Under the pieces are notes generated by a model. It did not search any database, was not told the origin of the DNA, and saw only the letters and a list, made by a program, of their open reading frames with translations. From contig CALAHN010000098.1 of assembly GCA_937891825.1 (NCBI GenBank), forward strand, positions 1-56,305: 56,305 bases of DNA. Direction: 5' to 3'. Position 1 is the stretch's first letter; each line of letters opens with the position of its first letter. The stretch is from an uncultured Alphaproteobacteria bacterium. Lineage in GTDB: Bacteria; Pseudomonadota; Alphaproteobacteria; Bin95. The position numbers and the translations under genes were made by a program. Shown here piece after piece: positions 1 through 56,305 of the stretch.

Positions 1-376
1 CATGCTCAGAAGGCTCTCTAATCCCGCGCTATGATCCCGGACAGACTCTAAGATTCCCTTGGCTCCGCCGATCCACGCGCCGCGACAAGTTGCAAGGCGC
101 GAGCCGGCCGGGACCGAGGGCCGGACCTTGGCGGCCCCCTCGGGCTTAAGACTTTGGATAGAATGGTTATGCGGATGGTTATGGGCGCGCGGGGTCGGCG
201 CCGCTGCGTCCCTTGCTCAAGGCGCAGAGTCGGCGCCTGGGCACAAGCGCCGACGGTAGAAAAGATTTTCGAGCGCTGGCGGTATGCAATGCCCGGAATG
301 CAAAAACGGCAGGTCGCCCTCCCAGGCGGCCGGCCGTTTCCCGCTTGGCGCGGGCTGCAGTGATTATCGAGGGTTG
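1..376. other. Non-coding stretch downstream of asd
   Basis: No convincing gene is seen in this 376-bp edge region. Open frames crossing it on both strands are Arg/Pro/Gly-rich and either overlap asd antisense or lack family resemblance. It contains a 12-bp imperfect tandem repeat (163-174 and 175-186, unit ATGGTTATGCGG). A CAT at 1-3 could be the start codon of a minus-strand gene leaving the window, but nothing of that gene is visible. I found no clear intrinsic terminator for asd. Confidence 0.5.
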
Positions 377-1390
377 CTAGAGATAGTCTTCCGAGAGCGC
401 CTGGGCGATCTGGACAGCATTCCAGGCAGCGCCCTTGCGGAGATTGTCGGAGACCACCCAGAACGTCAGGCCGTAGGGCACCGTCGGGTCGTCCCTGAGG
501 CGCGAGACGAACACGGCATTGTCGCCGGCCGCCTCTTTCGGCGTGATATAGCCGCCGGCCTCCCGGCGGTCGAGCAGCACGACGCCGTCGGCCTCCTGCA
601 AGGCTTCGTAAGCCTGATCCAGATCGATCGGCTCCTCGAACTCGACGTTGACGGCTTCGCCGTGGCCGACGAACACCGGAACGCGCACGCAGGTCGCGAC
701 GACCTCGATTTCCGGATCGAGGATCTTCTTGGTCTCGTGGATCATCTTCCACTCTTCCTTCGTATTGCCGTCGGGCATGAAGGCGTCGATGTGGGGGATG
801 ATGTTGAAGGCGATCGGGACTGGGAAGACTTTCGGCGCCATCTCCTCGATCTGGAACACGCTCTTGGTCTGATTATAAAGCTCGTTCATGCCGGCCTGGC
901 CGGCGCCGGAGACAGATTGATATGTGGCGACGACGACCCGCTTGATGCGCGCGATGTCATGCAGCGGCTTCAACGCGACGACCATTTGAATGGTCGAGCA
1001 GTTCGGGTTGGCGATGATGTTGCGCGCCCGGAAGCCTTCCAGCGCATGGCGGTTGACCTCGGGCACGATCAACGGCACGTCCGGGTCCATGCGGAAATGG
1101 CTGGTATTGTCGATGACGACGCATCCGGCTTCCGCGGCGCGCGGCGCATGCACGGCCGAAACCTTGCCGCCCGGCGAGAACAGCGCGATATCGCAGCCCT
1201 CGAAGTCGTATTTGGCCAGGTCCTTGACTTTCAGGGTCTGTTTGTCGCCGAACGAAACCTCTTTGCCGACGGAGGCGGACGACGCGAGCGCGACGATCTC
1301 ATCTACGGGAAAATCGATTTCGGCGAGGCACTCGAGGATGGTGTGCCCGACAGCGCCCGTGGCGCCGACGACGGCGACCTTGTAGCCCAT
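377..1390 (-). CDS. asd: Aspartate-semialdehyde dehydrogenase
   Basis: NADPH-dependent reduction of aspartyl-4-phosphate to aspartate-4-semialdehyde, the branch point to lysine/diaminopimelate, threonine and methionine; cytosolic. The 337-aa product has the N-terminal Rossmann motif VGATGAVG (residues 8-15), the catalytic cysteine in NPNCSTIQ (Cys131) and the C-terminal VPVFVGHGEAVN segment with the active-site histidine. Length fits the family. The start at 1390 (MGYKVAVVG) is chosen because the 31 extra in-frame residues upstream do not look like an Asd N-terminus and an AAGG precedes this ATG. Transcribed divergently from the DUF962 gene across 95 bp. Housekeeping gene; identification is secure. 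Confidence 0.96.
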   Translation of the reverse strand: MGYKVAVVGATGAVGHTILECLAEIDFPVDEIVALASSASVGKEVSFGDKQTLKVKDLAKYDFEGCDIALFSPGGKVSAVHAPRAAEAGCVVIDNTSHFRMDPDVPLIVPEVNRHALEGFRARNIIANPNCSTIQMVVALKPLHDIARIKRVVVATYQSVSGAGQAGMNELYNQTKSVFQIEEMAPKVFPVPIAFNIIPHIDAFMPDGNTKEEWKMIHETKKILDPEIEVVATCVRVPVFVGHGEAVNVEFEEPIDLDQAYEALQEADGVVLLDRREAGGYITPKEAAGDNAVFVSRLRDDPTVPYGLTFWVVSDNLRKGAAWNAVQIAQALSEDYL

Positions 1391-1485
1391 GGGTTTCGAC
1401 CTTAAGCAGTGTGGGTGGGAATCAGGGTTTGGGAGAGTGCGTGGAATAGGCTGAACCTGGCCCGCATGCAAGGGAGAGGTCATCG

Positions 1486-1854
1486 ATGAGCCAGGAATCC
1501 CCGAAGCACATCAGCCGTTATCGGAGTTTCGAGGCATTCTGGCCGTACTATCTGGCCGAGCATGCGAAGCCCGCGACGCGCGCCCTGCATTTTGTCGGCA
1601 CGCTGCTCGGCCTCGGGCTGGCGCTCGCCGCGATCCTTCTGCAAAACTGGGCGCTGCTGCCGGTCGCGCTTGTTTGCGGCTACCTGTTCGCCTGGATCGG
1701 CCATATCGCGATCGAGCATAATCGGCCGGCGACATTTCAGTATCCGCTTTGGTCCTTCCTAAGTGATTTCCGCATGCTAGGCTTGTGGCTGACTGGCCGC
1801 CTCGGCCAGGAAATTCGGCGCACGCAATCGAACGACCAGGATGCCCCCACATGA
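1486..1854 (+). CDS. DUF962/Mpo1-like membrane protein
   Basis: A 122-aa protein resembling the DUF962 (Mpo1-like) family. Yeast Mpo1 is an Fe(II)-dependent dioxygenase that alpha-oxidises 2-hydroxy fatty acids; the function of bacterial members is largely unknown. Seen here: an N-terminal segment with FWPYYLAEH, two hydrophobic segments (about residues 35-55 and 58-75), and the family-typical IEHNRPATF followed by [21 protein letters not shown] ribosome site lies just before the ATG. Its stop overlaps the start of the next gene (ATGA), so the two are probably translationally coupled. Family call is good; biochemical role is inferred only. Confidence 0.85.
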
Positions 1855-2900
1855 ACGCTATGCGGCTGCTCTATTTCAACCGACCGATGGAACAGACCTT
1901 CCTGGACGTCCTGGACGCCGACGGCGGTTTCGCCATCGAGAAGCGCCAGCTTGCCGAGCCGCTGGCGGACAATCTGGCGGCGCTGGCCGAGGCGCATGTC
2001 TACAGCATCAGCTCCGCGAAGGACGAACTGCCCCGGCCGCTCTGGGGCGAAGCGGACCTTTTCAAGCGCTGTCCGAACCTCCTGCTGCTGTCCACATATG
2101 GCGCAGGCTATGACGTGTGCGATCTGGGCGATGCGACCGCTGCTGGCGTGGCCGTGGTCAACCAGGCGGGCGGCAATCTGGAAGGCGTCGCGGAACATGC
2201 GCTTGCCATGATGTTGACCGTGGCGAAGCGCCTGATCGTCGCCGACCGCAAGGTGCGGCGCGGCGAGGTGACGGACCGGGACGTGTTCAAGGGCACGGAA
2301 CTGAAGGGCAAGACCGTCGGCATTATCGGCCTCGGCCATGTGGGCGGGCGCCTGGCAGCTCTCTGCAAGGGGCTGTTCGAGTGCGAGGTCGTCGCCTATG
2401 ACCCGTATCTCTCCGCCGATCAGATCGCGGCCAAGGGCGCGGTCAAGGTCGATAGCTTGCAGGACTTGGCCGCGCGGAGCGATTTCGTCTCCTTGAACTG
2501 CCCCCTGACTCCCGAAACCCGGGGCATGGTGGATGCTTCGGTCTTCGGCGCCATGCGGGACGGCGCGATCTATGTCGCGACCGCGCGCGGCTATATTCAT
2601 GATGAGGCGGCGCTGGCGCAGGCGCTCCAGTCCGGCAAGCTCGTCGGAGCCGGCATCGACGTCTGGGATATCGAGCCGCCGCCCTTGGATCATCCCTTGC
2701 TCGCCATGGATAATGTGATCCTCTCGCCGCATACCGCCGGGATCACGGTCGAAAGCCGCCGGAACATCGCAAAGATCGCTGCCGAGCAATTGATCGAGAT
2801 CCGGGACGGCAAGAAGCCGCCGCGCCTGCTCAACCCGGCTGTGTGGCCGAAATTTCAAGATCGGTTCGAAGCCGTGTTCGGCTTGCGGCCGGCGGATTGA
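1851..2900 (+). CDS. D-isomer-specific 2-hydroxyacid dehydrogenase
   Basis: NAD(P)-dependent interconversion of a 2-oxoacid and a D-2-hydroxyacid. The 349-aa protein has the dinucleotide motif GLGHVG (160-165), the family signature [11 protein letters not shown], and the catalytic triad expected of SerA/LdhA relatives: Arg246 (ATARGYIH), Glu275 (DIEPPP) and His294 (SPHTAGIT). The start is the ATG overlapping the DUF962 stop; 22 further in-frame codons upstream lie inside that gene and are not family-like. Followed after 19 bp by an alcohol dehydrogenase and then an allantoinase-like gene, suggesting a catabolic plus-strand operon. The exact substrate cannot be told. Confidence 0.9.
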
Positions 2901-2919
2901 CGATAGGGAGACCTTTCAG

Positions 2920-3972
2920 ATGAAGGGCATTGTGTTTTTGGGCGAGCGGCAGGTGGAGCTTCGGGAGTTTCCCGACCCGACGCCAGGGCCGCGGGATGTG
3001 ATCCTGGAGATCAAGGCCTCCGGCATGTGCGGGACGGACCTGAAAGCCTACCGGCCGAAGTTCGAGCCGGGCGTCGTCCGGGGCGGCATCAAGCGGTCGT
3101 CGACCCCGGTGATCGCCGGGCATGAGCCATGCGGCGTCGTCGTGGCGGTCGGATCGGCCGTCACCGAACGCGAAGCCCGCATCGGCGACCGCGTCATGGA
3201 TCACCACTATGACGGCTGCGGCGTCTGTCGCCATTGCGCGTCGGGGTGGACGCAGATGTGCGTCGACGGCGCGATCGTCTTCGGCTCGGTCGGCAACGGC
3301 GCCCATGCGAAGTACATGCGCGCGCCGGCCCATACCCTGGTCGGCTTGCCCGACAGCCTGTCATTCGAGGCAGGGGCGGCGATTTCCTGCGGCACGGGCA
3401 CGGCTTACGGCGCCCTGAAGCGGCTGGGACTTGAGGGCGACGAGACGCTGGCCGTTTTCGGGCAAGGCCCGGTCGGCCTGTCGGCGACGCAACTCGGCGC
3501 CGCCATGGGCGCGCGGGTCATCGCGCTCGACATCTCGCCGGAACGTCGCCAAATGGCGCTCGACATGGGCGCGGACGTCGCCATCGACCCCAATGCCGAC
3601 GATCCCGTTCAGGCGATCAAGGACCTGACCCACGGCGAAGGCGCCCACAAGACGCTCGATGCCTCCTCGTCGGCCGCGGCGCGCCGGGCGGCCGTCCAGG
3701 CGACCCGGGCCTGGGGATCGGCCTGTTTCGTCGGCGAAGGCGGGGAGGTGATGCTGGAAGTCTCGCCGGACCTGATTCGCCGCCAGGTGACGCTGATGGG
3801 CCACTGGACGTTCTCGAAGGTCGGTCAGGCGGATTGCGCGCGCTTCGTCGCCGACCGCAAGATCGACGTCGACGGTCTGTTCACCCACAAATGGCGTCTG
3901 GATCAGGCGGACGAGGCCTACAAGCTGTTCGACCAGCAGAAGACCGGCAAGGGCGTATTTCTGCCGAATTAG
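2920..3972 (+). CDS. Zinc-dependent medium-chain alcohol dehydrogenase
   Basis: Medium-chain dehydrogenase/reductase of the GroES-like zinc type, 350 aa. Catalytic zinc ligands are Cys37 (SGMCGTD) and His68-Glu69 (AGHEP); the structural zinc loop is complete with Cys100, Cys103, Cys106 and Cys114. The nucleotide-binding motif GQGPVG lies at 181-186. A GGAGA ribosome site precedes the ATG. It sits between a 2-hydroxyacid dehydrogenase and an allantoinase, so it probably oxidises an alcohol or polyol intermediate of the same pathway. Substrate unknown. Confidence 0.9.
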   Translation: MKGIVFLGERQVELREFPDPTPGPRDVILEIKASGMCGTDLKAYRPKFEPGVVRGGIKRSSTPVIAGHEPCGVVVAVGSAVTEREARIGDRVMDHHYDGCGVCRHCASGWTQMCVDGAIVFGSVGNGAHAKYMRAPAHTLVGLPDSLSFEAGAAISCGTGTAYGALKRLGLEGDETLAVFGQGPVGLSATQLGAAMGARVIALDISPERRQMALDMGADVAIDPNADDPVQAIKDLTHGEGAHKTLDASSSAAARRAAVQATRAWGSACFVGEGGEVMLEVSPDLIRRQVTLMGHWTFSKVGQADCARFVADRKIDVDGLFTHKWRLDQADEAYKLFDQQKTGKGVFLPN

Positions 3973-4015
3973 CGAGGTCATGGCGCTCAAAGCGAAAAGG
4001 AAGGCCGGTCCGAGG

Positions 4016-4927
4016 ATGTCCAAGAGCCTGCGCGATCTCAGAGGATATGGGCGGACGCCGCCCGATCCGAAATGGCCCGGCGGCGCGCGCTTGGCGCTGC
4101 AGATCGTCATGAACTACGAGGAGGGGGCGGAGAATACGCTGCTGAACGGCGATGCGGCGTCGGAAGCGTTCCTGTCCGAGATCATCGGCGCCGCGCCGCT
4201 CGTCGGCGAGCGCAACATGAATATGGAAAGCATCTACGAATACGGCTCCCGCGCCGGATTCTGGCGGCTTTGGCGGCTGTTCGGGGAGCGCGGCCTGCCG
4301 ATCACCGTCTACGGCGTCGGCCGAGCGCTTGAGCTCAACCCGGAGGCCGGCGCCGCCATGGCGGAAGCCGGATGGGAGGTCGCGAGCCACGGCTATCGCT
4401 GGATCGACTACCAGACCGTCCCGGAAGCCGTGGAGCGGGCGCATATCCTGCAGGCAGTTCAGGCGATCGAGCAGACCGTCGGCAAGACCCCGGTCGGCTG
4501 GTACACCGGCCGGATGAGCCCCAATACCCGCCGCCTTGTGGTCGAGCACGGCGGCTTCCTCTATGACGCCGATTCCTATGCCGACGATCTGCCCTATTGG
4601 TCTTATGACTACGGCCGCCCGCACCTGATCGTGCCCTATACGCTCGACGCGAACGATATGCGCTTTGCGTCGGCCCAGGGCTTCAATTCAGGCGACCAGT
4701 TCTTCGCCTATTTGCGCGACAGCTTCGACGCGCTCTATGCCGAGGGGGCGGACTCGCCGAAAATGATGTCCGTCGGCCTGCATTGCCGCTTGGTCGGCCG
4801 ACCGGGCCGCATCATGGCGCTTGCGCGGTTCCTGGATCACGTCGCCAAGCATCCCGATGTCTGGGTCTGCCGCCGGGAAGATATCGCCCGTCACTGGATC
4901 GCAACGCATCCGCCAGAGGCGACCTAA
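4016..4927 (+). CDS. puuE: PuuE-type allantoinase / polysaccharide-deacetylase-fold hydrolase
   Basis: Metal-independent allantoinases of the PuuE family open the hydantoin ring of allantoin to allantoate and adopt a polysaccharide deacetylase (NodB) fold. This 303-aa protein follows that family closely from memory: RDLRGYG near the N-terminus, NYEEGAE (33-39), SIYEYGSRAGFWR, SHGYRWIDY, GWYTGR, LDANDMRF and a GLHCRL segment. The start at 4016 is chosen over an ATG 36 bp upstream because it aligns with PuuE N-termini and has a GAGG just before it. The gene ends in a 4-bp tail-to-tail overlap with the aminotransferase. No uricase or allantoate amidohydrolase is nearby, so the true substrate may be another cyclic ureide. 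Confidence 0.85.
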   Translation: MSKSLRDLRGYGRTPPDPKWPGGARLALQIVMNYEEGAENTLLNGDAASEAFLSEIIGAAPLVGERNMNMESIYEYGSRAGFWRLWRLFGERGLPITVYGVGRALELNPEAGAAMAEAGWEVASHGYRWIDYQTVPEAVERAHILQAVQAIEQTVGKTPVGWYTGRMSPNTRRLVVEHGGFLYDADSYADDLPYWSYDYGRPHLIVPYTLDANDMRFASAQGFNSGDQFFAYLRDSFDALYAEGADSPKMMSVGLHCRLVGRPGRIMALARFLDHVAKHPDVWVCRREDIARHWIATHPPEAT

Positions 4928-6129
4928 CGACCAGCTTGCCACGCCTTCGCGACGGCGAGGATGGCCGCGACGTCAGACGCATCGTTGTAGGCGTGCAGAG
5001 ACAGGCGGAGCAGGCCGCGCCGGATCGTGTGTTTGACCCCGGCGGCGATGAAGGCCTCGTGCAGGCTGACAAGGTCTGCGTCATCGGTCGCATCGTGCTG
5101 ATCCGCGAGGCCGGCGCCGATCGCGACGATGTGGACATTGTCGCGCGGATCGTCGGATCGGAAGACCGCGATGCCGAGGTCCGCCAAGCCGTCCCTCAGG
5201 TCGGCCGCGAGGCCGCAGGCATGGGCTTCGATGGCGCTTGGCTCAAGCATCGCCAGATCGGCCAGGCCCTGCGCCGCCGCCGCCGCTCCGAGATAGTTGA
5301 AATTCCCGAGGTCGAACCGCCGCGCGCCGGGCGCCAGCCTATAATCCTCAATCCCGGATGAAGCCGCTTCATGCTCCGAGTCCAAAACGACGCCCAGGCG
5401 CGACAGATATGTGGGCGTCATGGCTTCCGCGAGCTGCCGGCGCACATAGAGAAAGCCCATGCCGTAGAGGCCAAGCAGGCCCTTCTGCGTCGATGCGGCC
5501 AGGACGTCGATGCCGTCCCGCTTCACGTCGGTCGCGAGCACGCCCAGGGACTGGGCGCTATCGGCCATGATCTGCACGCCGCGCGCCTGGCAGGCTTGCG
5601 CTAGCGCCGCCATGGGCGTCCGGAAGCCCGGCGCGAAGGTCACGGTCGAGACCGCGAGGACGCGGGTCCTGTTGTCCATGGCGTCGATCATCGCCGCGAT
5701 GGGCATGCGCCCGTCCGGCCCGGCCGTCACGCCCTTGATGGCGATGCCGCGGGTCTTGACGAGATTAAGCCAGGGCAGGAGGTTCGCCGGATGCTCCAGA
5801 TTGGAGCACAGCACGACATTGTCCCCCGGCCGCCAATCGAGCGCGGTCGCGAAGGCGTTGATGCCATCGGAAATGTTCTTGACCAAAGCGACCTCGTCCG
5901 GCTCGGCGTTGATCAACCTGGCGAAGGCCGCGCGGCAGCGTTCGACGGTCTGGAACATCTCGGCCTTGTCGCCGCCTACATGCATGCGGGCGTCGAGATA
6001 TTCGTCCAGCGCCGCGCGGACGCGGGTCGAGATGACGCCGCGCGCCGAGACGTCGACATAGACGTTCTCCTGGGCGCCCGGAAACATCGCACGGAAGGCC
6101 GTGAAGTCGACATTGACGTGGCGGGACAT
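4924..6129 (-). CDS. Class V aminotransferase-like PLP enzyme
   Basis: Fold-type I PLP enzyme of the aminotransferase class V / cysteine desulfurase / isopenicillin N epimerase-like group, 401 aa. Asp190 (MADSAQSLG) and the PLP-binding Lys216 (ASTQKGLLG) are present, and the N-terminal VYVDVSARG matches the family opening. The start at 6129 follows a GAGGAGG ribosome site; nine upstream in-frame codons were dropped. It is the last gene of the minus-strand catabolic run, 23 bp after hyuB. It could be an aminotransferase, a lyase or an epimerase acting on the amino acid released by the upstream hydrolases; no closer assignment is possible. Confidence 0.85.
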   Translation of the reverse strand: MSRHVNVDFTAFRAMFPGAQENVYVDVSARGVISTRVRAALDEYLDARMHVGGDKAEMFQTVERCRAAFARLINAEPDEVALVKNISDGINAFATALDWRPGDNVVLCSNLEHPANLLPWLNLVKTRGIAIKGVTAGPDGRMPIAAMIDAMDNRTRVLAVSTVTFAPGFRTPMAALAQACQARGVQIMADSAQSLGVLATDVKRDGIDVLAASTQKGLLGLYGMGFLYVRRQLAEAMTPTYLSRLGVVLDSEHEAASSGIEDYRLAPGARRFDLGNFNYLGAAAAAQGLADLAMLEPSAIEAHACGLAADLRDGLADLGIAVFRSDDPRDNVHIVAIGAGLADQHDATDDADLVSLHEAFIAAGVKHTIRRGLLRLSLHAYNDASDVAAILAVAKAWQAGR

Positions 6130-6152
6130 GGCTCTGAGCCTCCTCGAATGGA

Positions 6153-7757
6153 TCAACCGGCGCGGCCGAAGCCGCCGCCGCCTGGGGTGCGGATGGAAAG
6201 GACTGCGCCTTGCGGCAGGGGCATGTCGGCCTCGGCCGCATTCAGAACGCGCTCGTCCGGCGCGCCTGGATTGAGAACGAAGGCGCCGGTCGCGCCCGCG
6301 CCGCCGCCGTCGAGGCCCCTGGCTGCCGCGTGCTGGCGTTCGGAGGACAGCGAGACCGTGACGCCGTCGATCAGCGCCCGATAGTCCCGGACGACCCCGG
6401 CGCCGCCGGGCCGCTGGCCCGCGCCGCCCGATCCGTCGCGGATCTGATAGCGCTCGACCCGGAGCGGATAGGCGTGTTCCAGGGCTTCGATCGGCAGATT
6501 GGCGGCGCCGGACGCATGCACGCGGACCGCATCCATGCCATCCCGGTAAGGCCGCGCGCCCATGCCGCCGGCGACGGTCTCATAGTTCACGAAGGTCTCG
6601 CCGGTTTTCGGATCGGGGCCGTTGAAGACCGCCAGATGATGCGGCCCGCTGGCGGCGATGGCTTTCTCCGGCATCGCCTTGGACATCGCGGCTGCGATGA
6701 CGTCGCCAAGGACGCCCGCCGATATCGAGCGGCACCCGACGGGCGCCGGCGCGGTCGACTGCACGACGCTGCCGTCGGGCGCGGCGACGGTCATGGTCTG
6801 GAAATAGCCGGCATTGGCCGGCACGTCGGGGTCCAGCAAGCTTTTCGCGACGGTGTAGACGGTCGCCAGCAAGGCCTGACGCGGGATGTTGCGCGCCCAG
6901 GTAAGTTGCGCCGCCGAGCCCGCGAAATCGAAGGCGAGGCGGCCATCGGCGATTGTCAGCGTCAGGCGGATCGCCGCCTGCGATCCCGCACTCTCCCCGT
7001 CGAGAAAGTCCTCGGCTGAGTAGACGCCTTCCTTCAGGCGCTCGATCGCCGCCTGAAAGCGCCGCCGGGTGAATTCCAGATAGGCGTCGATCGCAGGGGC
7101 CGTCTGGCCGCCATAGCGGGCGAACAGGTCGAGGACAGCGCGGATGCCGGTCAGGTTGGCCGCGATCTGGGCGCGGAGATCGCCATTCCGCTCGTCCGGC
7201 GTGCGGGAGTTCAGCAGCAGGAAGTCCAGAATGTCGTCGATGACCGCCCCGTCCCGGTAGATCCGCACCAACGGGATGCGCAGCCCCTCCTGGAAGATCG
7301 AACGGCATACAGCGGCTTCCGAGCCGGGCGTCATGCCGCCGACGTCGGAATGATGGGCGATGCTCGCGACATAGGCGACGATGGCGCCGTCCACATGAAC
7401 CGGCGCGATCACGTTGATGTCCGGCAGGTGCGACCCGCCGCCATTGTAGGGATCGTTCACCATGAACATGTCGCCCGGCTTGATCTCGGATGGGCGATAC
7501 TTGGCGCGGATCGCGGCGACGGCGCCGATCATCGAGCCGATATGGATCGGCACCCGATGCGCTTGCGCGACGACCCGGCCCTCGCCGTCGAAGACCGCGG
7601 TCGAGCAGTCGGCGCGTTCCTTGATGTTGGGCGAAAACGCCGTGCGGATCAGGGTGACGCCCATTTCCTCGGCGATCGACCAGAGCCGGCGTGATACGAC
7701 TTCCGCCGTTATGGCGTCGACTGCGACAGGGGCGCCGGCGGGGATGGCGGGGGTCAT
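6153..7757 (-). CDS. hyuB: Hydantoinase B/oxoprolinase family protein (HyuB)
   Basis: Subunit B of an ATP-dependent hydantoinase / 5-oxoprolinase / acetone-carboxylase-type enzyme, 534 aa. Family features include ITAEVVSRRLWSIAEEMG near the N-terminus, FSPNIKERADCS, DPYNGGGSHLPDI, HHSDVGGMTPGS and the glycine-rich C-terminus DGSGGAGQRPGG with a final TPGGGGFG. The start ATG (7757) overlaps the hyuA stop by 4 bp, which fixes it; the open frame continues far upstream only as a shadow of hyuA. With HyuA it likely opens a five-membered cyclic amide at the cost of ATP. Confidence 0.93.
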   Translation of the reverse strand: MTPAIPAGAPVAVDAITAEVVSRRLWSIAEEMGVTLIRTAFSPNIKERADCSTAVFDGEGRVVAQAHRVPIHIGSMIGAVAAIRAKYRPSEIKPGDMFMVNDPYNGGGSHLPDINVIAPVHVDGAIVAYVASIAHHSDVGGMTPGSEAAVCRSIFQEGLRIPLVRIYRDGAVIDDILDFLLLNSRTPDERNGDLRAQIAANLTGIRAVLDLFARYGGQTAPAIDAYLEFTRRRFQAAIERLKEGVYSAEDFLDGESAGSQAAIRLTLTIADGRLAFDFAGSAAQLTWARNIPRQALLATVYTVAKSLLDPDVPANAGYFQTMTVAAPDGSVVQSTAPAPVGCRSISAGVLGDVIAAAMSKAMPEKAIAASGPHHLAVFNGPDPKTGETFVNYETVAGGMGARPYRDGMDAVRVHASGAANLPIEALEHAYPLRVERYQIRDGSGGAGQRPGGAGVVRDYRALIDGVTVSLSSERQHAAARGLDGGGAGATGAFVLNPGAPDERVLNAAEADMPLPQGAVLSIRTPGGGGFGRAG

Positions 7758-9829
7758 TGGGCGGCCTCGCTCTCGGCTTGGACGGGAAGGTCGATCCGAA
7801 GATTGCCGATCCGGTCGCGGACGATCGTCGCGTCCGGCGGGATGACCGTCGTCGCATCCATCTGCTCGATGACGGCCGGCCCGCTGAAGGGCGTTTCGAC
7901 CGGCAGGGCGTCGCGGGCGAAGATCGGCGTCTCCCGGAACCCGCCCTTGAACCAGACCGGCCGCGTCTCGATCCGCGCGGCGGCGAGATCGCCGCCTGCA
8001 TCCGTCAGCCGGTCCGGCGGCGGCTTGCGGGCGATGACGACGGTCAGGCGGATATTCACGATCTCCACCGGCCGCTCGGGCATCGCGTGACCGTAGAGCC
8101 GCTCGTGACTGGCATGGAAGGCGGCGACAGCTTGAGCGAGCGCGGCGGCGTCCGCGCGCTCGCCCGCGAGCGGGATCGGGAGGTCGTAGTTCTGCCCGAG
8201 ATAGCGCATTTCGATCAGGCGCTCGGAGGCTGCCTCGGCGGCGTCCCGTCGTTCGGCGGCAAGCCAATCGGCGGCGCGCTCGTCCAGGGCCGCAAGGGCT
8301 GCATTCAGGTCCGGGATGGCCTCGGGCAAGGCTGGGGCCAGATGGGTCACGCTGAAATCGCCGCGGGCGTCCGCCTGGAGGAGGCCAAGCGCCGACAACA
8401 CGCCCGGCCGCGCCGGAACGATCACCCGGGGCATGCCCAGCATGGCGGCGACGTCGGCGGCATGCAGCGGGCCGGCGCCGCCGAACGGCATCAGCGCAAA
8501 GCGGCGCGGATCGTCGCCGCGCTCGACGGAAATCACCCGGACCGCGCCCATCATATTGACGTTGACGATATCGAGAATGCCCGCCGCCGCCGCCGTCAGG
8601 TCCAGGCCAAGCGGCTGGCAAAGCGTCTGTTCGATGGCGTCCCGCGCGCGCTCCGGAAAAACCGCCATGCGGCCGTCGAGCAAGCTCCGTTGATTGAGGC
8701 GGCCAAGCGCCATGTTGGCGTCGGTGACGGTCGGACTTTTGCCGCCACGGCCGTAGCAGGCGGGGCCGGGCATGGCGCCGGCGCTTTTCGGTCCGACCTT
8801 CAGCAGGCCGCCGGGATCGACCCAGGCCAGCGAGCCGCCGCCCGCGCCGATGGTGTGGAGGTCCAGCGTCCGGGCGCGGACCGGAAAGCCGCCCATGTCG
8901 CGGACATTGGCCTGACCGGGCGCGCCGTCCGCGATCAGGCAGACGTCGGTTGAGGTGCCGCCCATGTCGAAGGTGATGATATCGGGCGTCAGGGCGGCCT
9001 TGCTGAGGGTCGCGGCGCCGATGACGCCGCCCGCCGGGCCGGAGAAGAAGGTGTTGACAGGCGCCCGTCGGATGGCGGCCGGCGACACCGCGCCGCCGTT
9101 CGATTGCATCACCCGCGGCTCGACCGTGACGCCGATCGCCGAAAGGCCGGTTTCGAAGCGGGCGATATAGTCGTCGAGCAAGGGCATCAGGCTGGCGTTC
9201 ACCGTGGCGGTCGAAAAGCGCTCGAACTCCCGGAATTCCGCCAGGATATCCGAGGACGCGCAGAGATAGGCTTCCGGCCAGACCCCTCGGACCAGCGCCG
9301 CCGCCCGGCGTTCGTGCGCCGGGTTGGCGTAAGAGTGCAGAAAACAGATCGAGACGGCAGAGCACCCCATGTCGCGGAGGGCGATTGCGGCGTCCGTGAC
9401 GGCGGCTTCGTCCAGAGCGTCGATCGTCTGGCCGTCATGGGCGATCCGTTCCCGGACTTCGATGCGCTGGCCGCGCAATGACGGCGGCGTCGGCTTCTCG
9501 ATGTCCAGGTTGAAGAAGCTTGGCCGCCGCTGCCGCGCCAGATCCAGGATATCGCGGAAGCCAAGGGTCGTGATCGTCCCGGTCTTCGCCCATTTCCCCT
9601 CAAGCACGGCATTGGTCGCGAGCGTCGTGCCATGGCTGACGGCGGCCACATCGGCCGCCGCCCGTCCGGCTAGCGCCAGGCCAGCCTCAATCCCCTCAAG
9701 AATGCCGCGCGCAGGATCGTCGGGCGTCGTCGGGACCTTGTGCAGCCAGCGTTCGCCCGTGCGCGCGTCGGCGAGCGCGATGTCGGTGAACGTCCCGCCG
9801 GTATCGATGCCGATCCAAAGTTCCGCCAT
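7754..9829 (-). CDS. hyuA: Hydantoinase A/oxoprolinase family protein (HyuA)
   Basis: ATP-binding subunit A of the hydantoinase/oxoprolinase family, 691 aa. The N-terminus has the ASKHA phosphate-binding loop GIDTGGTFTDIA, followed by SHGTTLATNAVLEGK, FSGPAGGVIGA, DMGGTSTDV and a C-terminal FGGAGPLHA segment. An AGGGAGA ribosome site precedes the ATG. Coupled to hyuB by ATGA overlap. Members hydrolyse N-methylhydantoin, 5-oxoproline, D- or L-hydantoins, or carboxylate ketones; with neighbouring dihydropyrimidinase, cyclic amide hydrolysis is the likelier role here. An inverted repeat separates it from the upstream ThDP gene. Confidence 0.93.
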   Translation of the reverse strand: MAELWIGIDTGGTFTDIALADARTGERWLHKVPTTPDDPARGILEGIEAGLALAGRAAADVAAVSHGTTLATNAVLEGKWAKTGTITTLGFRDILDLARQRRPSFFNLDIEKPTPPSLRGQRIEVRERIAHDGQTIDALDEAAVTDAAIALRDMGCSAVSICFLHSYANPAHERRAAALVRGVWPEAYLCASSDILAEFREFERFSTATVNASLMPLLDDYIARFETGLSAIGVTVEPRVMQSNGGAVSPAAIRRAPVNTFFSGPAGGVIGAATLSKAALTPDIITFDMGGTSTDVCLIADGAPGQANVRDMGGFPVRARTLDLHTIGAGGGSLAWVDPGGLLKVGPKSAGAMPGPACYGRGGKSPTVTDANMALGRLNQRSLLDGRMAVFPERARDAIEQTLCQPLGLDLTAAAAGILDIVNVNMMGAVRVISVERGDDPRRFALMPFGGAGPLHAADVAAMLGMPRVIVPARPGVLSALGLLQADARGDFSVTHLAPALPEAIPDLNAALAALDERAADWLAAERRDAAEAASERLIEMRYLGQNYDLPIPLAGERADAAALAQAVAAFHASHERLYGHAMPERPVEIVNIRLTVVIARKPPPDRLTDAGGDLAAARIETRPVWFKGGFRETPIFARDALPVETPFSGPAVIEQMDATTVIPPDATIVRDRIGNLRIDLPVQAESEAAQ

Positions 9830-9871
9830 GCAGCGGTCTCCCTGCAGGAAATTAGGTCAATCGCCGAGTCT

Positions 9872-9900
9872 GGGACCGGCGCGCCGGCAGCGCCGGTCCC
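9872..9900 (-). terminator. GC-rich hairpin after the ThDP enzyme gene
   Basis: Perfect 11-bp inverted repeat: arm GGGACCGGCGC at 9872-9882, 7-nt loop, arm GCGCCGGTCCC at 9890-9900. It begins at the stop codon of the ThDP gene and sits 43 bp before hyuA on the minus strand. There is no run of T after it, so it may attenuate transcription or protect mRNA rather than fully terminate. Confidence 0.45.
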
Positions 9901-11552
9901 TAGAACCGTGAGCGCCGTTCCTCGACGTTCGCCTGCACTTCGATCAGCACGGTTCGTCCGGCAGCGTTCAGGCGTTGCGCTTCCTTCAGGGCCGGCGCTA
10001 GTTCCGAGGCCTTCGTCACCTTGATGCCGACCGCTCCCATGCCCTCCGCGATCTTCGCATAGTCGCCGTGCATGGTGGAGACGCCGTAGGTCTGGCGGGC
10101 TTCTTCACCGATCGTGCCGCGCGTCGGGCCGGAATATGTGGCCATGGCGCTGTTGTTCAGCAGCACCGTCGTGATGGCGGCGCCGGACCGTGCGGCGGTT
10201 TCGATATCCGTGCCGGACATGCCGAACGCGCCGTCGCCCATCAGGTTCAGGCAGAACTTGTCGGGCGCGGCCATTTTGGCGCCGATCATCAAGGGAATGC
10301 CAAAGCCCAGATGGGTGGTTTTGCCCCAGCCGATATAGCTGTGCGGCGTCGTCGCCGTGTAGAATGGCACGATCGTGTCGCGAGGGGCGCCGGCGTCGTG
10401 GGTGACGATGCTGTTCTCCAGGTCGAGCGTATCGTTGAGCGCCTGGATGACCCGGTAATAGGGGATCGGCTCCGCGTCCGACGCCAGAACCGGCGCCCAT
10501 TCCGCCATCCATTCCGCCTTCACGGATGCGACCTCGGCTTCGACCGCCTTTCGGTCGCCGCAGCCCTTGCCGCCGGTTTCCGCCTCGATCGCGGCGATCA
10601 GCGCGCGGATTGTCAGGAGCGTGTCGCCGACGAGGCCGATGTCGGCGGCCTCGTCCTTGTTCAGGTCATCGGGATTGGCCGAATTGTGGATGATGGTCTT
10701 GCCGGCCCCGATGCGCTGGCCATAGGGCGAGCGCGTCAGGCTGGAGCCTAGCGCCAGGAGCACGTCGCTTTCGGTCAGCCAGCGATGGGCGGCAAGCGTC
10801 GTCGTGCCGCTGCCGGCGCCAAGCGCCAGGGGATGCCGCTCGTCGATGGCGGATTTGCCGGGCATGGTCGCGAAGACGGGCGTCGCGGTCAGTTCCGCAA
10901 GCGCGCGTAGATCCGCTGTCGCCCCGGCGGCCAGCACGCCGGCGCCGGCCCAGATCACCGGGCGCTTCGCCGCGATCAGCGCCTTGGCGGCAGCCTGAAT
11001 ATCGCCGGATTCCGGCGCCTGCCGGGCCAGCTTGGGCGATTTATAGACCCGCGCCGCTTCCGGAACCTCTTGCCCGCAGACATCGACCGTCAGCTCGACG
11101 ACGACGGGTCCCGGCCGGCCGTTCCGCAGCGCATGGAAGGCGCGGCGCATGACGTCGCCGACCTGGCTCGGCGTATAGATCGCCTCCACCTGCTTGACCC
11201 AGCCCTGATAGCTCTGGACCGCGCTGAAGTTCGGCCGGACGCCGAGCCGGTCGAGCGCGTTGCCGCCGACGAAGACCAGGATCGGGATATTGTCCGCAAA
11301 AGCCTGGGCGAGGCCGCCCATGGCGTTCTCGGCGCCCGCCTGGGATTGTACGGCCGCGACGCCGAAGCGCTGCCGGTCGCCCATCCGGCTGTAGCCGTCG
11401 GCCGCCATGATGGCGCCGCGCTCATGCCGGAACGCAATCGGCCGGATGCCGATCTTCGCCGCGGCCGTGATCAAGGGGTTGCTTGGGAAACAGGACATCC
11501 ATTCCACGCCTTCCTGCTTCAGAATCTGGGCGATAAAGTCGATGCCGTTCAT
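9900..11552 (-). CDS. Thiamine-diphosphate-dependent enzyme (acetolactate-synthase-like)
   Basis: 550-aa member of the ThDP decarboxylase/acetolactate synthase superfamily with all three domains: N-terminal PYR domain with the conserved Glu44 (FRHERGA), a central domain (about 190-330) and the C-terminal PP domain with the GDG...NN cofactor motif (MGDGAFGMSG to LLNNSAM). Related enzymes decarboxylate or ligate 2-oxoacids (benzoylformate, oxalyl-CoA, sulfopyruvate, glyoxylate). An AGGGAGA ribosome site fixes the ATG. Upstream of hyuA and downstream of the TauD gene on the same strand, it probably acts on a 2-oxoacid intermediate. Specificity unknown. Confidence 0.88.
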   Translation of the reverse strand: MNGIDFIAQILKQEGVEWMSCFPSNPLITAAAKIGIRPIAFRHERGAIMAADGYSRMGDRQRFGVAAVQSQAGAENAMGGLAQAFADNIPILVFVGGNALDRLGVRPNFSAVQSYQGWVKQVEAIYTPSQVGDVMRRAFHALRNGRPGPVVVELTVDVCGQEVPEAARVYKSPKLARQAPESGDIQAAAKALIAAKRPVIWAGAGVLAAGATADLRALAELTATPVFATMPGKSAIDERHPLALGAGSGTTTLAAHRWLTESDVLLALGSSLTRSPYGQRIGAGKTIIHNSANPDDLNKDEAADIGLVGDTLLTIRALIAAIEAETGGKGCGDRKAVEAEVASVKAEWMAEWAPVLASDAEPIPYYRVIQALNDTLDLENSIVTHDAGAPRDTIVPFYTATTPHSYIGWGKTTHLGFGIPLMIGAKMAAPDKFCLNLMGDGAFGMSGTDIETAARSGAAITTVLLNNSAMATYSGPTRGTIGEEARQTYGVSTMHGDYAKIAEGMGAVGIKVTKASELAPALKEAQRLNAAGRTVLIEVQANVEERRSRF

Positions 11553-11578
11553 GTGCCGTCTCCCTGGCGCCGTCGAGC

Positions 11579-11594
11579 GCGGACCATGGTCCGC
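11579..11594. promoter_or_regulatory. Perfect 16-bp palindrome upstream of the ThDP gene
   Basis: GCGGACCATGGTCCGC is a perfect palindrome without a loop, 26 bp upstream of the ThDP enzyme start and 64 bp beyond the TauD stop. A loopless palindrome in an intergenic gap is more like a dimeric protein-binding site than a terminator. No cognate regulator is recognisable in the run. Confidence 0.35.
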
Positions 11595-11658
11595 CCCGCG
11601 GCTGCGTTATCTCTGGTCCGATTCTGCCGCCTATCCTGACGGTCCGGCGCCGTCTCTG

Positions 11659-12498
11659 CTAGACCGGCCGTTCGCCCGCCAACATGACCCGGTGCATGAC
11701 GCGCAGTTGGGTGATGTCATAGTCCGCGTTCGCCCGGTGCAGGGTGCAGCGATTGTCCCAGATCACGAGATCGCCCGGCCGCCAGACATGGCGATATTGG
11801 AACTGGGGCTGGACGGCATGGTCATAGAGCGCGTCGAGCAGCGCGTCGCTTGCGGCGTCGTCCCAGCCCACAATGCGGTCGATCCGATTGGGATTGATGT
11901 AGAGCGACTGCCGGCCGGTCGCGGGATGCGTTCGGATCAACGGATGATCGACGATCGGCGTCTCAGCGGTTTCGGCAGCGGACCTCGGCGCGACCCAGGA
12001 TTGGTTCCGACGGCTTAGATAAGCGTGCGCCGCGCGCTTGCCCTCGATCGCCTCCCGGAGCGCCGGGGGCAGGGCCTCCAGCACGGCATAGCAGTTGATG
12101 AACTCGGTATCGCCGCCGCTCGCCGGCAGGGTCTTCGCGAGCAGCAGCGTCAGCGTCGCGGGTTCGGCGAAATAGCTGTCGTCCGTATGCCAGTGACTGG
12201 CCTGGACCAGGGGCTTGCCGCCCAGGCCCGGCGGGCGGTTCGTGACGATCGAGACATCCGGCGCGCCCTCGATCCGGTCCTGGCGCAGGACAAACGGCTT
12301 CGGCGGTCCGAACAGCCGGGCCGCCGTCGCAAAAGCCTCGGGCGAGAGGTCCTGATTCTGAATGCACAACACGAGATGGTCATGAAGCGCCTGGCGCAAC
12401 GCCGCCGCGGTCGGGCCCGAGAGCGGTTGGGCGAGGTCGAGGCCCAAGACCGTAGCGCCAAGCGCCGCTCCGGACGGTTTGACGGCGAATGCAGTCAC
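11659..12498 (-). CDS. TauD/TfdA-family Fe(II)/2-oxoglutarate dioxygenase
   Basis: 279-aa non-haem iron dioxygenase that couples 2-oxoglutarate decarboxylation to substrate hydroxylation. The HxD iron motif is in HWHTDDSY (His104, Asp106) and the distal histidine in WDNRCTLHRANAD near the C-terminus, followed by the 2-oxoglutarate-binding arginine in RVMHRVML. The start is a GTG at 12498, 11 bp after the dihydropyrimidinase-like gene; the open frame runs further upstream only inside that gene, and 279 aa matches the family length. TauD and TfdA act on taurine and 2,4-D; the substrate here is unknown but is likely an intermediate of the cluster. Confidence 0.87.
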   Translation of the reverse strand: MTAFAVKPSGAALGATVLGLDLAQPLSGPTAAALRQALHDHLVLCIQNQDLSPEAFATAARLFGPPKPFVLRQDRIEGAPDVSIVTNRPPGLGGKPLVQASHWHTDDSYFAEPATLTLLLAKTLPASGGDTEFINCYAVLEALPPALREAIEGKRAAHAYLSRRNQSWVAPRSAAETAETPIVDHPLIRTHPATGRQSLYINPNRIDRIVGWDDAASDALLDALYDHAVQPQFQYRHVWRPGDLVIWDNRCTLHRANADYDITQLRVMHRVMLAGERPV

Positions 12499-12509
12499 GA
12501 CAGCCGCGC

Positions 12510-13934
12510 TCAGAGCGCCGGGCCGGTGCGGATCGACTGCGGCACCGTCCGCTTCAGATACTGGCCGTCGGCGAGGTCGCCCAGGAATTCGCCGTCCGCG
12601 ACCATCACCTTGCCGCGCAGCATGGTCAGGCATGGCCAGGCGGTGATCGCGTGGCCTTCCCAGGGGCTGTAGTCCGCTTCATGCAGGTTCGCCGCCTTCA
12701 CGGTTCCGCGCGCGCTCGGATCGAGGATGCAGATATCCGCGTCGGCCCCGGCGGCGATTGCGCCCTTGCGGGGATAAAGGCCCATGATCCGGGCGGCGTT
12801 GGCGGAAGTCTGGTCGACGAACTGGGTCAGCGAATAGCCGCGCTGTGTCACCATCTCATCATACATGACGCCGAGCCGCGGCTCGACGCCGGAATTGCCG
12901 CCGGTCGTATCGTCGATCCGCTCGCCGATAGTCTTGATGTTGAGATTGCAGCAGACCTCGTCGGTCGCGACGCAATTGATCGCGCCGTCGAGCGTGCCGG
13001 CCCAAAGCGCATCCTGATCCTGCTGCGACTTCAGCGACGGATATGTGTGATACATCTGCCCGTTCGGCCGTTTGTAGTCGTCCTGGGTGTAGAGCAGATA
13101 CTGGTGCAGGGTTTCGCCGTAGATCGGCTGGCCCTTGGCGCGCGCCTCGCGGATCGCCTGAACGCCCGTCGCGGCGCTGACATGCATCATGTAGAGCGGC
13201 GTCGCTTCCGCCTCTGCGAGCCGGAGCACCCGTCGGAAGGACAGGTCCTCCGAAAGCGCGTTGTGCACTTCCGCCAGATTATGGAAGCTGACCCGGCCCT
13301 CGCGGATCAGCTTGCCGTACATGTGCATGACGATGTCGTTGTCCTCGGCATGGATGACGCCAAGCCCGCCGGCGCGCGAAAGCGTCTTGAACAGCTCCCA
13401 GAGGTCGCCGAAATGCACCATCCGGCCGGAGCGGCTGGGCGTGATGTTCGTCGTGAAGATCTTCACAGTCGGGTAGCCGGCGTCGATCATCGCTGGCAGT
13501 TCGTCGAAGACGGACGGCGGAATCTCGCCGAGCAGCATCAGGTGATAGGCGTAGTCGCAATAGCACTTGCCCGCCCAGTCCAGGTCGCGCTTGGCGACGA
13601 TATCTTTCAGGGGCAGCGGCTCATTGCGGGCGGCGAAATCGATCAGCGTCGTGGTGCCGCCCCAAAGCGCGGCGCGGCTGACGACTTCGGGCGGCGCGCT
13701 TACCATGGCGGAGCCGTCGGGGAGCGGCATGTGCCAGGCGCAGTGGACGTGGGGGTCGACGCCGCCCGGAATGACGATCTTGCCCGCCGCGTTGACGATC
13801 CGGCGGGCCGAACTGTCGGGGATCGCGCCGGGCGCCGTCACGGCGGCGATGCGCTCGCCCGCAACCGCGACATCGAAACTATCGACGCCGGACGGGGTGA
13901 CCGTTTTGCCGCCTCGGATCACGGTATCGAACAT
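12510..13934 (-). CDS. Dihydropyrimidinase/hydantoinase-like amidohydrolase
   Basis: Zinc amidohydrolase of the dihydropyrimidinase/D-hydantoinase/allantoinase group, 474 aa, cutting a cyclic diamide ring. The binuclear metal centre is visible: His62 and His64 (PHVHCAW), Lys158 (TVKIFTT, the lysine normally carbamylated), His195 (VIHAED), His251 (MMHVSAA) and Asp325 (ATDEVCC). The start at 13934 follows an AAGGGAG site; nine upstream codons were dropped. It lies directly after the CobW GTPase gene and before TauD. DHPase, hydantoinase or a dedicated enzyme for another heterocycle remain possible. Confidence 0.9.
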   Translation of the reverse strand: MFDTVIRGGKTVTPSGVDSFDVAVAGERIAAVTAPGAIPDSSARRIVNAAGKIVIPGGVDPHVHCAWHMPLPDGSAMVSAPPEVVSRAALWGGTTTLIDFAARNEPLPLKDIVAKRDLDWAGKCYCDYAYHLMLLGEIPPSVFDELPAMIDAGYPTVKIFTTNITPSRSGRMVHFGDLWELFKTLSRAGGLGVIHAEDNDIVMHMYGKLIREGRVSFHNLAEVHNALSEDLSFRRVLRLAEAEATPLYMMHVSAATGVQAIREARAKGQPIYGETLHQYLLYTQDDYKRPNGQMYHTYPSLKSQQDQDALWAGTLDGAINCVATDEVCCNLNIKTIGERIDDTTGGNSGVEPRLGVMYDEMVTQRGYSLTQFVDQTSANAARIMGLYPRKGAIAAGADADICILDPSARGTVKAANLHEADYSPWEGHAITAWPCLTMLRGKVMVADGEFLGDLADGQYLKRTVPQSIRTGPAL

Positions 13935-14002
13935 GGACTGGCTCCCTTGAAGACCCCACATCCGCCATGGAACGGCGAAGCGCCGCCCGTGTCCAGTGCC
14001 GC

Positions 14003-15010
14003 CTAGCCGCTCGCCGCGCCTGCTTCTTCGTCAAGCGCGTCCAGCAGGATTTCCGGCCAGCCGGGCGTCAGGTTTTCGCCGATTAGCGTCAGTCGGGTGG
14101 TCCGGTCCGCATCGGGCCAGCGGTCGAGCCATTCGATGGCATGAAACACGTGCTGCACCCCATGGATCACCGCCGGCCGCTCCGGCGCTTCCGCGATTGC
14201 GGCCAGCCCCTTCACCCGGAGCAGCTTCGGGCCATAGGCCTCCGCCAGCGCCTCCAGGAAGACCGGCAGCGCCGCCGCCCGGATGGGCTTTAGCCGCCGC
14301 ACAGAAATCGATCCGATCCCGCCGTGGTCGTGGTCGTGGCTGTGCTCGTGGTCGTGCTCGTGGTCATGCGCTTGACCGCGTTCGGGGCCAACGACGCCAG
14401 GCGCTGGCAGAAAGACCGCGGGCGCGACGTCGCCCATGACAGCGACGATCTGCTCGGCCGACGGGTTGAGGGCGGCGGTCCGGCCGGCGAGGGCGGCCGT
14501 CGCCGCCGCGCCCGCGAGATCGGACTTGGTCAGGATCAGCACGTCCGCAATCGCCGCCTGCCGCCGGGCCTCGATGCGCGCGTCCAGCGTTTCGGGGCCG
14601 GTCAGGGAGTCGACGGTCGTGACGATGTGGGCGAGATACGTCGTCTCGGCCAGCGCCGGATCGAGCAGCAGGGTCTGGACAATCGGGCCGGGATTGGCGA
14701 TGCCGGTCGTCTCGACGACGAAGCGGTCGAAGGCGATCAGGCCGGCGCGGCGCCGGCCCATCAGGTCCTTGATCGCGCGGGCGAGATCGCCCTGGGCCGC
14801 GCAGCAGAGGCAGCCGGTCGAGAGCGTCAGCAGGCCTTCGTCGCTGGTCTCGATCAGATGATGGTCGAGGGCGACGTCGCCGAACTCATTCATGATGACC
14901 GCCGTCTTCTGGAACTCTGGCCGCCGGATCAGGCGGGCCAGCACGGTGGTCTTGCCGCTGCCGAGAAAGCCGGTCAGCACCGTGACGGGAAGGCGCGCGC
15001 CGGCCGTCAT
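14003..15010 (-). CDS. CobW/COG0523 family metallochaperone GTPase
   Basis: 335-aa G3E GTPase of the CobW/P47K/ZigA family. It has the P-loop GFLGSGKTT (14-22), the family metal-binding motif CLCC (67-70), TKSD guanine recognition (161-164) and a histidine/aspartate-rich loop between about 215 and 229 typical of zinc- or nickel-handling members. The start overlaps the stop of the 102-aa upstream gene. COG0523 proteins deliver metal to partner enzymes; the next gene is a zinc amidohydrolase, making it a natural candidate client. No Zur box was recognised, so zinc control is not shown. Confidence 0.92.
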   Translation of the reverse strand: MTAGARLPVTVLTGFLGSGKTTVLARLIRRPEFQKTAVIMNEFGDVALDHHLIETSDEGLLTLSTGCLCCAAQGDLARAIKDLMGRRRAGLIAFDRFVVETTGIANPGPIVQTLLLDPALAETTYLAHIVTTVDSLTGPETLDARIEARRQAAIADVLILTKSDLAGAAATAALAGRTAALNPSAEQIVAVMGDVAPAVFLPAPGVVGPERGQAHDHEHDHEHSHDHDHGGIGSISVRRLKPIRAAALPVFLEALAEAYGPKLLRVKGLAAIAEAPERPAVIHGVQHVFHAIEWLDRWPDADRTTRLTLIGENLTPGWPEILLDALDEEAGAASG

Positions 15011-15315
15011 TCGGCCGCCGCGCCGGCGCTCACGAACAGAACCCGCGCCGCCGGCCGCTCTGGCGCCAGATGGCCGCCCAGCGAACGGATGGCGCCCTGG
15101 GCGGAGGCATGGACGCGCGCCCGCTCGCCCATGGCCTGCACCTCCCAGATGATGCCGGCGGGCGTATGGGTCCGCTTCGCCAAAATATCCGGCGCCGAAG
15201 CGCGCGCGATCCGGGCTTCGACGCCGCCCGGTATCTCCGCCGCCGTCACCTCGGCCGCGACCGACCACGCCGCGAGCAGGCCTTCGATGAAGCGGCAAAG
15301 GTCGGCGGGCGTCAT
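15007..15315 (-). CDS. Uncharacterised 102-aa protein coupled to CobW
   Basis: Not recognised. The product is a small soluble alpha/beta-looking protein with no signal peptide or membrane segment, starting MTPADLCRFIEGLLAAW and containing a HTPAGIIWEVQAMG segment that could form a beta-rich core. It starts 2 bp after the fumarylacetoacetate-hydrolase-family gene and overlaps cobW by 4 bp, so it is clearly embedded in the operon and its codon use resembles its neighbours. Only two cysteine/histidine candidates are seen, so a metal-binding role is not supported by sequence alone. Confidence 0.7.
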   Translation of the reverse strand: MTPADLCRFIEGLLAAWSVAAEVTAAEIPGGVEARIARASAPDILAKRTHTPAGIIWEVQAMGERARVHASAQGAIRSLGGHLAPERPAARVLFVSAGAAAE

Positions 15316-15317
15316 CG

Positions 15318-16253
15318 TCAGGCGGATTTGGGCGCGTATTTGCCAGTCAACTGCGGCGTCGGCGTGTCGAAGCCCTGGTTCTTGCGGTCGAGGCGGGTTT
15401 CGCGGCTCCAGGTGCGTTTCAGGTCGTCGCGGACGCCGAAGGCGAGGCGGCCGAGGCCTTCGACCTCAAGCTGCACGATGTCGCCGTCCTGGAACGAGCT
15501 GAGGCCGCGATGGTTGGTGCCGGTCGCGATGATGTCGCCTGGCTCGAGCGTCTGGAACGAGGAAATCCATTCCACCACCTGAGGGATCTTGTGGGCCATG
15601 TCGGAGGTGTTGAAATCCTGCTTTAGGTCATCGTTGACCCAAAGCTTCACATCCAGATCCTGCGGGTCCTGGATTTCGTCCGCCGTCACAAGATAGGGGC
15701 CGATGGGGGCGAAGGTGTCGCGGGACTTCATCTGGAAGAAGACGTTGCCCGCGGGCGGCAGGCCGCGAGCGGAGCCGTCGATGAAGTTCATGTAGCCGAA
15801 GATGTAGTCGAACGCCTTCGCGGCCGGCACATGGCTGGCGCGCTTGCCGATGACGATCGCGAGCTCGGCTTCGCCTTCGAAGATCGTCGCGGGTACGTCG
15901 GGCAGAACCATGGCGTCGCCGGGGCCGATGATGGCGCTCGCGGCCTTGTGGAAGCCATTGCGGGGCGGCGGAGCGGCCAGGGTGCCGTCCTCCATGTAGT
16001 TGACCGCCATGCAGGCGATATTGCCAGGCTTCGGCACGGGCGGGCGGATGCGTACGCTCTCCGGCGCGAACGCCGCGCCCGCCGCCGCCGCCGCTTCCAG
16101 CCGTTGGCGATATTGGGCGAAATCGGCGATCAGGCCGTTCATGCGGTCGCCCGGCCCGACATGGGGAATATCCGCGAGCACGTCCGTCACCTCGACGATG
16201 CCGCGCGCCGTCAGAACGCCAACTTGATAGTCGTTGAAATGCAGAAGTTTCAT
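15318..16253 (-). CDS. Fumarylacetoacetate hydrolase-family enzyme
   Basis: FAH superfamily hydrolase/decarboxylase/isomerase of 311 aa acting on 2-oxo- or acylpyruvate-type acids. The metal-binding signature FEGEAELAIVIG carries Glu126 and Glu128, followed by the aspartate in FIDGSARG and the GDIIATGTNHRG loop; the N-terminal accessory domain is present. An AAAGG precedes the ATG. In degradation pathways such enzymes act on late ring-cleavage intermediates, which fits its position in a catabolic run, but the substrate is not predictable. Confidence 0.9.
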   Translation of the reverse strand: MKLLHFNDYQVGVLTARGIVEVTDVLADIPHVGPGDRMNGLIADFAQYRQRLEAAAAAGAAFAPESVRIRPPVPKPGNIACMAVNYMEDGTLAAPPPRNGFHKAASAIIGPGDAMVLPDVPATIFEGEAELAIVIGKRASHVPAAKAFDYIFGYMNFIDGSARGLPPAGNVFFQMKSRDTFAPIGPYLVTADEIQDPQDLDVKLWVNDDLKQDFNTSDMAHKIPQVVEWISSFQTLEPGDIIATGTNHRGLSSFQDGDIVQLEVEGLGRLAFGVRDDLKRTWSRETRLDRKNQGFDTPTPQLTGKYAPKSA

Positions 16254-16298
16254 CTCTGGTCGCCTTTCTACTGGAGCGCGGGCCGCCTGAGCTGCCGG

Positions 16299-16649
16299 TT
16301 ATTCGATCGGCACGAAGATGGAGTGGCGCAGCTTGCCGGCGATCGCCTTGGAGCAATGGCCCTTGCCGTGGGTATCCTCCACCAGGATGACTTCGCCGGC
16401 GGCGATGGTCCGGGTCTCGCCGTCGCTCGCCTGAATTGAAACGCCCGCGTCCAGGTTGATGATGTACTGGCGGCGCGGCGCCGGATGCCAGGCGTAGTCA
16501 TAGGTTCCTGGCGTCTCGCGGAAGATGATGCCGGTCGCGGGCAGCAGCGCCGATGTCCGGCCGCCCGGACCTTCGCTCTTCCATTCGACCTCGATGTCGC
16601 GGAAATGGGTTTCGCCTTGATCGTCGACGTAGAGATTATGAATGCGCAT
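16299..16649 (-). CDS. Cupin-like small protein
   Basis: 116-aa protein with a cupin-like beta-barrel pattern: a first motif around WHPAPRRQYIINLDAG, a linker and GEVILVEDTHGKGHCSK with conserved aspartate, histidine and glycine. Proteins of this type occur widely in proteobacteria without assigned function. Preceded by AAAGG and 45 bp upstream of the FAH-family gene on the same strand. It may be a small metal-dependent isomerase or oxygenase, or a ligand-binding protein; the sequence does not decide. Confidence 0.75.
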   Translation of the reverse strand: MRIHNLYVDDQGETHFRDIEVEWKSEGPGGRTSALLPATGIIFRETPGTYDYAWHPAPRRQYIINLDAGVSIQASDGETRTIAAGEVILVEDTHGKGHCSKAIAGKLRHSIFVPIE

Positions 16650-16685
16650 TGTCCATCTGTGCCTTTCGTGTGGGTCGCCTGGCGG

Positions 16686-17579
16686 TCAGGTCGACAGGGG
16701 CTTAATCACCCGGTCGCCGAAGTCCGCCAGCATGTCCTCAAGGTTCGCCTGAAACGCCGCGAGCGGCAGAACGATCCGGCTGACCCCGGCTGCAGCCAGC
16801 GCCGCCACGGCGGCGCGCGGGTCCTTGCCGGAGCCGGGCAGGGCGTCGGGGCAGCCGGTCATGACCTGGATGGCCGCGGGGTCGCGGCCGGCCGCCCTGG
16901 CCGCCTCATGCAGCGACCGGATCAGCGCCGCCGTGTCCGAAGCCGCGCCCGTCGCCGGGAAGTAGCCGTCGCCCAGCCGGCCGGCGCGGCGGATCGCCGG
17001 CGGCGTGTTGCCGCCGACGATGATCGGCACCCGCCCTTGCGCCGGCTTCGGGTTGCAACTCATGCCCTTGAACGCCGCGAACTCGCCCTCGAATGAGGCG
17101 TCGTCGCCGTCCCAGAGCGCGCGCATCGCCGCCATGTAGTCGTCATTCCGGCGGCCGCGCCGCTCGAACGGCACGCCGAGCGCTTCGAACTCCTCCCGCA
17201 GCCAGCCGACGCCGACGCCAAGCTCCAGGCGCCCGCCGGTCATGTGGTCCATGGTCGCCAGTTGCTTCGCCAGCACCAGGGGATTGCGCTGCGGCAGGAC
17301 CAGAACGCCGGTGATCAGACGCAGCTTCGTCGTGACCGCGCCGACATAGGTCAGCCAGGTCAACGGGTCGGGCCACGGCATGTCGACGCCTCCCGGCAGG
17401 CGCCCGGTCGGCGAATAGGGATAGCGGGTCGTGTATTCGGTCGGGATCACGACATGCTCGACCGCAATCACGGATTCGAAGCCGGCAGCCTCGCCGGCGA
17501 GCGCCATGCGCTTGGCGTCCGCCGGATCGGGGAAGGCGATATTGCCGAAATGCAGCGCGAACTTCATCGGGGTTTGCAT
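16686..17579 (-). CDS. LLM-class flavin/F420-dependent oxidoreductase
   Basis: 297-aa luciferase-like monooxygenase (bacterial luciferase TIM-barrel) of the type with a KFALHFGNIAFPDP start and the motif GGRLELGVGVGWLREEFEALGV, resembling the family annotated as F420-dependent in actinobacteria. Proteobacterial members may use FMN instead. The start at 17579 follows GAGGCGG; a second ATG four codons on lacks a ribosome site. It begins 10 bp after the MBL-fold gene. Such enzymes include the ring-opening RutA, so an oxidative first step is plausible. Confidence 0.87.
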   Translation of the reverse strand: MQTPMKFALHFGNIAFPDPADAKRMALAGEAAGFESVIAVEHVVIPTEYTTRYPYSPTGRLPGGVDMPWPDPLTWLTYVGAVTTKLRLITGVLVLPQRNPLVLAKQLATMDHMTGGRLELGVGVGWLREEFEALGVPFERRGRRNDDYMAAMRALWDGDDASFEGEFAAFKGMSCNPKPAQGRVPIIVGGNTPPAIRRAGRLGDGYFPATGAASDTAALIRSLHEAARAAGRDPAAIQVMTGCPDALPGSGKDPRAAVAALAAAGVSRIVLPLAAFQANLEDMLADFGDRVIKPLST

Positions 17580-17589
17580 GGCCGCCGCC

Positions 17590-18468
17590 TCAATCGCGCT
17601 TGAATGTGTAATTGAAGCGGGCGTCGCCATCGGCCGTCACCAGGCCGACTGTCGGCGTCGGGAAGTGGATCGGCAGGATCAGCGTATCGGTCTCCGCGAC
17701 CGACGCCAGGAAGGCGCGCCGCGATTTAGCCGATTGGACCGGGTCCCAGTCCGGCTTCGCCGACCAGTCGGGTTCGCGGCACTGGATCGCGTGGTGCATC
17801 ATGTCGCCGGTCACCACCGCCCGCTGGCCGCGGGAGAAGATGTTGACGCAACAATGGCAAGGGGAGTGGCCGGGCGTCGGCGTCAGGGTGATCATGTCGT
17901 CAAGCTGGAAATCGTCATCGACCAGCAGCGCCTGTCCGGCTTCGACGATCGGCAGGCAGTTGTCCCGAAACACCGTGCCGGGCGGGTTGGCGCCGCGCTG
18001 ATGCTCGGCTTCCCAAACGGCATATTCGCCTTTGTGGAAGATATACTTCGCGTTGGGGAAGGTCGGAACCCAGCGGCCGTCCTTCAAGGTGGTGTTCCAG
18101 CCGGTGTGGTCGATATGCAGGTGCGTGCAGAAGACGTAGTCGACGCTTTCAAAGGTGACGCCAAGCGCGAAAAGCTCGTTCCGCCAGCGCGCCTTGCCGG
18201 GAAAATCGAAGGGCGGCGGGTGGCCCTTGTCCTCGCCGGTGCAGGTGTCGATCAGGATCGTGCGGCTGGGCGTGCGGACGACGAAGGTCTGATATGTGAC
18301 CATCAGCATGCCGAGCGCCTTGTTGTAGACCTCCGGCTCCATCGACGGCAGATGGGCGTCGAACGTCGCCTGATCGAGCGTCGGGAAGAAGTGGGCCGGC
18401 TTCCGCCATGGCCCCTCCCGTTCAATCACGGCATCGATGGTGATGTCGCCGATCCGAATCTGCCGCAT
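17590..18468 (-). CDS. Metallo-beta-lactamase-fold hydrolase
   Basis: 292-aa MBL-fold protein with the metal motif HLHIDH (116-121), a downstream TPGHSPCHCCV histidine and GDMMHH aspartate, giving a complete binuclear centre. Relatives include lactonases and quorum-quenching N-acyl-homoserine lactonases; substrate is uncertain. The start at 18468 follows AGGGGGA; a 49-residue upstream extension is rich in proline and lies in the intergenic gap. It is the first gene of the 12-gene minus-strand run, with a divergent promoter region (18469-18632) shared with another LLM gene. Confidence 0.88.
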   Translation of the reverse strand: MRQIRIGDITIDAVIEREGPWRKPAHFFPTLDQATFDAHLPSMEPEVYNKALGMLMVTYQTFVVRTPSRTILIDTCTGEDKGHPPPFDFPGKARWRNELFALGVTFESVDYVFCTHLHIDHTGWNTTLKDGRWVPTFPNAKYIFHKGEYAVWEAEHQRGANPPGTVFRDNCLPIVEAGQALLVDDDFQLDDMITLTPTPGHSPCHCCVNIFSRGQRAVVTGDMMHHAIQCREPDWSAKPDWDPVQSAKSRRAFLASVAETDTLILPIHFPTPTVGLVTADGDARFNYTFKRD

Positions 18469-18632
18469 GGCGGGTCCCCCTTGCCTTGGCGGCTTTGGCG
18501 CCGCTTCAGGGCCAAGCTTGGCGGGCGGAAGGGCGGGGCGCAATCCCTGCGCCGAACCCTCTTTCGGCGGGCCGGATGCGCTGGCAGACTGACGCCTGAA
18601 CGACGGCGGCGACAACCCGGGGGAAGCACACG

Positions 18633-19628
18633 ATGAAATTTGGCCTGTATGTTAATCCGCAATTCCAGGACGAAGGCCCGTTGCCCGCCGCCATCGACAA
18701 TATGGCGGCCCAGGTCCGCGCCGCCCGGGAAGCCGGATATTCGTCGATCTTCGTGCCGCACCATTATCTGGCGCGGCCGATGCGGATGTTTCAGGCGAAC
18801 ATCCTGCTGGCGCGCCTCGCGGCGGAGGCGGGCGACATGCGCATGGGGCCGGGCATCTGGCTGATGGGCATGACCAATCCCGTGCAGATCGCGGAAGAAG
18901 CGGCGACGCTCGATTGGATCGCGCCGGGCGGCTACACTCTAGCGCTCGGCCTGGGATACCGGGATGTCGAGTTCGAAGCCTTCGGCGTCGACCCCCGGCA
19001 TCGCGCCGCCCGGACCGTGGAAGCGATCGACCTGATCCGGAAGCTCTGGCGCCAGGATGTCGTCGACCATGACGGCCGCTTCTTCAAGCTGAAGGGGGTC
19101 GGCGCGTCGATCCGGCCGCGCAACGGCGAAGCGTGCCCGCTCTGGCTTGGCGCCAGCGTCGACGCCGCGATCGAACGGGCGGCGCAATTGGCCGACGCCT
19201 GGCTCGCCAGCTTTTCCCATCCCTGGCCCGAACTGACCCGCTCGTTCGATGTCTACAACAGCGCGCGCGCCGCCGCTGGATTGCCGCAGCCTACGGAACG
19301 CCCGCTCTGCCGCGAGTGTTTTGTCGCGGCGACGCCGGAACAGGCTCAGGCGCTGGCGCGGGAGCCGCTGATCTACAAGTACGGGGCCTATGCCTCCTGG
19401 GGCAACCCGAACGTCGCCGGCAAGCCCTTCGCCGAAGGCTACGACGACTTCCAGGCCGAGCGCTTCATCATCGGCGACAAGGCGATGGCGAAGGCGCGTG
19501 TGCAATGGCTGCAGGAGACCCTGGGCGTCGACCACCTCGTGCTCCGCATGCAATGGCCAGGCCTCGCCCAGGACGATGTCCTCCGCTCGATCGAATTCAT
19601 GGGCGAAGTGCTGCAGGACCTGAACTAG
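18633..19628 (+). CDS. LLM-class flavin-dependent oxidoreductase
   Basis: 331-aa luciferase-like monooxygenase: MKFGLYVNPQF start, SIFVPHHYLA, a GGYTLALGLGYRDVEFEAFGV segment and PLWLGASVDAAIERAA near the middle, all typical of the family. Probably uses reduced FMN from a separate reductase. GGGGGAAG precedes the ATG. Transcribed divergently from the MBL/LLM run over 164 bp, so it may be co-regulated with it. Substrate unknown. Confidence 0.88.
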   Translation: MKFGLYVNPQFQDEGPLPAAIDNMAAQVRAAREAGYSSIFVPHHYLARPMRMFQANILLARLAAEAGDMRMGPGIWLMGMTNPVQIAEEAATLDWIAPGGYTLALGLGYRDVEFEAFGVDPRHRAARTVEAIDLIRKLWRQDVVDHDGRFFKLKGVGASIRPRNGEACPLWLGASVDAAIERAAQLADAWLASFSHPWPELTRSFDVYNSARAAAGLPQPTERPLCRECFVAATPEQAQALAREPLIYKYGAYASWGNPNVAGKPFAEGYDDFQAERFIIGDKAMAKARVQWLQETLGVDHLVLRMQWPGLAQDDVLRSIEFMGEVLQDLN

Positions 19629-19941
19629 GCGGCTGCGCTCAGGCGAGCGCGCCATGCATCAGGGCAAATGTCGCGGTCCCGGCGCCGCGGGACGACCTGC
19701 CGACGACAGTTTGGCCGGCCACTTCGACATTGCTCCAACTGGTATCGGCTCGTCCAGCGCGGGAACGATCTTCCACGGACGGGCAGAAATTCAGGATTGA
19801 TTGGGTCGATAAGAAAAAATCGATGTTAATTTCAATGTCGGAAAGTCAATAGTTATGATTTTATATATTTGTAGAAATAAATGTGCTGGTTGCGATAAAT
19901 GTGATATCTAAGTTACACTAAACAATATTTTGGAGATAATT
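19629..19941. other. Intergenic region with an AT-rich second half
   Basis: The first half has normal high GC; the second half (about 19795-19941) is markedly AT-rich and holds the promoter of the small gene that follows. A minus-strand frame (19639-19776, GTG start) encodes 45 residues ending FALMHGALA with plausible codon use, and stays open up to about 19850; it could be the tail of a decayed gene, but has no convincing ribosome site or family match and is not called. Confidence 0.5.
19890..19918 (+). promoter_or_regulatory. Putative promoter of the 51-aa small protein
   Basis: TTGCGA at 19890-19895 and TTACAC at 19913-19918 with a 17-bp spacer, inside the AT-rich tract just upstream of the small gene. 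The -35 is good and the -10 only fair. Spacing to the ATG leaves about 18 nt of leader. Confidence 0.35.
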
Positions 19942-20097
19942 ATGTCGTTCAAGAATTTCGCAGATTCGAAAAAATCCGAGAAATCCGGCGCGGCCGGCGA
20001 CGGCGCGAAGGCGACGTTTGCGTCCGACAAGGCGCCGCCCGCGCCGCAAAAGGCGGCTGTCGGCGTCGAAAAGGCGGCGCCGCCGAAATCGAAATAG
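19942..20097 (+). CDS. Small Lys/Ala-rich disordered protein (51 aa)
   Basis: A 51-residue protein beginning MSFKNFADSKKSEKSGAAG and ending KAAPPKSK, rich in lysine, alanine and proline, basic and probably disordered, with no cysteine, no membrane segment and no signal peptide. A GGAG site lies 6 nt before the ATG, an AT-rich promoter-like tract precedes it and a strong hairpin follows, which together support a real single-gene unit. Family not recognised. A nucleic-acid-associated or stress-related role would fit the composition but is conjecture. Confidence 0.65.
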   Translation: MSFKNFADSKKSEKSGAAGDGAKATFASDKAPPAPQKAAVGVEKAAPPKSK

Positions 20098-20106
20098 CGC
20101 CCAGGC

Positions 20107-20141
20107 CCTGGCGGCGGCATTCGCACGGCCCCGCCGCCAGG
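20107..20141. terminator. Perfect hairpin between convergent genes
   Basis: Arms CCTGGCGGCGG (20107-20117) and CCGCCGCCAGG (20131-20141) form an 11-bp stem with a 13-nt loop, between the small plus-strand gene and the end of the converging MFS gene. There is no T-run, but the position suits a bidirectional terminator. Confidence 0.5.
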
Positions 20142-20176
20142 CCGCCGCGCTGGCCCCTGTCGATCGGGCCTGGCTG

Positions 20177-21442
20177 CTATGCCTCGGGCAGTTTCGGCGC
20201 CGGCATCAATATGGCGACGGCGACGGCGACCGTTAGCGGCAGCAGGGCCAGAACCTGCAGCATGCCGTCATAGTTCGCGAACCGGTCGAGCGCCCAGCCG
20301 AGCGGCAGCGGCCCGATGCTGGCGCCGATGATCATGATCATCTGCCCGGTGCCCTGGATCGAGCCCAGATGCTTCCGACCGAAATAGCGCGGCCAGAAGA
20401 AGCCGACATAGGTCATCGTGACCGCATTGTTCAGCCCGAAGATCAGCGCGAAGACGACGGCGCTCGAGACGCCCTCCACCATGGTCGCGGACAACAACGA
20501 GGCCGCCTGAATGCAGAGGCCGCCGAAGAACATCCATTTCGGCGGCAGCGCATCGAGGCAGCGCCCGACCAGCGGCATCAGGCAGGCGGCTGAAACGCCG
20601 GTCACCGTGAACATCGACGCCGCCGTCTGCGGGTCGAGGCCATGGGATTTGAGGATGCCGGTGAATTCGACATGCAGGCAGGTCATCAGCATCGACATGG
20701 CGAAGAGGCCGGCGACGATCAGATAGAACGCCGGCATCCTGAGCGCTGTCGCCCGGTCGTGGCCGACCAGCGCGGGCGCGCTTTCCCCGAACTTCAACGC
20801 CGCCGCGCCGTCCGGCCGAAGACCCACATCCTCGGGCCGGTTGTAGAGCAACAGCAGGATCGGCGGCAGCAGCATCGCCCAGGTCATGAGCCCGAGCCAT
20901 AACCACGCCTCCCGCCAGCCGACCGTCGCGATCAGCCATTGGGCAAGCGGCGGATGGAGCGCGATCGAGATCGGGAAGCCAAGCGCCATCAGGCCAAGCG
21001 CGAAGCCGCGCCGCTTGTCGAACCACTGGGACGTCAGGTTCGCGCAATTCAGCATCAGCGAGCCCTGGCCGAGGAAGCGCAGGAAGCCGAAACCGATCGC
21101 CAGATAGAGCCAGCTCGCGGCGAACCCGAAGCCGATCGCCGAAAGCCCGAAGCCAAACACGATCAGCCACAGCATCCGGGCAGGGCCATTGCGGTCGACC
21201 AGGCGCCCCATGCGCGGCAGCAGGAAGGCGGCGGCCAGGGTCGCGCCGCCATAGGCCAGGGCGATATCCGTCCGGTCCAGGCCAAGGTCCGCCTGGATCG
21301 GGTCGAAGAACAGGCCGATCAGATGGCTCTGGCCGGGGCCGGTGCCGAACATGATGAGAGCGGCGACGCCAAGGATCGTCCAGCCGTAATAGGGGCCGGC
21401 GGAAAGCCGCCTGAACAGGACGGCGCGGGCGGCGTTGAGCAT
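20177..21442 (-). CDS. MFS transporter
   Basis: 421-aa major facilitator protein with about 12 hydrophobic helices. The loop 2-3 signature appears as LLPRMGRLVDRNGPARM, and the SAGPYYGW N-terminus resembles the monocarboxylate/oxalate-formate antiporter branch. Lies 37 bp downstream of the molybdopterin oxidoreductase on the same strand, so it may import or export that enzyme's substrate. AGAAAGA precedes the ATG. Substrate unknown. Confidence 0.88.
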   Translation of the reverse strand: MLNAARAVLFRRLSAGPYYGWTILGVAALIMFGTGPGQSHLIGLFFDPIQADLGLDRTDIALAYGGATLAAAFLLPRMGRLVDRNGPARMLWLIVFGFGLSAIGFGFAASWLYLAIGFGFLRFLGQGSLMLNCANLTSQWFDKRRGFALGLMALGFPISIALHPPLAQWLIATVGWREAWLWLGLMTWAMLLPPILLLLYNRPEDVGLRPDGAAALKFGESAPALVGHDRATALRMPAFYLIVAGLFAMSMLMTCLHVEFTGILKSHGLDPQTAASMFTVTGVSAACLMPLVGRCLDALPPKWMFFGGLCIQAASLLSATMVEGVSSAVVFALIFGLNNAVTMTYVGFFWPRYFGRKHLGSIQGTGQMIMIIGASIGPLPLGWALDRFANYDGMLQVLALLPLTVAVAVAILMPAPKLPEA

Positions 21443-21479
21443 GGGGGTCTTTCTGGCGACGGGCGGCGGGAAGGGCAGA

Positions 21480-23555
21480 TCAGGCGGCGGAATGGGCAGG
21501 CTCGGGCGCCTTCTCGATATCGACGAAGGTCTCGTTATAGCAGGCGCCAGCTTCGATATCGGTGCGGAGGTCGGCTGGGATCAGCACGTTGACCGTCCGT
21601 CCGGTGTTGCTGGATTTCAGCCACATGCCCTTGGGACTGTAGAGCACGCCGGGGCGAACGGCGTCCGTCACGGCCGCCAGGAGGGCGACCCGCCCGCGCG
21701 CGTTCCAGACCGTGACCCGATCGCCGTCATCGAGGCCGCGCGCCGCCGCGTCGGCTGGATTGATCTCGACGATCTCCATGCCGTCCGATGGGCTGCAGCC
21801 GCCGAACGTGGCGTTCGTGCGCTTGTCCGAAGAAGGGCTGATCAGCGTCAGCGGCAGGTCGGTTGGGACCGCCTCGAAGCGCGGCAGGCCATAGCCGTAG
21901 CGGGACTGCATCTCCTCGGAATAGAGTTCGATCTTGCCGGTGGCGGTCGCAGGCCCATGGGTCGCGCACATGATCGCGGGCGCGCCGTTCTCTGCCGTCA
22001 TCGCCAGCGCCCGGTCGAGCGGCACGGCGCTTGGCGCGAAGCCTTCGAGGCGCCCGGCCGCGCCGTCCATGGCGTCGTCCATCAGTTCGGCGTCGGTCGC
22101 CTGGAAGATCGGGTCGTTGAAGCCGAACCGGCGCGCGAGGCGGCGGAAGATTTCCGTGTTCGGCAAGCTCTCGCCGACGCATGGAATGACAGGCGCCGCC
22201 CGCTGCACATAGTTCTGGCCATAGGCCCCGTAGATATCGTCATACTCGAAATGGCTGGCGGCGGGCAGGATTACGTCTGCGTAGCGCATGCTGTCGGTCA
22301 TCGCGATCTCGCAGCCCACGACGAACAGATCCGGCCGCGAGAGGCCCCGGATCATCGCGTCCTGGTCCGGATGGGTCGCGACGGGGTTGTGGTTGTAGAT
22401 CATGACCGCCGCGATCGGCGGCGCGAGCGTCGGGTCGAGCAATTTCTGCCCGACATCGACGATGTTTAAGGTGCGCGTGCCGGCTGGAATGAGGTCCGGC
22501 CGCTGCAGGCGCGCGGTCGTCTTCGGTGCGGCGAGGCCGGGCTTGGCGATGACGCCCGCGCCCATACGCCCATGATTGCCGGTCAAGGCTTGCAAGGCCA
22601 TCGCCGCGCGCAAGCCCGACCCGCCGCTCCGCCCGCGCTCGATGCCGTTGCCGATCGAGACCGCGACCGTCCCGGCTGCCTTGTAGAGGTCGACAAACGC
22701 CTGGAATTCGGCCTTCGACAGGCGGCAGAGGCGCTCGACATCGGCCGGGCCATATTGGCGGGCGGCGTCGAGATAGGCGTCGGCGCCGTGTGTCCATCTG
22801 GCGATGAAGTCCCGGTCCAGCGCATCGGCGGCCTCAAGCGCCGCCGCCGCGGCGAGCGCCAGCACCACGTCCGTTCCTGGATGGATCGGCAGATGCAGCG
22901 TCGCCTGCTCCGCGATCTTGGTGCGTTTCGGGTCGATCACGACGACCTTGCCGCCGTGCTCCTTGACCGCGTTCAGGACCCGGGTGAGGTGCAGGTTCGA
23001 TACGGTGACGTTGTTCCCCCAGACGACGACGAGATCGGCATGGGCCGCCTGTTCCGGCGCCATGCCGGGGGCCGGCCCATAGAGGCTCGTATAGGCCGTG
23101 CCGCGCACTGCGCCGCAGAGGGGGCCGCGGTTCAGCAGCGTCGCGCCAAGCTTGTGGAAGAAGCGCCGGTCCATGGAGCCGCCGGCGAGTTCGCCGTGCG
23201 GGCCGGCATAGTTGAACGGCAGCACGGTCTCCGGCCCGAAAGCCTCGATCGCGCTCGCGAAGCCGTCATGCACAAGATCGATGGCCTGATCCCAGGAAAT
23301 CGGCTCGAAAGCGGCCCCGGGTCCGCGCGGTCCGACGCGCTTCAGCGGCCGCGTCAGGCGATTGGCCCCATGGACGAATTCCGGATAGGAGCGCGCGACC
23401 TTGTTGCAGATCACGCCCGCGGTATAGGGATTGGCGGCCGACCCTTTGACCGCCGCCAATTGCCCGTCAGCGACGGTGACGCTCAAGCTGCAGGTGTCGG
23501 GGCAGTCCAGCGGGCAGACGCTGGGGCGGGCGACGGTCGGATGGGCGGACGGCAT
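21480..23555 (-). CDS. Molybdopterin-dependent oxidoreductase with [4Fe-4S] domain
   Basis: 691-aa member of the DMSO reductase superfamily (BisC/formate-dehydrogenase-like). The N-terminus has the Fe-S motif VCPLDCPDTCSL with the fourth cysteine in GVICNK; a Mo4Fe4S domain, the main molybdopterin domain (FEPISWDQAIDL, NRGPLCGAVRGTA, VVVWGNNVTVSN, VVVIDPKRTKIA, DVILPAASHFEYDD) and a C-terminal dinucleotide-binding domain (DRVTVWNARG) follow. There is no Tat signal, so it appears cytoplasmic. The start at 23555 follows GGAG; a 68-residue upstream extension was dropped. Divergent from a TetR gene. The cofactor demand links it to the modABC operon in the same window. Substrate unknown. Confidence 0.92.
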   Translation of the reverse strand: MPSAHPTVARPSVCPLDCPDTCSLSVTVADGQLAAVKGSAANPYTAGVICNKVARSYPEFVHGANRLTRPLKRVGPRGPGAAFEPISWDQAIDLVHDGFASAIEAFGPETVLPFNYAGPHGELAGGSMDRRFFHKLGATLLNRGPLCGAVRGTAYTSLYGPAPGMAPEQAAHADLVVVWGNNVTVSNLHLTRVLNAVKEHGGKVVVIDPKRTKIAEQATLHLPIHPGTDVVLALAAAAALEAADALDRDFIARWTHGADAYLDAARQYGPADVERLCRLSKAEFQAFVDLYKAAGTVAVSIGNGIERGRSGGSGLRAAMALQALTGNHGRMGAGVIAKPGLAAPKTTARLQRPDLIPAGTRTLNIVDVGQKLLDPTLAPPIAAVMIYNHNPVATHPDQDAMIRGLSRPDLFVVGCEIAMTDSMRYADVILPAASHFEYDDIYGAYGQNYVQRAAPVIPCVGESLPNTEIFRRLARRFGFNDPIFQATDAELMDDAMDGAAGRLEGFAPSAVPLDRALAMTAENGAPAIMCATHGPATATGKIELYSEEMQSRYGYGLPRFEAVPTDLPLTLISPSSDKRTNATFGGCSPSDGMEIVEINPADAAARGLDDGDRVTVWNARGRVALLAAVTDAVRPGVLYSPKGMWLKSSNTGRTVNVLIPADLRTDIEAGACYNETFVDIEKAPEPAHSAA

Positions 23556-23802
23556 GGCGTAAGCTCCGAAATGGCGGATGCTCCATCTATCTAACAGGAT
23601 TATTACGCCTGGCGAAGGAGCGGCCGCAGCCGCTGGCCGCGCGGCGCCAATCTCCACTTGAGCGGAAGCGGCGTTTCGCACTCTCCGCTGACCGTCGGCG
23701 AATAAGGCTGCATGCCGGCTTTGCGCAAGGCGGCAAACACGGTTATGCAGGCAGCGCAATTTTCGTGATGCTGGACCGCGCGCTCAGGCGAGGGAGCGGT
23801 CC

Positions 23803-24546
23803 ATGCTCAAACTTTACGATATCTATCAAGCTATCCAATCTTGGGCGATTCCGCTCTGGATTGGTTCGATCCAGGAGGCGCGCCAGTTGCAGGCTGAGCC
23901 ACGCAAGCGAAATCCTGAACTGACCCGCGCCTCCATCCTGAAGGCCGCGACGGCCGAATTCGCGCGCTATGGGTTCGATGGCGGCCGTGTCGACCGCATC
24001 GTCAGTCGCGCCGGGTGCAACACCCGCATGCTCTATCACTATTTCGGCGACAAGCAGGCGCTTTATGTCGAGGTGCTGGAAGCGGTCTACCGCCAGATCC
24101 GCCATCTGGAGCAGAAGCTCGACCTTGCCGGGACGGCGCCGCGGGAGGCCCTGATCAATCTGACCCGGTTCACCTGGTCGCATTTCCGGGCGCAGCGGGT
24201 GTTTATCGATATCACGCGCAATGAAAACCTGGCGCGCGGCAAGCATATCAAGCGCTCGAAGGCGATCGCCGAAATGTCCTCGCCGCTGATCGCCCAATTG
24301 CGCGACACGCTGGAGCGCGGCCGCGCCGAAGGCGCGTTCCGGCATGCGGTCGATCCCTTGCAGCTCTATATCTCGATCGTGGCGCTCTGCTCGCATCACC
24401 TGAACAATGTCCACACGCTCTCCGCGACCTTCCAGACCGACCTGAAGGCGCCGGAATGGCTTGAGGCCCGCCTGCAGCATGTCGAGGCGGTGGTGCTGCG
24501 AACCGTCGGCGCCGTCGAGGACGAGGCGCCGGCCGACCGCGACTGA
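23803..24546 (+). CDS. TetR/AcrR-family transcriptional regulator
   Basis: 247-aa regulator with a typical TetR helix-turn-helix at about 40-85 (TRASILKAATAEFARYGF, VDRIVSRAGCNTRMLYHYFGDKQALY) and a C-terminal ligand-binding domain. The 35-residue leader before the HTH is unusual in length and hydrophobic in part (IYQAIQSWAIPLWIG), but a GGGAG site supports the ATG at 23803; a later start remains possible. It is divergent from the molybdopterin oxidoreductase over 247 bp and lies 93 bp upstream of ridA, so either could be its target. Confidence 0.9.
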   Translation: MLKLYDIYQAIQSWAIPLWIGSIQEARQLQAEPRKRNPELTRASILKAATAEFARYGFDGGRVDRIVSRAGCNTRMLYHYFGDKQALYVEVLEAVYRQIRHLEQKLDLAGTAPREALINLTRFTWSHFRAQRVFIDITRNENLARGKHIKRSKAIAEMSSPLIAQLRDTLERGRAEGAFRHAVDPLQLYISIVALCSHHLNNVHTLSATFQTDLKAPEWLEARLQHVEAVVLRTVGAVEDEAPADRD

Positions 24547-24639
24547 CGGCTCCCGCCCCGGGCAACCGCGGAACCAGTGCTCATTCTGCGACGACCGTGA
24601 TAGAATGCAGCGAACGCTTACTTATCGATGGAGCAGACG

Positions 24640-25134
24640 ATGAGCCATGTCGAAGACCGCCTAGCGGCGTTGGGGCTGGCGTTGCCGGATGCGTGTCAGC
24701 CGCGCGGCGCTTTCCTGCCGTACCGGAAATCCGGCGATCTGATCTTCATGGCGGGCCAGATCGCCGAGTGGAATGGCGCAACGCCCTATGTCGGCCCGGT
24801 GCTGGGGGACGGCCAGACGGCGCCGGCAGGCTTGCGGACAGTCGATCTCGCGACCGGTCGGAAGGCGGCGGAGGTTTGCGCGCTCAATCTGCTGTTTCAT
24901 CTGAAGGCGGCGGCGGGCGACCTGGACCGGGTCAAGGCCGTGGTCCGGCTTGGCGGCTTCGTGCAGTGCCTTTTCGGCTTCGCGCAGTCGCCCCAGGTGA
25001 TCAACGGGGCGTCCGACCTGTTGATCGAACTCTACGGCGAAGCAGGCCGCCATGCGCGGACGGCCGTCGGCGTCGCGGGTCTTCCGGCCAATGCGTCGGT
25101 CGAAGTCGATGCGATCTTCAGTCTGGCCGATTGA
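24640..25134 (+). CDS. RidA family protein
   Basis: 164-aa YjgF/YER057c/UK114 (RidA) family protein. Archetypes deaminate reactive enamine/imine intermediates released by PLP enzymes; others act in pyrimidine or amine catabolism. The typical C-terminal segment ARTAVGVAGLP with its arginine, followed by VEVDAIF, is present, as is the LIFMAGQIAEWNG strand. This is the longer subtype. The start at 24640 has GGAG at correct spacing; an ATG 12 bp upstream does not. Converges on the amidase with 9 bp between stops. Confidence 0.9.
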   Translation: MSHVEDRLAALGLALPDACQPRGAFLPYRKSGDLIFMAGQIAEWNGATPYVGPVLGDGQTAPAGLRTVDLATGRKAAEVCALNLLFHLKAAAGDLDRVKAVVRLGGFVQCLFGFAQSPQVINGASDLLIELYGEAGRHARTAVGVAGLPANASVEVDAIFSLAD

Positions 25135-25143
25135 CAGACTGGC

Positions 25144-26436
25144 CTACTCTGCGGCGGGCAGAGCGGGTCGCGGCAGCCGCGGCAGCAGGTCCGCGACCGC
25201 CGCGCTTCGCCCGATCAACGCGCCGTCCTGGCCGGGCGCCGCGGCGAGGAGGAGGCCAAGCGGCAGGCCCGCTGCGTCGAGCCCGCTCGGGATCGCGGTG
25301 AGCGGCCCGCCAAGCGCGGTCCACGGGGTCAGGTAGGATTGATCGCCCGTGGTCTTGAAGCCCGCCGGGGCCGGGCCAGGCGTCGGGCAGGCCAGGATAA
25401 GGTCGTCCTCCTGGAACGCCGCCCAGAACCGCGCCCGCGCCTCGGCGATGCGGCGCTCGGCGGCTGTCACGTCGCTGGGCCGGATCATCGCCCCTTCAGC
25501 GAGGGCGGCGGCAAGCAAGGGCGGCAGGCCGCTCCGGTCCGCGCCGATCCGGGGCAGGAGGTCACGGGCGGCTTCCGCCAGCATGATGGTGCGGTGGTCG
25601 TCGATCACCTGAGCGAAGGACACGGGCGCTGGCGCTGGCCTGATGCTGTGCCCGGCGCCCGTCAGGCGGTCGCATGCGCCAGCGAACGCCTGGCGCATCC
25701 CGGCTTCGGGCGCTTGCTCGGGCGTCGTCAAGGCAGCGATCTTCAGGGGCGTCGTGCATTGGCGCATGGCGCCCAGATGAAAGGCGTCCGCCAGAACTGC
25801 GTAGACCCGCTCCAGCCAGGCATGGGAGGCCGCGATGACGCCGATCGCGTCGAAACTCCGGGAGAGGGGCGCCATCCCGGTCGTCGGCATGGCGCCAAGG
25901 CTCGGCTTGTAGGCATAGGCGCCGCAATAAGCGGCAGGCCGGCAGAGCGAGCCCGCAGTTTGCGTGCCGAGCGCGAACGGCGTCACGCCCGCGCCGACGA
26001 CAGCGCCTGAACCGCTGCTCGATCCGCCGGGGCTGCGGCTCAGGTCATAGGGATTGCGGGTCGTCGTCGGATCGATGAAGGCATAGGCGGTCGAGCGGGT
26101 CTTGCCGATGGGGACGGCGCCGGCGGCGCGGAGCGCAGCCACGACGGCGGCGTCGGCCGCGGCGATCCGCCCGCTGCCGATATCCGTCCGCCCGAACGCC
26201 GTCGGCATGTCCAGAACGTCGATGACGTCCTTGACGCCAAAGGCCGCGCCGGCCAGAGGGCCGGCCGCCAGCGTCTCTCGGCCGATATCCGCCGCTGCAT
26301 GATCGAGGTAGACCCAGGCGTCGATGGCGGGCTCCCAGCGCCTGGCTGCGTCCAGGCTTGCCCGAACGCCGCAGGGCGAGGCGGGCGGCGGACTCGCGCC
26401 GGGGCCGGCCGCTGGTTGGTCAATTGCGCTCGCCAT
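25144..26436 (-). CDS. Amidase signature family hydrolase
   Basis: 430-aa amidase signature enzyme. The Ser-cisSer-Lys triad is visible: Lys69 (FGVKDVID), cis-Ser139 in PGGSSSGSGA, and nucleophile Ser163 in TQTAGSLCRPA, with the characteristic 24-residue Ser-Ser spacing. The start at 26436 is chosen because the preceding 47 in-frame codons cross a regulatory inverted repeat and are basic and non-homologous. Divergent from the TRAP transporter genes, suggesting uptake and hydrolysis of an amide. Relatives include allophanate hydrolase-like, GatA-like and indoleacetamide hydrolases; it is not GatA, as no GatBC is present. Confidence 0.9.
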   Translation of the reverse strand: MASAIDQPAAGPGASPPPASPCGVRASLDAARRWEPAIDAWVYLDHAAADIGRETLAAGPLAGAAFGVKDVIDVLDMPTAFGRTDIGSGRIAAADAAVVAALRAAGAVPIGKTRSTAYAFIDPTTTRNPYDLSRSPGGSSSGSGAVVGAGVTPFALGTQTAGSLCRPAAYCGAYAYKPSLGAMPTTGMAPLSRSFDAIGVIAASHAWLERVYAVLADAFHLGAMRQCTTPLKIAALTTPEQAPEAGMRQAFAGACDRLTGAGHSIRPAPAPVSFAQVIDDHRTIMLAEAARDLLPRIGADRSGLPPLLAAALAEGAMIRPSDVTAAERRIAEARARFWAAFQEDDLILACPTPGPAPAGFKTTGDQSYLTPWTALGGPLTAIPSGLDAAGLPLGLLLAAAPGQDGALIGRSAAVADLLPRLPRPALPAAE

Positions 26437-26499
26437 GCTCGAACGGCGCCTCCTCGGGGCTGCGGGTCGGGTCGGCTTCGATCTTGGCATGGAATTCGC

Positions 26500-26521
26500 G
26501 TTAAGTAAATTGTTACTTAAC
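26500..26521. promoter_or_regulatory. Perfect 9+9 inverted repeat between amidase and TRAP genes
   Basis: Arms GTTAAGTAA (26500-26508) and TTACTTAAC (26513-26521) separated by ATTG. It is AT-rich in a GC-rich neighbourhood and lies 63 bp upstream of the amidase start and 110 bp upstream of the DctP start, as expected for an operator controlling both directions. Its size and symmetry suit a dimeric GntR, TetR or MarR-type regulator. A TTACTTA half-site also occurs at 24618-24624, upstream of ridA. Confidence 0.6.
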
Positions 26522-26631
26522 AGCTCTCGCCGTTTTCGAGGCAGACGATCCGAGATTGCCAAAAAAACGGGCGCCATCCGGGCCGGGGCGCGTAAGATTT
26601 CGGCGCCGCATGTCTAGCGAAGGAGGTCCCC

Positions 26632-27651
26632 ATGGGCCGTATGACGACACAAGTGGATCGGTGGAAACGGACAATGATCGCAGCCGGCGCCGCGGCGCTG
26701 GCGCTCGGCGCGCTGGGCGGCGGCGCTGTCGAAGCGGCGGAACTGCGCCTGCTGTCGAGCTTCAACAGCACCCAGAAGCCGACCTATGCCGTTCTGGAGC
26801 AATATCTGGCGAACGTGAAGGAGATCGGCGGCGACGCCATCCAGATCAAGATCAGCGGTCCTGAGGTCGTGCCGATCTTCGAGCAGTTGCAGCCGGTCGT
26901 CTCCGGCGTGTTCGACATGCTCTATACCCATCCGGTGTTTCATGCGGGCGACGGCGGGCTGGCGCTGACAGTCGACGCAATCGCGATCGATCCGATCGCC
27001 CGCCGCAAGGCCGGCGTCTGGGCGTTCGTCGATGAATTCTACCAGAAGAAGCACGGCTTGAAGCTGGTTGCGATGATGTCGGTCAGCCGGTCGGGCTATC
27101 ACCTGTTCACCAAGGAGCCCTTGTCTCCGGCGGGCGACCTGGCGGGCCGCAAGGTTCGCGGCACGCCCACATATCACGGCGTCATCCGCGCGCTCGGCGC
27201 CGAGCCTGTGGTGTTGCCGGGCTCGCAGATCTATTCGGCGCTGCAGAAAGGCGTCGTCGACGGCGCCGGGTGGCCGGCCGCTGGCATGGTCTCCATGAAG
27301 CACTATGAAGTGGCGAGCTATCGTCTGCGGCCGACCTTCGGCGTGGCGACCCAGCCGGTGCTGGTCAACCTCGAAGCCTGGAAGAATTTGACCGCGGCCG
27401 AGCAGAAGATCCTGCTGGACGCAGGCGTGCTGACGGAGTTGCAAATGCCCTGGATCGGCGATGAAATCCAGGCGGAGGAAGACAAGACCCTCGACGGACT
27501 TGGGGTCAAAGTCGTCGAATTGAGCCCGGAGATGGCGGATAAAGTCCAGGCCGCCTTCATCGAAAGCATCTGGGCGCTTGGCGACACGTGTTGCAGCCCG
27601 GATGCTGCGGCGCTGCGCAAGCTTGCCCTGGCGGCAGGCCTGACGCAGTAG
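26632..27651 (+). CDS. TRAP transporter substrate-binding protein (DctP family)
   Basis: Periplasmic solute receptor of a tripartite ATP-independent transporter, 339 aa. Signal peptide: basic start, hydrophobic core IAAGAAALALGALGG and probable cleavage near residue 36 (VEA/AE). The DctP fold is indicated by LAGRKVRGTPTYHGVIRALGA with the family arginine, VVLPGSQIYSALQKGVVDG and PVLVNLEAWKNL. An ideal GAAGGAGGT site precedes the ATG. First gene of a P-Q-M operon, 23 bp before dctQ. Ligand is probably an organic acid or amide. Confidence 0.93.
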   Translation: MGRMTTQVDRWKRTMIAAGAAALALGALGGGAVEAAELRLLSSFNSTQKPTYAVLEQYLANVKEIGGDAIQIKISGPEVVPIFEQLQPVVSGVFDMLYTHPVFHAGDGGLALTVDAIAIDPIARRKAGVWAFVDEFYQKKHGLKLVAMMSVSRSGYHLFTKEPLSPAGDLAGRKVRGTPTYHGVIRALGAEPVVLPGSQIYSALQKGVVDGAGWPAAGMVSMKHYEVASYRLRPTFGVATQPVLVNLEAWKNLTAAEQKILLDAGVLTELQMPWIGDEIQAEEDKTLDGLGVKVVELSPEMADKVQAAFIESIWALGDTCCSPDAAALRKLALAAGLTQ

Positions 27652-27674
27652 GCGGACGCATAAGGGCGGTCACG

Positions 27675-28181
27675 ATGATGGGTCTTCCAGTCAGAATCCT
27701 CGATGCCGTGACCCGGGCGGGGGCGATCGCAGGCGCGGTCGCTCTCGCCGTCATCGTCGCCGCCTATGTCTTCGAGGTGATCGCTCGCTACATCTTCAAT
27801 GCGCCGACCTGGTGGTCGGCGGAACTGGTGGCGTATCTGTTGTGCGTGCTGGTCTTCTGCATGATGCCGGAAGTCACCCGCACTCGGGGGCAGGTCGCCG
27901 TCACCGTGCTGCTGGAGGCGTTGCCGCCAAAGCTCAGCAACGGTCTGGAGCGGATCATCTGGTTGCTGGGCTTCGCCGCGACGGCCGCCATGGCCTGGTT
28001 CGCGGGCGGCGAAACCGCGCGCCAGATCGAGCGCAATATCCAGATGATGGCGGCATATCCCATTCCGAAATGGTGGGTCTCCGGCTGGATCGGGCTGGGA
28101 TTCGGCCTGGCGGCGCTGCAGTTTCTGCGACTGGCGTTCGGGCCGCCCGCCTCATCGCGGCCTGAGCCGCAGGAGCTTTAG
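27675..28181 (+). CDS. TRAP transporter small permease (DctQ family)
   Basis: 168-aa four-helix membrane subunit of the TRAP transporter. Family features include FEVIARYIFNAPTWWSAELVAYLL and the RGQVAVTVLLEALPPKL loop (the usual RxHxxVD region). The start at 27675 follows AAGGGCGG; a longer frame would begin inside dctP. Directly abuts dctM. Confidence 0.92.
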   Translation: MMGLPVRILDAVTRAGAIAGAVALAVIVAAYVFEVIARYIFNAPTWWSAELVAYLLCVLVFCMMPEVTRTRGQVAVTVLLEALPPKLSNGLERIIWLLGFAATAAMAWFAGGETARQIERNIQMMAAYPIPKWWVSGWIGLGFGLAALQFLRLAFGPPASSRPEPQEL

Positions 28182-29495
28182 ATGGTCGCGTGGTGGGCGG
28201 TGCTTCTGGCCGCGGGCGGCTTGCTCTTTGGCCTGTTCTTCTCCGGCATGCCGATCTTCCTGGCGTTTCTGCTGATCAACGTGGCCGGCGTGCTGACCTT
28301 CCTTGGGCCGAACGCTTTCGGCATGCTGGTCAACTCCGTCTTCGACACGACGACAACCGCGACGCTGACGGCAATACCGCTTTTCGTTCTGATGGGCGAA
28401 ATCCTGTTCCGCTCCGGGTCGACGAATGTGCTGTTCGAGGCGGCGGACGGCTTGATCGGCCGGATCTGCGGCCGGCAATACGCGCTCGCGATGGCGCTGG
28501 CGACGGTCTTCGGCGCGCTGTCCGGCTCCAACATGGCGGTCGCGGCGATGATGGGGCGCACGGTCTATCCGGGCATGATCGCGCGGGGCTATGACAAGAA
28601 GCTGTCGATCGGGGTGATCCTTGCGGGCGCCAGCATCGCGCCGATCATTCCGCCGAGCGTCCTCGCCATTATTATCGCGACCCTCGCCAATGTGTCAGTC
28701 GCCGGTCTCCTGATCGCCGGCATCCTGCCGGGCCTGCTGCTGTCCAGCCTGTTTCTGGCCTATGCGCTGCTGCTCTGCCGGGCGCGCCCCGGCCTGGCGC
28801 CGCCGTCGGAGGCGCGCGTGGCCGGCCAGGGCGCGGGGCCGGGAGCGTTCGTGTTGCTGGCGCGCTGCCTGCCGTTCGCGCTGATTATCTTCTGCGTTAT
28901 GGGCTTCATTCTGACGGGCGTCGCGACGCCCTCGGAATCTGCGGCGACCGGCGTCGTCGGCGCCATTCTGACAGCCTTGGTGTTCCGCCGGCTGACCGTC
29001 AGGATGCTTTGGGACAGCTTGATGCAATCGGCCTACATCGCCAGCATGATCCTGATCATCATGGCCTGCTCGACGCTGTTCAGCCAATTGCTGGCGTTCA
29101 GCGGCGCGACCGGCCACCTGGCGGCGCTCGTCGCCGATACGTCCTGGCCGGCCTGGGCGATCCTGCTCGCGATGATGGCGATCGTGTTCGTTTTCTGCAT
29201 GTTCATCGACCAGGTCGCGCTCATGCTGGTCGTCATCCCGATCTATCTGCCGGTGGTGGAAACGCTTGGCTTCGACCCGATCTGGTTCTGGATGCTGATG
29301 TTGCTGAACGTCACCGTCGGCGGCATCACGCCGCCCTTCGGCTATGCGATGTTCGCCTTCAAGGGCGTCGCGCCGGACGCGCATATTCGCGACATCTTCC
29401 AGGCGGCCTTGCCGTTTGTCGGTTTGTTCCTGCTTGGCATGACGATCGTCTACTTCGTGCCGGCGTTCGCGACCTTCCTGCCCGGACTGCTTTGA
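28182..29495 (+). CDS. TRAP transporter large permease (DctM family)
   Basis: 437-aa large membrane subunit of the TRAP transporter, with 12 or more hydrophobic segments, [14 protein letters not shown], an N-terminal [13 protein letters not shown] helix and the [16 protein letters not shown] motif near the C-terminus, which is highly conserved in DctM. Starts on the base after the dctQ stop. Together with DctP and DctQ it completes a sodium-driven high-affinity importer. Confidence 0.94.
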
Positions 29496-29514
29496 CGACC
29501 GGCAATTTTGCCCC

Positions 29515-29547
29515 TTGACCTTCCAGTTGCTGGAAACCCCATATGCT
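29515..29547 (+). promoter_or_regulatory. CueR-like copper-responsive promoter
   Basis: TTGACC (29515-29520) is followed by the dyad TTCCAG-TTG-CTGGAA (29521-29535) and an ATATGCT -10 region, with a spacer of 19-21 bp. The layout is that of MerR-family CueR/HmrR promoters such as copA in E. coli, where the overlong spacer is corrected by the activator. It lies immediately upstream of a copper-type P1B ATPase. No cueR gene is in the window, so the activator must act in trans. Confidence 0.75.
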
Positions 29548-29577
29548 TGGGGAACAGCAGTCAAAGGCGAGCCCATC

Positions 29578-32028
29578 ATGGCTGAAGCGGCAAAGCAGGC
29601 AGAGATTGAACGCGACCCGGTTTGCGGGATGACGGTAGAGGCGGAATCCGGCAAACCGCATCACCGCCATGACGGCGTCGATTATCATTTTTGCAGCAGC
29701 GGCTGCCAGACGAAGTTCGCGGGCGCGCCCGACGACTATATCGAAGCCAAGGATCCGGTCTGCGGCATGACCGTCCAGCGCCGAAGCGCCCGGCACATGG
29801 CGCGGCACGAGGGCCAGCGGTTTTATTTCTGCTCATCCGGATGCGCCGACAAGTTCGAGGCCGACCCCGCGCAGTATCTGGGCGACCGGCCGCTGCCCGA
29901 GCCGATGCCCGAAGGCACGATCTACACCTGCCCGATGCATCCCGAGGTCAAGCAGGAAGGCCCCGGCGATTGTCCCATTTGCGGCATGGCGCTGGAGCCG
30001 ATGGGTCCGCCTGCGGCCGACGCCGGGCCGAACCCGGAATATCTTGATTTCCGCCGCCGCTTCCTTGTCGGCGCCGCGCTGACCGTGCCCTTGATCATGA
30101 TCGCCATGGGCCCGATGTTCGGATTGCCCATCAAAAGCTGGCTTGGCGGCTATGCGGCCTGGATCGAGTTGCTGCTGGCGGCGCCTGTCGTCCTCTGGAG
30201 CGGCTGGCCGTTCCTGGCGCGGGGCGCCAAGTCATTCCGCCAGATGCATCTGAACATGTTCAGCCTGATCGCCATGGGCGTATCGGCGGCGTTTGCCTTC
30301 AGCGTGACGGCGACCGTGGCGCCGGGCATCTTTCCGCCAGGGTTTCAGATGGCGGACGGCGGCGTCGGCCTGTACTTCGAGGCGGCGGCGGTGATCGTCG
30401 TGCTGGTGTTGCTCGGCCAGTTGATGGAGTTGCGCGCCCGCGATCAGACCGGCGCCGCCATCCGCGCGCTGATGGACCTCAGCGCCAAGACCGCCCGCGT
30501 CGTCCTCGCCGACGGCCGGGAGGAAGAGCGGCCGCTGGAGGATGTCGTCGTCGGCGACCGCGTCCGCATTCGTCCGGGCGAAAAGGTTCCGGTCGACGGC
30601 GTGGTCATCGAAGGCCGGTCGTCAGTCGATGAAAGCATGCTGACCGGGGAGCCGGTGCCGGTCGAGAAATCGGCGGGCGACGCCGTCACCGGCGCGACGC
30701 TGAACGGCACGGGCGGTCTCCTGGTCGAGGCGGAGCGCGTCGGCAAGGACACCATGCTGGCGCGGATCGTCGACCTGGTCGCGACCGCCCAGCGCTCCCG
30801 CGCGCCGATCCAGAAGCTGGCGGATGCGGTTGCGGGCTATTTCGTGCCGACCGTCATCGTGTCGGCGGTTCTGGCGTTCCTTGCCTGGTCGATCTGGGGG
30901 CCGTCGCCGGCGCTGGCCTATGGACTGATCGCGGGCATCTCCGTGCTGATCATCGCCTGTCCATGCGCGCTCGGTCTGGCGACGCCGATGTCGATCATGA
31001 CCGCGACCGGACGGGGCGCCCAGGCCGGCGTTCTCATCAAGAATGCCGAGGCGCTGGAGCGGTTCGCGAAGTCCGATGTTCTGATCGTCGACAAGACCGG
31101 CACGCTCACCGAGGGCAAGCCGAAGCTGACGGCGACCGATCCTGCCGACGGCTTCGACGCGGCGACAGTCCTGCGGCTGGCCGCGAGCCTGGAGCGCGGG
31201 TCGGAGCATCCGTTGGCGGCCGCGATCGTCGCGGGCGCGGAGGCCGAGGGGCTGACGCTCAGCGAGGCCAAGGACTTCAAGGCGATCGTCGGCAAGGGCG
31301 TGCAGGGCGAAATCGACGGCCAGGCGGTGGCGCTTGGCAACGGGAAGCTGCTGGCGGACATGGGCGTCGATCCAGGCGCGGCGGAGGCGGGCGCCAATGC
31401 GCGCCGCGATCAAGGCGAAACGGTGATGTTCGTGGTCGTCGATCAGGTATTTGCGGGGACGCTCGCCGTCGCCGATCCGATCAAGGATTCGACGCCGGAT
31501 GCGCTCATCGCGCTCCGTTCGCTTGGATTAAGGATCGTGATGGCGACGGGCGACAATGCGCGGACGGCGCAGGCGGTCGCGGCCAAGCTCGGCATTGATG
31601 ACGTCCGAGCCGGCCTCTCGCCGGAGGACAAGGCGGCGGCTGTGACCGAAATGCAGAAAGCCGGCAGCTCGGTCGCGATGGCGGGCGACGGCGTCAATGA
31701 CGCGCCGGCGCTGGCGGCGGCGGACGTCGGCATTGCGATGGGCACGGGCGCGGATGTCGCCATTGAAAGCGCTGGCATGGCGTTGGTTAAAGGCGATCTG
31801 AACGGCATCGTCCGCGCGCGGCGCCTGGCCCAGATGACGATGCGCAACATCCGCCAGAACCTGGTCTTCGCGTTCTTCTATAACGCGGCGGGGGTGCCGC
31901 TCGCGGCAGGGGTGCTTTACCCGTTCACGGGCCTGCTGCTTTCGCCGATGGCGGCGGCGGCGGCGATGAGCTTGTCGTCGGTCTCGGTGATTGCGAACGC
32001 GCTTCGCTTGCGCAGGGCGAAGTTGTAG
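29578..32028 (+). CDS. Copper-translocating P1B-type ATPase with YHS-YHS-HMBD N-terminus
   Basis: 816-aa heavy-metal ATPase. N-terminus: two YHS-like metal domains (DPVCGMTV at 13-20 and 59-66, each with a later CSSGC) and a heavy-metal-binding domain (YTCPMHPEV to [10 protein letters not shown], about 116-141); no classical HMA domain is present. Core: LTGEPVP, CPC in TM6 (461-463), the phosphorylated aspartate in DKTGT (505-509), SEHPLA, MATGDN and [10 protein letters not shown]. Metal-exporting ATPases of this type handle Cu(I)/Ag(I). The ATG at 29578 is downstream of the CueR-like promoter; an earlier TTG-start reading would run through the promoter. Converges on the DUF3830 gene with 10 bp between stops. 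Confidence 0.93.
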
Positions 32029-32038
32029 TCGTGGGCAG

Positions 32039-32452
32039 TCAGGCCAGGTCGAAGCGGATGTCCTGGGCGCCTTCCCAGAGCGTCATGACGCCGAGGGCAT
32101 GGAGATTTTCCATGCCGCCGGTGATCGTGATGAAATGATTGCCGGCGAGCTGGCCCATCTTGGAGGCGAAGCAGACGCCGCCATAGGCCAGCAGAATCTC
32201 GGTTTCGCTGATGCCGCCGGGATAAAGGATGATCTGGCCCGGCGCCGGGTAGCTGGTGTGGTTCTCGTAATCGACGCCGAACTTATAGTCGCCGAGCGGA
32301 ATCCACACGCCTTCGCCGCTCCAGCGAACATGGACGATCTTGCTGACGTACGGCATGGCGGCGCGGAAAGCGGCGCAGGTTTTCGGCGCGGCCGCGGTCT
32401 CGAGCCGGGCGGCGAAGACATAGGGGCCAGCGGCGATACGAATGGCGGTCAT
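32039..32452 (-). CDS. DUF3830 (cyclophilin-like) protein
   Basis: 137-aa protein of the DUF3830 family, which adopts a cyclophilin-like barrel; recognisable by AAPKTCAAFRAAMPY, HVRWSGEGVWIPLGD and PGQIILYPGGISETEILLAYG. No established function. The start overlaps the modC stop by 4 bp, making it the last gene of the mod operon. It may bind a small ligand or assist another protein; the link with molybdate uptake is contextual. Confidence 0.85.
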   Translation of the reverse strand: MTAIRIAAGPYVFAARLETAAAPKTCAAFRAAMPYVSKIVHVRWSGEGVWIPLGDYKFGVDYENHTSYPAPGQIILYPGGISETEILLAYGGVCFASKMGQLAGNHFITITGGMENLHALGVMTLWEGAQDIRFDLA

Positions 32453-33582
32453 CTGGCGTCGGCTCCGGTTTCTGGGTCGCGCGCAGTGTAGCCGCGGCGG
32501 CCGTCGAAGGACACGCTCTTGATCAGGGCGAAGGCGGGCATGCCCGGTTTCAGCGCAAGCTCCGCCATCGCTTCGCGGGTGATCCGGGACTTGATCCGGG
32601 CGTCGCCGATGCCAAGCACGACATCGCCGTGCACGGCGTCCTCGGCCGCGTCGATCGTCAGGATCGTGGCGTCCAGAATATTGCGGATGCTGATGCCGGA
32701 CGGCCGCTGGAGCGCGATCGCGACATCCCGCGCCCGGACCCTGACCCGGATCGTCTGGCCGACCGGCAGGTCGAGCGGCGGCACGGTGAGCGACTGGCCG
32801 CCGCAGTCGACCCGCGTCAGCCGCAGCGCCGTATCGTGGCTGGCGATGACGCCGGTCAGCAGCGCGCTTTCCTCGAACGCCGGCACGCCGGCTTCAAGGC
32901 CGAGCCGCTCCAGCATGTCGGCCGTCGAGCCGCAGCCGACGACGCGGCCGCCCGCGATTTGAACGATACGATCGGCCAGCCGCGCCACTTCGCCGATATC
33001 GTGGCTGACATAGACGATGGGCATGGCGGCGACGGCGGCCAGGCGTTCCAGATAGGGCAGGATGTCGGCCTTGGTCATGGCGTCGAGCGCCGACAGGGGC
33101 TCGTCCATCAGGAGCAGCCGGGGCGCGGCAAGGAGGGCGCGCCCGATCGCGACCCGCTGGCGTTCGCCGCCGGAAAGGTCGGACGGCCTGCGGTCGATGA
33201 ACGGCGCCAGGCCCAGCAGGTCGATGATCGCATCCCGGTCGAGCACGGGCTGGCTGGCTGCGCCGCGCCGCCGGGCGGCCGCGCGCTTTTCGCCATACGC
33301 CAGATTACCCGCGACAGAGAGGTGAGGGAACAAGGTCGCCGACTGGAAGACATACCCGGCCTCGCGGCGATGGGGCGCCACGAACGTGCGCGCGTCCTGC
33401 CAGACCTCGCCATTGACGCTCAGGCGGCCGTCAAGCTGGGTCAGGCCGGCCAGGCAGCGCAGGATGCTGGTCTTGCCGGAGCCCGACGGCCCGAAGAGCG
33501 CGGTCACCCCGCTCGCCGGCACGGCGAAGCAGGCGTCGAGATCGAAGCCGCCAAGCCGCCCCTTGAACGCAGCCTCGATCAT
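32449..33582 (-). CDS. modC: Molybdate ABC transporter ATPase ModC
   Basis: 377-aa ATPase with Walker [10 protein letters not shown] (about 31-39), [14 protein letters not shown]-loop region, [16 protein letters not shown] signature, [12 protein letters not shown] Walker B and the [13 protein letters not shown] histidine. The C-terminal portion from about residue 300 is a TOBE (molybdate-binding) domain ([15 protein letters not shown]). ATGA overlaps link it to modB and to the DUF3830 gene. Confidence 0.95.
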
Positions 33583-34259
33583 TGCCGGACCCGCCCGCGC
33601 TTATCCATCAGCAGAACGGTCAGCACGACCAGGAACGCGAAGACCACCATGCCCCCTGCCAGGAGATGCGCCTTTCCCCATTGCAGCGTCTCGACAAAAT
33701 CATAGAGCGCGATGGAGGCGACGCGGGTTTCGCCGGGGAGGTCGCCGCCGATCATCAGGATCACCCCGAACTCGCCGATCGTGTGCGCGAAGCCCAGGAC
33801 AGCGCCCGTCAGAAATCCGGTGCGGGCCAGGGGAACCGCGACGCTCCAGAAGGCGTCCCAGGGGCTTGCCCCGAGGGAGGCGGCGGCCTCCAGCATGCCG
33901 TTATCGATCGCCTGAAACGCATTGCGGATCGGCTGGACGACGAAGGGCAGCGAATAGATGACCGAGCCGATCACCAGGCCTTCGAAGGTGAACGCCAGGC
34001 TGCGGCCGCCCCAGAGCCCCGCGACGGCGCCGCCCGGACCGTCCGGCCCCAGGGCCAGCAGCAGATAGAACCCGAGCGCGGTCGGCGGCAGCACGAGCGG
34101 CATGGCGACAATCGCCGCGACGCCTTCCTTCCAGCGAACCCGGCTCCGCGCCAGCCACCACGCGAGCGGCGTCGACAGAACCAGCAGCGCCAGCGTCGTC
34201 ACGCTTGCGAGCTTGAGGGTCAGGGCCACCGCCGGCCAGATTTCCAGAAGGGCTGCCAC
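33579..34259 (-). CDS. modB: Molybdate ABC transporter permease ModB
   Basis: 226-aa inner-membrane permease with about five helices and the ABC cytoplasmic EAA loop [20 protein letters not shown]. The [21 protein letters not shown] segment is characteristic of ModB. Start codon is GTG, 12 bp after modA. Forms the channel served by ModC and fed by ModA. Confidence 0.95.
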
Positions 34260-34271
34260 GCCGCCGGCCCG

Positions 34272-35012
34272 CTATTCAGGCGTCGCGTAGCCGTGCCGGC
34301 TGATGGTCGCGCGGCCGGCGGGCGAGCGCAGATAGGCCAGAAAGCCACGTGCTGCGACCGAACTGGCGTCAAGCAGCACGGCATCCTGGGCGATCGGTTC
34401 ATGCAAGCTTGAAGGCACGGTCCAATGGGCGCCGGCGCCGGCGTCGGCGATCTGGGACCGGGCGACAAAGCCTGCCTCGGCGGCGCCGCTCCAGATGAAC
34501 TGAAACGTCTGGCCGATGTTCTTGCCGCGGACGATGCGCGGAGCCAGGACAGCGTCGAGGCCAAGCGACTGCAGCGTCTGCATCGCGGCGAGGCCGTATG
34601 GCGCCGTCGCCGGGTCCGCTATGGCGATCCGCTCGAACGGGGCTTGCTTCAGATAGTCCGGCCCGAGCGCCGCCGCCGCGTCTCGACTGAACAGCGCCAG
34701 CTCGCCGATGGCATAGGTAAAGCCGCTGCCGGGGACAGCGCGGTCGTCCTGCAGCAGTAGGGCAGGGCGAGCTTGGTCCGCCGCCAGAAAGGCCGCATAG
34801 GGCGCTCCCTGGGAAATCTGTAGATAGAGCGCGCCCGTCGCGCCATAGCTTGGCGTTATCGCGTGGCCGGAGAGGGCGGCGTATTCGTCCGCGAGCGCTT
34901 TCGCGGCGCTCGTGAAGTTGGATGCGACCGCGATCCGCGCAGTGTCGGCGTTCGCCGCGCCCGGCGCCAGCGCCAGCGCGAGAACGCAAATAAGCGCCCG
35001 TAGCGCCGTCAC
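34272..35012 (-). CDS. modA: Molybdate-binding periplasmic protein ModA
   Basis: 246-aa receptor with an N-terminal signal peptide (LICVLALALAPGAANA, cleavage near residue 22) and typical ModA segments: RIAVASNFTSAAKALADEY, a YGATGALYLQISQGAP ligand loop, and IADPATAPYGLAAMQTL. Binds molybdate and probably tungstate. Overlaps the upstream FAD-linked oxidase gene by 4 bp, an unusual operon partner. Confidence 0.94.
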   Translation of the reverse strand: MTALRALICVLALALAPGAANADTARIAVASNFTSAAKALADEYAALSGHAITPSYGATGALYLQISQGAPYAAFLAADQARPALLLQDDRAVPGSGFTYAIGELALFSRDAAAALGPDYLKQAPFERIAIADPATAPYGLAAMQTLQSLGLDAVLAPRIVRGKNIGQTFQFIWSGAAEAGFVARSQIADAGAGAHWTVPSSLHEPIAQDAVLLDASSVAARGFLAYLRSPAGRATISRHGYATPE

Positions 35013-36436
35013 AAGACCTTGCCGGGGTTCATCAGCCCTTCCGGATCGAACGCTTGCTTGACCCGGCGCATCAATTCCAGGTCCAGACTAGGCTTGAAAG
35101 CCCGGAGTTCGTCGACCTTCAGCTTGCCGATGCCGTGCTCCGCCGAGATCGAGCCGCCCATGTCGACGACGATTTCGTGGATGGCGTGGTTCAGCTTGTG
35201 CCATTGCTTCAGATATTCAGCCTTGTCCATGCCCTCGGGCTGGGTGACGTTGTAGTGCAGGTTGCCATCGCCGGCATGGCCGAAGGCGCAGGTCCGCGCG
35301 CCCGGTACGGTCGCTTCGACGACCGGGCCAGCGCGCTCCATGAATTCCGGAATGCGCGAGACCGGCACGGCGATATCGTGCTTGATGCTGCCGCCTTCCG
35401 GGATCTGGCCTTCGACGACGCCTTCGCGGATCCGCCAGAACGCCTGCGCCTGAGCTTCGCTCTCCGCCAGCACGGCGTCGAGCACGATGCCGTCCTCATA
35501 AGCTGTCGCAAGCGTTTCCTCGACGATGTCCCGAAGGCCGCTGTCGGCGCGGCCGGCGCTGGCGCGGAACAGGGCATAGTGGTCATAGGTCTGCTGTAAC
35601 GGATCGCGGCAGCCATGCACATGCTTGACCGCGAGATGGATGCCGAAGCGCTGGATATACTCGAAAGCGGACACCTGATCGCCCGTGCCGAGCCGCAGCC
35701 GCGACAGCAATTCGATCGCCGCCTTGACGTCCCGGATCGCGACAAAGGCCGAGACTTCTTCCCGGGGGCGCGGGAACAGCTTGCAGGTCGCGGCCGTGAT
35801 GACGCCGAGCGTGCCTTCGCCGCCAATGAACAGGTGCTTCAGGTCGTAGCCGGTATTGTCCTTGCGCAAGCGCTTCAGGCCGTTCCAGATGCGGCCGTCC
35901 GGCAGGACGACTTCCAGGCCCAGAACCAGGTCCCGCGCATTGCCGTAGCGCAGCGTGTTGATGCCGCCGGCATTGGTCGAAAGATTGCCGCCGATCTGGC
36001 AACTGCCTTCGGCGCCGAGCGAAAGCGGAAACAGGCGGTCGACCTCAGCCGCGGCGTCCTGCACGTTCTGCAGGATGCAGCCGGCCTCGAGCGTGACCGT
36101 ATAGTCCAGGGGATCGATGTCGCGGATGCGGTTCATCCGGGAGAGCGACAGCAGCACCATGCCAGCTTCGGACGTCGCGCCGCCGCAGAGGCCGGTATTG
36201 CCGCCCTGGGGCACGATAGCGACGCCGGCCGCGGCGCAAGCCTTGACGACGGCGGCGACTTCAGCCGTCGTTCCCGGACGGACGACGAGGCTGGCGGCGC
36301 CCTGAAAGAGGCCGCGCGGCTCCCGGAGGAGCGGCGCGATCGCGTCAGGGTCGGTGACCATGCCGGCGTCGCCGACAATGGCGTGGATCGTCGCCTGGAG
36401 CGACGGCGTCAGGGCGGGATTGGGCGCTTCAGGCAT
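35009..36436 (-). CDS. FAD-linked 2-hydroxyacid oxidase/dehydrogenase
   Basis: 475-aa VAO-family flavoprotein of the GlcD/D-lactate/D-2-hydroxyglutarate dehydrogenase type. FAD-binding domain: VVRPGTTAEVAAVV, PQGGNTGLCGG, GGNLSTNAGGINTLRYGN. C-terminal FAD-oxidase domain: FGHAGDGNLHYN with metal-ligand histidines and SISAEHGIGKLK. Oxidises a D-2-hydroxyacid and passes electrons to a quinone, ETF or cytochrome. It is the first gene of the operon that continues into modABC. The exact substrate cannot be told. Confidence 0.9.
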   Translation of the reverse strand: MPEAPNPALTPSLQATIHAIVGDAGMVTDPDAIAPLLREPRGLFQGAASLVVRPGTTAEVAAVVKACAAAGVAIVPQGGNTGLCGGATSEAGMVLLSLSRMNRIRDIDPLDYTVTLEAGCILQNVQDAAAEVDRLFPLSLGAEGSCQIGGNLSTNAGGINTLRYGNARDLVLGLEVVLPDGRIWNGLKRLRKDNTGYDLKHLFIGGEGTLGVITAATCKLFPRPREEVSAFVAIRDVKAAIELLSRLRLGTGDQVSAFEYIQRFGIHLAVKHVHGCRDPLQQTYDHYALFRASAGRADSGLRDIVEETLATAYEDGIVLDAVLAESEAQAQAFWRIREGVVEGQIPEGGSIKHDIAVPVSRIPEFMERAGPVVEATVPGARTCAFGHAGDGNLHYNVTQPEGMDKAEYLKQWHKLNHAIHEIVVDMGGSISAEHGIGKLKVDELRAFKPSLDLELMRRVKQAFDPEGLMNPGKVL

Positions 36437-36595
36437 CGGGCGGGCGCATTCTGTTGCGAGGGACAGGGACGTGACCGGCCGACCTTAAATCGATTTCGAT
36501 CCAAGGTCCAAAAGCCGCTCACGTCGCATGGGCGGGCGACCCAGACGTTAGGCCGGCCGCAGCAAAATGCAACGCCTTCAGAATGCCCTCAAAGC

Positions 36596-36645
36596 GCCCG
36601 GAGCCGCATTAGTGCGCGAGTCCCGGAGCCGCATCAGTGCGCGAG
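36596..36645. repeat. 25-bp tandem duplication across the usp stop codon
   Basis: Two adjacent 25-bp units (36596-36620 and 36621-36645, plus strand) differ at two positions. Read on the minus strand each carries the last codons and stop of the stress-protein gene (CTCGCGCAC then TGA in the first, TAA in the second). A recent local duplication that left a spare stop and did not alter the protein. Confidence 0.85.
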
Positions 36646-37440
36646 CAGCGTCGGCCGCGCCAGATTGCCCAGAGCGGTCTCGGTGACGCCGCCCAGCACC
36701 AGTTCGCGGAGGCGGCTGTGGGTGAAGCCGCCCATGACCACCAGATCCGCGTCCATGTCGGCTGCAGCGTCGATCAATTGCGCCGCGTCGCCGTCGCTGT
36801 TCGGCGCTATGGCCTGAACTTCGACCTTGACGCCGGCAAGCGCCAGGCCTGCCCGCAATTGCTGCAGGTCCGCCAGTTCCGCGTCGCTGTCGCCGACCGT
36901 GAATACCTTGACCTTCTGGGCGGTGCGCAAGAAGGGCATGGCGCCCCATACGGCTTTCGCCGCCTCGGCGCTGCTTTTCCAGAAGATCGCGACCCGGTCG
37001 CCGACGGATTTCACTTCATCGAGCGGCGCCAGGAGGACGGGCCGGCCGGTCTCGAACAGCGCCGCGTCGATTGCGCTCCGCATCCCGTCGCTGGAGGAAA
37101 TCACCGTCAAGCCGTGGGCGCGGCCGATCCGGGCGACCGCGTTCTCCAGGCGGCCGACCGTTTCGGAGAGTTGCGCTGCGCTATCGCCTTTCCAGGACGC
37201 AAAGGCCTTGCGAACCGCCGCGGCGTCGGCTTCCGCGGCAGCTTCCGCGGAGTCCATGATCTGCTGCACGATATCGCCGGAAATGCCTTCGCCGATCATC
37301 GGAATCGCGTCCACGGGATCGCGCTTCACGATCAAGGCATTGACCGGGGCTTTCAGCTTGGCAGCGACCAGGTTGGCGAGCGCCAGGGTGGCGGCTGCGT
37401 GTTCCTTGTCGATTGGCGCCAGAATAGTGGACAGCGACAT
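36634..37440 (-). CDS. Universal stress protein, tandem UspA domains
   Basis: 268-aa protein with two Usp-like domains (about 1-145 and 150-268). The second ends DADLVVMGGFTHSRLRELVLGGVT, close to the ATP-binding G-2x-G-9x-G pattern; the first lacks a clear glycine-rich ATP motif. Cytosolic, usually induced by stress or starvation. The start at 37440 follows GGGAG; twelve extra upstream codons were dropped. Flanked by a FAD-oxidase/mod operon and cysQ without tight linkage, so likely a single transcription unit. Confidence 0.88.
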   Translation of the reverse strand: MSLSTILAPIDKEHAAATLALANLVAAKLKAPVNALIVKRDPVDAIPMIGEGISGDIVQQIMDSAEAAAEADAAAVRKAFASWKGDSAAQLSETVGRLENAVARIGRAHGLTVISSSDGMRSAIDAALFETGRPVLLAPLDEVKSVGDRVAIFWKSSAEAAKAVWGAMPFLRTAQKVKVFTVGDSDAELADLQQLRAGLALAGVKVEVQAIAPNSDGDAAQLIDAAADMDADLVVMGGFTHSRLRELVLGGVTETALGNLARPTLLAH

Positions 37441-37523
37441 GATCTTTCTCCCTTTGCTGACCTGAAACTTAGGCAACTCCGGGAGAAGTCAAATTGATCT
37501 GAATCAAAGTCAGCAAGAAATCG

Positions 37524-38309
37524 TCAGGCGTCGACGCCGCCCCAGGCGATGAAATAGCTGTTGCGGAAGCCGGGCTTGCCGTAGCCAAGCTCCGGCCCGT
37601 CGTCGATCTCGCGAACCGACCCGCCGGCCGCCGCCAGGACCGCGTGCGCCGCAGCCGTATCCCATTCCATGGAGCCGCCATATCGCGGATACACATCCGC
37701 TTCACCGGCCGCGATCAGGCAGAACTTGATCGAGCTGCCCGCATCGACCTGCCGCGTCACGTCATAGCGCGCGAGGAAGCGCTTCACGTCCGTCGATTGT
37801 CCATAGGTCCGGCTGAGCGTCACGATGATGCCTTCCGGCGGAAAGGGCCTGACCTGGATCGGCCGGCGGGGCCTGCCCGTCTGCTCCATCCAGGCGCCGA
37901 GCCCGACGGCGCCCGCATACATGTCGCCCGAAGCCGGGGAGTAGACGACGCCCATGGTCGGCTTGCCATGCTCGATCAGGCCGATATTGACCGTGAATTC
38001 CGGAATTTTCTTCAAGAACTCCTTGGTGCCGTCCAGGGGATCGACGAGCCAGAAGCGCCCGCCTGAAATATCCGGCGTGCGGCCGGCGGCCTCCTCTTCC
38101 TCGGCGACGATGGGAACGTCCGGGGTCAGCCGCGCGAGCCCGGCCAGAATGACGGCCTCCGCCGCCAGGTCGGCTTCCGTGACCTGGCTGCGCCGGGCGT
38201 CGTCCTTGGTCGAGGTCGCGACATCGTCCTGATGGAAAAACGGCATGATCGTCTTGCCGGCGTCGCGCGCCAGGGCGGCAATGGCGTCGAGAAGGGCGGC
38301 GTCGGGCAT
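37524..38309 (-). CDS. cysQ: 3'(2'),5'-bisphosphate nucleotidase CysQ
   Basis: 261-aa inositol-monophosphatase-superfamily enzyme that hydrolyses 3'-phosphoadenosine 5'-phosphate to AMP in sulfur metabolism. Metal-binding motifs are intact: the glutamate in VAEEEE (from Glu70), DPLDGTKEF (90-98) and WDTAAAHAVL near the C-terminus. The start at 38309 fits the family N-terminus; a 30-residue proline-rich upstream extension was rejected. Inner-membrane-associated in E. coli; here no membrane anchor is seen. Confidence 0.93.
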   Translation of the reverse strand: MPDAALLDAIAALARDAGKTIMPFFHQDDVATSTKDDARRSQVTEADLAAEAVILAGLARLTPDVPIVAEEEEAAGRTPDISGGRFWLVDPLDGTKEFLKKIPEFTVNIGLIEHGKPTMGVVYSPASGDMYAGAVGLGAWMEQTGRPRRPIQVRPFPPEGIIVTLSRTYGQSTDVKRFLARYDVTRQVDAGSSIKFCLIAAGEADVYPRYGGSMEWDTAAAHAVLAAAGGSVREIDDGPELGYGKPGFRNSYFIAWGGVDA

Positions 38310-38403
38310 GATCGAACTTTCAGTCGCGGGAAGGGTCGGCAGTGTTAGCCGCTCCCCGGCGCGCGGTCGAGATGCGCGGGGAGACGGGCCTGGCGGCAAG
38401 CCG

Positions 38404-39198
38404 TCAGTCGCTGGCGAGGAAGTCTTCGAGGACGGCGTTATAGTGCGCGGGCTGTTGCAGGTAGGCCGCGTGCGCCGCCGCGGCGATGGTGGTCAGGCGG
38501 GCGCCGGGCACGGCGTCCTTGACCGCCTGGGTGGCCTCGGCGGGGGCGATCGTGTCGTCGGCGCCGGCGATTACCAGGGTCGGCTGGGCGATCGTCGGCA
38601 GGATGGCGCGATTGTCGGCCTGCAACAAAAGCGCGATGGCGCCCTGATAGCCCGTGAGGCGGATTTCGCCGGCGATGGCGGCGACGGCCTGGAACGCCGG
38701 GCTTTGCGCGCCGACCATGCCGCGGGCGCGAGCTTCGCCAAAGGTGCGGTCGTCCATCGCCCGCCGTTCCGCCAGCCGTTTCTCATAGCCAAGCGGGCTG
38801 TCGGCGCCGAAGCTCACCTTGGTCGCGGACAATGTCAGCTTGCCGACGCGCAGGGGCGCAAGCCGCGCGACCCAGGGCGCGACCGCCCCGCCCATGGAAT
38901 GGCCGACCAGGTCGAAGTCGCCGACGCCGGCCTGATCCAGCGCCGCCAGCAACGCCTTCGCGAAATCGTGGCAGGTCGGCTTGCCGCCGGGAAAGTCGGC
39001 GCTCTCGCCATAACCGGGGCAATCCCAGGCGATGGTTCGGCGGGTCTGGCCGAAATGCTCCAACTGCCGGCCCCAGGACTTGGAGGAGCCGCCAAGGCCA
39101 TGCAGGAAGACAAGCGGCTTGCCCGCGCCGCCGCCTGCTTCGCGGAGCGCGATCTCGCCTTTGGGCGTCGCGTAGCGCTTTACCGTGATGTCGGTCAT
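38404..39198 (-). CDS. Alpha/beta hydrolase
   Basis: 264-aa alpha/beta-hydrolase fold protein with oxyanion segment VFLHGLGGSSKSWG, nucleophile Ser101 in VGHSMGG, Asp in IAGADDTIAP and His in AAAHAAYLQQP: a complete catalytic triad. Resembles 3-oxoadipate enol-lactonase and other carboxylic ester hydrolases. The ATG overlaps the stop of the EamA transporter gene, so the pair is co-translated. Substrate not determinable. Confidence 0.9.
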   Translation of the reverse strand: MTDITVKRYATPKGEIALREAGGGAGKPLVFLHGLGGSSKSWGRQLEHFGQTRRTIAWDCPGYGESADFPGGKPTCHDFAKALLAALDQAGVGDFDLVGHSMGGAVAPWVARLAPLRVGKLTLSATKVSFGADSPLGYEKRLAERRAMDDRTFGEARARGMVGAQSPAFQAVAAIAGEIRLTGYQGAIALLLQADNRAILPTIAQPTLVIAGADDTIAPAEATQAVKDAVPGARLTTIAAAAHAAYLQQPAHYNAVLEDFLASD

Positions 39199-40100
39199 GG
39201 CTTTGCCTTTCGTGCAAGGATGATTTCCCGTCGCCAGATATATAACCCGGCCGCCGCGATGATCGCAGCGCCGATCACCTTCTGCACGTCCGGCACATCG
39301 CCCCAGACAAAATAGCCGATGCCGCCCGCCCAGATCAGCGCCAGATATTTCAGCGGCGCCACGACCGAGCCCGAAGCCAGCTTGAAGGCGGCGATGGTCA
39401 AGCGGTTCGAAAGCGCGAGCATCGCGGCGGACGCCAGGATCAGCAGCCAGGCTGTATCCGTCATCGGCGACATGCCGAGGACAGGCAAGCTGGCGAAGCC
39501 GCCCAGGGTCGCGACCAGCATCGTCCAGAACAGGATCGACGGGCCGGGATCGATGCTGCCGAGCTTCCGGGTCGCGATATCCCGAAGCGCCGCCGTCGTC
39601 GCGGCGCCGAGCGGCGCCAGCACCCACCAGCCGATGGCGTCGAAGCTTGGCCCGACAATAATCAGGCCGCCCGCGAAGCCGACGCAGGTCGCCGTCCAGC
39701 GCCGCCAGCCGACGGCCTCCTTCAGGATGATCGCGGACAGCGCTGTCACCATCAGGGGCGAGACGAAGATCACCGCGAGCGCATCGGCGAGCGGCAGAAC
39801 CTGGAAGGAGACGATCACCAGCACGCTGGTCGCGAGCGCCAGCATCGCGCGCAGGCCGCTTCTGGCCGGCGCGTTGCTTTTCAGGTCGCGAAGGCCCGAG
39901 CCTTCAAGCCGCAGGATCAGCAGAATGAACGGCAAGGACAACAGCCCGCGCCACGCCATGACGTCGCCTGGATGCAGGGTCGATAGCAGCCATTTCGTGA
40001 TCGCGTCATTGGAGGTCAGCAGCACCGTGCCGATCACCATGCAGAGGATGCCGCGCGCGGGCGCGTCGATGGCGACGATGGCTTTCGGGGATGGCGGCAT
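39195..40100 (-). CDS. DMT superfamily (EamA) transporter
   Basis: 301-aa membrane protein with about ten hydrophobic helices in two EamA repeats (about 15-145 and 160-295). Family-like segments include ITKWLLSTLHPGDVMAWR and PLKYLALIWAGGIGYFVWGD. Likely a metabolite exporter or permease. The start at 40100 is the first ATG that leaves a normal cytoplasmic leader; a longer frame would extend into the divergent promoter and the Rieske gene. Confidence 0.9.
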   Translation of the reverse strand: MPPSPKAIVAIDAPARGILCMVIGTVLLTSNDAITKWLLSTLHPGDVMAWRGLLSLPFILLILRLEGSGLRDLKSNAPARSGLRAMLALATSVLVIVSFQVLPLADALAVIFVSPLMVTALSAIILKEAVGWRRWTATCVGFAGGLIIVGPSFDAIGWWVLAPLGAATTAALRDIATRKLGSIDPGPSILFWTMLVATLGGFASLPVLGMSPMTDTAWLLILASAAMLALSNRLTIAAFKLASGSVVAPLKYLALIWAGGIGYFVWGDVPDVQKVIGAAIIAAAGLYIWRREIILARKAKP

Positions 40101-40170
40101 GGGCGCAGCGGCTTTCTCAAGCGGACGCGACACTGTAGCATCCAGGGAATTCGGATTGGGAGATTGCCTT

Positions 40171-41412
40171 ATGGACGCCAAGAGCGATACCGCCAGCGAT
40201 GTGCGCTTCCCCGGCAAGGGCCTGTCAGAGATTCCCTACGACCTTTATACGGACGAAGCGCTCTATAAGCAGGAGCTGAAGCGCATCTATCGCGGGCCGG
40301 TCTGGAATTACCTCTGCCTCGCTTGCGAAATCCCGGAGCCGGGCGACTACCGGACGACGTTTGTCGGTGAAACCCCGGTCATCGTCACCAGGGACCGCAA
40401 TGGCGACATCCATGCGATGGAGAACCGCTGCGCCCACCGCGGCGCCTTGGTCTGCCTGAAGAAGCGCGGCAACGAGAAGCTGCTGACCTGCGTTTACCAT
40501 TCCTGGACCTATAAGCTGGACGGCAGTTTGCACGGCGTCGCGTTCGAGCGGGGCGTCGGCGGCCAGGGCGGCCTGGCGCCGGGCTTCGATAAATCGGCCC
40601 ATGGCTTGCGGCGCCTCCGCATCACGGTGTTCTGCGGCCTGATCTTCGGGACCTATTCCGAGGCGACGCCGGACTTCGAAACCTATGTGGGGCCGGAAAT
40701 CGCCAGCCACATGCGCAGCATCCTCGGCAAGCCGCTGCGCTATCTCGGGCGGAATGTGCAGGTGCTGCCAAATAACTGGAAAATCTATAACGAGAACCTG
40801 CGCGACAGCTATCACGCGAGCTTGCTGCATACGTTCTTCAACACCTTCAAGCTGAACCGCTTGAGCCAGGACGGCGGCATCGTCATCGGCGCGGGCGGCG
40901 GCAATCATATCAGCTACGGCAAAAGCAAGACCGGCTACGACCACCCGGATTATCAAGCCGACGGCATCCATTCCTTGAAGGACATGCAACTGCAGGACCC
41001 GACGCTCCTGGATACGGTCGACGAATCGGGGGAGGGCATGACGACGCGCATCCTCTCGGTCTTCCCGTCGCTTGGCTTGCAATGCCACTACAACTCGATC
41101 GCCATCCGTCAGGTCTTGCCGAAGGGCGTTTCGGAAACGGAACTGGTCTGGAGCCATGTCGGCTATGCCGACGATGACCCGGCGATGCAGGCCCGGCGCC
41201 TGAAGCAGTCCAACCTTGTCGGTCCGGCCGGATACATCTCGATGGAGGATGGCTGCATCGGCGGCTTCGTCCAGAAGGCGATCCAGGGCGTCACGGGGGA
41301 AGTCGGCATCGTGCCCATGGGCGGGGAGGGCGTCGAATCGAGCAAGGCCCGCGCGACCGAGGTCTCGATCCGGGGCTTCTGGCAGGCCTACCGCGCAGCG
41401 ATGGACATGTGA
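40171..41412 (+). CDS. Rieske non-haem iron oxygenase, large (alpha) subunit
   Basis: 413-aa aromatic-ring-hydroxylating dioxygenase alpha subunit. Rieske [2Fe-2S] ligands: Cys87 and His89 (CAHRG) with Cys107 and His110 (CVYHSW). Catalytic mononuclear iron ligands lie in NENLRDSYHASLLH (His215, His220) with the bridging Asp212; the third carboxylate ligand is near the C-terminus. Similar in build to anthranilate or salicylate-type oxygenases. GGGAG precedes the ATG; the longer in-frame reading is antisense to the EamA gene. No ferredoxin or reductase gene follows, so electrons must come from elsewhere. Confidence 0.92.
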   Translation: MDAKSDTASDVRFPGKGLSEIPYDLYTDEALYKQELKRIYRGPVWNYLCLACEIPEPGDYRTTFVGETPVIVTRDRNGDIHAMENRCAHRGALVCLKKRGNEKLLTCVYHSWTYKLDGSLHGVAFERGVGGQGGLAPGFDKSAHGLRRLRITVFCGLIFGTYSEATPDFETYVGPEIASHMRSILGKPLRYLGRNVQVLPNNWKIYNENLRDSYHASLLHTFFNTFKLNRLSQDGGIVIGAGGGNHISYGKSKTGYDHPDYQADGIHSLKDMQLQDPTLLDTVDESGEGMTTRILSVFPSLGLQCHYNSIAIRQVLPKGVSETELVWSHVGYADDDPAMQARRLKQSNLVGPAGYISMEDGCIGGFVQKAIQGVTGEVGIVPMGGEGVESSKARATEVSIRGFWQAYRAAMDM

Positions 41413-41421
41413 TCCAAGCTG

Positions 41422-41910
41422 ATGACCGCGCCCATATCCGACGACCAGACCCTGTACTTCCGTATCGAGCGGCTCTACGCCCGCTATATCCGCGCCATCG
41501 ATGACGACCGGCTGGAAGCCTGGCCGGATTTCTTCGCCGACACCTGCCTCTACAAGATCATCTCCGCCGAGAACCACGATCAGGGCCTGCCGCTTGGCAT
41601 AATCCACGCGGACTCGCGGGCGATGCTGCACGACCGCGTCTCCTCAATCCGGCGGGCGAACATCTTCGAGGACCACCGCTACAAGCATTTCGTGTCCGGC
41701 ATCGAGGTTCACGGCCTCGAAGCGGGCGTCGCGACCGTCGTCGCCAATTATCAGGCGATCCGGATCGATATTCGCGGCAATGCCGTGCTGTTCAGCGTCG
41801 GTCGCTATCAGGACCGGATCGCCATCGACCGGGACCCGCCGGTCTTCCTGGAAAAGCTTGTCATCTTCGATAATGAGCGCGTCGACACGCTGCTCGCCAT
41901 TCCGCTTTAG
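41422..41910 (+). CDS. Rieske oxygenase small (beta) subunit
   Basis: 162-aa SnoaL/NTF2-like beta subunit of ring-hydroxylating dioxygenases: IERLYARYIRAIDDDRLEAWPDFFAD opening, MLHDRVSSIRRANIFEDH and a C-terminal LEKLVIFDNERVDTLLAIPL. It is structural, stabilising the alpha3beta3 hexamer. Begins 9 bp after the alpha-subunit gene, so clearly its partner. Confidence 0.92.
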   Translation: MTAPISDDQTLYFRIERLYARYIRAIDDDRLEAWPDFFADTCLYKIISAENHDQGLPLGIIHADSRAMLHDRVSSIRRANIFEDHRYKHFVSGIEVHGLEAGVATVVANYQAIRIDIRGNAVLFSVGRYQDRIAIDRDPPVFLEKLVIFDNERVDTLLAIPL

Positions 41911-41924
41911 AAGGATCGCCCGCC

Positions 41925-42791
41925 ATGCCGCTCGACCTCCCCGGCCCCCTGGTTTCGACCGAATGGCTCGCCGATAATTTGTCGAACCCTGGCCTGCGCG
42001 TGCTGGATGCGACGGTGCACCTGCACCCGACCGGCGACGGCGGCATGCGGATGGAATCGGGCCTAGCCGACTACACGGCCGGCCACATTCCGGGCGCCGT
42101 GTTCGCCGACCTGATCCAGGACCTTTCCGACGACCAAAGCCCGCTCCGCTTCACTCTGCCGTCGCCGGAGCGGTTTGCGGCCGCCATCGGCGCGCTCGGC
42201 GTCGGGGACGATGCGACGGTCGTCGTCTATTCCGGCGGCTCCATGTCCTGGGCGCCGAGGCTCTGGCTGATGCTGCGGGCGTTCGGCTTCGACCGGGCGG
42301 CGGTGCTGGACGGCGGCTGGCGGAAGTGGTCGGCGGAGGGGCGGGCGACCGCGACCGCAGCCGGGGCCTTTCCCAAGGCGACCTTCACGGCCCGATTCCG
42401 CCCCGGCCTGTTCGTCGATCAGGCCGCGGTCAACGCCGCGCGGGCGGATGCGGGCGCCGTCGTCGTGAACGCGCTCTCGCCGGCCCAGCATGCCGGCGGC
42501 GGCGCCAATTATGGCCGCCCCGGCCGGATCGCCGGCAGCGTCAATGTGCCGGCGGCGGCGATGCTCGACCCCAAGACCTACGCCTTCCGCCCGCTCCCGG
42601 AGGTCGCTGCGACGTTCGATGCGGCGGGCGCGACGGCGGACAAGCAATTGGTGATCTACTGCGGCGGCGGCATCGCGGCCTCTCAGATCGCCTTCGCCCA
42701 ACACCTCCTCGGCCGCCCCCCAGCCGCTGTCTACGACGCCTCGCTCCAGGAATGGGCGCGCGATCCGGATGCGGCGATGGAGGTGGGGTGA
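41925..42791 (+). CDS. Thiosulfate/3-mercaptopyruvate sulfurtransferase
   Basis: 288-aa two-domain rhodanese. The inactive N-terminal domain spans about 1-145 (HIPGAVFADL), the catalytic domain 160-288 with Cys246 in the active loop CGGGIAAS. That loop is closer to the CGSGVTA of 3-mercaptopyruvate sulfurtransferases than to the CRKGVTA of thiosulfate-type enzymes, but differs from both. Lies 14 bp after the beta subunit gene, an odd partner; could supply sulfane sulfur or scavenge cyanide. Confidence 0.88.
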   Translation: MPLDLPGPLVSTEWLADNLSNPGLRVLDATVHLHPTGDGGMRMESGLADYTAGHIPGAVFADLIQDLSDDQSPLRFTLPSPERFAAAIGALGVGDDATVVVYSGGSMSWAPRLWLMLRAFGFDRAAVLDGGWRKWSAEGRATATAAGAFPKATFTARFRPGLFVDQAAVNAARADAGAVVVNALSPAQHAGGGANYGRPGRIAGSVNVPAAAMLDPKTYAFRPLPEVAATFDAAGATADKQLVIYCGGGIAASQIAFAQHLLGRPPAAVYDASLQEWARDPDAAMEVG

Positions 42792-42879
42792 GGGCAGGGA
42801 AATCAGGCTTACGGGTGGTGCTTCGCCCGCCGCCGACGCCCATTGGCGCCGGGGTCGGGCCGCGGCTAAGCTGCGGGGT

Positions 42880-43323
42880 ATGACTGATGCGCCCAATCAA
42901 ACCATCGCAGCCTTCGGGCATCCCGCCACGTTGATCAAGGACTATGGGTCCTGGATGGTGTTGCTGCGCCCGGCGCAGCCGTCCCTCGGGTCTCTCGTCC
43001 TGGCGGCGACCGAGCCGGCGCTGGCGTTATCAGCGCTTTCGGCCGACGCATTCGCGGTCTTGCCCAGGGCGATCCGGGATATCGAGGCGACGCTTGGCCG
43101 GGCCTTCGGCTATGACAAGATCAATTATCTGATGCTGATGATGGTCGATCCGCATGTCCATTATCACGTCATTCCGCGCTATGCCGCGCCGCAGAGCTAC
43201 GGCGGCCAGACCTTCGTCGACGCGGGCTGGCCGAAAGTCCCGAACCTGGGCGCCGCGACCATGCTGGACGCGGGCGGAGTCGCTGCGCTTACGGCGCATC
43301 TGAAATCCTTCTGGCCGAAATAG
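42880..43323 (+). CDS. HIT family protein
   Basis: 147-aa histidine-triad nucleotide-binding protein with HVHYHVIPR (His92, His94, His96). Members hydrolyse or transfer nucleoside phosphoramidates, dinucleoside polyphosphates or acyl-nucleotides. Start at 42880 chosen because upstream codons lie in a proline-rich gap. Located 88 bp after the rhodanese and 8 bp before the PLP enzyme, in the same direction. Confidence 0.9.
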   Translation: MTDAPNQTIAAFGHPATLIKDYGSWMVLLRPAQPSLGSLVLAATEPALALSALSADAFAVLPRAIRDIEATLGRAFGYDKINYLMLMMVDPHVHYHVIPRYAAPQSYGGQTFVDAGWPKVPNLGAATMLDAGGVAALTAHLKSFWPK

Positions 43324-43331
43324 GACCCGCC

Positions 43332-44486
43332 ATGCCGCGCGATCTCGCCGAGCTTTCCCTGAATGCCCATCTGATCGGCGTGCCCGGCTCTCGCCAGCGC
43401 CTGTCGACGCCGGCCTTGGTGCTGGACCTGGACATCCTGGAGGCCAACATCCAGACGATGCTGGATTGGACCAAAGCGCACAACCTCCGGCTCAGGCCCC
43501 ATGCCAAGACCCATAAATCCGTCGCTATCGCGAAGCTGCTGGTGGAGGCGGGGGCCGTCGGCGCCTGTTGCGCCACGCTGGGCGAGGCGGAAGCGCTTGG
43601 ACGGGCCGGCGTGCCCGGCGTGCTGATCACTTCGCCGGTCGTGCAGCAGGCCAAGGTCGATCGGCTGGTCGCGCTGAACGCGGTCGCGACGGATTTGGCC
43701 GTTGTCGCCGATGACCCTGCGAACGTCGCCATGCTGGCGGCCGCGACCGCCGGCGAAGGCGCCAAGCCCTTGACCGTGTTTGTCGATATCGATGTGGGAT
43801 CGAAGCGCACGGGCGTGCCCTCGGCGCAGCAGGCGACGGCGCTCGCGCTGGAGATTGCCGCCGCGCCGGGCCTCCGGTTCGGCGGCATTCAGGGCTATGC
43901 CGGCTATCTCCAGCACATCGTCGATTTCGACCTCCGGAAATCGGGGGCGGAGCAGGTGGCGCAGCAGATGCGCCAGGTCGAGGCCGCGCTGAAGGCCGCC
44001 GGCGTCGCTCCGCCGCTGATGACCGGCGGCGGCACCGGCACCCATGCGCTGGAAGCGGACGCGGATGCGCTGGGCGAGCTGCAGGCCGGCAGCTTCACGG
44101 TGATGGATGTCGACTACGACCGCGTCACGCTCCGGGCGGATGGGTCGCGGCCCTTCAAGGATGCGCTGTTTATCGCGACCAGCGTCGTCAGCGCCCAGCA
44201 TGAGGGCTTCGTCACCACAGACGGCGGCCTGAAATCTTTCGCGACCGACGGCTTCCCGCCGACCATCGCCCGGGGCGCGCCGGCGGGCTCGACCTACGGC
44301 TGGTCGGGCGATGAGCATGGCCGGGTCAGCCTGCCGGAAGGCGCCGCGCCCTTAAGCATCGGCGCCATGCTGGAATGCGTGACTCCGCACTGCGACCCAA
44401 CGGTCAACCTGCATGACTGCTATCACGTCTGCCGGGGCGACACTCTGGTCGATATCTGGCCGGTCGACGCGCGCGGCAAACGCTAA
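43332..44486 (+). CDS. DSD1 family PLP-dependent enzyme (D-threonine aldolase-like)
   Basis: 384-aa fold-type III PLP enzyme of the D-serine dehydratase / D-threonine aldolase / 3-hydroxy-D-aspartate aldolase group. PLP lysine is Lys59 (RPHAKTHKS); the C-terminal zinc/manganese pair is His353-Cys354 (VTPHCDPTVN). Function is cleavage or dehydration of a D-hydroxyamino acid. Coupled to the HIT gene by proximity; ends in a 4-bp convergent overlap with the DUF1028 gene. Confidence 0.9.
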   Translation: MPRDLAELSLNAHLIGVPGSRQRLSTPALVLDLDILEANIQTMLDWTKAHNLRLRPHAKTHKSVAIAKLLVEAGAVGACCATLGEAEALGRAGVPGVLITSPVVQQAKVDRLVALNAVATDLAVVADDPANVAMLAAATAGEGAKPLTVFVDIDVGSKRTGVPSAQQATALALEIAAAPGLRFGGIQGYAGYLQHIVDFDLRKSGAEQVAQQMRQVEAALKAAGVAPPLMTGGGTGTHALEADADALGELQAGSFTVMDVDYDRVTLRADGSRPFKDALFIATSVVSAQHEGFVTTDGGLKSFATDGFPPTIARGAPAGSTYGWSGDEHGRVSLPEGAAPLSIGAMLECVTPHCDPTVNLHDCYHVCRGDTLVDIWPVDARGKR

Positions 44487-45184
44487 CTCAGGTTTTCCCG
44501 CGCCCAGACATCCTGGGCCGGCGTGTTCTTCGGGTCGCGAGCGCGGAGCGCGTAATAGGGGAGATAGGGCGCGTAGCCCGCATGGACGCGCCGGAGTTCG
44601 GTCACCGCATCGTCATGGAGATCGACGCGGAGGTTCAGGTCCTCGACCACATCCGCGCCCGCCACGATCAGCGCCGCCGAGCGTTCGGGGATGTGGGCGC
44701 CGTCCGCCGCCGCCTGTCCGCCGGCGTCGCGTCCGGCCTCGATCGCGGCCAGCAGGCGTTCATCCAACCGTTGGCCGCTCGAAGCTTCGAACGCGCCTGC
44801 GATCGCCGCCACGACAGCCTCGCCTTTCAGGACATTCCCGAAGGCGGCATAGCCCTTGCCGACATGATGCCCGGCCCAGGGCCGGGTCGTCGGCCCGGTG
44901 TGCATCGCGACCGCCCCGTCCTGGCTGACGATGCAGACCTGGCGGTAGGCGAAGCCTGGGTCAGCCTCCGCGGTCGCCCGAAGCGCCTGTTGCGGCGTCG
45001 CCCCGCCTTCGAGCGCTGATATCGCGACAGGGCCAAGCGCCGGGTTGGCGAAAGCTTGTGTGGAGATGGCGGCCTTGCCGCGCAGCATGAACGGGCAATA
45101 GCCGCCGACGCCGAGGGAATATGTGGCGATGCCGATGCCAAGGCGCTGGGTCTCGGGGCAGCGGGCGACGATGGTGTAAGTCAT
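44483..45184 (-). CDS. DUF1028 protein
   Basis: 233-aa member of DUF1028, an Ntn-hydrolase-like family with unknown substrate, often found near peptidase or amino-acid catabolic genes. Family segments: MTYTIVARCPET, GIGIATYSLGVGGYCPF, STQAFANPALGP, GALRATA-type repeat and a C-terminal LNLRVDLHDDAVTELRRVH. GGAGGG precedes the ATG. Single-gene unit between two convergent neighbours. Confidence 0.9.
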   Translation of the reverse strand: MTYTIVARCPETQRLGIGIATYSLGVGGYCPFMLRGKAAISTQAFANPALGPVAISALEGGATPQQALRATAEADPGFAYRQVCIVSQDGAVAMHTGPTTRPWAGHHVGKGYAAFGNVLKGEAVVAAIAGAFEASSGQRLDERLLAAIEAGRDAGGQAAADGAHIPERSAALIVAGADVVEDLNLRVDLHDDAVTELRRVHAGYAPYLPYYALRARDPKNTPAQDVWARENLS

Positions 45185-45260
45185 GGCAATTGCCCTCCAT
45201 TAAGCATTGCCACGGATTATAGGGGCGCGGAGAGCGGCGGCATACCGGCTGACCGCGCCC

Positions 45261-45282
45261 AGTCCTAGCAGCTTGCTAGACT
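45261..45282 (-). terminator. Hairpin at the end of the opgD-like gene
   Basis: On the minus strand AGTCTAGCA-AGC-TGCTAGGACT forms a 9-bp stem with a one-base bulge. It overlaps the TAG stop codon of the opgD-like gene. No T-run follows, so termination is only suggested. Confidence 0.35.
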
Positions 45283-46850
45283 TCCGCGAGGCCGAGCCAG
45301 GTTTCCGTCAAGGCCGCGCCATTGCGGGCGAGATAGGCGCGGATATCGACCGGGTTGGGACCATGGTGCTCGAAATCGAAGCTCAGCCGCCAGCGGCTTG
45401 TCCCGACCACCGGACGGGCCGCGACCGGTTCCAGGATCGCGCCATTGCTGGCGGAGACCATGGCTTCGACGCCGCTGTCCCGGTCCAGACCGGCGAGCGC
45501 CGCGCCATCGAAATCGATGACCAGCTTGCCGGTTCCCGGTCTGGGCGGCTGGCCGGGCGCGCCGCCCGCGCCCTGGTAGGTCGCAGCGACGCGGGCGATG
45601 TCGCCGGCCGGCGGATCGCGGTCGGTCCAGTGCACGACGTAGTCGAAGGTCGGCGCGTCGCCAGCCGCCGGCTGCCGTTCGGGCGTCCAGTAGGCGACGA
45701 TATTGTCGAAGGTCTCGTCGCCGGTCGGCAACTCGATCAGTTGCACTGCGCCCCGGCCCCAGGCGCCTTTGGGCTCGACCCAGGCCGACGGGCGTTTATC
45801 GTAGAAGGCGCCGTCGTCCTGATAGTTCTCGAAGCTGCGGTCGCGCTGGATCAGGCCGAAGCCCTTGGGATTGTCGTCGAAGAAGCTGGAAGTCATGCCG
45901 CCCTTTGGATTGCGCAAGCCCCGCCAGATGCGTTCGCCCGCCCCGGTCGCGATCGCCAGTCCGTCGACATCGTGAATTTCGGGCCGCCAATCGCGGGCGC
46001 CTTCGCGGCGGCGCTCGGAGAACCAGTACATGCCTGTCAGCGGCGCGACGCCGAACCGTTCGACGCCAGAGCGGAAGAACAAGCTGGCCGAGACCGATGT
46101 CCGATGGCCGGTTGCAGCGTCGCCGCGGCGCAGGCCGAACCGATAGGCGCCGGTGACCGAAGGACCGTCGAGCAGGCCATAGACGGTCATGTCGTCTGCC
46201 GGATCTTCCGGCGGCGCCAGCCAGAATTCGACGAATTCCGGAAACTCCTCCGCCCGGGCGAGGCCGGTGTCGATCGCGATGCCGCGGGCGGACAGGCCAT
46301 ATTGCATGAACGGGCCGTCGGCCCGAAAGTATGAGGCGCCGAGGAACGAAACCCAGTCCGGCTGGCCGTCCGGCCGCATCACGCGGAAACCGGCGAAACC
46401 TGCGTCATCGGGGAGGGCGTGCGCCGGACTGTCGCCAGGCATCTCGAACAAGGCGTTGCGATAGAGCGCTTCCCGGGCCTCGCCGTCGGCGCAGACGAAG
46501 ATCCGAACGGGGGTTTGAAAATATCGGCCCAGGTGAAACATCTGCACGGGCGCCGATTGCGCGGCCGGGGTGAGGTTCGCGTCCATGCGATACCGGATCC
46601 GCCAGTGGGCGTCATAATCGATACGCTCGAGGATAGGGCGGTGCGCCGCCTGGGGCCTGCCATAGACTTCGCCAGCGCGGCGCCGGGCGCGCGCGGCGAG
46701 GGCGTCGAAGCTGAAAGGGACTGGCGGGCCGAATGCCGTCGATCCCAGCGCCGAGGCCAGCGCTGAGACGGGCCCGCCAGCGGCGAAAGCTCCCGCGGCG
46801 GCCGACAGGAATTGCAGGAAAGTCCGCCGCGCAACGGCATTCTGACGCAT
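45276..46850 (-). CDS. Glucan biosynthesis protein, OpgD/OpgG family (Tat-exported)
   Basis: 524-aa periplasmic osmoregulated-glucan (OPG) protein. The N-terminus has a twin-arginine signal (ARRTFLQFLSAAAG), a hallmark of OpgD rather than OpgG. Family segments: APVQMFHLGRYF, VSFLGASYFRA, QYGLSARGIAIDTG, APLTGMYWFSERRR and RSFENYQDDGAFYDKRPS-type WVEPKGAWG near the C-terminal half. It modifies or trims glucans in the periplasm. Head to head with a second family member 637 bp away; the pair may be paralogues with different glucan-chain specificity. Confidence 0.9.
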   Translation of the reverse strand: MRQNAVARRTFLQFLSAAAGAFAAGGPVSALASALGSTAFGPPVPFSFDALAARARRRAGEVYGRPQAAHRPILERIDYDAHWRIRYRMDANLTPAAQSAPVQMFHLGRYFQTPVRIFVCADGEAREALYRNALFEMPGDSPAHALPDDAGFAGFRVMRPDGQPDWVSFLGASYFRADGPFMQYGLSARGIAIDTGLARAEEFPEFVEFWLAPPEDPADDMTVYGLLDGPSVTGAYRFGLRRGDAATGHRTSVSASLFFRSGVERFGVAPLTGMYWFSERRREGARDWRPEIHDVDGLAIATGAGERIWRGLRNPKGGMTSSFFDDNPKGFGLIQRDRSFENYQDDGAFYDKRPSAWVEPKGAWGRGAVQLIELPTGDETFDNIVAYWTPERQPAAGDAPTFDYVVHWTDRDPPAGDIARVAATYQGAGGAPGQPPRPGTGKLVIDFDGAALAGLDRDSGVEAMVSASNGAILEPVAARPVVGTSRWRLSFDFEHHGPNPVDIRAYLARNGAALTETWLGLAEV

Positions 46851-46907
46851 GTTCTGGAACCCGATCTTACCTGCTGGATCAAACTGCTCTCGGCGCAGCT
46901 GATCCGG

Positions 46908-46936
46908 ATTATATTGGAAGAACGCCCTATCTGACC
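46908..46936 (-). promoter_or_regulatory. Putative promoter of the opgD-like gene
   Basis: A consensus -10 TATAAT lies at 46908-46913 (minus strand), about 58 bp before the start codon. The -35 region near 46931-46936 is poor (GGTCAG), so an activator or extended recognition may be needed. Confidence 0.4.
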
Positions 46937-47319
46937 GCAGAATTTGACGAACTGATGGCGAACCGTCGCGCCGCGCGCTTCGGCTTGCTCCTGCCAGCCG
47001 CCCAGATCGACCGCCTTAAGGCAGATCGATCCGCGATCGCCACATTGCCGCCCCATCTTGGCTGTACGAGGGCCAGCATTCTGATCCATGGCCGTCACAC
47101 GTCAGCGCTGACTTTGGGGCTGTCGTGACGCGGCGAACGTCTTGAGGGTCCGCTTCAAGCGCGATGCGGACCGGTCGGCGGAGGAAATGGAAATGATCGC
47201 AGCAATCGTGCGCGCCGCAGGCTATTCGGGCGGCGTTCCAGGCAGTTTGGCGCGTGCGCAGGCCCGCGAAACCGGCAACCATGTGGGGCGCGACATCTTG
47301 CCGACGGCGGGCGTCGGTC

Positions 47320-47339
47320 CAATCGGCTTCTGCCGATTG
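47320..47339. repeat. 8-bp inverted repeat upstream of opgG-like gene
   Basis: CAATCGGC-TTCT-GCCGATTG, a perfect 8-bp stem with a 4-nt loop, just upstream of the extended -10 element of the opgG-like gene. It could be an operator or part of a structured leader of a transcript from further upstream. Confidence 0.5.
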
Positions 47340-47363
47340 ATTACTATTGCAGCCGTCATAGGT

Positions 47364-47372
47364 TGGTATAAA
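47364..47372 (+). promoter_or_regulatory. Extended -10 element upstream of the opgG-like gene
   Basis: TGGTATAAA matches the extended -10 form TGnTATAAT and lies 115 bp before the ATG. No good -35 is present at 17 bp, consistent with extended -10 use. The long leader that follows is without a gene. Confidence 0.35.
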
Positions 47373-47487
47373 ACCCCGCTTTGGCAGACGACTAAGCCTG
47401 CCAAGATAGCTGGGGAGGGGACGACTGGGGCGAGCAAGCCTTATGCCGATCCCGTGACCGCAGCACCGGAGCGTTAGCGGCAATCCC

Positions 47488-48996
47488 ATGAATACGACGA
47501 GACGCCAGTTCTTAGGGGGGCTTGGCGCTGCCGGCTTTGCAACGCTGGCCGGCACGCTTGCGCGCGCGCAAACGCCAGGCCGCATGGCCTTCAATCCCGA
47601 CATGGTCGTTCAGATGGCGCGCGAGCTTGCCGCCAAGGCCTATAAGCCAGCGCCGGAAGTGCCGGAAGAATGGAGCAACCTGACCTTCGATCAGTACCGC
47701 GACATTCGGTTCAACGCCGAAAAGCCGCTTTGGACGGAGCCCGGCCAACGCTTCCAACTGCAATTGCTGCCATCGGGATACGGCTATCGGCGGCCCGTGC
47801 TGCTGTCGCTCGTCGAAAATGGCGAAGCGTTCCCATTGCCGTTCCGCATGGCGGACTTCCTGCTTGGACCGCTGGCGCCGCCCCTGCCGGCCATCGATGG
47901 CGTCGGCCATTCTGGTTTCCGCCTGCACACTGCCCTCAACCGCTTCGACTATGCGGATGAATTCATGGTGTTTCATGGCGCCAGTTACTTTCGCGGCATC
48001 GGGCGCGGCCAGACCTTTGGCTTGTCGGCTCGCGGGCTTGCGATCGACACGATCAAGCCGGGCCGGGAAGAGTTCCCGGATTTTCAACGCTTCTGGATCG
48101 AGACGCCGCGGCCAGGCGCCTCAACCGTGCGCATCCACGCCTTGCTGGAATCGAAAAGCATTACCGGCGCATTCCAGTTCGATGTGACGCCGGGCGAGGC
48201 GACGATCGTCGATGTGCGCTCCATGCTGTTCCCCCGGCGCGATCTCGTTGAGGCGGGCATCGCGCCGCTGACCAGCATGTTCTATTTCAACGGGATCAAC
48301 CGGCCGCGCTTCGACGACTATCGCCCAGCCGCCCACGATTCGGACGGTCTGCTGATCGCGACAGGCAGCGGCGGCCGGATCTGGCGGCCCCTGATGAACA
48401 ATCCGACCTTTGAGGTCAGTTGGTTCGCCGACGCCGACCCGCGCGGGTTCGGCCTCATGCAGCGCGCCCGCGACTGGCGCGATTACCGGGACCTGGCGCT
48501 GGCCTATCACGCGCGGCCGAGCCTCTGGATCGAGCCGCAAGGCGACTGGGGCGAGGGCAGCGTCGTTCTGGTGGAAATTCCGGTCGAGCGAGAAGACGTC
48601 GACAACATCGTCGCCTTCTGGCGGCCCAAGCAGCCGCTGAAGGCGGGCGAGAGCTACGCCTTCGACTATCGCATGCGCTGGGGCGGCGAGCCGGATGCGC
48701 CGCGCCTGCTGGCGACGGTCGAGCGGACCAGCATCGGCCCGCATCACGAAGGCGGGCGCCTGATCGTCATCGATTTCAAGCCGGCGGGTTTCGTCGCCGC
48801 GGAAGTCGAGCCCGACATCTGGGCGAGCGCCGGGGAAGTCTATTACCCGGTGGTGCAGGACAACCCGGATACGGGCGGCGTGCGGTTGTTCTTCGGGCTT
48901 CGGCCCGGCCCCGCCAAGAGCATCGAATTGGGCGCGACTTTGAAGCATTCCAGCGTTTCCGCATCGGAAACTTGGTTATATCGGTGGATTGCATGA
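47488..48996 (+). CDS. opgG: Glucan biosynthesis protein, OpgG/OpgD family (Tat-exported)
   Basis: 502-aa periplasmic glucan biosynthesis protein with a Tat signal (TTRRQFLGGLGAAGFATLAG, cleavage near ARA/Q). Family segments: YRDIRFNAEKPLW, VFHGASYFRGIG, FGLSARGLAIDT, SMFYFNGINRPRFDDYRPA and SLWIEPQGDWGEGSV. It lies directly upstream of opgH with a 4-bp overlap, the classical opgGH arrangement, so opgG is used; the Tat signal would also permit OpgD. Works with OpgH in extracytoplasmic glucan backbone processing. Confidence 0.9.
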   Translation: MNTTRRQFLGGLGAAGFATLAGTLARAQTPGRMAFNPDMVVQMARELAAKAYKPAPEVPEEWSNLTFDQYRDIRFNAEKPLWTEPGQRFQLQLLPSGYGYRRPVLLSLVENGEAFPLPFRMADFLLGPLAPPLPAIDGVGHSGFRLHTALNRFDYADEFMVFHGASYFRGIGRGQTFGLSARGLAIDTIKPGREEFPDFQRFWIETPRPGASTVRIHALLESKSITGAFQFDVTPGEATIVDVRSMLFPRRDLVEAGIAPLTSMFYFNGINRPRFDDYRPAAHDSDGLLIATGSGGRIWRPLMNNPTFEVSWFADADPRGFGLMQRARDWRDYRDLALAYHARPSLWIEPQGDWGEGSVVLVEIPVEREDVDNIVAFWRPKQPLKAGESYAFDYRMRWGGEPDAPRLLATVERTSIGPHHEGGRLIVIDFKPAGFVAAEVEPDIWASAGEVYYPVVQDNPDTGGVRLFFGLRPGPAKSIELGATLKHSSVSASETWLYRWIA

Positions 48997-50855
48997 GCGT
49001 TATGAATGACTTGCCGGCGGCGGCCCCGCTTGCGATGCCGGATCAGAATCTGCGGTCGTCGTTCCACGATCCGCTGGCGCCGTCGACGGCGGTCGCCTGG
49101 CGGATCCGGCGACGGCAATGGGCGGTGCTCGCGGCGACCTTGCTGCTGACAGCGGCGTTTGTCAGCGAAATGACCGCGATCCTCGCCGCGAACGGCCTGA
49201 CCGGCATGGAAATCGTGATGATCGTGCTGTTCGCCGCCACATTCGTCTGGCTGGCGATGACCTTGGTCAACGCTGTCATCGGCGCCGTCATTCGCATTCG
49301 CATGCGGGGCCGTTCGCCGGGCGCCTGGCCGCCTGGAGCGCCGCTGACGATCGCGCTTCTGGCGCCGACCTACAATGAAGCGCCGGATCGCGTCGTCGCC
49401 AACGCCACGGCGATGCTTTCGGCGCTGTCCGCCGCCCGCAGCCGCCATCGCTTCGATGTGTTCGTGCTGAGCGACACGCGGGACGATGCGATCGCCGACG
49501 CCGAACGGCGTGCGATCGAACGCGCACGGATGACGCTGCCCAAGGGCGCCCATGTCTACTATCGTCGCCGCGACGCCAATATCGACAAGAAGTCCGGCAA
49601 TATCCGCGAGTGGTGCGAGCGGTTTGGCGCGCGCTATGAAGCGATGGTCGTTCTCGACGCGGACAGCTTGATGAGCGCCCATGCCATTGAGCGCCTGGCG
49701 GATGAACTTGCCGCCGATCCGGGGGCTGCGCTGGTGCAGTCGGTGCCGCGGCTGATCAACACGCCGACGCTGTTCGGCCGCCTGCAACGCTTCGCGACCG
49801 CGGCCTATGGGCCGGTCCTGGCGGAAGGCATGTGTTTCTGGACGGGCGATGACGGCAATTACTGGGGCCACAACGCCATTATCCGGACCCGCGCATTCGC
49901 CGCCTGCGCCGGCCTGCCGCGCCTCCGGCATCGCGGCGCGTTCGGCGGGTCGATCCTGAGCCATGATTTCGTTGAGGCGGCCCTGCTGCGCCGGGCCGGA
50001 TGGCGCGTCCGGATCGTGCCGTCGCTGAAGGAAAGCTACGAAGAATCGCCGCCGGCGCTGATCGATGTCATTCTCCGCGACCAGCGCTGGAGCCAGGGCA
50101 ACCTTCAGCATATCGGTCTGATCGGCGCGACGGGCTTCCGGCTGATGAGCCGCTTTCACCTGTTACAGGGCATCATGTCCTATGTTCTGGCGCCGATCTG
50201 GTGTCTGTTCCTGTTGGCCGGCATTGCGGTCTGGATCCAGAATGAAGCGTCCGGCGTATATCTGACGACAAACTGGTTCCTCTACGATCCGTTCCTGCCA
50301 AGCGAGGATCCCGAACGGGCGTTCAGTCTGTTGCTGCTGACATTGTTCGTGCTCGCGGCGCCGAAATTGATCGGCCTGATCAGCACGCTCTGGATCGAGC
50401 GCGGCGCGCGGCAATGGGGCGGCGCGCTTGGCCTGACCGGCGCGGTCGCCATCGAGTTCGTGCTCTCCTCGATGGTCGCGCCGATCATGATGATCCATCA
50501 GACCAAGTCGATCTTGCGCATGATCTTCGGCATTTCGGCTGGATGGAAGCCGCAACAGCGGGAGGCGCGGCGGGTCTCCTTGTGGACATTGCTGCGCTTC
50601 CATTGGCTGGAAACGCTGATCGGGCTTGCCGCTGGCGCGTTCATCGTCGCGGGCGTCCTCTCGATCTGGCTGTTGCCGATTGCGGCGAGTTTGGCGCTTG
50701 CCGTGCCGATTTCGGCCTTGCTCAGCGCCACGACTGTCGGGTTCGTCGACCGAACCGGCATCCTGAAGACCCCGGAAGATGTCCGTCGCCCCGGGATCGT
50801 GGCGCGGGTCGCGCGCCTCAGGCCGATACTGGCGCCGAAGTCCGAAGCTGCATGA
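48993..50855 (+). CDS. opgH: Membrane glucosyltransferase OpgH
   Basis: 620-aa inner-membrane family 2 glycosyltransferase that polymerises beta-linked glucans from UDP-glucose. Two N-terminal helices (about 45-65 and 75-105), a cytoplasmic catalytic domain with APTYNEAP, DKKSGNIREW, the DADSLM motif, TGDDGNYWGHNAIIR and RDQRWSQGNLQH (QxxRW-type), then several C-terminal helices. The ATG overlaps the opgG stop. Shorter than the roughly 850-aa E. coli enzyme, mainly at the N-terminus. Codes in one operon with opgG and a secreted hydrolase-like protein. Confidence 0.93.
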   Translation: MSVMNDLPAAAPLAMPDQNLRSSFHDPLAPSTAVAWRIRRRQWAVLAATLLLTAAFVSEMTAILAANGLTGMEIVMIVLFAATFVWLAMTLVNAVIGAVIRIRMRGRSPGAWPPGAPLTIALLAPTYNEAPDRVVANATAMLSALSAARSRHRFDVFVLSDTRDDAIADAERRAIERARMTLPKGAHVYYRRRDANIDKKSGNIREWCERFGARYEAMVVLDADSLMSAHAIERLADELAADPGAALVQSVPRLINTPTLFGRLQRFATAAYGPVLAEGMCFWTGDDGNYWGHNAIIRTRAFAACAGLPRLRHRGAFGGSILSHDFVEAALLRRAGWRVRIVPSLKESYEESPPALIDVILRDQRWSQGNLQHIGLIGATGFRLMSRFHLLQGIMSYVLAPIWCLFLLAGIAVWIQNEASGVYLTTNWFLYDPFLPSEDPERAFSLLLLTLFVLAAPKLIGLISTLWIERGARQWGGALGLTGAVAIEFVLSSMVAPIMMIHQTKSILRMIFGISAGWKPQQREARRVSLWTLLRFHWLETLIGLAAGAFIVAGVLSIWLLPIAASLALAVPISALLSATTVGFVDRTGILKTPEDVRRPGIVARVARLRPILAPKSEAA

Positions 50856-51691
50856 TCGGACAGCGCGCGCCACGATCGCTCGCGTTCGCGGTCCTGCTCG
50901 CGCTGTCAGCGCTATTCGTGGGCGCTGGGACGGCGCCCGCGTGCAGCGCCGGTAGCGACTGCCTGGTCGTAGGCGGCGCATATCGCATTCGAATGCCAGA
51001 CCAGCAGCCGCCAAGCCGAAAAATCGGAGCCGTGCTGTACTTCCATGCCGATGGGCAAACAGCGAACTCCGCCATGGCCGATGCACGGCTTGTCCGTCAG
51101 GCGGCGAAGCACGGGGCGGCATTGATCGCGCTTGGGGCGCCGGACGGCGCCTGGCCCGTTCGGGCCGCGCAGCGGCCGGGTCAGGCTGACTTTGCCTATG
51201 TCGGCCAAGTGCTGGACGATGCGCTCGCTCGCTTCCCGCTCGATCGGCAGCGCGTTATGGCGGCGGGTTCCGGCTTGGGCGGCGAGATGGTTTGGCACAT
51301 CGCCTGCTCGATGCGAGATCGCTTTGCAGGCTTCGCCGCTATTGCCGGCGCATTCAAGGACCCGTTGCCGGACGACTGCCTGAAAGGCGGCCGCGAAAGC
51401 TTGCCGTATTTCTATCATGTTCACGATGCATCCGGCCGGGTCGTGCCGGCTCGGGGCGAGGGGCGCGGCAAGCCAGGCGATGCGAAAGCGGTCACGGTGG
51501 CTGTCGATGTCTGGCTCAGGCCGCTCCGGCCGACCCCGCCGCGGCTGACCTATGCGGAAGGCCCGCTTGCCTGCACGTTGTATGGGAACAGATTCGAAGT
51601 CTGCCTGGACGTGAGCGGCCAGGATATCGGTCCGAATTGGATCGGCCGAGCCTGGAAGAGCCTGGCTGAAGCAAGGGGCTGGCGGCGCTGA
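50852..51691 (+). CDS. Secreted alpha/beta-hydrolase-like protein, catalytic residues apparently lost
   Basis: 279-aa protein resembling the PHB depolymerase / LpqC-type esterase fold, exported by a signal peptide (FAVLLALSALFVGAGTAPA, cleavage near residue 31). Family layout is visible: VLYFHADGQTA, RQRVMAAGSGLGGEM at the nucleophile elbow and YFYHVHDASGRVVP at the acid position. Against the usual GLSxGG elbow the serine position is glycine (GSGLGG), and the usual Asp of HGTADxVVP is also replaced. Start overlaps the opgH stop (ATGA). It may be a pseudoenzyme or glucan-binding accessory; substitution could alternatively be a shifted active site. Confidence 0.72.
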   Translation: MIGQRAPRSLAFAVLLALSALFVGAGTAPACSAGSDCLVVGGAYRIRMPDQQPPSRKIGAVLYFHADGQTANSAMADARLVRQAAKHGAALIALGAPDGAWPVRAAQRPGQADFAYVGQVLDDALARFPLDRQRVMAAGSGLGGEMVWHIACSMRDRFAGFAAIAGAFKDPLPDDCLKGGRESLPYFYHVHDASGRVVPARGEGRGKPGDAKAVTVAVDVWLRPLRPTPPRLTYAEGPLACTLYGNRFEVCLDVSGQDIGPNWIGRAWKSLAEARGWRR

Positions 51692-51762
51692 ACCGAGAGG
51701 CGGGGTCCGGTGGCTAGTTCAGTCCAATCCGAGGCGGAATCGCCTATGACGTTAGATCAAAG

Positions 51763-51790
51763 CCGCATTTGTCGGATTCGCCAGATGCGG
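51763..51790. terminator. Hairpin between convergent opg and CHASE2 units
   Basis: CCGCAT (51763-51768) pairs with ATGCGG (51785-51790), with two further pairs after one mismatch. It sits in the 106-bp gap between the converging genes and could serve as a weak bidirectional terminator. Confidence 0.3.
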
Positions 51791-51797
51791 GGCTGAG

Positions 51798-54590
51798 CTA
51801 CGATCGTTGCGGCGGCAGCGTGATCGTGAAGCGGGCGCCTTCGCCGGGCGCGCTTGTCATTGAAATCGTGCCGCCGTGGCGCTCGACCAGGGTCCTGACG
51901 AGCGGCAAGCCCAGGCCGACGCCTTCCGCGCCGGCATGAATGGTCTGGTTGCCTTTCCAGAATGGATCGAAAGCCCGGGCTTGCTGGGCTGGCGTCATGC
52001 CGATGCCGGTGTCGGCGACGACGATCCTGTGGCCCAGGTCGGCATCGTGGTCCGCATGAATTTCGATCCGGCCGCCAGCAGGCGTGTATTTCAAGCTGTT
52101 GGTCAGAAGATTGGACAGGATGCGACGGAACGCCCGCTCATCGACCGTGCAGTCCGGCATGCCGGGCGCTGCATTAATCACGATATCGAGCTGCGCCCGG
52201 ATCGCCTGCGCTTCGAATGACGCGATGATCCGCCGGGTCAGCGTATCGAGGGCGACCGGGTGCGGCCTGAGCTCGAACTCGACGGCTTCGACCGAGGCGA
52301 CATCCAGCAAAGTGTCGACCAGGTTCAACAATTCCTGGCCGCTTTCCAGAATGTGCCCGAGATATTCCCGGTATTTCTCGTTCTCCAGCGGCCCGAACAA
52401 CTCGGTTCTAATGGCATCCGCAAAACCGACGATGGCGTTCAAGGGCGTGCGCAGCTCATGGCTGACATTGGCGAGAAAGCGGTTTTTCGCGCGGTTCGCG
52501 TCCTCGGCCGTGAGGCGCGCATCGGTCAGTTCCAGCGTCGTCTGTTTCAGCGCTGTGATATCGGTGTAGACGCCGACCATGCCGCCATCTGGCGTCGCTC
52601 GCTCACGGGCCAGAATCCAGGCGCCCGAACGGCTGATGAGTTCGCTGTCGATCTGGGGCGCGGCGGCGAGCTGCCCCATACGGGCTTTGAATTCCGCCAT
52701 CCGCCGGCCGCCGCCCGCTTCGGCCGGCGCGACGCGCGTCGCCGCGGTAATGGCTTCGTCATAGCCTTGACCGGTGAGGTCCGCGGTCGCCGCGGCGCCG
52801 ATGATGCGCGGCAAGGCTGGATTATGCAGGATGATGCGTCCTTGCGGGTCCATCAGCGCGAAGCCATCGGCCATGCTGTCCGTCGCCACGGTCAGGCGGA
52901 CGCCGGCGATGGCGGCTGCGTCTTCGGCGCGTCGAAGCTCGCTCATGTCGCGCAGGATGTGAACGCCGATCCGGTCGCCGCGATCCTGATACCAGGCGCT
53001 GACGATCTCCAGCGCTTCCTGGGCGGAATGTCCATTGGTCGTGTTCGTGAGCGCCACCGTGCGGCGCTCGGCATCGCCTTCGTTCGGCGTCCAGCTAAAA
53101 CTCGGCAACGACCGCCAGTCTCGATCCGATGCGGCGTCGGACCCTTCCATTAGCCGGTTCGCCGCAGGGTTCGTTGCGACCACGGTCCCGGTTTTGTCGG
53201 TGATGACCAGGCCTTCCGACATCAGATCGACGACACGGCCGACGAATGTGCGTTCGCGCAGCAACAACAGGCGCTGCGCAAATAGGATATGGCCAAGAAA
53301 AGATAAGCTGAGCGCCAGCATGACCAAGATGGTAAAGGTCGGATCGATCAGCGCATGCTGGATCGCGAATGCAGCGACGGAGATCGCGATCGCCGCCAGG
53401 GCTGCGGCGCCGGCGATGAAGAACGTCAGCGCCCGTTGGTTCAACAGAAATGCCAGCATGGCGGCGATCGCCGCCGCGGCGGTCAGGATGGTTTCGATCG
53501 ACGCGGCGAACTCCGGGCGATAGCCATAGGCCGTGCCAAGCAGCGCCCCGATAGTCGCAGCCTGAAGATGGTGTCCGGGCAATGTCACATCGCCCTTGGT
53601 GGTCCACTGGGTTCCGGCGGCGCTTGCCGAAAGGCCGACGACGACGATGCGTCCCTTCAGGGCTTCGGCGGGGACGCGGCCGTTCATGACGTCCTGGGCG
53701 GAATATGTCGGGAATCCGATATTCGCGAACGGTATCCATACCCGGCCAAATCGGTCGGTCGCGAACTGCTTTTCGCCGATGGCGATCGCCTTCGCAGTCC
53801 CTCTGGAGGTCGGCGTCAGGAGGAGGTTGGATGCTCCCAGATGGGCGCGAACCGCTTCCAGGGCCATACTGGGGCTGAGCTTGCCCTGATGCATGAAGGC
53901 GAGCGGCGTCCGTCTGCCGATGCCGTCCGCTTCGGCATAGATCGACGATATGCCAGAGCCGGCGGCGGCTGCTTCCAGGACTGGCAGGTTGCTCATCAGC
54001 CCAGGCAGTTCCGGCAGGCGAACGTCTGGCGACGCGCCCGCCACGACGAACCTGCTTCGCGTCGCGGCGTCGGCGGCGTTCCAGCGGCGGCTTGCAGGCG
54101 CCTGGCTCAAGATGACCGGCAGCTTGGCGAAAGCCGTAGCCAGCGCGGCATCGGTATCCGGCATGCCTTGCAGAACGCCGGCCAATGCTGGATCGAACTC
54201 GAGAATGTACTTCTCCAGCATCTGGCCGGAGAGCCGATCCGGGTCCGCGAAGACAGTGTCGAATGCCAGCGCCGACGCCTCGGCGTGCGCCGCCGCGTCA
54301 ATCAATCCGACAAGCCGGGCCCGGGGCCAGGGCCATTGTCCATAGGCGCCGATGCTGTCGTCATCGATATTGATCGCTGCGACCTCGGGCGACATTTCAA
54401 TCTCGGCGCTGGCCAGGTAGGCGTCGAACAGATCCGTCCGCAGGTTGGCGAGGACCGCTGAATCGCTCAGCCGTCCGAAAAAGAATCCGCTGATCGCGAT
54501 CAGCGCCAAAAGCACCGTCAGCATATGCGCGCCTAAGCCATGGCCGGGGCCATGGGCGCCGGCCGTAACCGAATGGGGTTGCGCGCTCAC
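51798..54590 (-). CDS. CHASE2-domain sensor histidine kinase with PAS domains
   Basis: 930-aa membrane sensor kinase. One N-terminal helix (about 23-42), an extracytoplasmic CHASE2 domain (about 45-340; INIDDDSIGAYGQWPWPR, ALAFDTVFADPD, GRIVVVGLSASAAGTQ), three or so helices (about 350-430), two PAS-like domains (about 445-560, 575-690), HisKA with His711 (VSHELRTPLNA), and HATPase_c with NLLTNSLKY, DTGIGM and GVGLGLP. Start is GTG at 54590; an ATG 66 bp later at the membrane helix is an alternative. No response regulator is encoded in the window. Third gene after the FecR and OmpA-like genes on the same strand, 93 bp downstream. Confidence 0.93.
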   Translation of the reverse strand: MSAQPHSVTAGAHGPGHGLGAHMLTVLLALIAISGFFFGRLSDSAVLANLRTDLFDAYLASAEIEMSPEVAAINIDDDSIGAYGQWPWPRARLVGLIDAAAHAEASALAFDTVFADPDRLSGQMLEKYILEFDPALAGVLQGMPDTDAALATAFAKLPVILSQAPASRRWNAADAATRSRFVVAGASPDVRLPELPGLMSNLPVLEAAAAGSGISSIYAEADGIGRRTPLAFMHQGKLSPSMALEAVRAHLGASNLLLTPTSRGTAKAIAIGEKQFATDRFGRVWIPFANIGFPTYSAQDVMNGRVPAEALKGRIVVVGLSASAAGTQWTTKGDVTLPGHHLQAATIGALLGTAYGYRPEFAASIETILTAAAAIAAMLAFLLNQRALTFFIAGAAALAAIAISVAAFAIQHALIDPTFTILVMLALSLSFLGHILFAQRLLLLRERTFVGRVVDLMSEGLVITDKTGTVVATNPAANRLMEGSDAASDRDWRSLPSFSWTPNEGDAERRTVALTNTTNGHSAQEALEIVSAWYQDRGDRIGVHILRDMSELRRAEDAAAIAGVRLTVATDSMADGFALMDPQGRIILHNPALPRIIGAAATADLTGQGYDEAITAATRVAPAEAGGGRRMAEFKARMGQLAAAPQIDSELISRSGAWILARERATPDGGMVGVYTDITALKQTTLELTDARLTAEDANRAKNRFLANVSHELRTPLNAIVGFADAIRTELFGPLENEKYREYLGHILESGQELLNLVDTLLDVASVEAVEFELRPHPVALDTLTRRIIASFEAQAIRAQLDIVINAAPGMPDCTVDERAFRRILSNLLTNSLKYTPAGGRIEIHADHDADLGHRIVVADTGIGMTPAQQARAFDPFWKGNQTIHAGAEGVGLGLPLVRTLVERHGGTISMTSAPGEGARFTITLPPQRS

Positions 54591-54683
54591 CGGAACCGCG
54601 CTCGAACACGAATGCTCGTTCGATGCGGCCTGTGCATCTCCTGAATTGGGCGTGTTGGCATCGGTTTCCGGCTGACGCGCTGG

Positions 54684-55721
54684 CTAGAAGATCAGGACTT
54701 CGACCCGACGATTGCGAGCTTCCGCAACGTCGTCGGCGGTCGGAACAAGCGGGGCGTCCTCGCCGTTCGATGCGATGGAAACCGCATCCCTGGGCATGCC
54801 TGCCGCCGTCAGCGCATTCGCGATCGCTTCAGCGCGGGTCAATGCAAGCTTGCGGTTCAGGTCAGCGGCGCCGACCCGGTCGGTATGGCCGACGACGGCG
54901 GCGCGGGGCGCCGGCCGGTTCGCGAAGCTCTTCAGGACATCCTGCAGCATCACGGCCGAATCGGCGGTCAGGTCGTCAGTTCCAGTGACAAAATACAGGA
55001 TGAAGCGCAGAACCGGGGGCGGCTTGGCCGCGGCTGCGGCGGCAAAGACCTCCTGAATCTCGACCGACGAAACCGGGCCGAGCGCCATCGGCGCCTTGCC
55101 AGCGACAGCAAAGGCTGCGGCGTTCGGGCGGTCCACGACCGCCGCCCCGGCGCCCGTATCGATCGTGATCGCCGATGGGCGGCCGTCGGATTGCGGCAGC
55201 AGCACGAAGAGCGCGCTCCGGTCCAACCGCGCGAGCCCGCCCATAGCGTCGTCGAGCGCGGCCTTGCATGCGGCTATATCCGCGGGTTGGTGCCCTTCCT
55301 CGACCTCTTCCAGCCAGCACTCATACCCCGCCTGGGCATGGGCCATGTCCTGGGGCGCGATCAACTTGCCGCCGGCCTTGAATGCAGCTTCGATGGCCGT
55401 CAGCATGGCGCTCGCAACCGCCGCATCGGCTTCGGTCAAGCGGCGGGCCGACGGGGCGAGCGGCGGCGGCGGCGCGCCGGCGAACGCCGCATCGGCGCGC
55501 GCAGCGTAGGCTAACGCATCGGGCCAATCGCTGCGCTCCCGCTCTGCGATGGCAAGGGTCAGGAGATATCCGCCGAGCGCCCTGGCGAAGGGCGAAGCGT
55601 CGGGACGGTCGGCGCGAATAGCATCGGCATCGAAATCCAGCGCGCAGCCGCTCAGTCCTATCAGGGCGCAGCCAAGGAGCAGGGCGCGCCGACCGGGCGC
55701 CAGGGCGTGTCGCCACCTCAT
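54684..55721 (-). CDS. OmpA-family lipoprotein
   Basis: 345-aa lipoprotein: signal sequence ending in lipobox LSGC (Cys26), an alanine-rich helical middle section (about 45-200), and a C-terminal OmpA-like peptidoglycan-binding domain (about 235-345) with ILYFVTGTDDLTADS, VVGHTDRVGAADLN and EARNRRVEVLIF, which carry the conserved Asp and Arg contacts for meso-diaminopimelate. Likely anchored to the outer membrane and bound to peptidoglycan. Overlaps the FecR-domain gene by 4 bp. Confidence 0.9.
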   Translation of the reverse strand: MRWRHALAPGRRALLLGCALIGLSGCALDFDADAIRADRPDASPFARALGGYLLTLAIAERERSDWPDALAYAARADAAFAGAPPPPLAPSARRLTEADAAVASAMLTAIEAAFKAGGKLIAPQDMAHAQAGYECWLEEVEEGHQPADIAACKAALDDAMGGLARLDRSALFVLLPQSDGRPSAITIDTGAGAAVVDRPNAAAFAVAGKAPMALGPVSSVEIQEVFAAAAAAKPPPVLRFILYFVTGTDDLTADSAVMLQDVLKSFANRPAPRAAVVGHTDRVGAADLNRKLALTRAEAIANALTAAGMPRDAVSIASNGEDAPLVPTADDVAEARNRRVEVLIF

Positions 55722-56185
55722 GGTTTCGGCGCTCGGACCGCAAACTCGGTGCCGCGGACGCCGACCACGCCAAGCCGTGTGCGGATCTGAACCGCTTCTG
55801 GGTCGGCGCGACCGATCTCGCCGGTTGTGTGCGTAATTGTTCCGAAGAGAAAATTCGCGATCAGGGAAAGAACGCCATCCTGCGGTTTGTAGTCGAAAGC
55901 CGTCAGTTCGATCGCGCTCTCGGGGCCGATCGAGAACTGGGCGCCGTCCAGCAAGGTGAACCCGACCGAGGCGTCGGCTTCCGTCAAGATGACATCGCCG
56001 ACCGCGAGCGATTGCCCGACGACGAGCGGGATCGCGGCAGCGCCGCGACGCAGGGTGACTTCGCCGGTGACGACCTTTACGACGCCAATTTCAGCGCCAT
56101 CCGCATGCGCATCGTAACTCGCCAGCGTCCATATGGCCGACAGCATAACTGCGAACAACATCAACGGCAGGATAGATCGACACAT
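55718..56185 (-). CDS. FecR-domain periplasmic protein
   Basis: 155-aa exported protein with an N-terminal signal peptide (LPLMLFAVMLSAIWTLAS, cleavage near AHA/DG) and a FecR domain: GEVTLRRGAAAIPLVVGQSLAVGD, FTLLDGAQFSIGPESA and the closing GVVGVRGTEFAV. Lacks the transmembrane and N-terminal regulatory part of true FecR anti-sigma factors, and no sigma factor gene is near. The start at 56185 is preferred over a TTG 60 bp upstream because it gives a clean signal peptide. First gene of the FecR-OmpA-CHASE2 unit. Confidence 0.87.
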   Translation of the reverse strand: MCRSILPLMLFAVMLSAIWTLASYDAHADGAEIGVVKVVTGEVTLRRGAAAIPLVVGQSLAVGDVILTEADASVGFTLLDGAQFSIGPESAIELTAFDYKPQDGVLSLIANFLFGTITHTTGEIGRADPEAVQIRTRLGVVGVRGTEFAVRAPKP

Positions 56186-56305
56186 AGCGTTGACTTGCTG
56201 GCGGACGGCAAACACAGAAATATGCTCATAGGAATCTCCGGCCAAGAGCAGTTAGAGCCTGAATCAAAAGATCATGAAGGCTTGCAATGGGTTGCGATCC
56301 TTCGT

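Follow-up and report, generated by a model that had tools for sequence, protein, structure and literature searches.

A recurring three-gene core, a candidate ring-opening metal enzyme system, in a patchwork gene run of an uncultured alphaproteobacterium

At the centre of a twelve-gene run in an uncultured alphaproteobacterium lie three genes that recur together in alpha- and betaproteobacteria. They encode a dihydropyrimidinase-like amidohydrolase (DHP), a 102-residue protein (p102) and a COG0523 GTPase (CobW). The likely task of this core is to make and operate a metal enzyme that opens nitrogen-containing rings. The run around it is real but it is a local patchwork. We consider it fairly likely that a lineage-specific composite operon has formed round the core, in which CobW and p102 metallate DHP, a ring hydrolase whose oxygenase and C-N hydrolase partners vary. 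The genes lie in a window of 56,305 nucleotides, the whole stretch of DNA that was analysed.

The twelve-gene run and its parts

Open reading frames, Pfam and NCBIfam place all twelve minus-strand genes, together with PuuE, the ADH and the 2-hydroxyacid dehydrogenase, where the first-pass annotation had put them (Table 1). Pfam and NCBIfam also bear out its gene labels, apart from "cupin-like", which stands by eye only: at E ≤ 0.001 the small protein has no match in Pfam or NCBIfam. The LLM enzyme exceeds the NCBIfam cut-off of TIGR03619 (263 bits, cut-off 166.9) and the ThDP enzyme falls just short of PRK06154 (602.1 bits, cut-off 607).

From MBL to the aminotransferase, the gaps within the run are about 10, 36, 45, 2, -4, 68, 11, 106, 70, -4 and 23 bp, with ATGA overlaps at p102/CobW and HyuA/HyuB. 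For these values start codons were taken from the sequence or picked from the ORF translations; the starts of LLM, TauD (GTG at 12498), DHP and the aminotransferase are our choice. The twelve genes form an operon-like run with gaps of -4 to 106 bp. Terminator-like sites are not in excess (5 versus 7.9 expected in a pattern scan of both strands, 4700-20300).

Table 1. Positions of the run and of other genes in the window.
Feature	Position	Strand	Remarks
MBL, metallo-beta-lactamase-fold hydrolase	17590..18468	-	PF00753
LLM-class flavin-dependent oxidoreductase	16686..17579	-	PF00296, TIGR03619; start chosen at MQTPMK
Small cupin-like protein, 116 aa	16299..16649	-	label by eye
FAH-family hydrolase	15318..16253	-	PF01557
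p102, 102-aa protein, core gene 3	15007..15315	-	ATGA overlap with CobW
CobW/COG0523 GTPase, core gene 2	14003..15010	-	PF02492 + PF07683
DHP, dihydropyrimidinase/D-hydantoinase-like amidohydrolase, distinct subfamily, core gene 1	12510..13934	-	six metal ligands kept, ATDExCC
TauD-family Fe/2-oxoglutarate dioxygenase	11659..12498	-	PF02668; GTG start chosen
ThDP-dependent enzyme near PRK06154	9900..11552	-	PF02775/00205/02776
HyuA, ATP-dependent hydantoinase/oxoprolinase family	7754..9829	-	PF01968/05378/19278
HyuB	6153..7757	-	PF02538; ATGA overlap with HyuA
Class V aminotransferase / cysteine-desulfurase fold	4924..6129	-	PF00266; start chosen at MSRHVN
Stand-alone PuuE-type allantoinase family protein	3980..4927	+	TIGR03212
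Zinc-dependent alcohol dehydrogenase (ADH)	2920..3972	+	Pfam, NCBIfam
D-2-hydroxyacid dehydrogenase	1785..2900	+	Pfam, NCBIfam
AndAc-like Rieske dioxygenase large subunit	40225..41412	+	relatives directly upstream of core in L024, L027, L036
AndAd-like Rieske dioxygenase small subunit	41422..41910	+	45-47% identity to relatives' gene

Is the whole run a single dedicated pathway for one heterocycle, so far seen only in this lineage, as first annotated? The genes are closely packed in one direction and overlap twice at ATGA, which fits such a pathway, and every gene is of a catabolic or accessory type. In our sample of DHP loci (the best 80 of 225 matches, hereafter the 80 best loci) 14 have LLM-type and 6 have TauD-type genes. 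We nevertheless find a single pathway unlikely. A second copy of the whole run was not seen in the loci and genomes compared, and its pieces occur separately in G001, G028, G107 and G024. The same-genus genome G001 has the cupin, FAH and ThDP genes together without DHP, and its FAH orthologue (78%) adjoins the cupin-like gene. HyuA, HyuB and the class V aminotransferase are grouped in G028; MBL and TauD are also found apart from the run. A second same-genus genome (G002, contig L021) keeps the core; of the rest it shows only a non-orthologous LLM gene and, on the opposite strand, a TauD look-alike (33%). FAH and cupin go unmatched at the 80 best loci, where look-alikes of ThDP and of the aminotransferase (23-26%) turn up in only three and two. 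In the loci compared, nothing ties the nine non-core genes to the core. The first-pass annotation had itself named scattering in relatives as the finding that would count against one route, and most of the genes are scattered. The composite operon built round the core is the reading we keep.

HyuA carries all three Pfam domains of the HyuAB, caprolactamase and 5-oxoprolinase group, and HyuB is present. Against the CapAB equivalogs (NF050156 and NF050157, cut-offs 1000) HyuA and HyuB score 514.6 and 232.4 bits, which leaves HyuA well under the caprolactamase alpha cut-off. This genome has 15 HyuA matches, the window's copy included. Hence HyuAB is weak evidence for an independent ring-opening system, and the earlier count of several such systems carries little weight.

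The family call for PuuE is sound: it scores 523.1 bits against TIGR03212 (cut-off 424.6), and its closest solved chain is the PuuE allantoinase 3cl6. A role in uric acid breakdown is not supported, since the genome (G000, 99.97% complete) has no match to OHCU decarboxylase (PF09349), a family matched in 5 of the 14 genomes searched. Four relatives have the PuuE orthologue joined to OHCU decarboxylase, whereas PuuE in the window stands alone.

The three-gene core in relatives

A p102-like protein of about 100 residues is found at 72 of the 80 best loci, and CobW lies ≤5 kb from DHP at 51. Both accompany DHP at 48 loci, p102 only at 24, CobW only at 3 and neither at 5. At all three CobW-only loci DHP is ≤1.2 kb from a contig end. 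At L087, a locus of the cultured Paeniroseomonas aquatica CECT 7131, DHP, p102 and CobW are immediate neighbours. Among the 29 of the 80 best loci without CobW within 5 kb, 12 have less than 2 kb of contig on one side and 17 do not.

Across 289 genomes of the class p102 is present in five, all of them among the eight genomes with DHP (hypergeometric 3.5e-9; 5e-6 when limited to the three genomes outside the training set). In all five p102 lies directly beside CobW. One of them, G107, has the p102-CobW pair on a different contig from DHP. Within 1.5-kb flanks p102 is found at none of 26 non-core CobW loci and, at E<1e-3, at none of ten distant DHP paralogue loci (L010-L012, L014-L020), of which L014 has a CobW. 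Four DHP copies (two in G066, one each in G199 and G292) have neither CobW nor p102 in the stretches compared. A plasmid search with p102 gave no match; with DHP it gave one Arthrobacter plasmid (46%), where p102 and CobW are unmatched within 7 kb either side.

The core CobW has the features of a COG0523 GTPase: the cobW and CobW_C domains, the P-loop and the CxCC motif (here CLCC), all common to metallochaperones such as Nha3, YciC/ZigA and CobW. It also has a His-rich stretch. The core CobWs form one clade (51 rows, branch support 99/98), separate from the 27 other CobWs of the class in the sample, and make up a single lineage within the COG0523 sample. Fifteen COG0523 subfamilies have been published (PMC2770081).

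p102 matches nothing in Pfam or NCBIfam at E ≤ 0.001, and neither Pfam nor PDB offers a convincing match to its family. The p102 structure model is confident (pLDDT 92) and gives no Foldseek match at E ≤ 0.001. In the libraries searched the p102 family has no known relative. The main rows of a structure comparison with the model were CyaY/frataxin (Z 5.3-6.8), Med17C (up to 9.0) and CapZ beta (7.2-8.2). A frataxin-like metal chaperone fold, an alpha-beta sandwich, was considered but is not claimed, the Z being too low.

Alternatively, p102 could belong to DHP as a structural or regulatory subunit, with CobW being a zinc-homeostasis gene of its own that is often found close by. This would agree with p102 accompanying DHP more often than CobW does and with the loci that have p102 only. 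Yet p102 adjoins CobW in every class genome that carries it, even where DHP lies elsewhere, and the core CobWs form a single clade. We regard the subunit explanation as rather doubtful and prefer that CobW and p102 together metallate DHP.

DHP and the enzymes near its relatives

DHP aligns over its full length with D-hydantoinase/dihydropyrimidinase (TIGR02033; 4kqn, 1yny). Aligned with 4kqn and 1yny, it keeps the six residues that we take to be the metal ligands (HxH, Lys, His, His, Asp), which are invariant in 13 of 13 alignment rows. DHP keeps the full binuclear metal-ligand set, with a signature of its subfamily. Glu follows the metal Asp (the sixth ligand) where 4kqn and 1yny have His, so that DHP reads ATDExCC and D-hydantoinase GSDHCPF. 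DHP further differs by about seven extra residues past the bridging Lys and by having p102, and often CobW, alongside. The ATDExCC signature is present in 77 of the 80 best loci. It is not tied to CobW, because three of the four copies without CobW and p102 carry it too. Only its Glu is distinctive, since three distant paralogue loci of ten (L018-L020) have the Cys pair as ATDHCCF. A structure model of DHP was discarded (pLDDT 63.5) and says nothing on the metal site.

The first-pass view that a cyclic-amide-opening type of enzyme sits at the centre of the run is supported. So is its view that known pathways do not fit, for those tested: besides caprolactamase, DHP stays below the cut-off of the D-hydantoinase equivalog TIGR02033 (317.6 bits, cut-off 393.25) and the LLM enzyme below that of RutA (TIGR03612; 46.6 bits, cut-off 498.3), and the score for ErtD, the hydantoin-5-propionate amidohydrolase (NF058538), is 169.1 bits against a cut-off of 600.

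Oxygenases recur near DHP relatives, as do C-N hydrolases. Among the 80 best loci an asparaginase-family gene lies downstream of DHP on the same strand in 12 (13 on any strand), the M20 carbamoylase family occurs in 7, and 24 have at least one of four types of C-N hydrolase. In hydantoinase/carbamoylase pathways a ring-opening amidohydrolase is followed by an amide or carbamoyl hydrolase, and DHP relatives resemble them in having M20 (TIGR01879) or asparaginase genes beside them. The window's run differs in having neither. Cyclic-imide pathways may show the same likeness.

DHP could also be a conventional enzyme acting on pyrimidines or hydantoins, a dihydropyrimidinase or hydantoinase, with p102 and CobW incidental. 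D-hydantoinase and dihydropyrimidinase are indeed its nearest families, and the M20 genes would suit this explanation. However, the D-hydantoinase score below cut-off, the Glu that replaces His beside the metal Asp, the 12 loci where asparaginase and not carbamoylase lies downstream and the p102 co-occurrence statistics all argue against it. We judge it improbable, and continue with DHP as a ring hydrolase metallated by its neighbours.

LLM genes number 1.76 per 100 kb in the 80 best loci and 0.48 in 23 control loci, a small and unmatched control for a search in which two of five query proteins were drawn from DHP loci. Neither the LLM count nor that of the C-N hydrolases is large. Relatives of the ADH (66-67%) lie 5-8 kb from DHP in three of the 80 best loci (L032, L033, L035), and relatives of the D-2-hydroxyacid dehydrogenase (31-47%) occur in nine. 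The AndAc-like Rieske dioxygenase, about 25 kb from the run, is a possible partner of the core. A quinazolinedione/anthranilate route, which the Rieske pair might suggest, is not claimed, with equivalog scores of 425 (L036) and 405 (window) versus 750.

The closest solved chain to the FAH-family hydrolase is maleylpyruvate hydrolase, and a GST adjoins the LLM gene in G001, both hints toward a gentisate-type pathway. A gentisate-type lower pathway was considered and rejected: no fitting dioxygenase gene was seen beyond the small cupin-like protein, which at 116 residues seems too small for a gentisate dioxygenase.

A proposed role for the core

In the mechanism we propose, CobW would bind metal and GTP, and p102 would serve as an adaptor that, with CobW, loads the binuclear centre of DHP. 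Metallated DHP would open a cyclic amide, imide or ureide by hydrolysing a C-N bond of the ring. Ammonia or carbamate would then be set free by a second hydrolase, which in relatives would be a type II asparaginase or an M20 carbamoylase. Oxygenases that can replace one another (LLM, Rieske, TauD or PhyH) may act on the ring or side chain of the particular substrate. Here, at a guess, LLM, TauD, FAH, ThDP, HyuAB and the aminotransferase extend the route. More tentatively, the COG0523 lineage and the new small family could be a dedicated maturation system for a Glu-for-His hydantoinase-fold enzyme, possibly with a metal other than zinc; we hold this to be possible rather than probable.

To our knowledge, the clients of many COG0523 GTPases are unknown. 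The nitrile hydratase activator Nha3 is an earlier case of a COG0523 protein dedicated to a single enzyme (PMC9164220, PMC2770081), and studies of gene clusters have been proposed in a 2022 review as a way to predict COG0523 clients (PMC9164220). Gene order, co-occurrence, controls and phylogeny here point to one such client and one possible adaptor. Unlike those of known COG0523 proteins, the proposed partners are an orphan small protein and an enzyme of the hydantoinase family. A nicotinamidase-pyrazinamidase is, by the title of its paper, an amide-hydrolysing metalloenzyme that requires metallochaperones, as proposed for DHP; that paper mentions neither CobW, COG0523 nor a GTPase (PMC6941528). 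One fosmid is described as carrying CobW together with hydantoinase B and acetophenone carboxylase genes. No report of the DHP-p102-CobW association was found in the portions of the literature covered; an earlier description in a COG0523 review or in supplements is possible.

If the proposed maturation system is true, it would add a new client class for COG0523 GTPases. We know of no earlier hydantoinase-fold enzyme that has metal-insertion partners of its own, as DHP then would. More generally, a long, tidy operon may be a patchwork, and its parts need separate testing. A test of the core would give a function to a small-protein family absent from Pfam.

The twelve-gene run and its relatives

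The genome carrying the window comprises 4.3 Mb in 163 contigs and is 99.97% complete. Every gene that the first-pass annotation had named was confirmed in the window. The twelve minus-strand genes (MBL, LLM1, cupin-like, FAH, p102, CobW, DHP, TauD, ThDP, HyuA, HyuB and AT5) are spaced by -4 to 106 bp, with gene starts read from the sequence or picked from translations. ATGA overlaps join p102 to CobW and HyuA to HyuB. PuuE, an ADH and a D-2-hydroxyacid dehydrogenase (HADH) lie on the plus strand and converge on the run.

We searched the protein of DHP, the dihydropyrimidinase-like amidohydrolase, in 60 related genomes. Orthologues (74-83% identity) were found in G002, G004, G006, G008-G011 and G013, and fragments only, as 72-73% matches, in G012. 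The same search in 84,980 species genomes gave 225 stretches encoding a relative, and the best 80 were retained (L021-L100, hereafter the DHP loci).

When 21 window genes were compared with these loci by tblastn, DHP matched in 80/80, the COG0523 GTPase CobW in 52/80 and the 102-aa protein p102 in 9/80. Matches to the other genes were few: LLM1 in ten loci (26-39%), HADH in nine (31-47%), TauD in six (31-35%), ThDP (23-26%) and PuuE (31%) in three each, and AT5 (24-25%), MBL (35-43%), HyuA and HyuB (both 31-40%) in two each. ADH matched in three loci at 66-67%, 5-8 kb off. Thus the sole gene beyond DHP, p102 and CobW with orthologue-like identity is ADH, which is not one of the twelve.

The first-pass annotation had read the run as one dedicated route for a heterocycle. 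Conserved co-occurrence does not bear this out, as most genes of the run are scattered. FAH and the cupin have no tblastn match in any of the 80 DHP loci. Matches to ThDP at E<=1e-100 occur in 27/289 class genomes, at 73-80% identity only in G001, G292 and G207. In G001 it is grouped with a cupin-like gene (85%), FAH (78%) and genes for a GST, an MFS protein (named by eye) and another LLM enzyme; this cluster is possibly a separate pathway of its own. Cupin relatives occur in 20/289 class genomes; around nine other strong cupin matches that we fetched, ThDP has no match and FAH a single 29% look-alike (L228). AT5 relatives occur in 7/190 genomes, and one of four AT5 loci fetched outside the own genome (G028) has HyuA (48%), HyuB (53%) and then AT5 in the window order. 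MBL relatives occur in 25/190 genomes, at 83% only in G107 and G024, whose MBL loci lack other run genes, barring a 25% HyuB look-alike. TauD relatives occur in 7/190 genomes (best 51%), and the two best loci have none of the other run genes. In its own genome HyuA gives 15 matches at E<=1e-60, window copy counted; identities in the 13 other genomes searched are at most 47%. Since pieces of the run were found apart in separate searches, the run is, as far as the samples show, a composite.

The HyuA family is strongly expanded, with 15 places in the own genome and 7 to 18 in eight genus or family relatives searched. PuuE stands alone in the window; in G001, G005, G007 and G008 its orthologues (61-67%) are joined in-frame to OHCU decarboxylase, which has no match anywhere in the own genome. 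This genome has two further PuuE-like copies (47-51%).

Coordinates of features in the window and in fetched loci
Feature	Stretch	Coordinates	Strand	Remarks
PuuE	window	3980-4927	+	above equivalog cut-off
AndAc/AndAd-like Rieske dioxygenase pair	window	40225-41910	+	53% and 47% at best against core-locus pairs; about 25 kb from core
Cupin-FAH-LLM-GST-ThDP-MFS cluster	L150 (same-genus G001)	888-7309		three genes common with window run
HyuA-HyuB-AT5	L237 (G028)	7111-16605		with beta-eliminating lyase, arylmalonate-decarboxylase-family gene and NMT1/THI5-like binding protein
Tandem DHP-like stretches (59%, 69%), then p102 and CobW	L259 (G080)	178-1895
Distant DHP paralogue (32%) adjoining CobW (38%)	L014 (G057)	650-2883		without small gene

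A core of DHP, a small protein and CobW

Gene calling and clustering around the 80 DHP loci revealed a recurrent gene of about 100 aa. A profile built on 30 seed sequences (p102 and 29 from DHP loci) finds members of this small family at E<1e-3 in 72/80 loci. The small gene lies on the DHP strand within 2.5 kb in 71 of the 72 (3.7 kb away in L068), 3' of DHP in 48 and 5' in 24. CobW lies on the same strand within 5 kb in 51/80 loci. Both partners are present in 48 loci, the small gene without CobW in 24, CobW without the small gene in three (L022, L023, L069; all truncated by contig ends) and neither in five (L026, L052, L053, L061, L081). In 12 of the 29 loci without CobW the contig extends less than 2 kb on one side. 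The window, like most of its closer relatives, has the order small gene-CobW-DHP.

DHP aligns with D-hydantoinases over its length (best PDB chain 4kqn, 242.5 bits). H66, H68, K162, H199, H255 and D329 (alignment numbering) are invariant in 13/13 rows, and from the family we take them to be the six metal ligands. Directly after the metal Asp, DHP has a Glu, one further residue and a Cys pair (ATDExCC), where the D-hydantoinases 4kqn and 1yny have SDHCPF. The motif occurs in 77/80 DHP loci; L079 has ATDDICC, and L052 and L081 gave none. A pattern search over ten loci with distant DHP paralogues found a (S/A)(S/T)DH string in nine, three of them as ATDHCCF. Hence only the Glu, not the Cys pair, is distinctive for DHP.

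CobW contains a P-loop, CLCC and an extended His-rich region, and CxCC is present in 50 of 52 locus CobWs. The small family has no profile match in the PDB at E<=1. Across 65 members, three Pfam families each reach one member at E<0.1 (best 0.009). Its AlphaFold model, of high confidence (mean pLDDT 92.4), predicts a helix, five strands and a helix. Foldseek gave no match to this model at E<=0.001. A second structure aligner gave middling scores (Med17C 9.0, CapZ beta about 8, CyaY/frataxin 5.3-6.8), which may reflect just a common arrangement.

Controls on the association

The small family occurs in at least five of 289 class genomes, in a screen that scored up to 16 candidates per genome and may have missed some. 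All five are among the eight genomes with the DHP subfamily (E<=1e-100, nine copies). Two overlap the training set (G000, which carries the window, and G216, whose contig is identical to L042); for the three outside it the hypergeometric probability is 5e-6. The small gene adjoins CobW in 5/5 and DHP is also near in 4/5; in G107, DHP and the small gene-CobW pair are on different contigs. The fetched stretches around DHP in G066 (two copies), G199 (a 5.5-kb contig) and G292 have neither partner.

With 1.5-kb flanks, no small gene reached E<1e-3 in any of the ten distant paralogue loci (L010-L012, L014-L020; 31-34% identity); L014 is the one locus among them with a CobW. Among 29 CobW loci, the small gene is found in the three core ones and in 0/26 others (1.5-kb flanks). 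In a maximum-likelihood tree, all 51 core CobWs (the window copy, 46 of 52 locus rows and four class-genome sequences) are split from 27 others by a branch with support 99/98. Of the others, 26 are the best non-core matches to the window CobW and hence close COG0523 relatives, not remote ones; broader COG0523 sampling could break the core clade.

Variable neighbours and a proposed role

Asparaginase-family genes occur in 13/80 DHP loci, in 12 of these no more than 2.4 kb downstream and co-directional with DHP. M20 hydantoinase/carbamoylase-family genes occur in seven, in six cases upstream and co-directional (one member scores 269 bits against 204 for TIGR01879), amidases in seven and PuuE-like genes in three. 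One or more of these four kinds is present in 24/80. LLM genes occur in 14/80 loci, with 19/20 genes on the DHP strand. Their density is 1.76 per 100 kb, and 23 unmatched class control loci give 0.48, in a survey in which two of five query proteins originate from DHP loci. Immediately upstream of the core, L024, L027 and L036 carry AndAc/AndAd-like Rieske subunits; L025 also has the small subunit, with a truncated large one. PhyH-like and NIPSNAP-like genes (named by eye) occur in seven loci each, on the opposite strand; the sole model match of one PhyH-like member is a chlorinating enzyme, at 75 bits against a cut-off of 226. Since neighbour genes differ between loci, the partners vary and the core is constant.

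The family and the metal ligands predict a ring-opening role for DHP. A candidate substrate, compatible with either type of downstream hydrolase, is a cyclic imide or ureide. That p102 and CobW are partners of DHP is predicted from gene order, co-occurrence and phylogeny. Our literature search found no description of a hydantoinase-family enzyme of the DHP kind associated with a COG0523 gene; the supplement of PMC2770081 (neighbourhood-based subfamilies) or a 2021 review may list it. The nearest published case, in PMC3676327, is a fosmid on which a CobW-like gene is tabulated together with genes for acetophenone carboxylase and hydantoinase B. Our model for the core is Nha3 with iron-type nitrile hydratase (PMC2770081, PMC9164220). 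By this analogy, we take the core to be a putative metalloenzyme that has a dedicated metallochaperone GTPase, with a small protein as adaptor.
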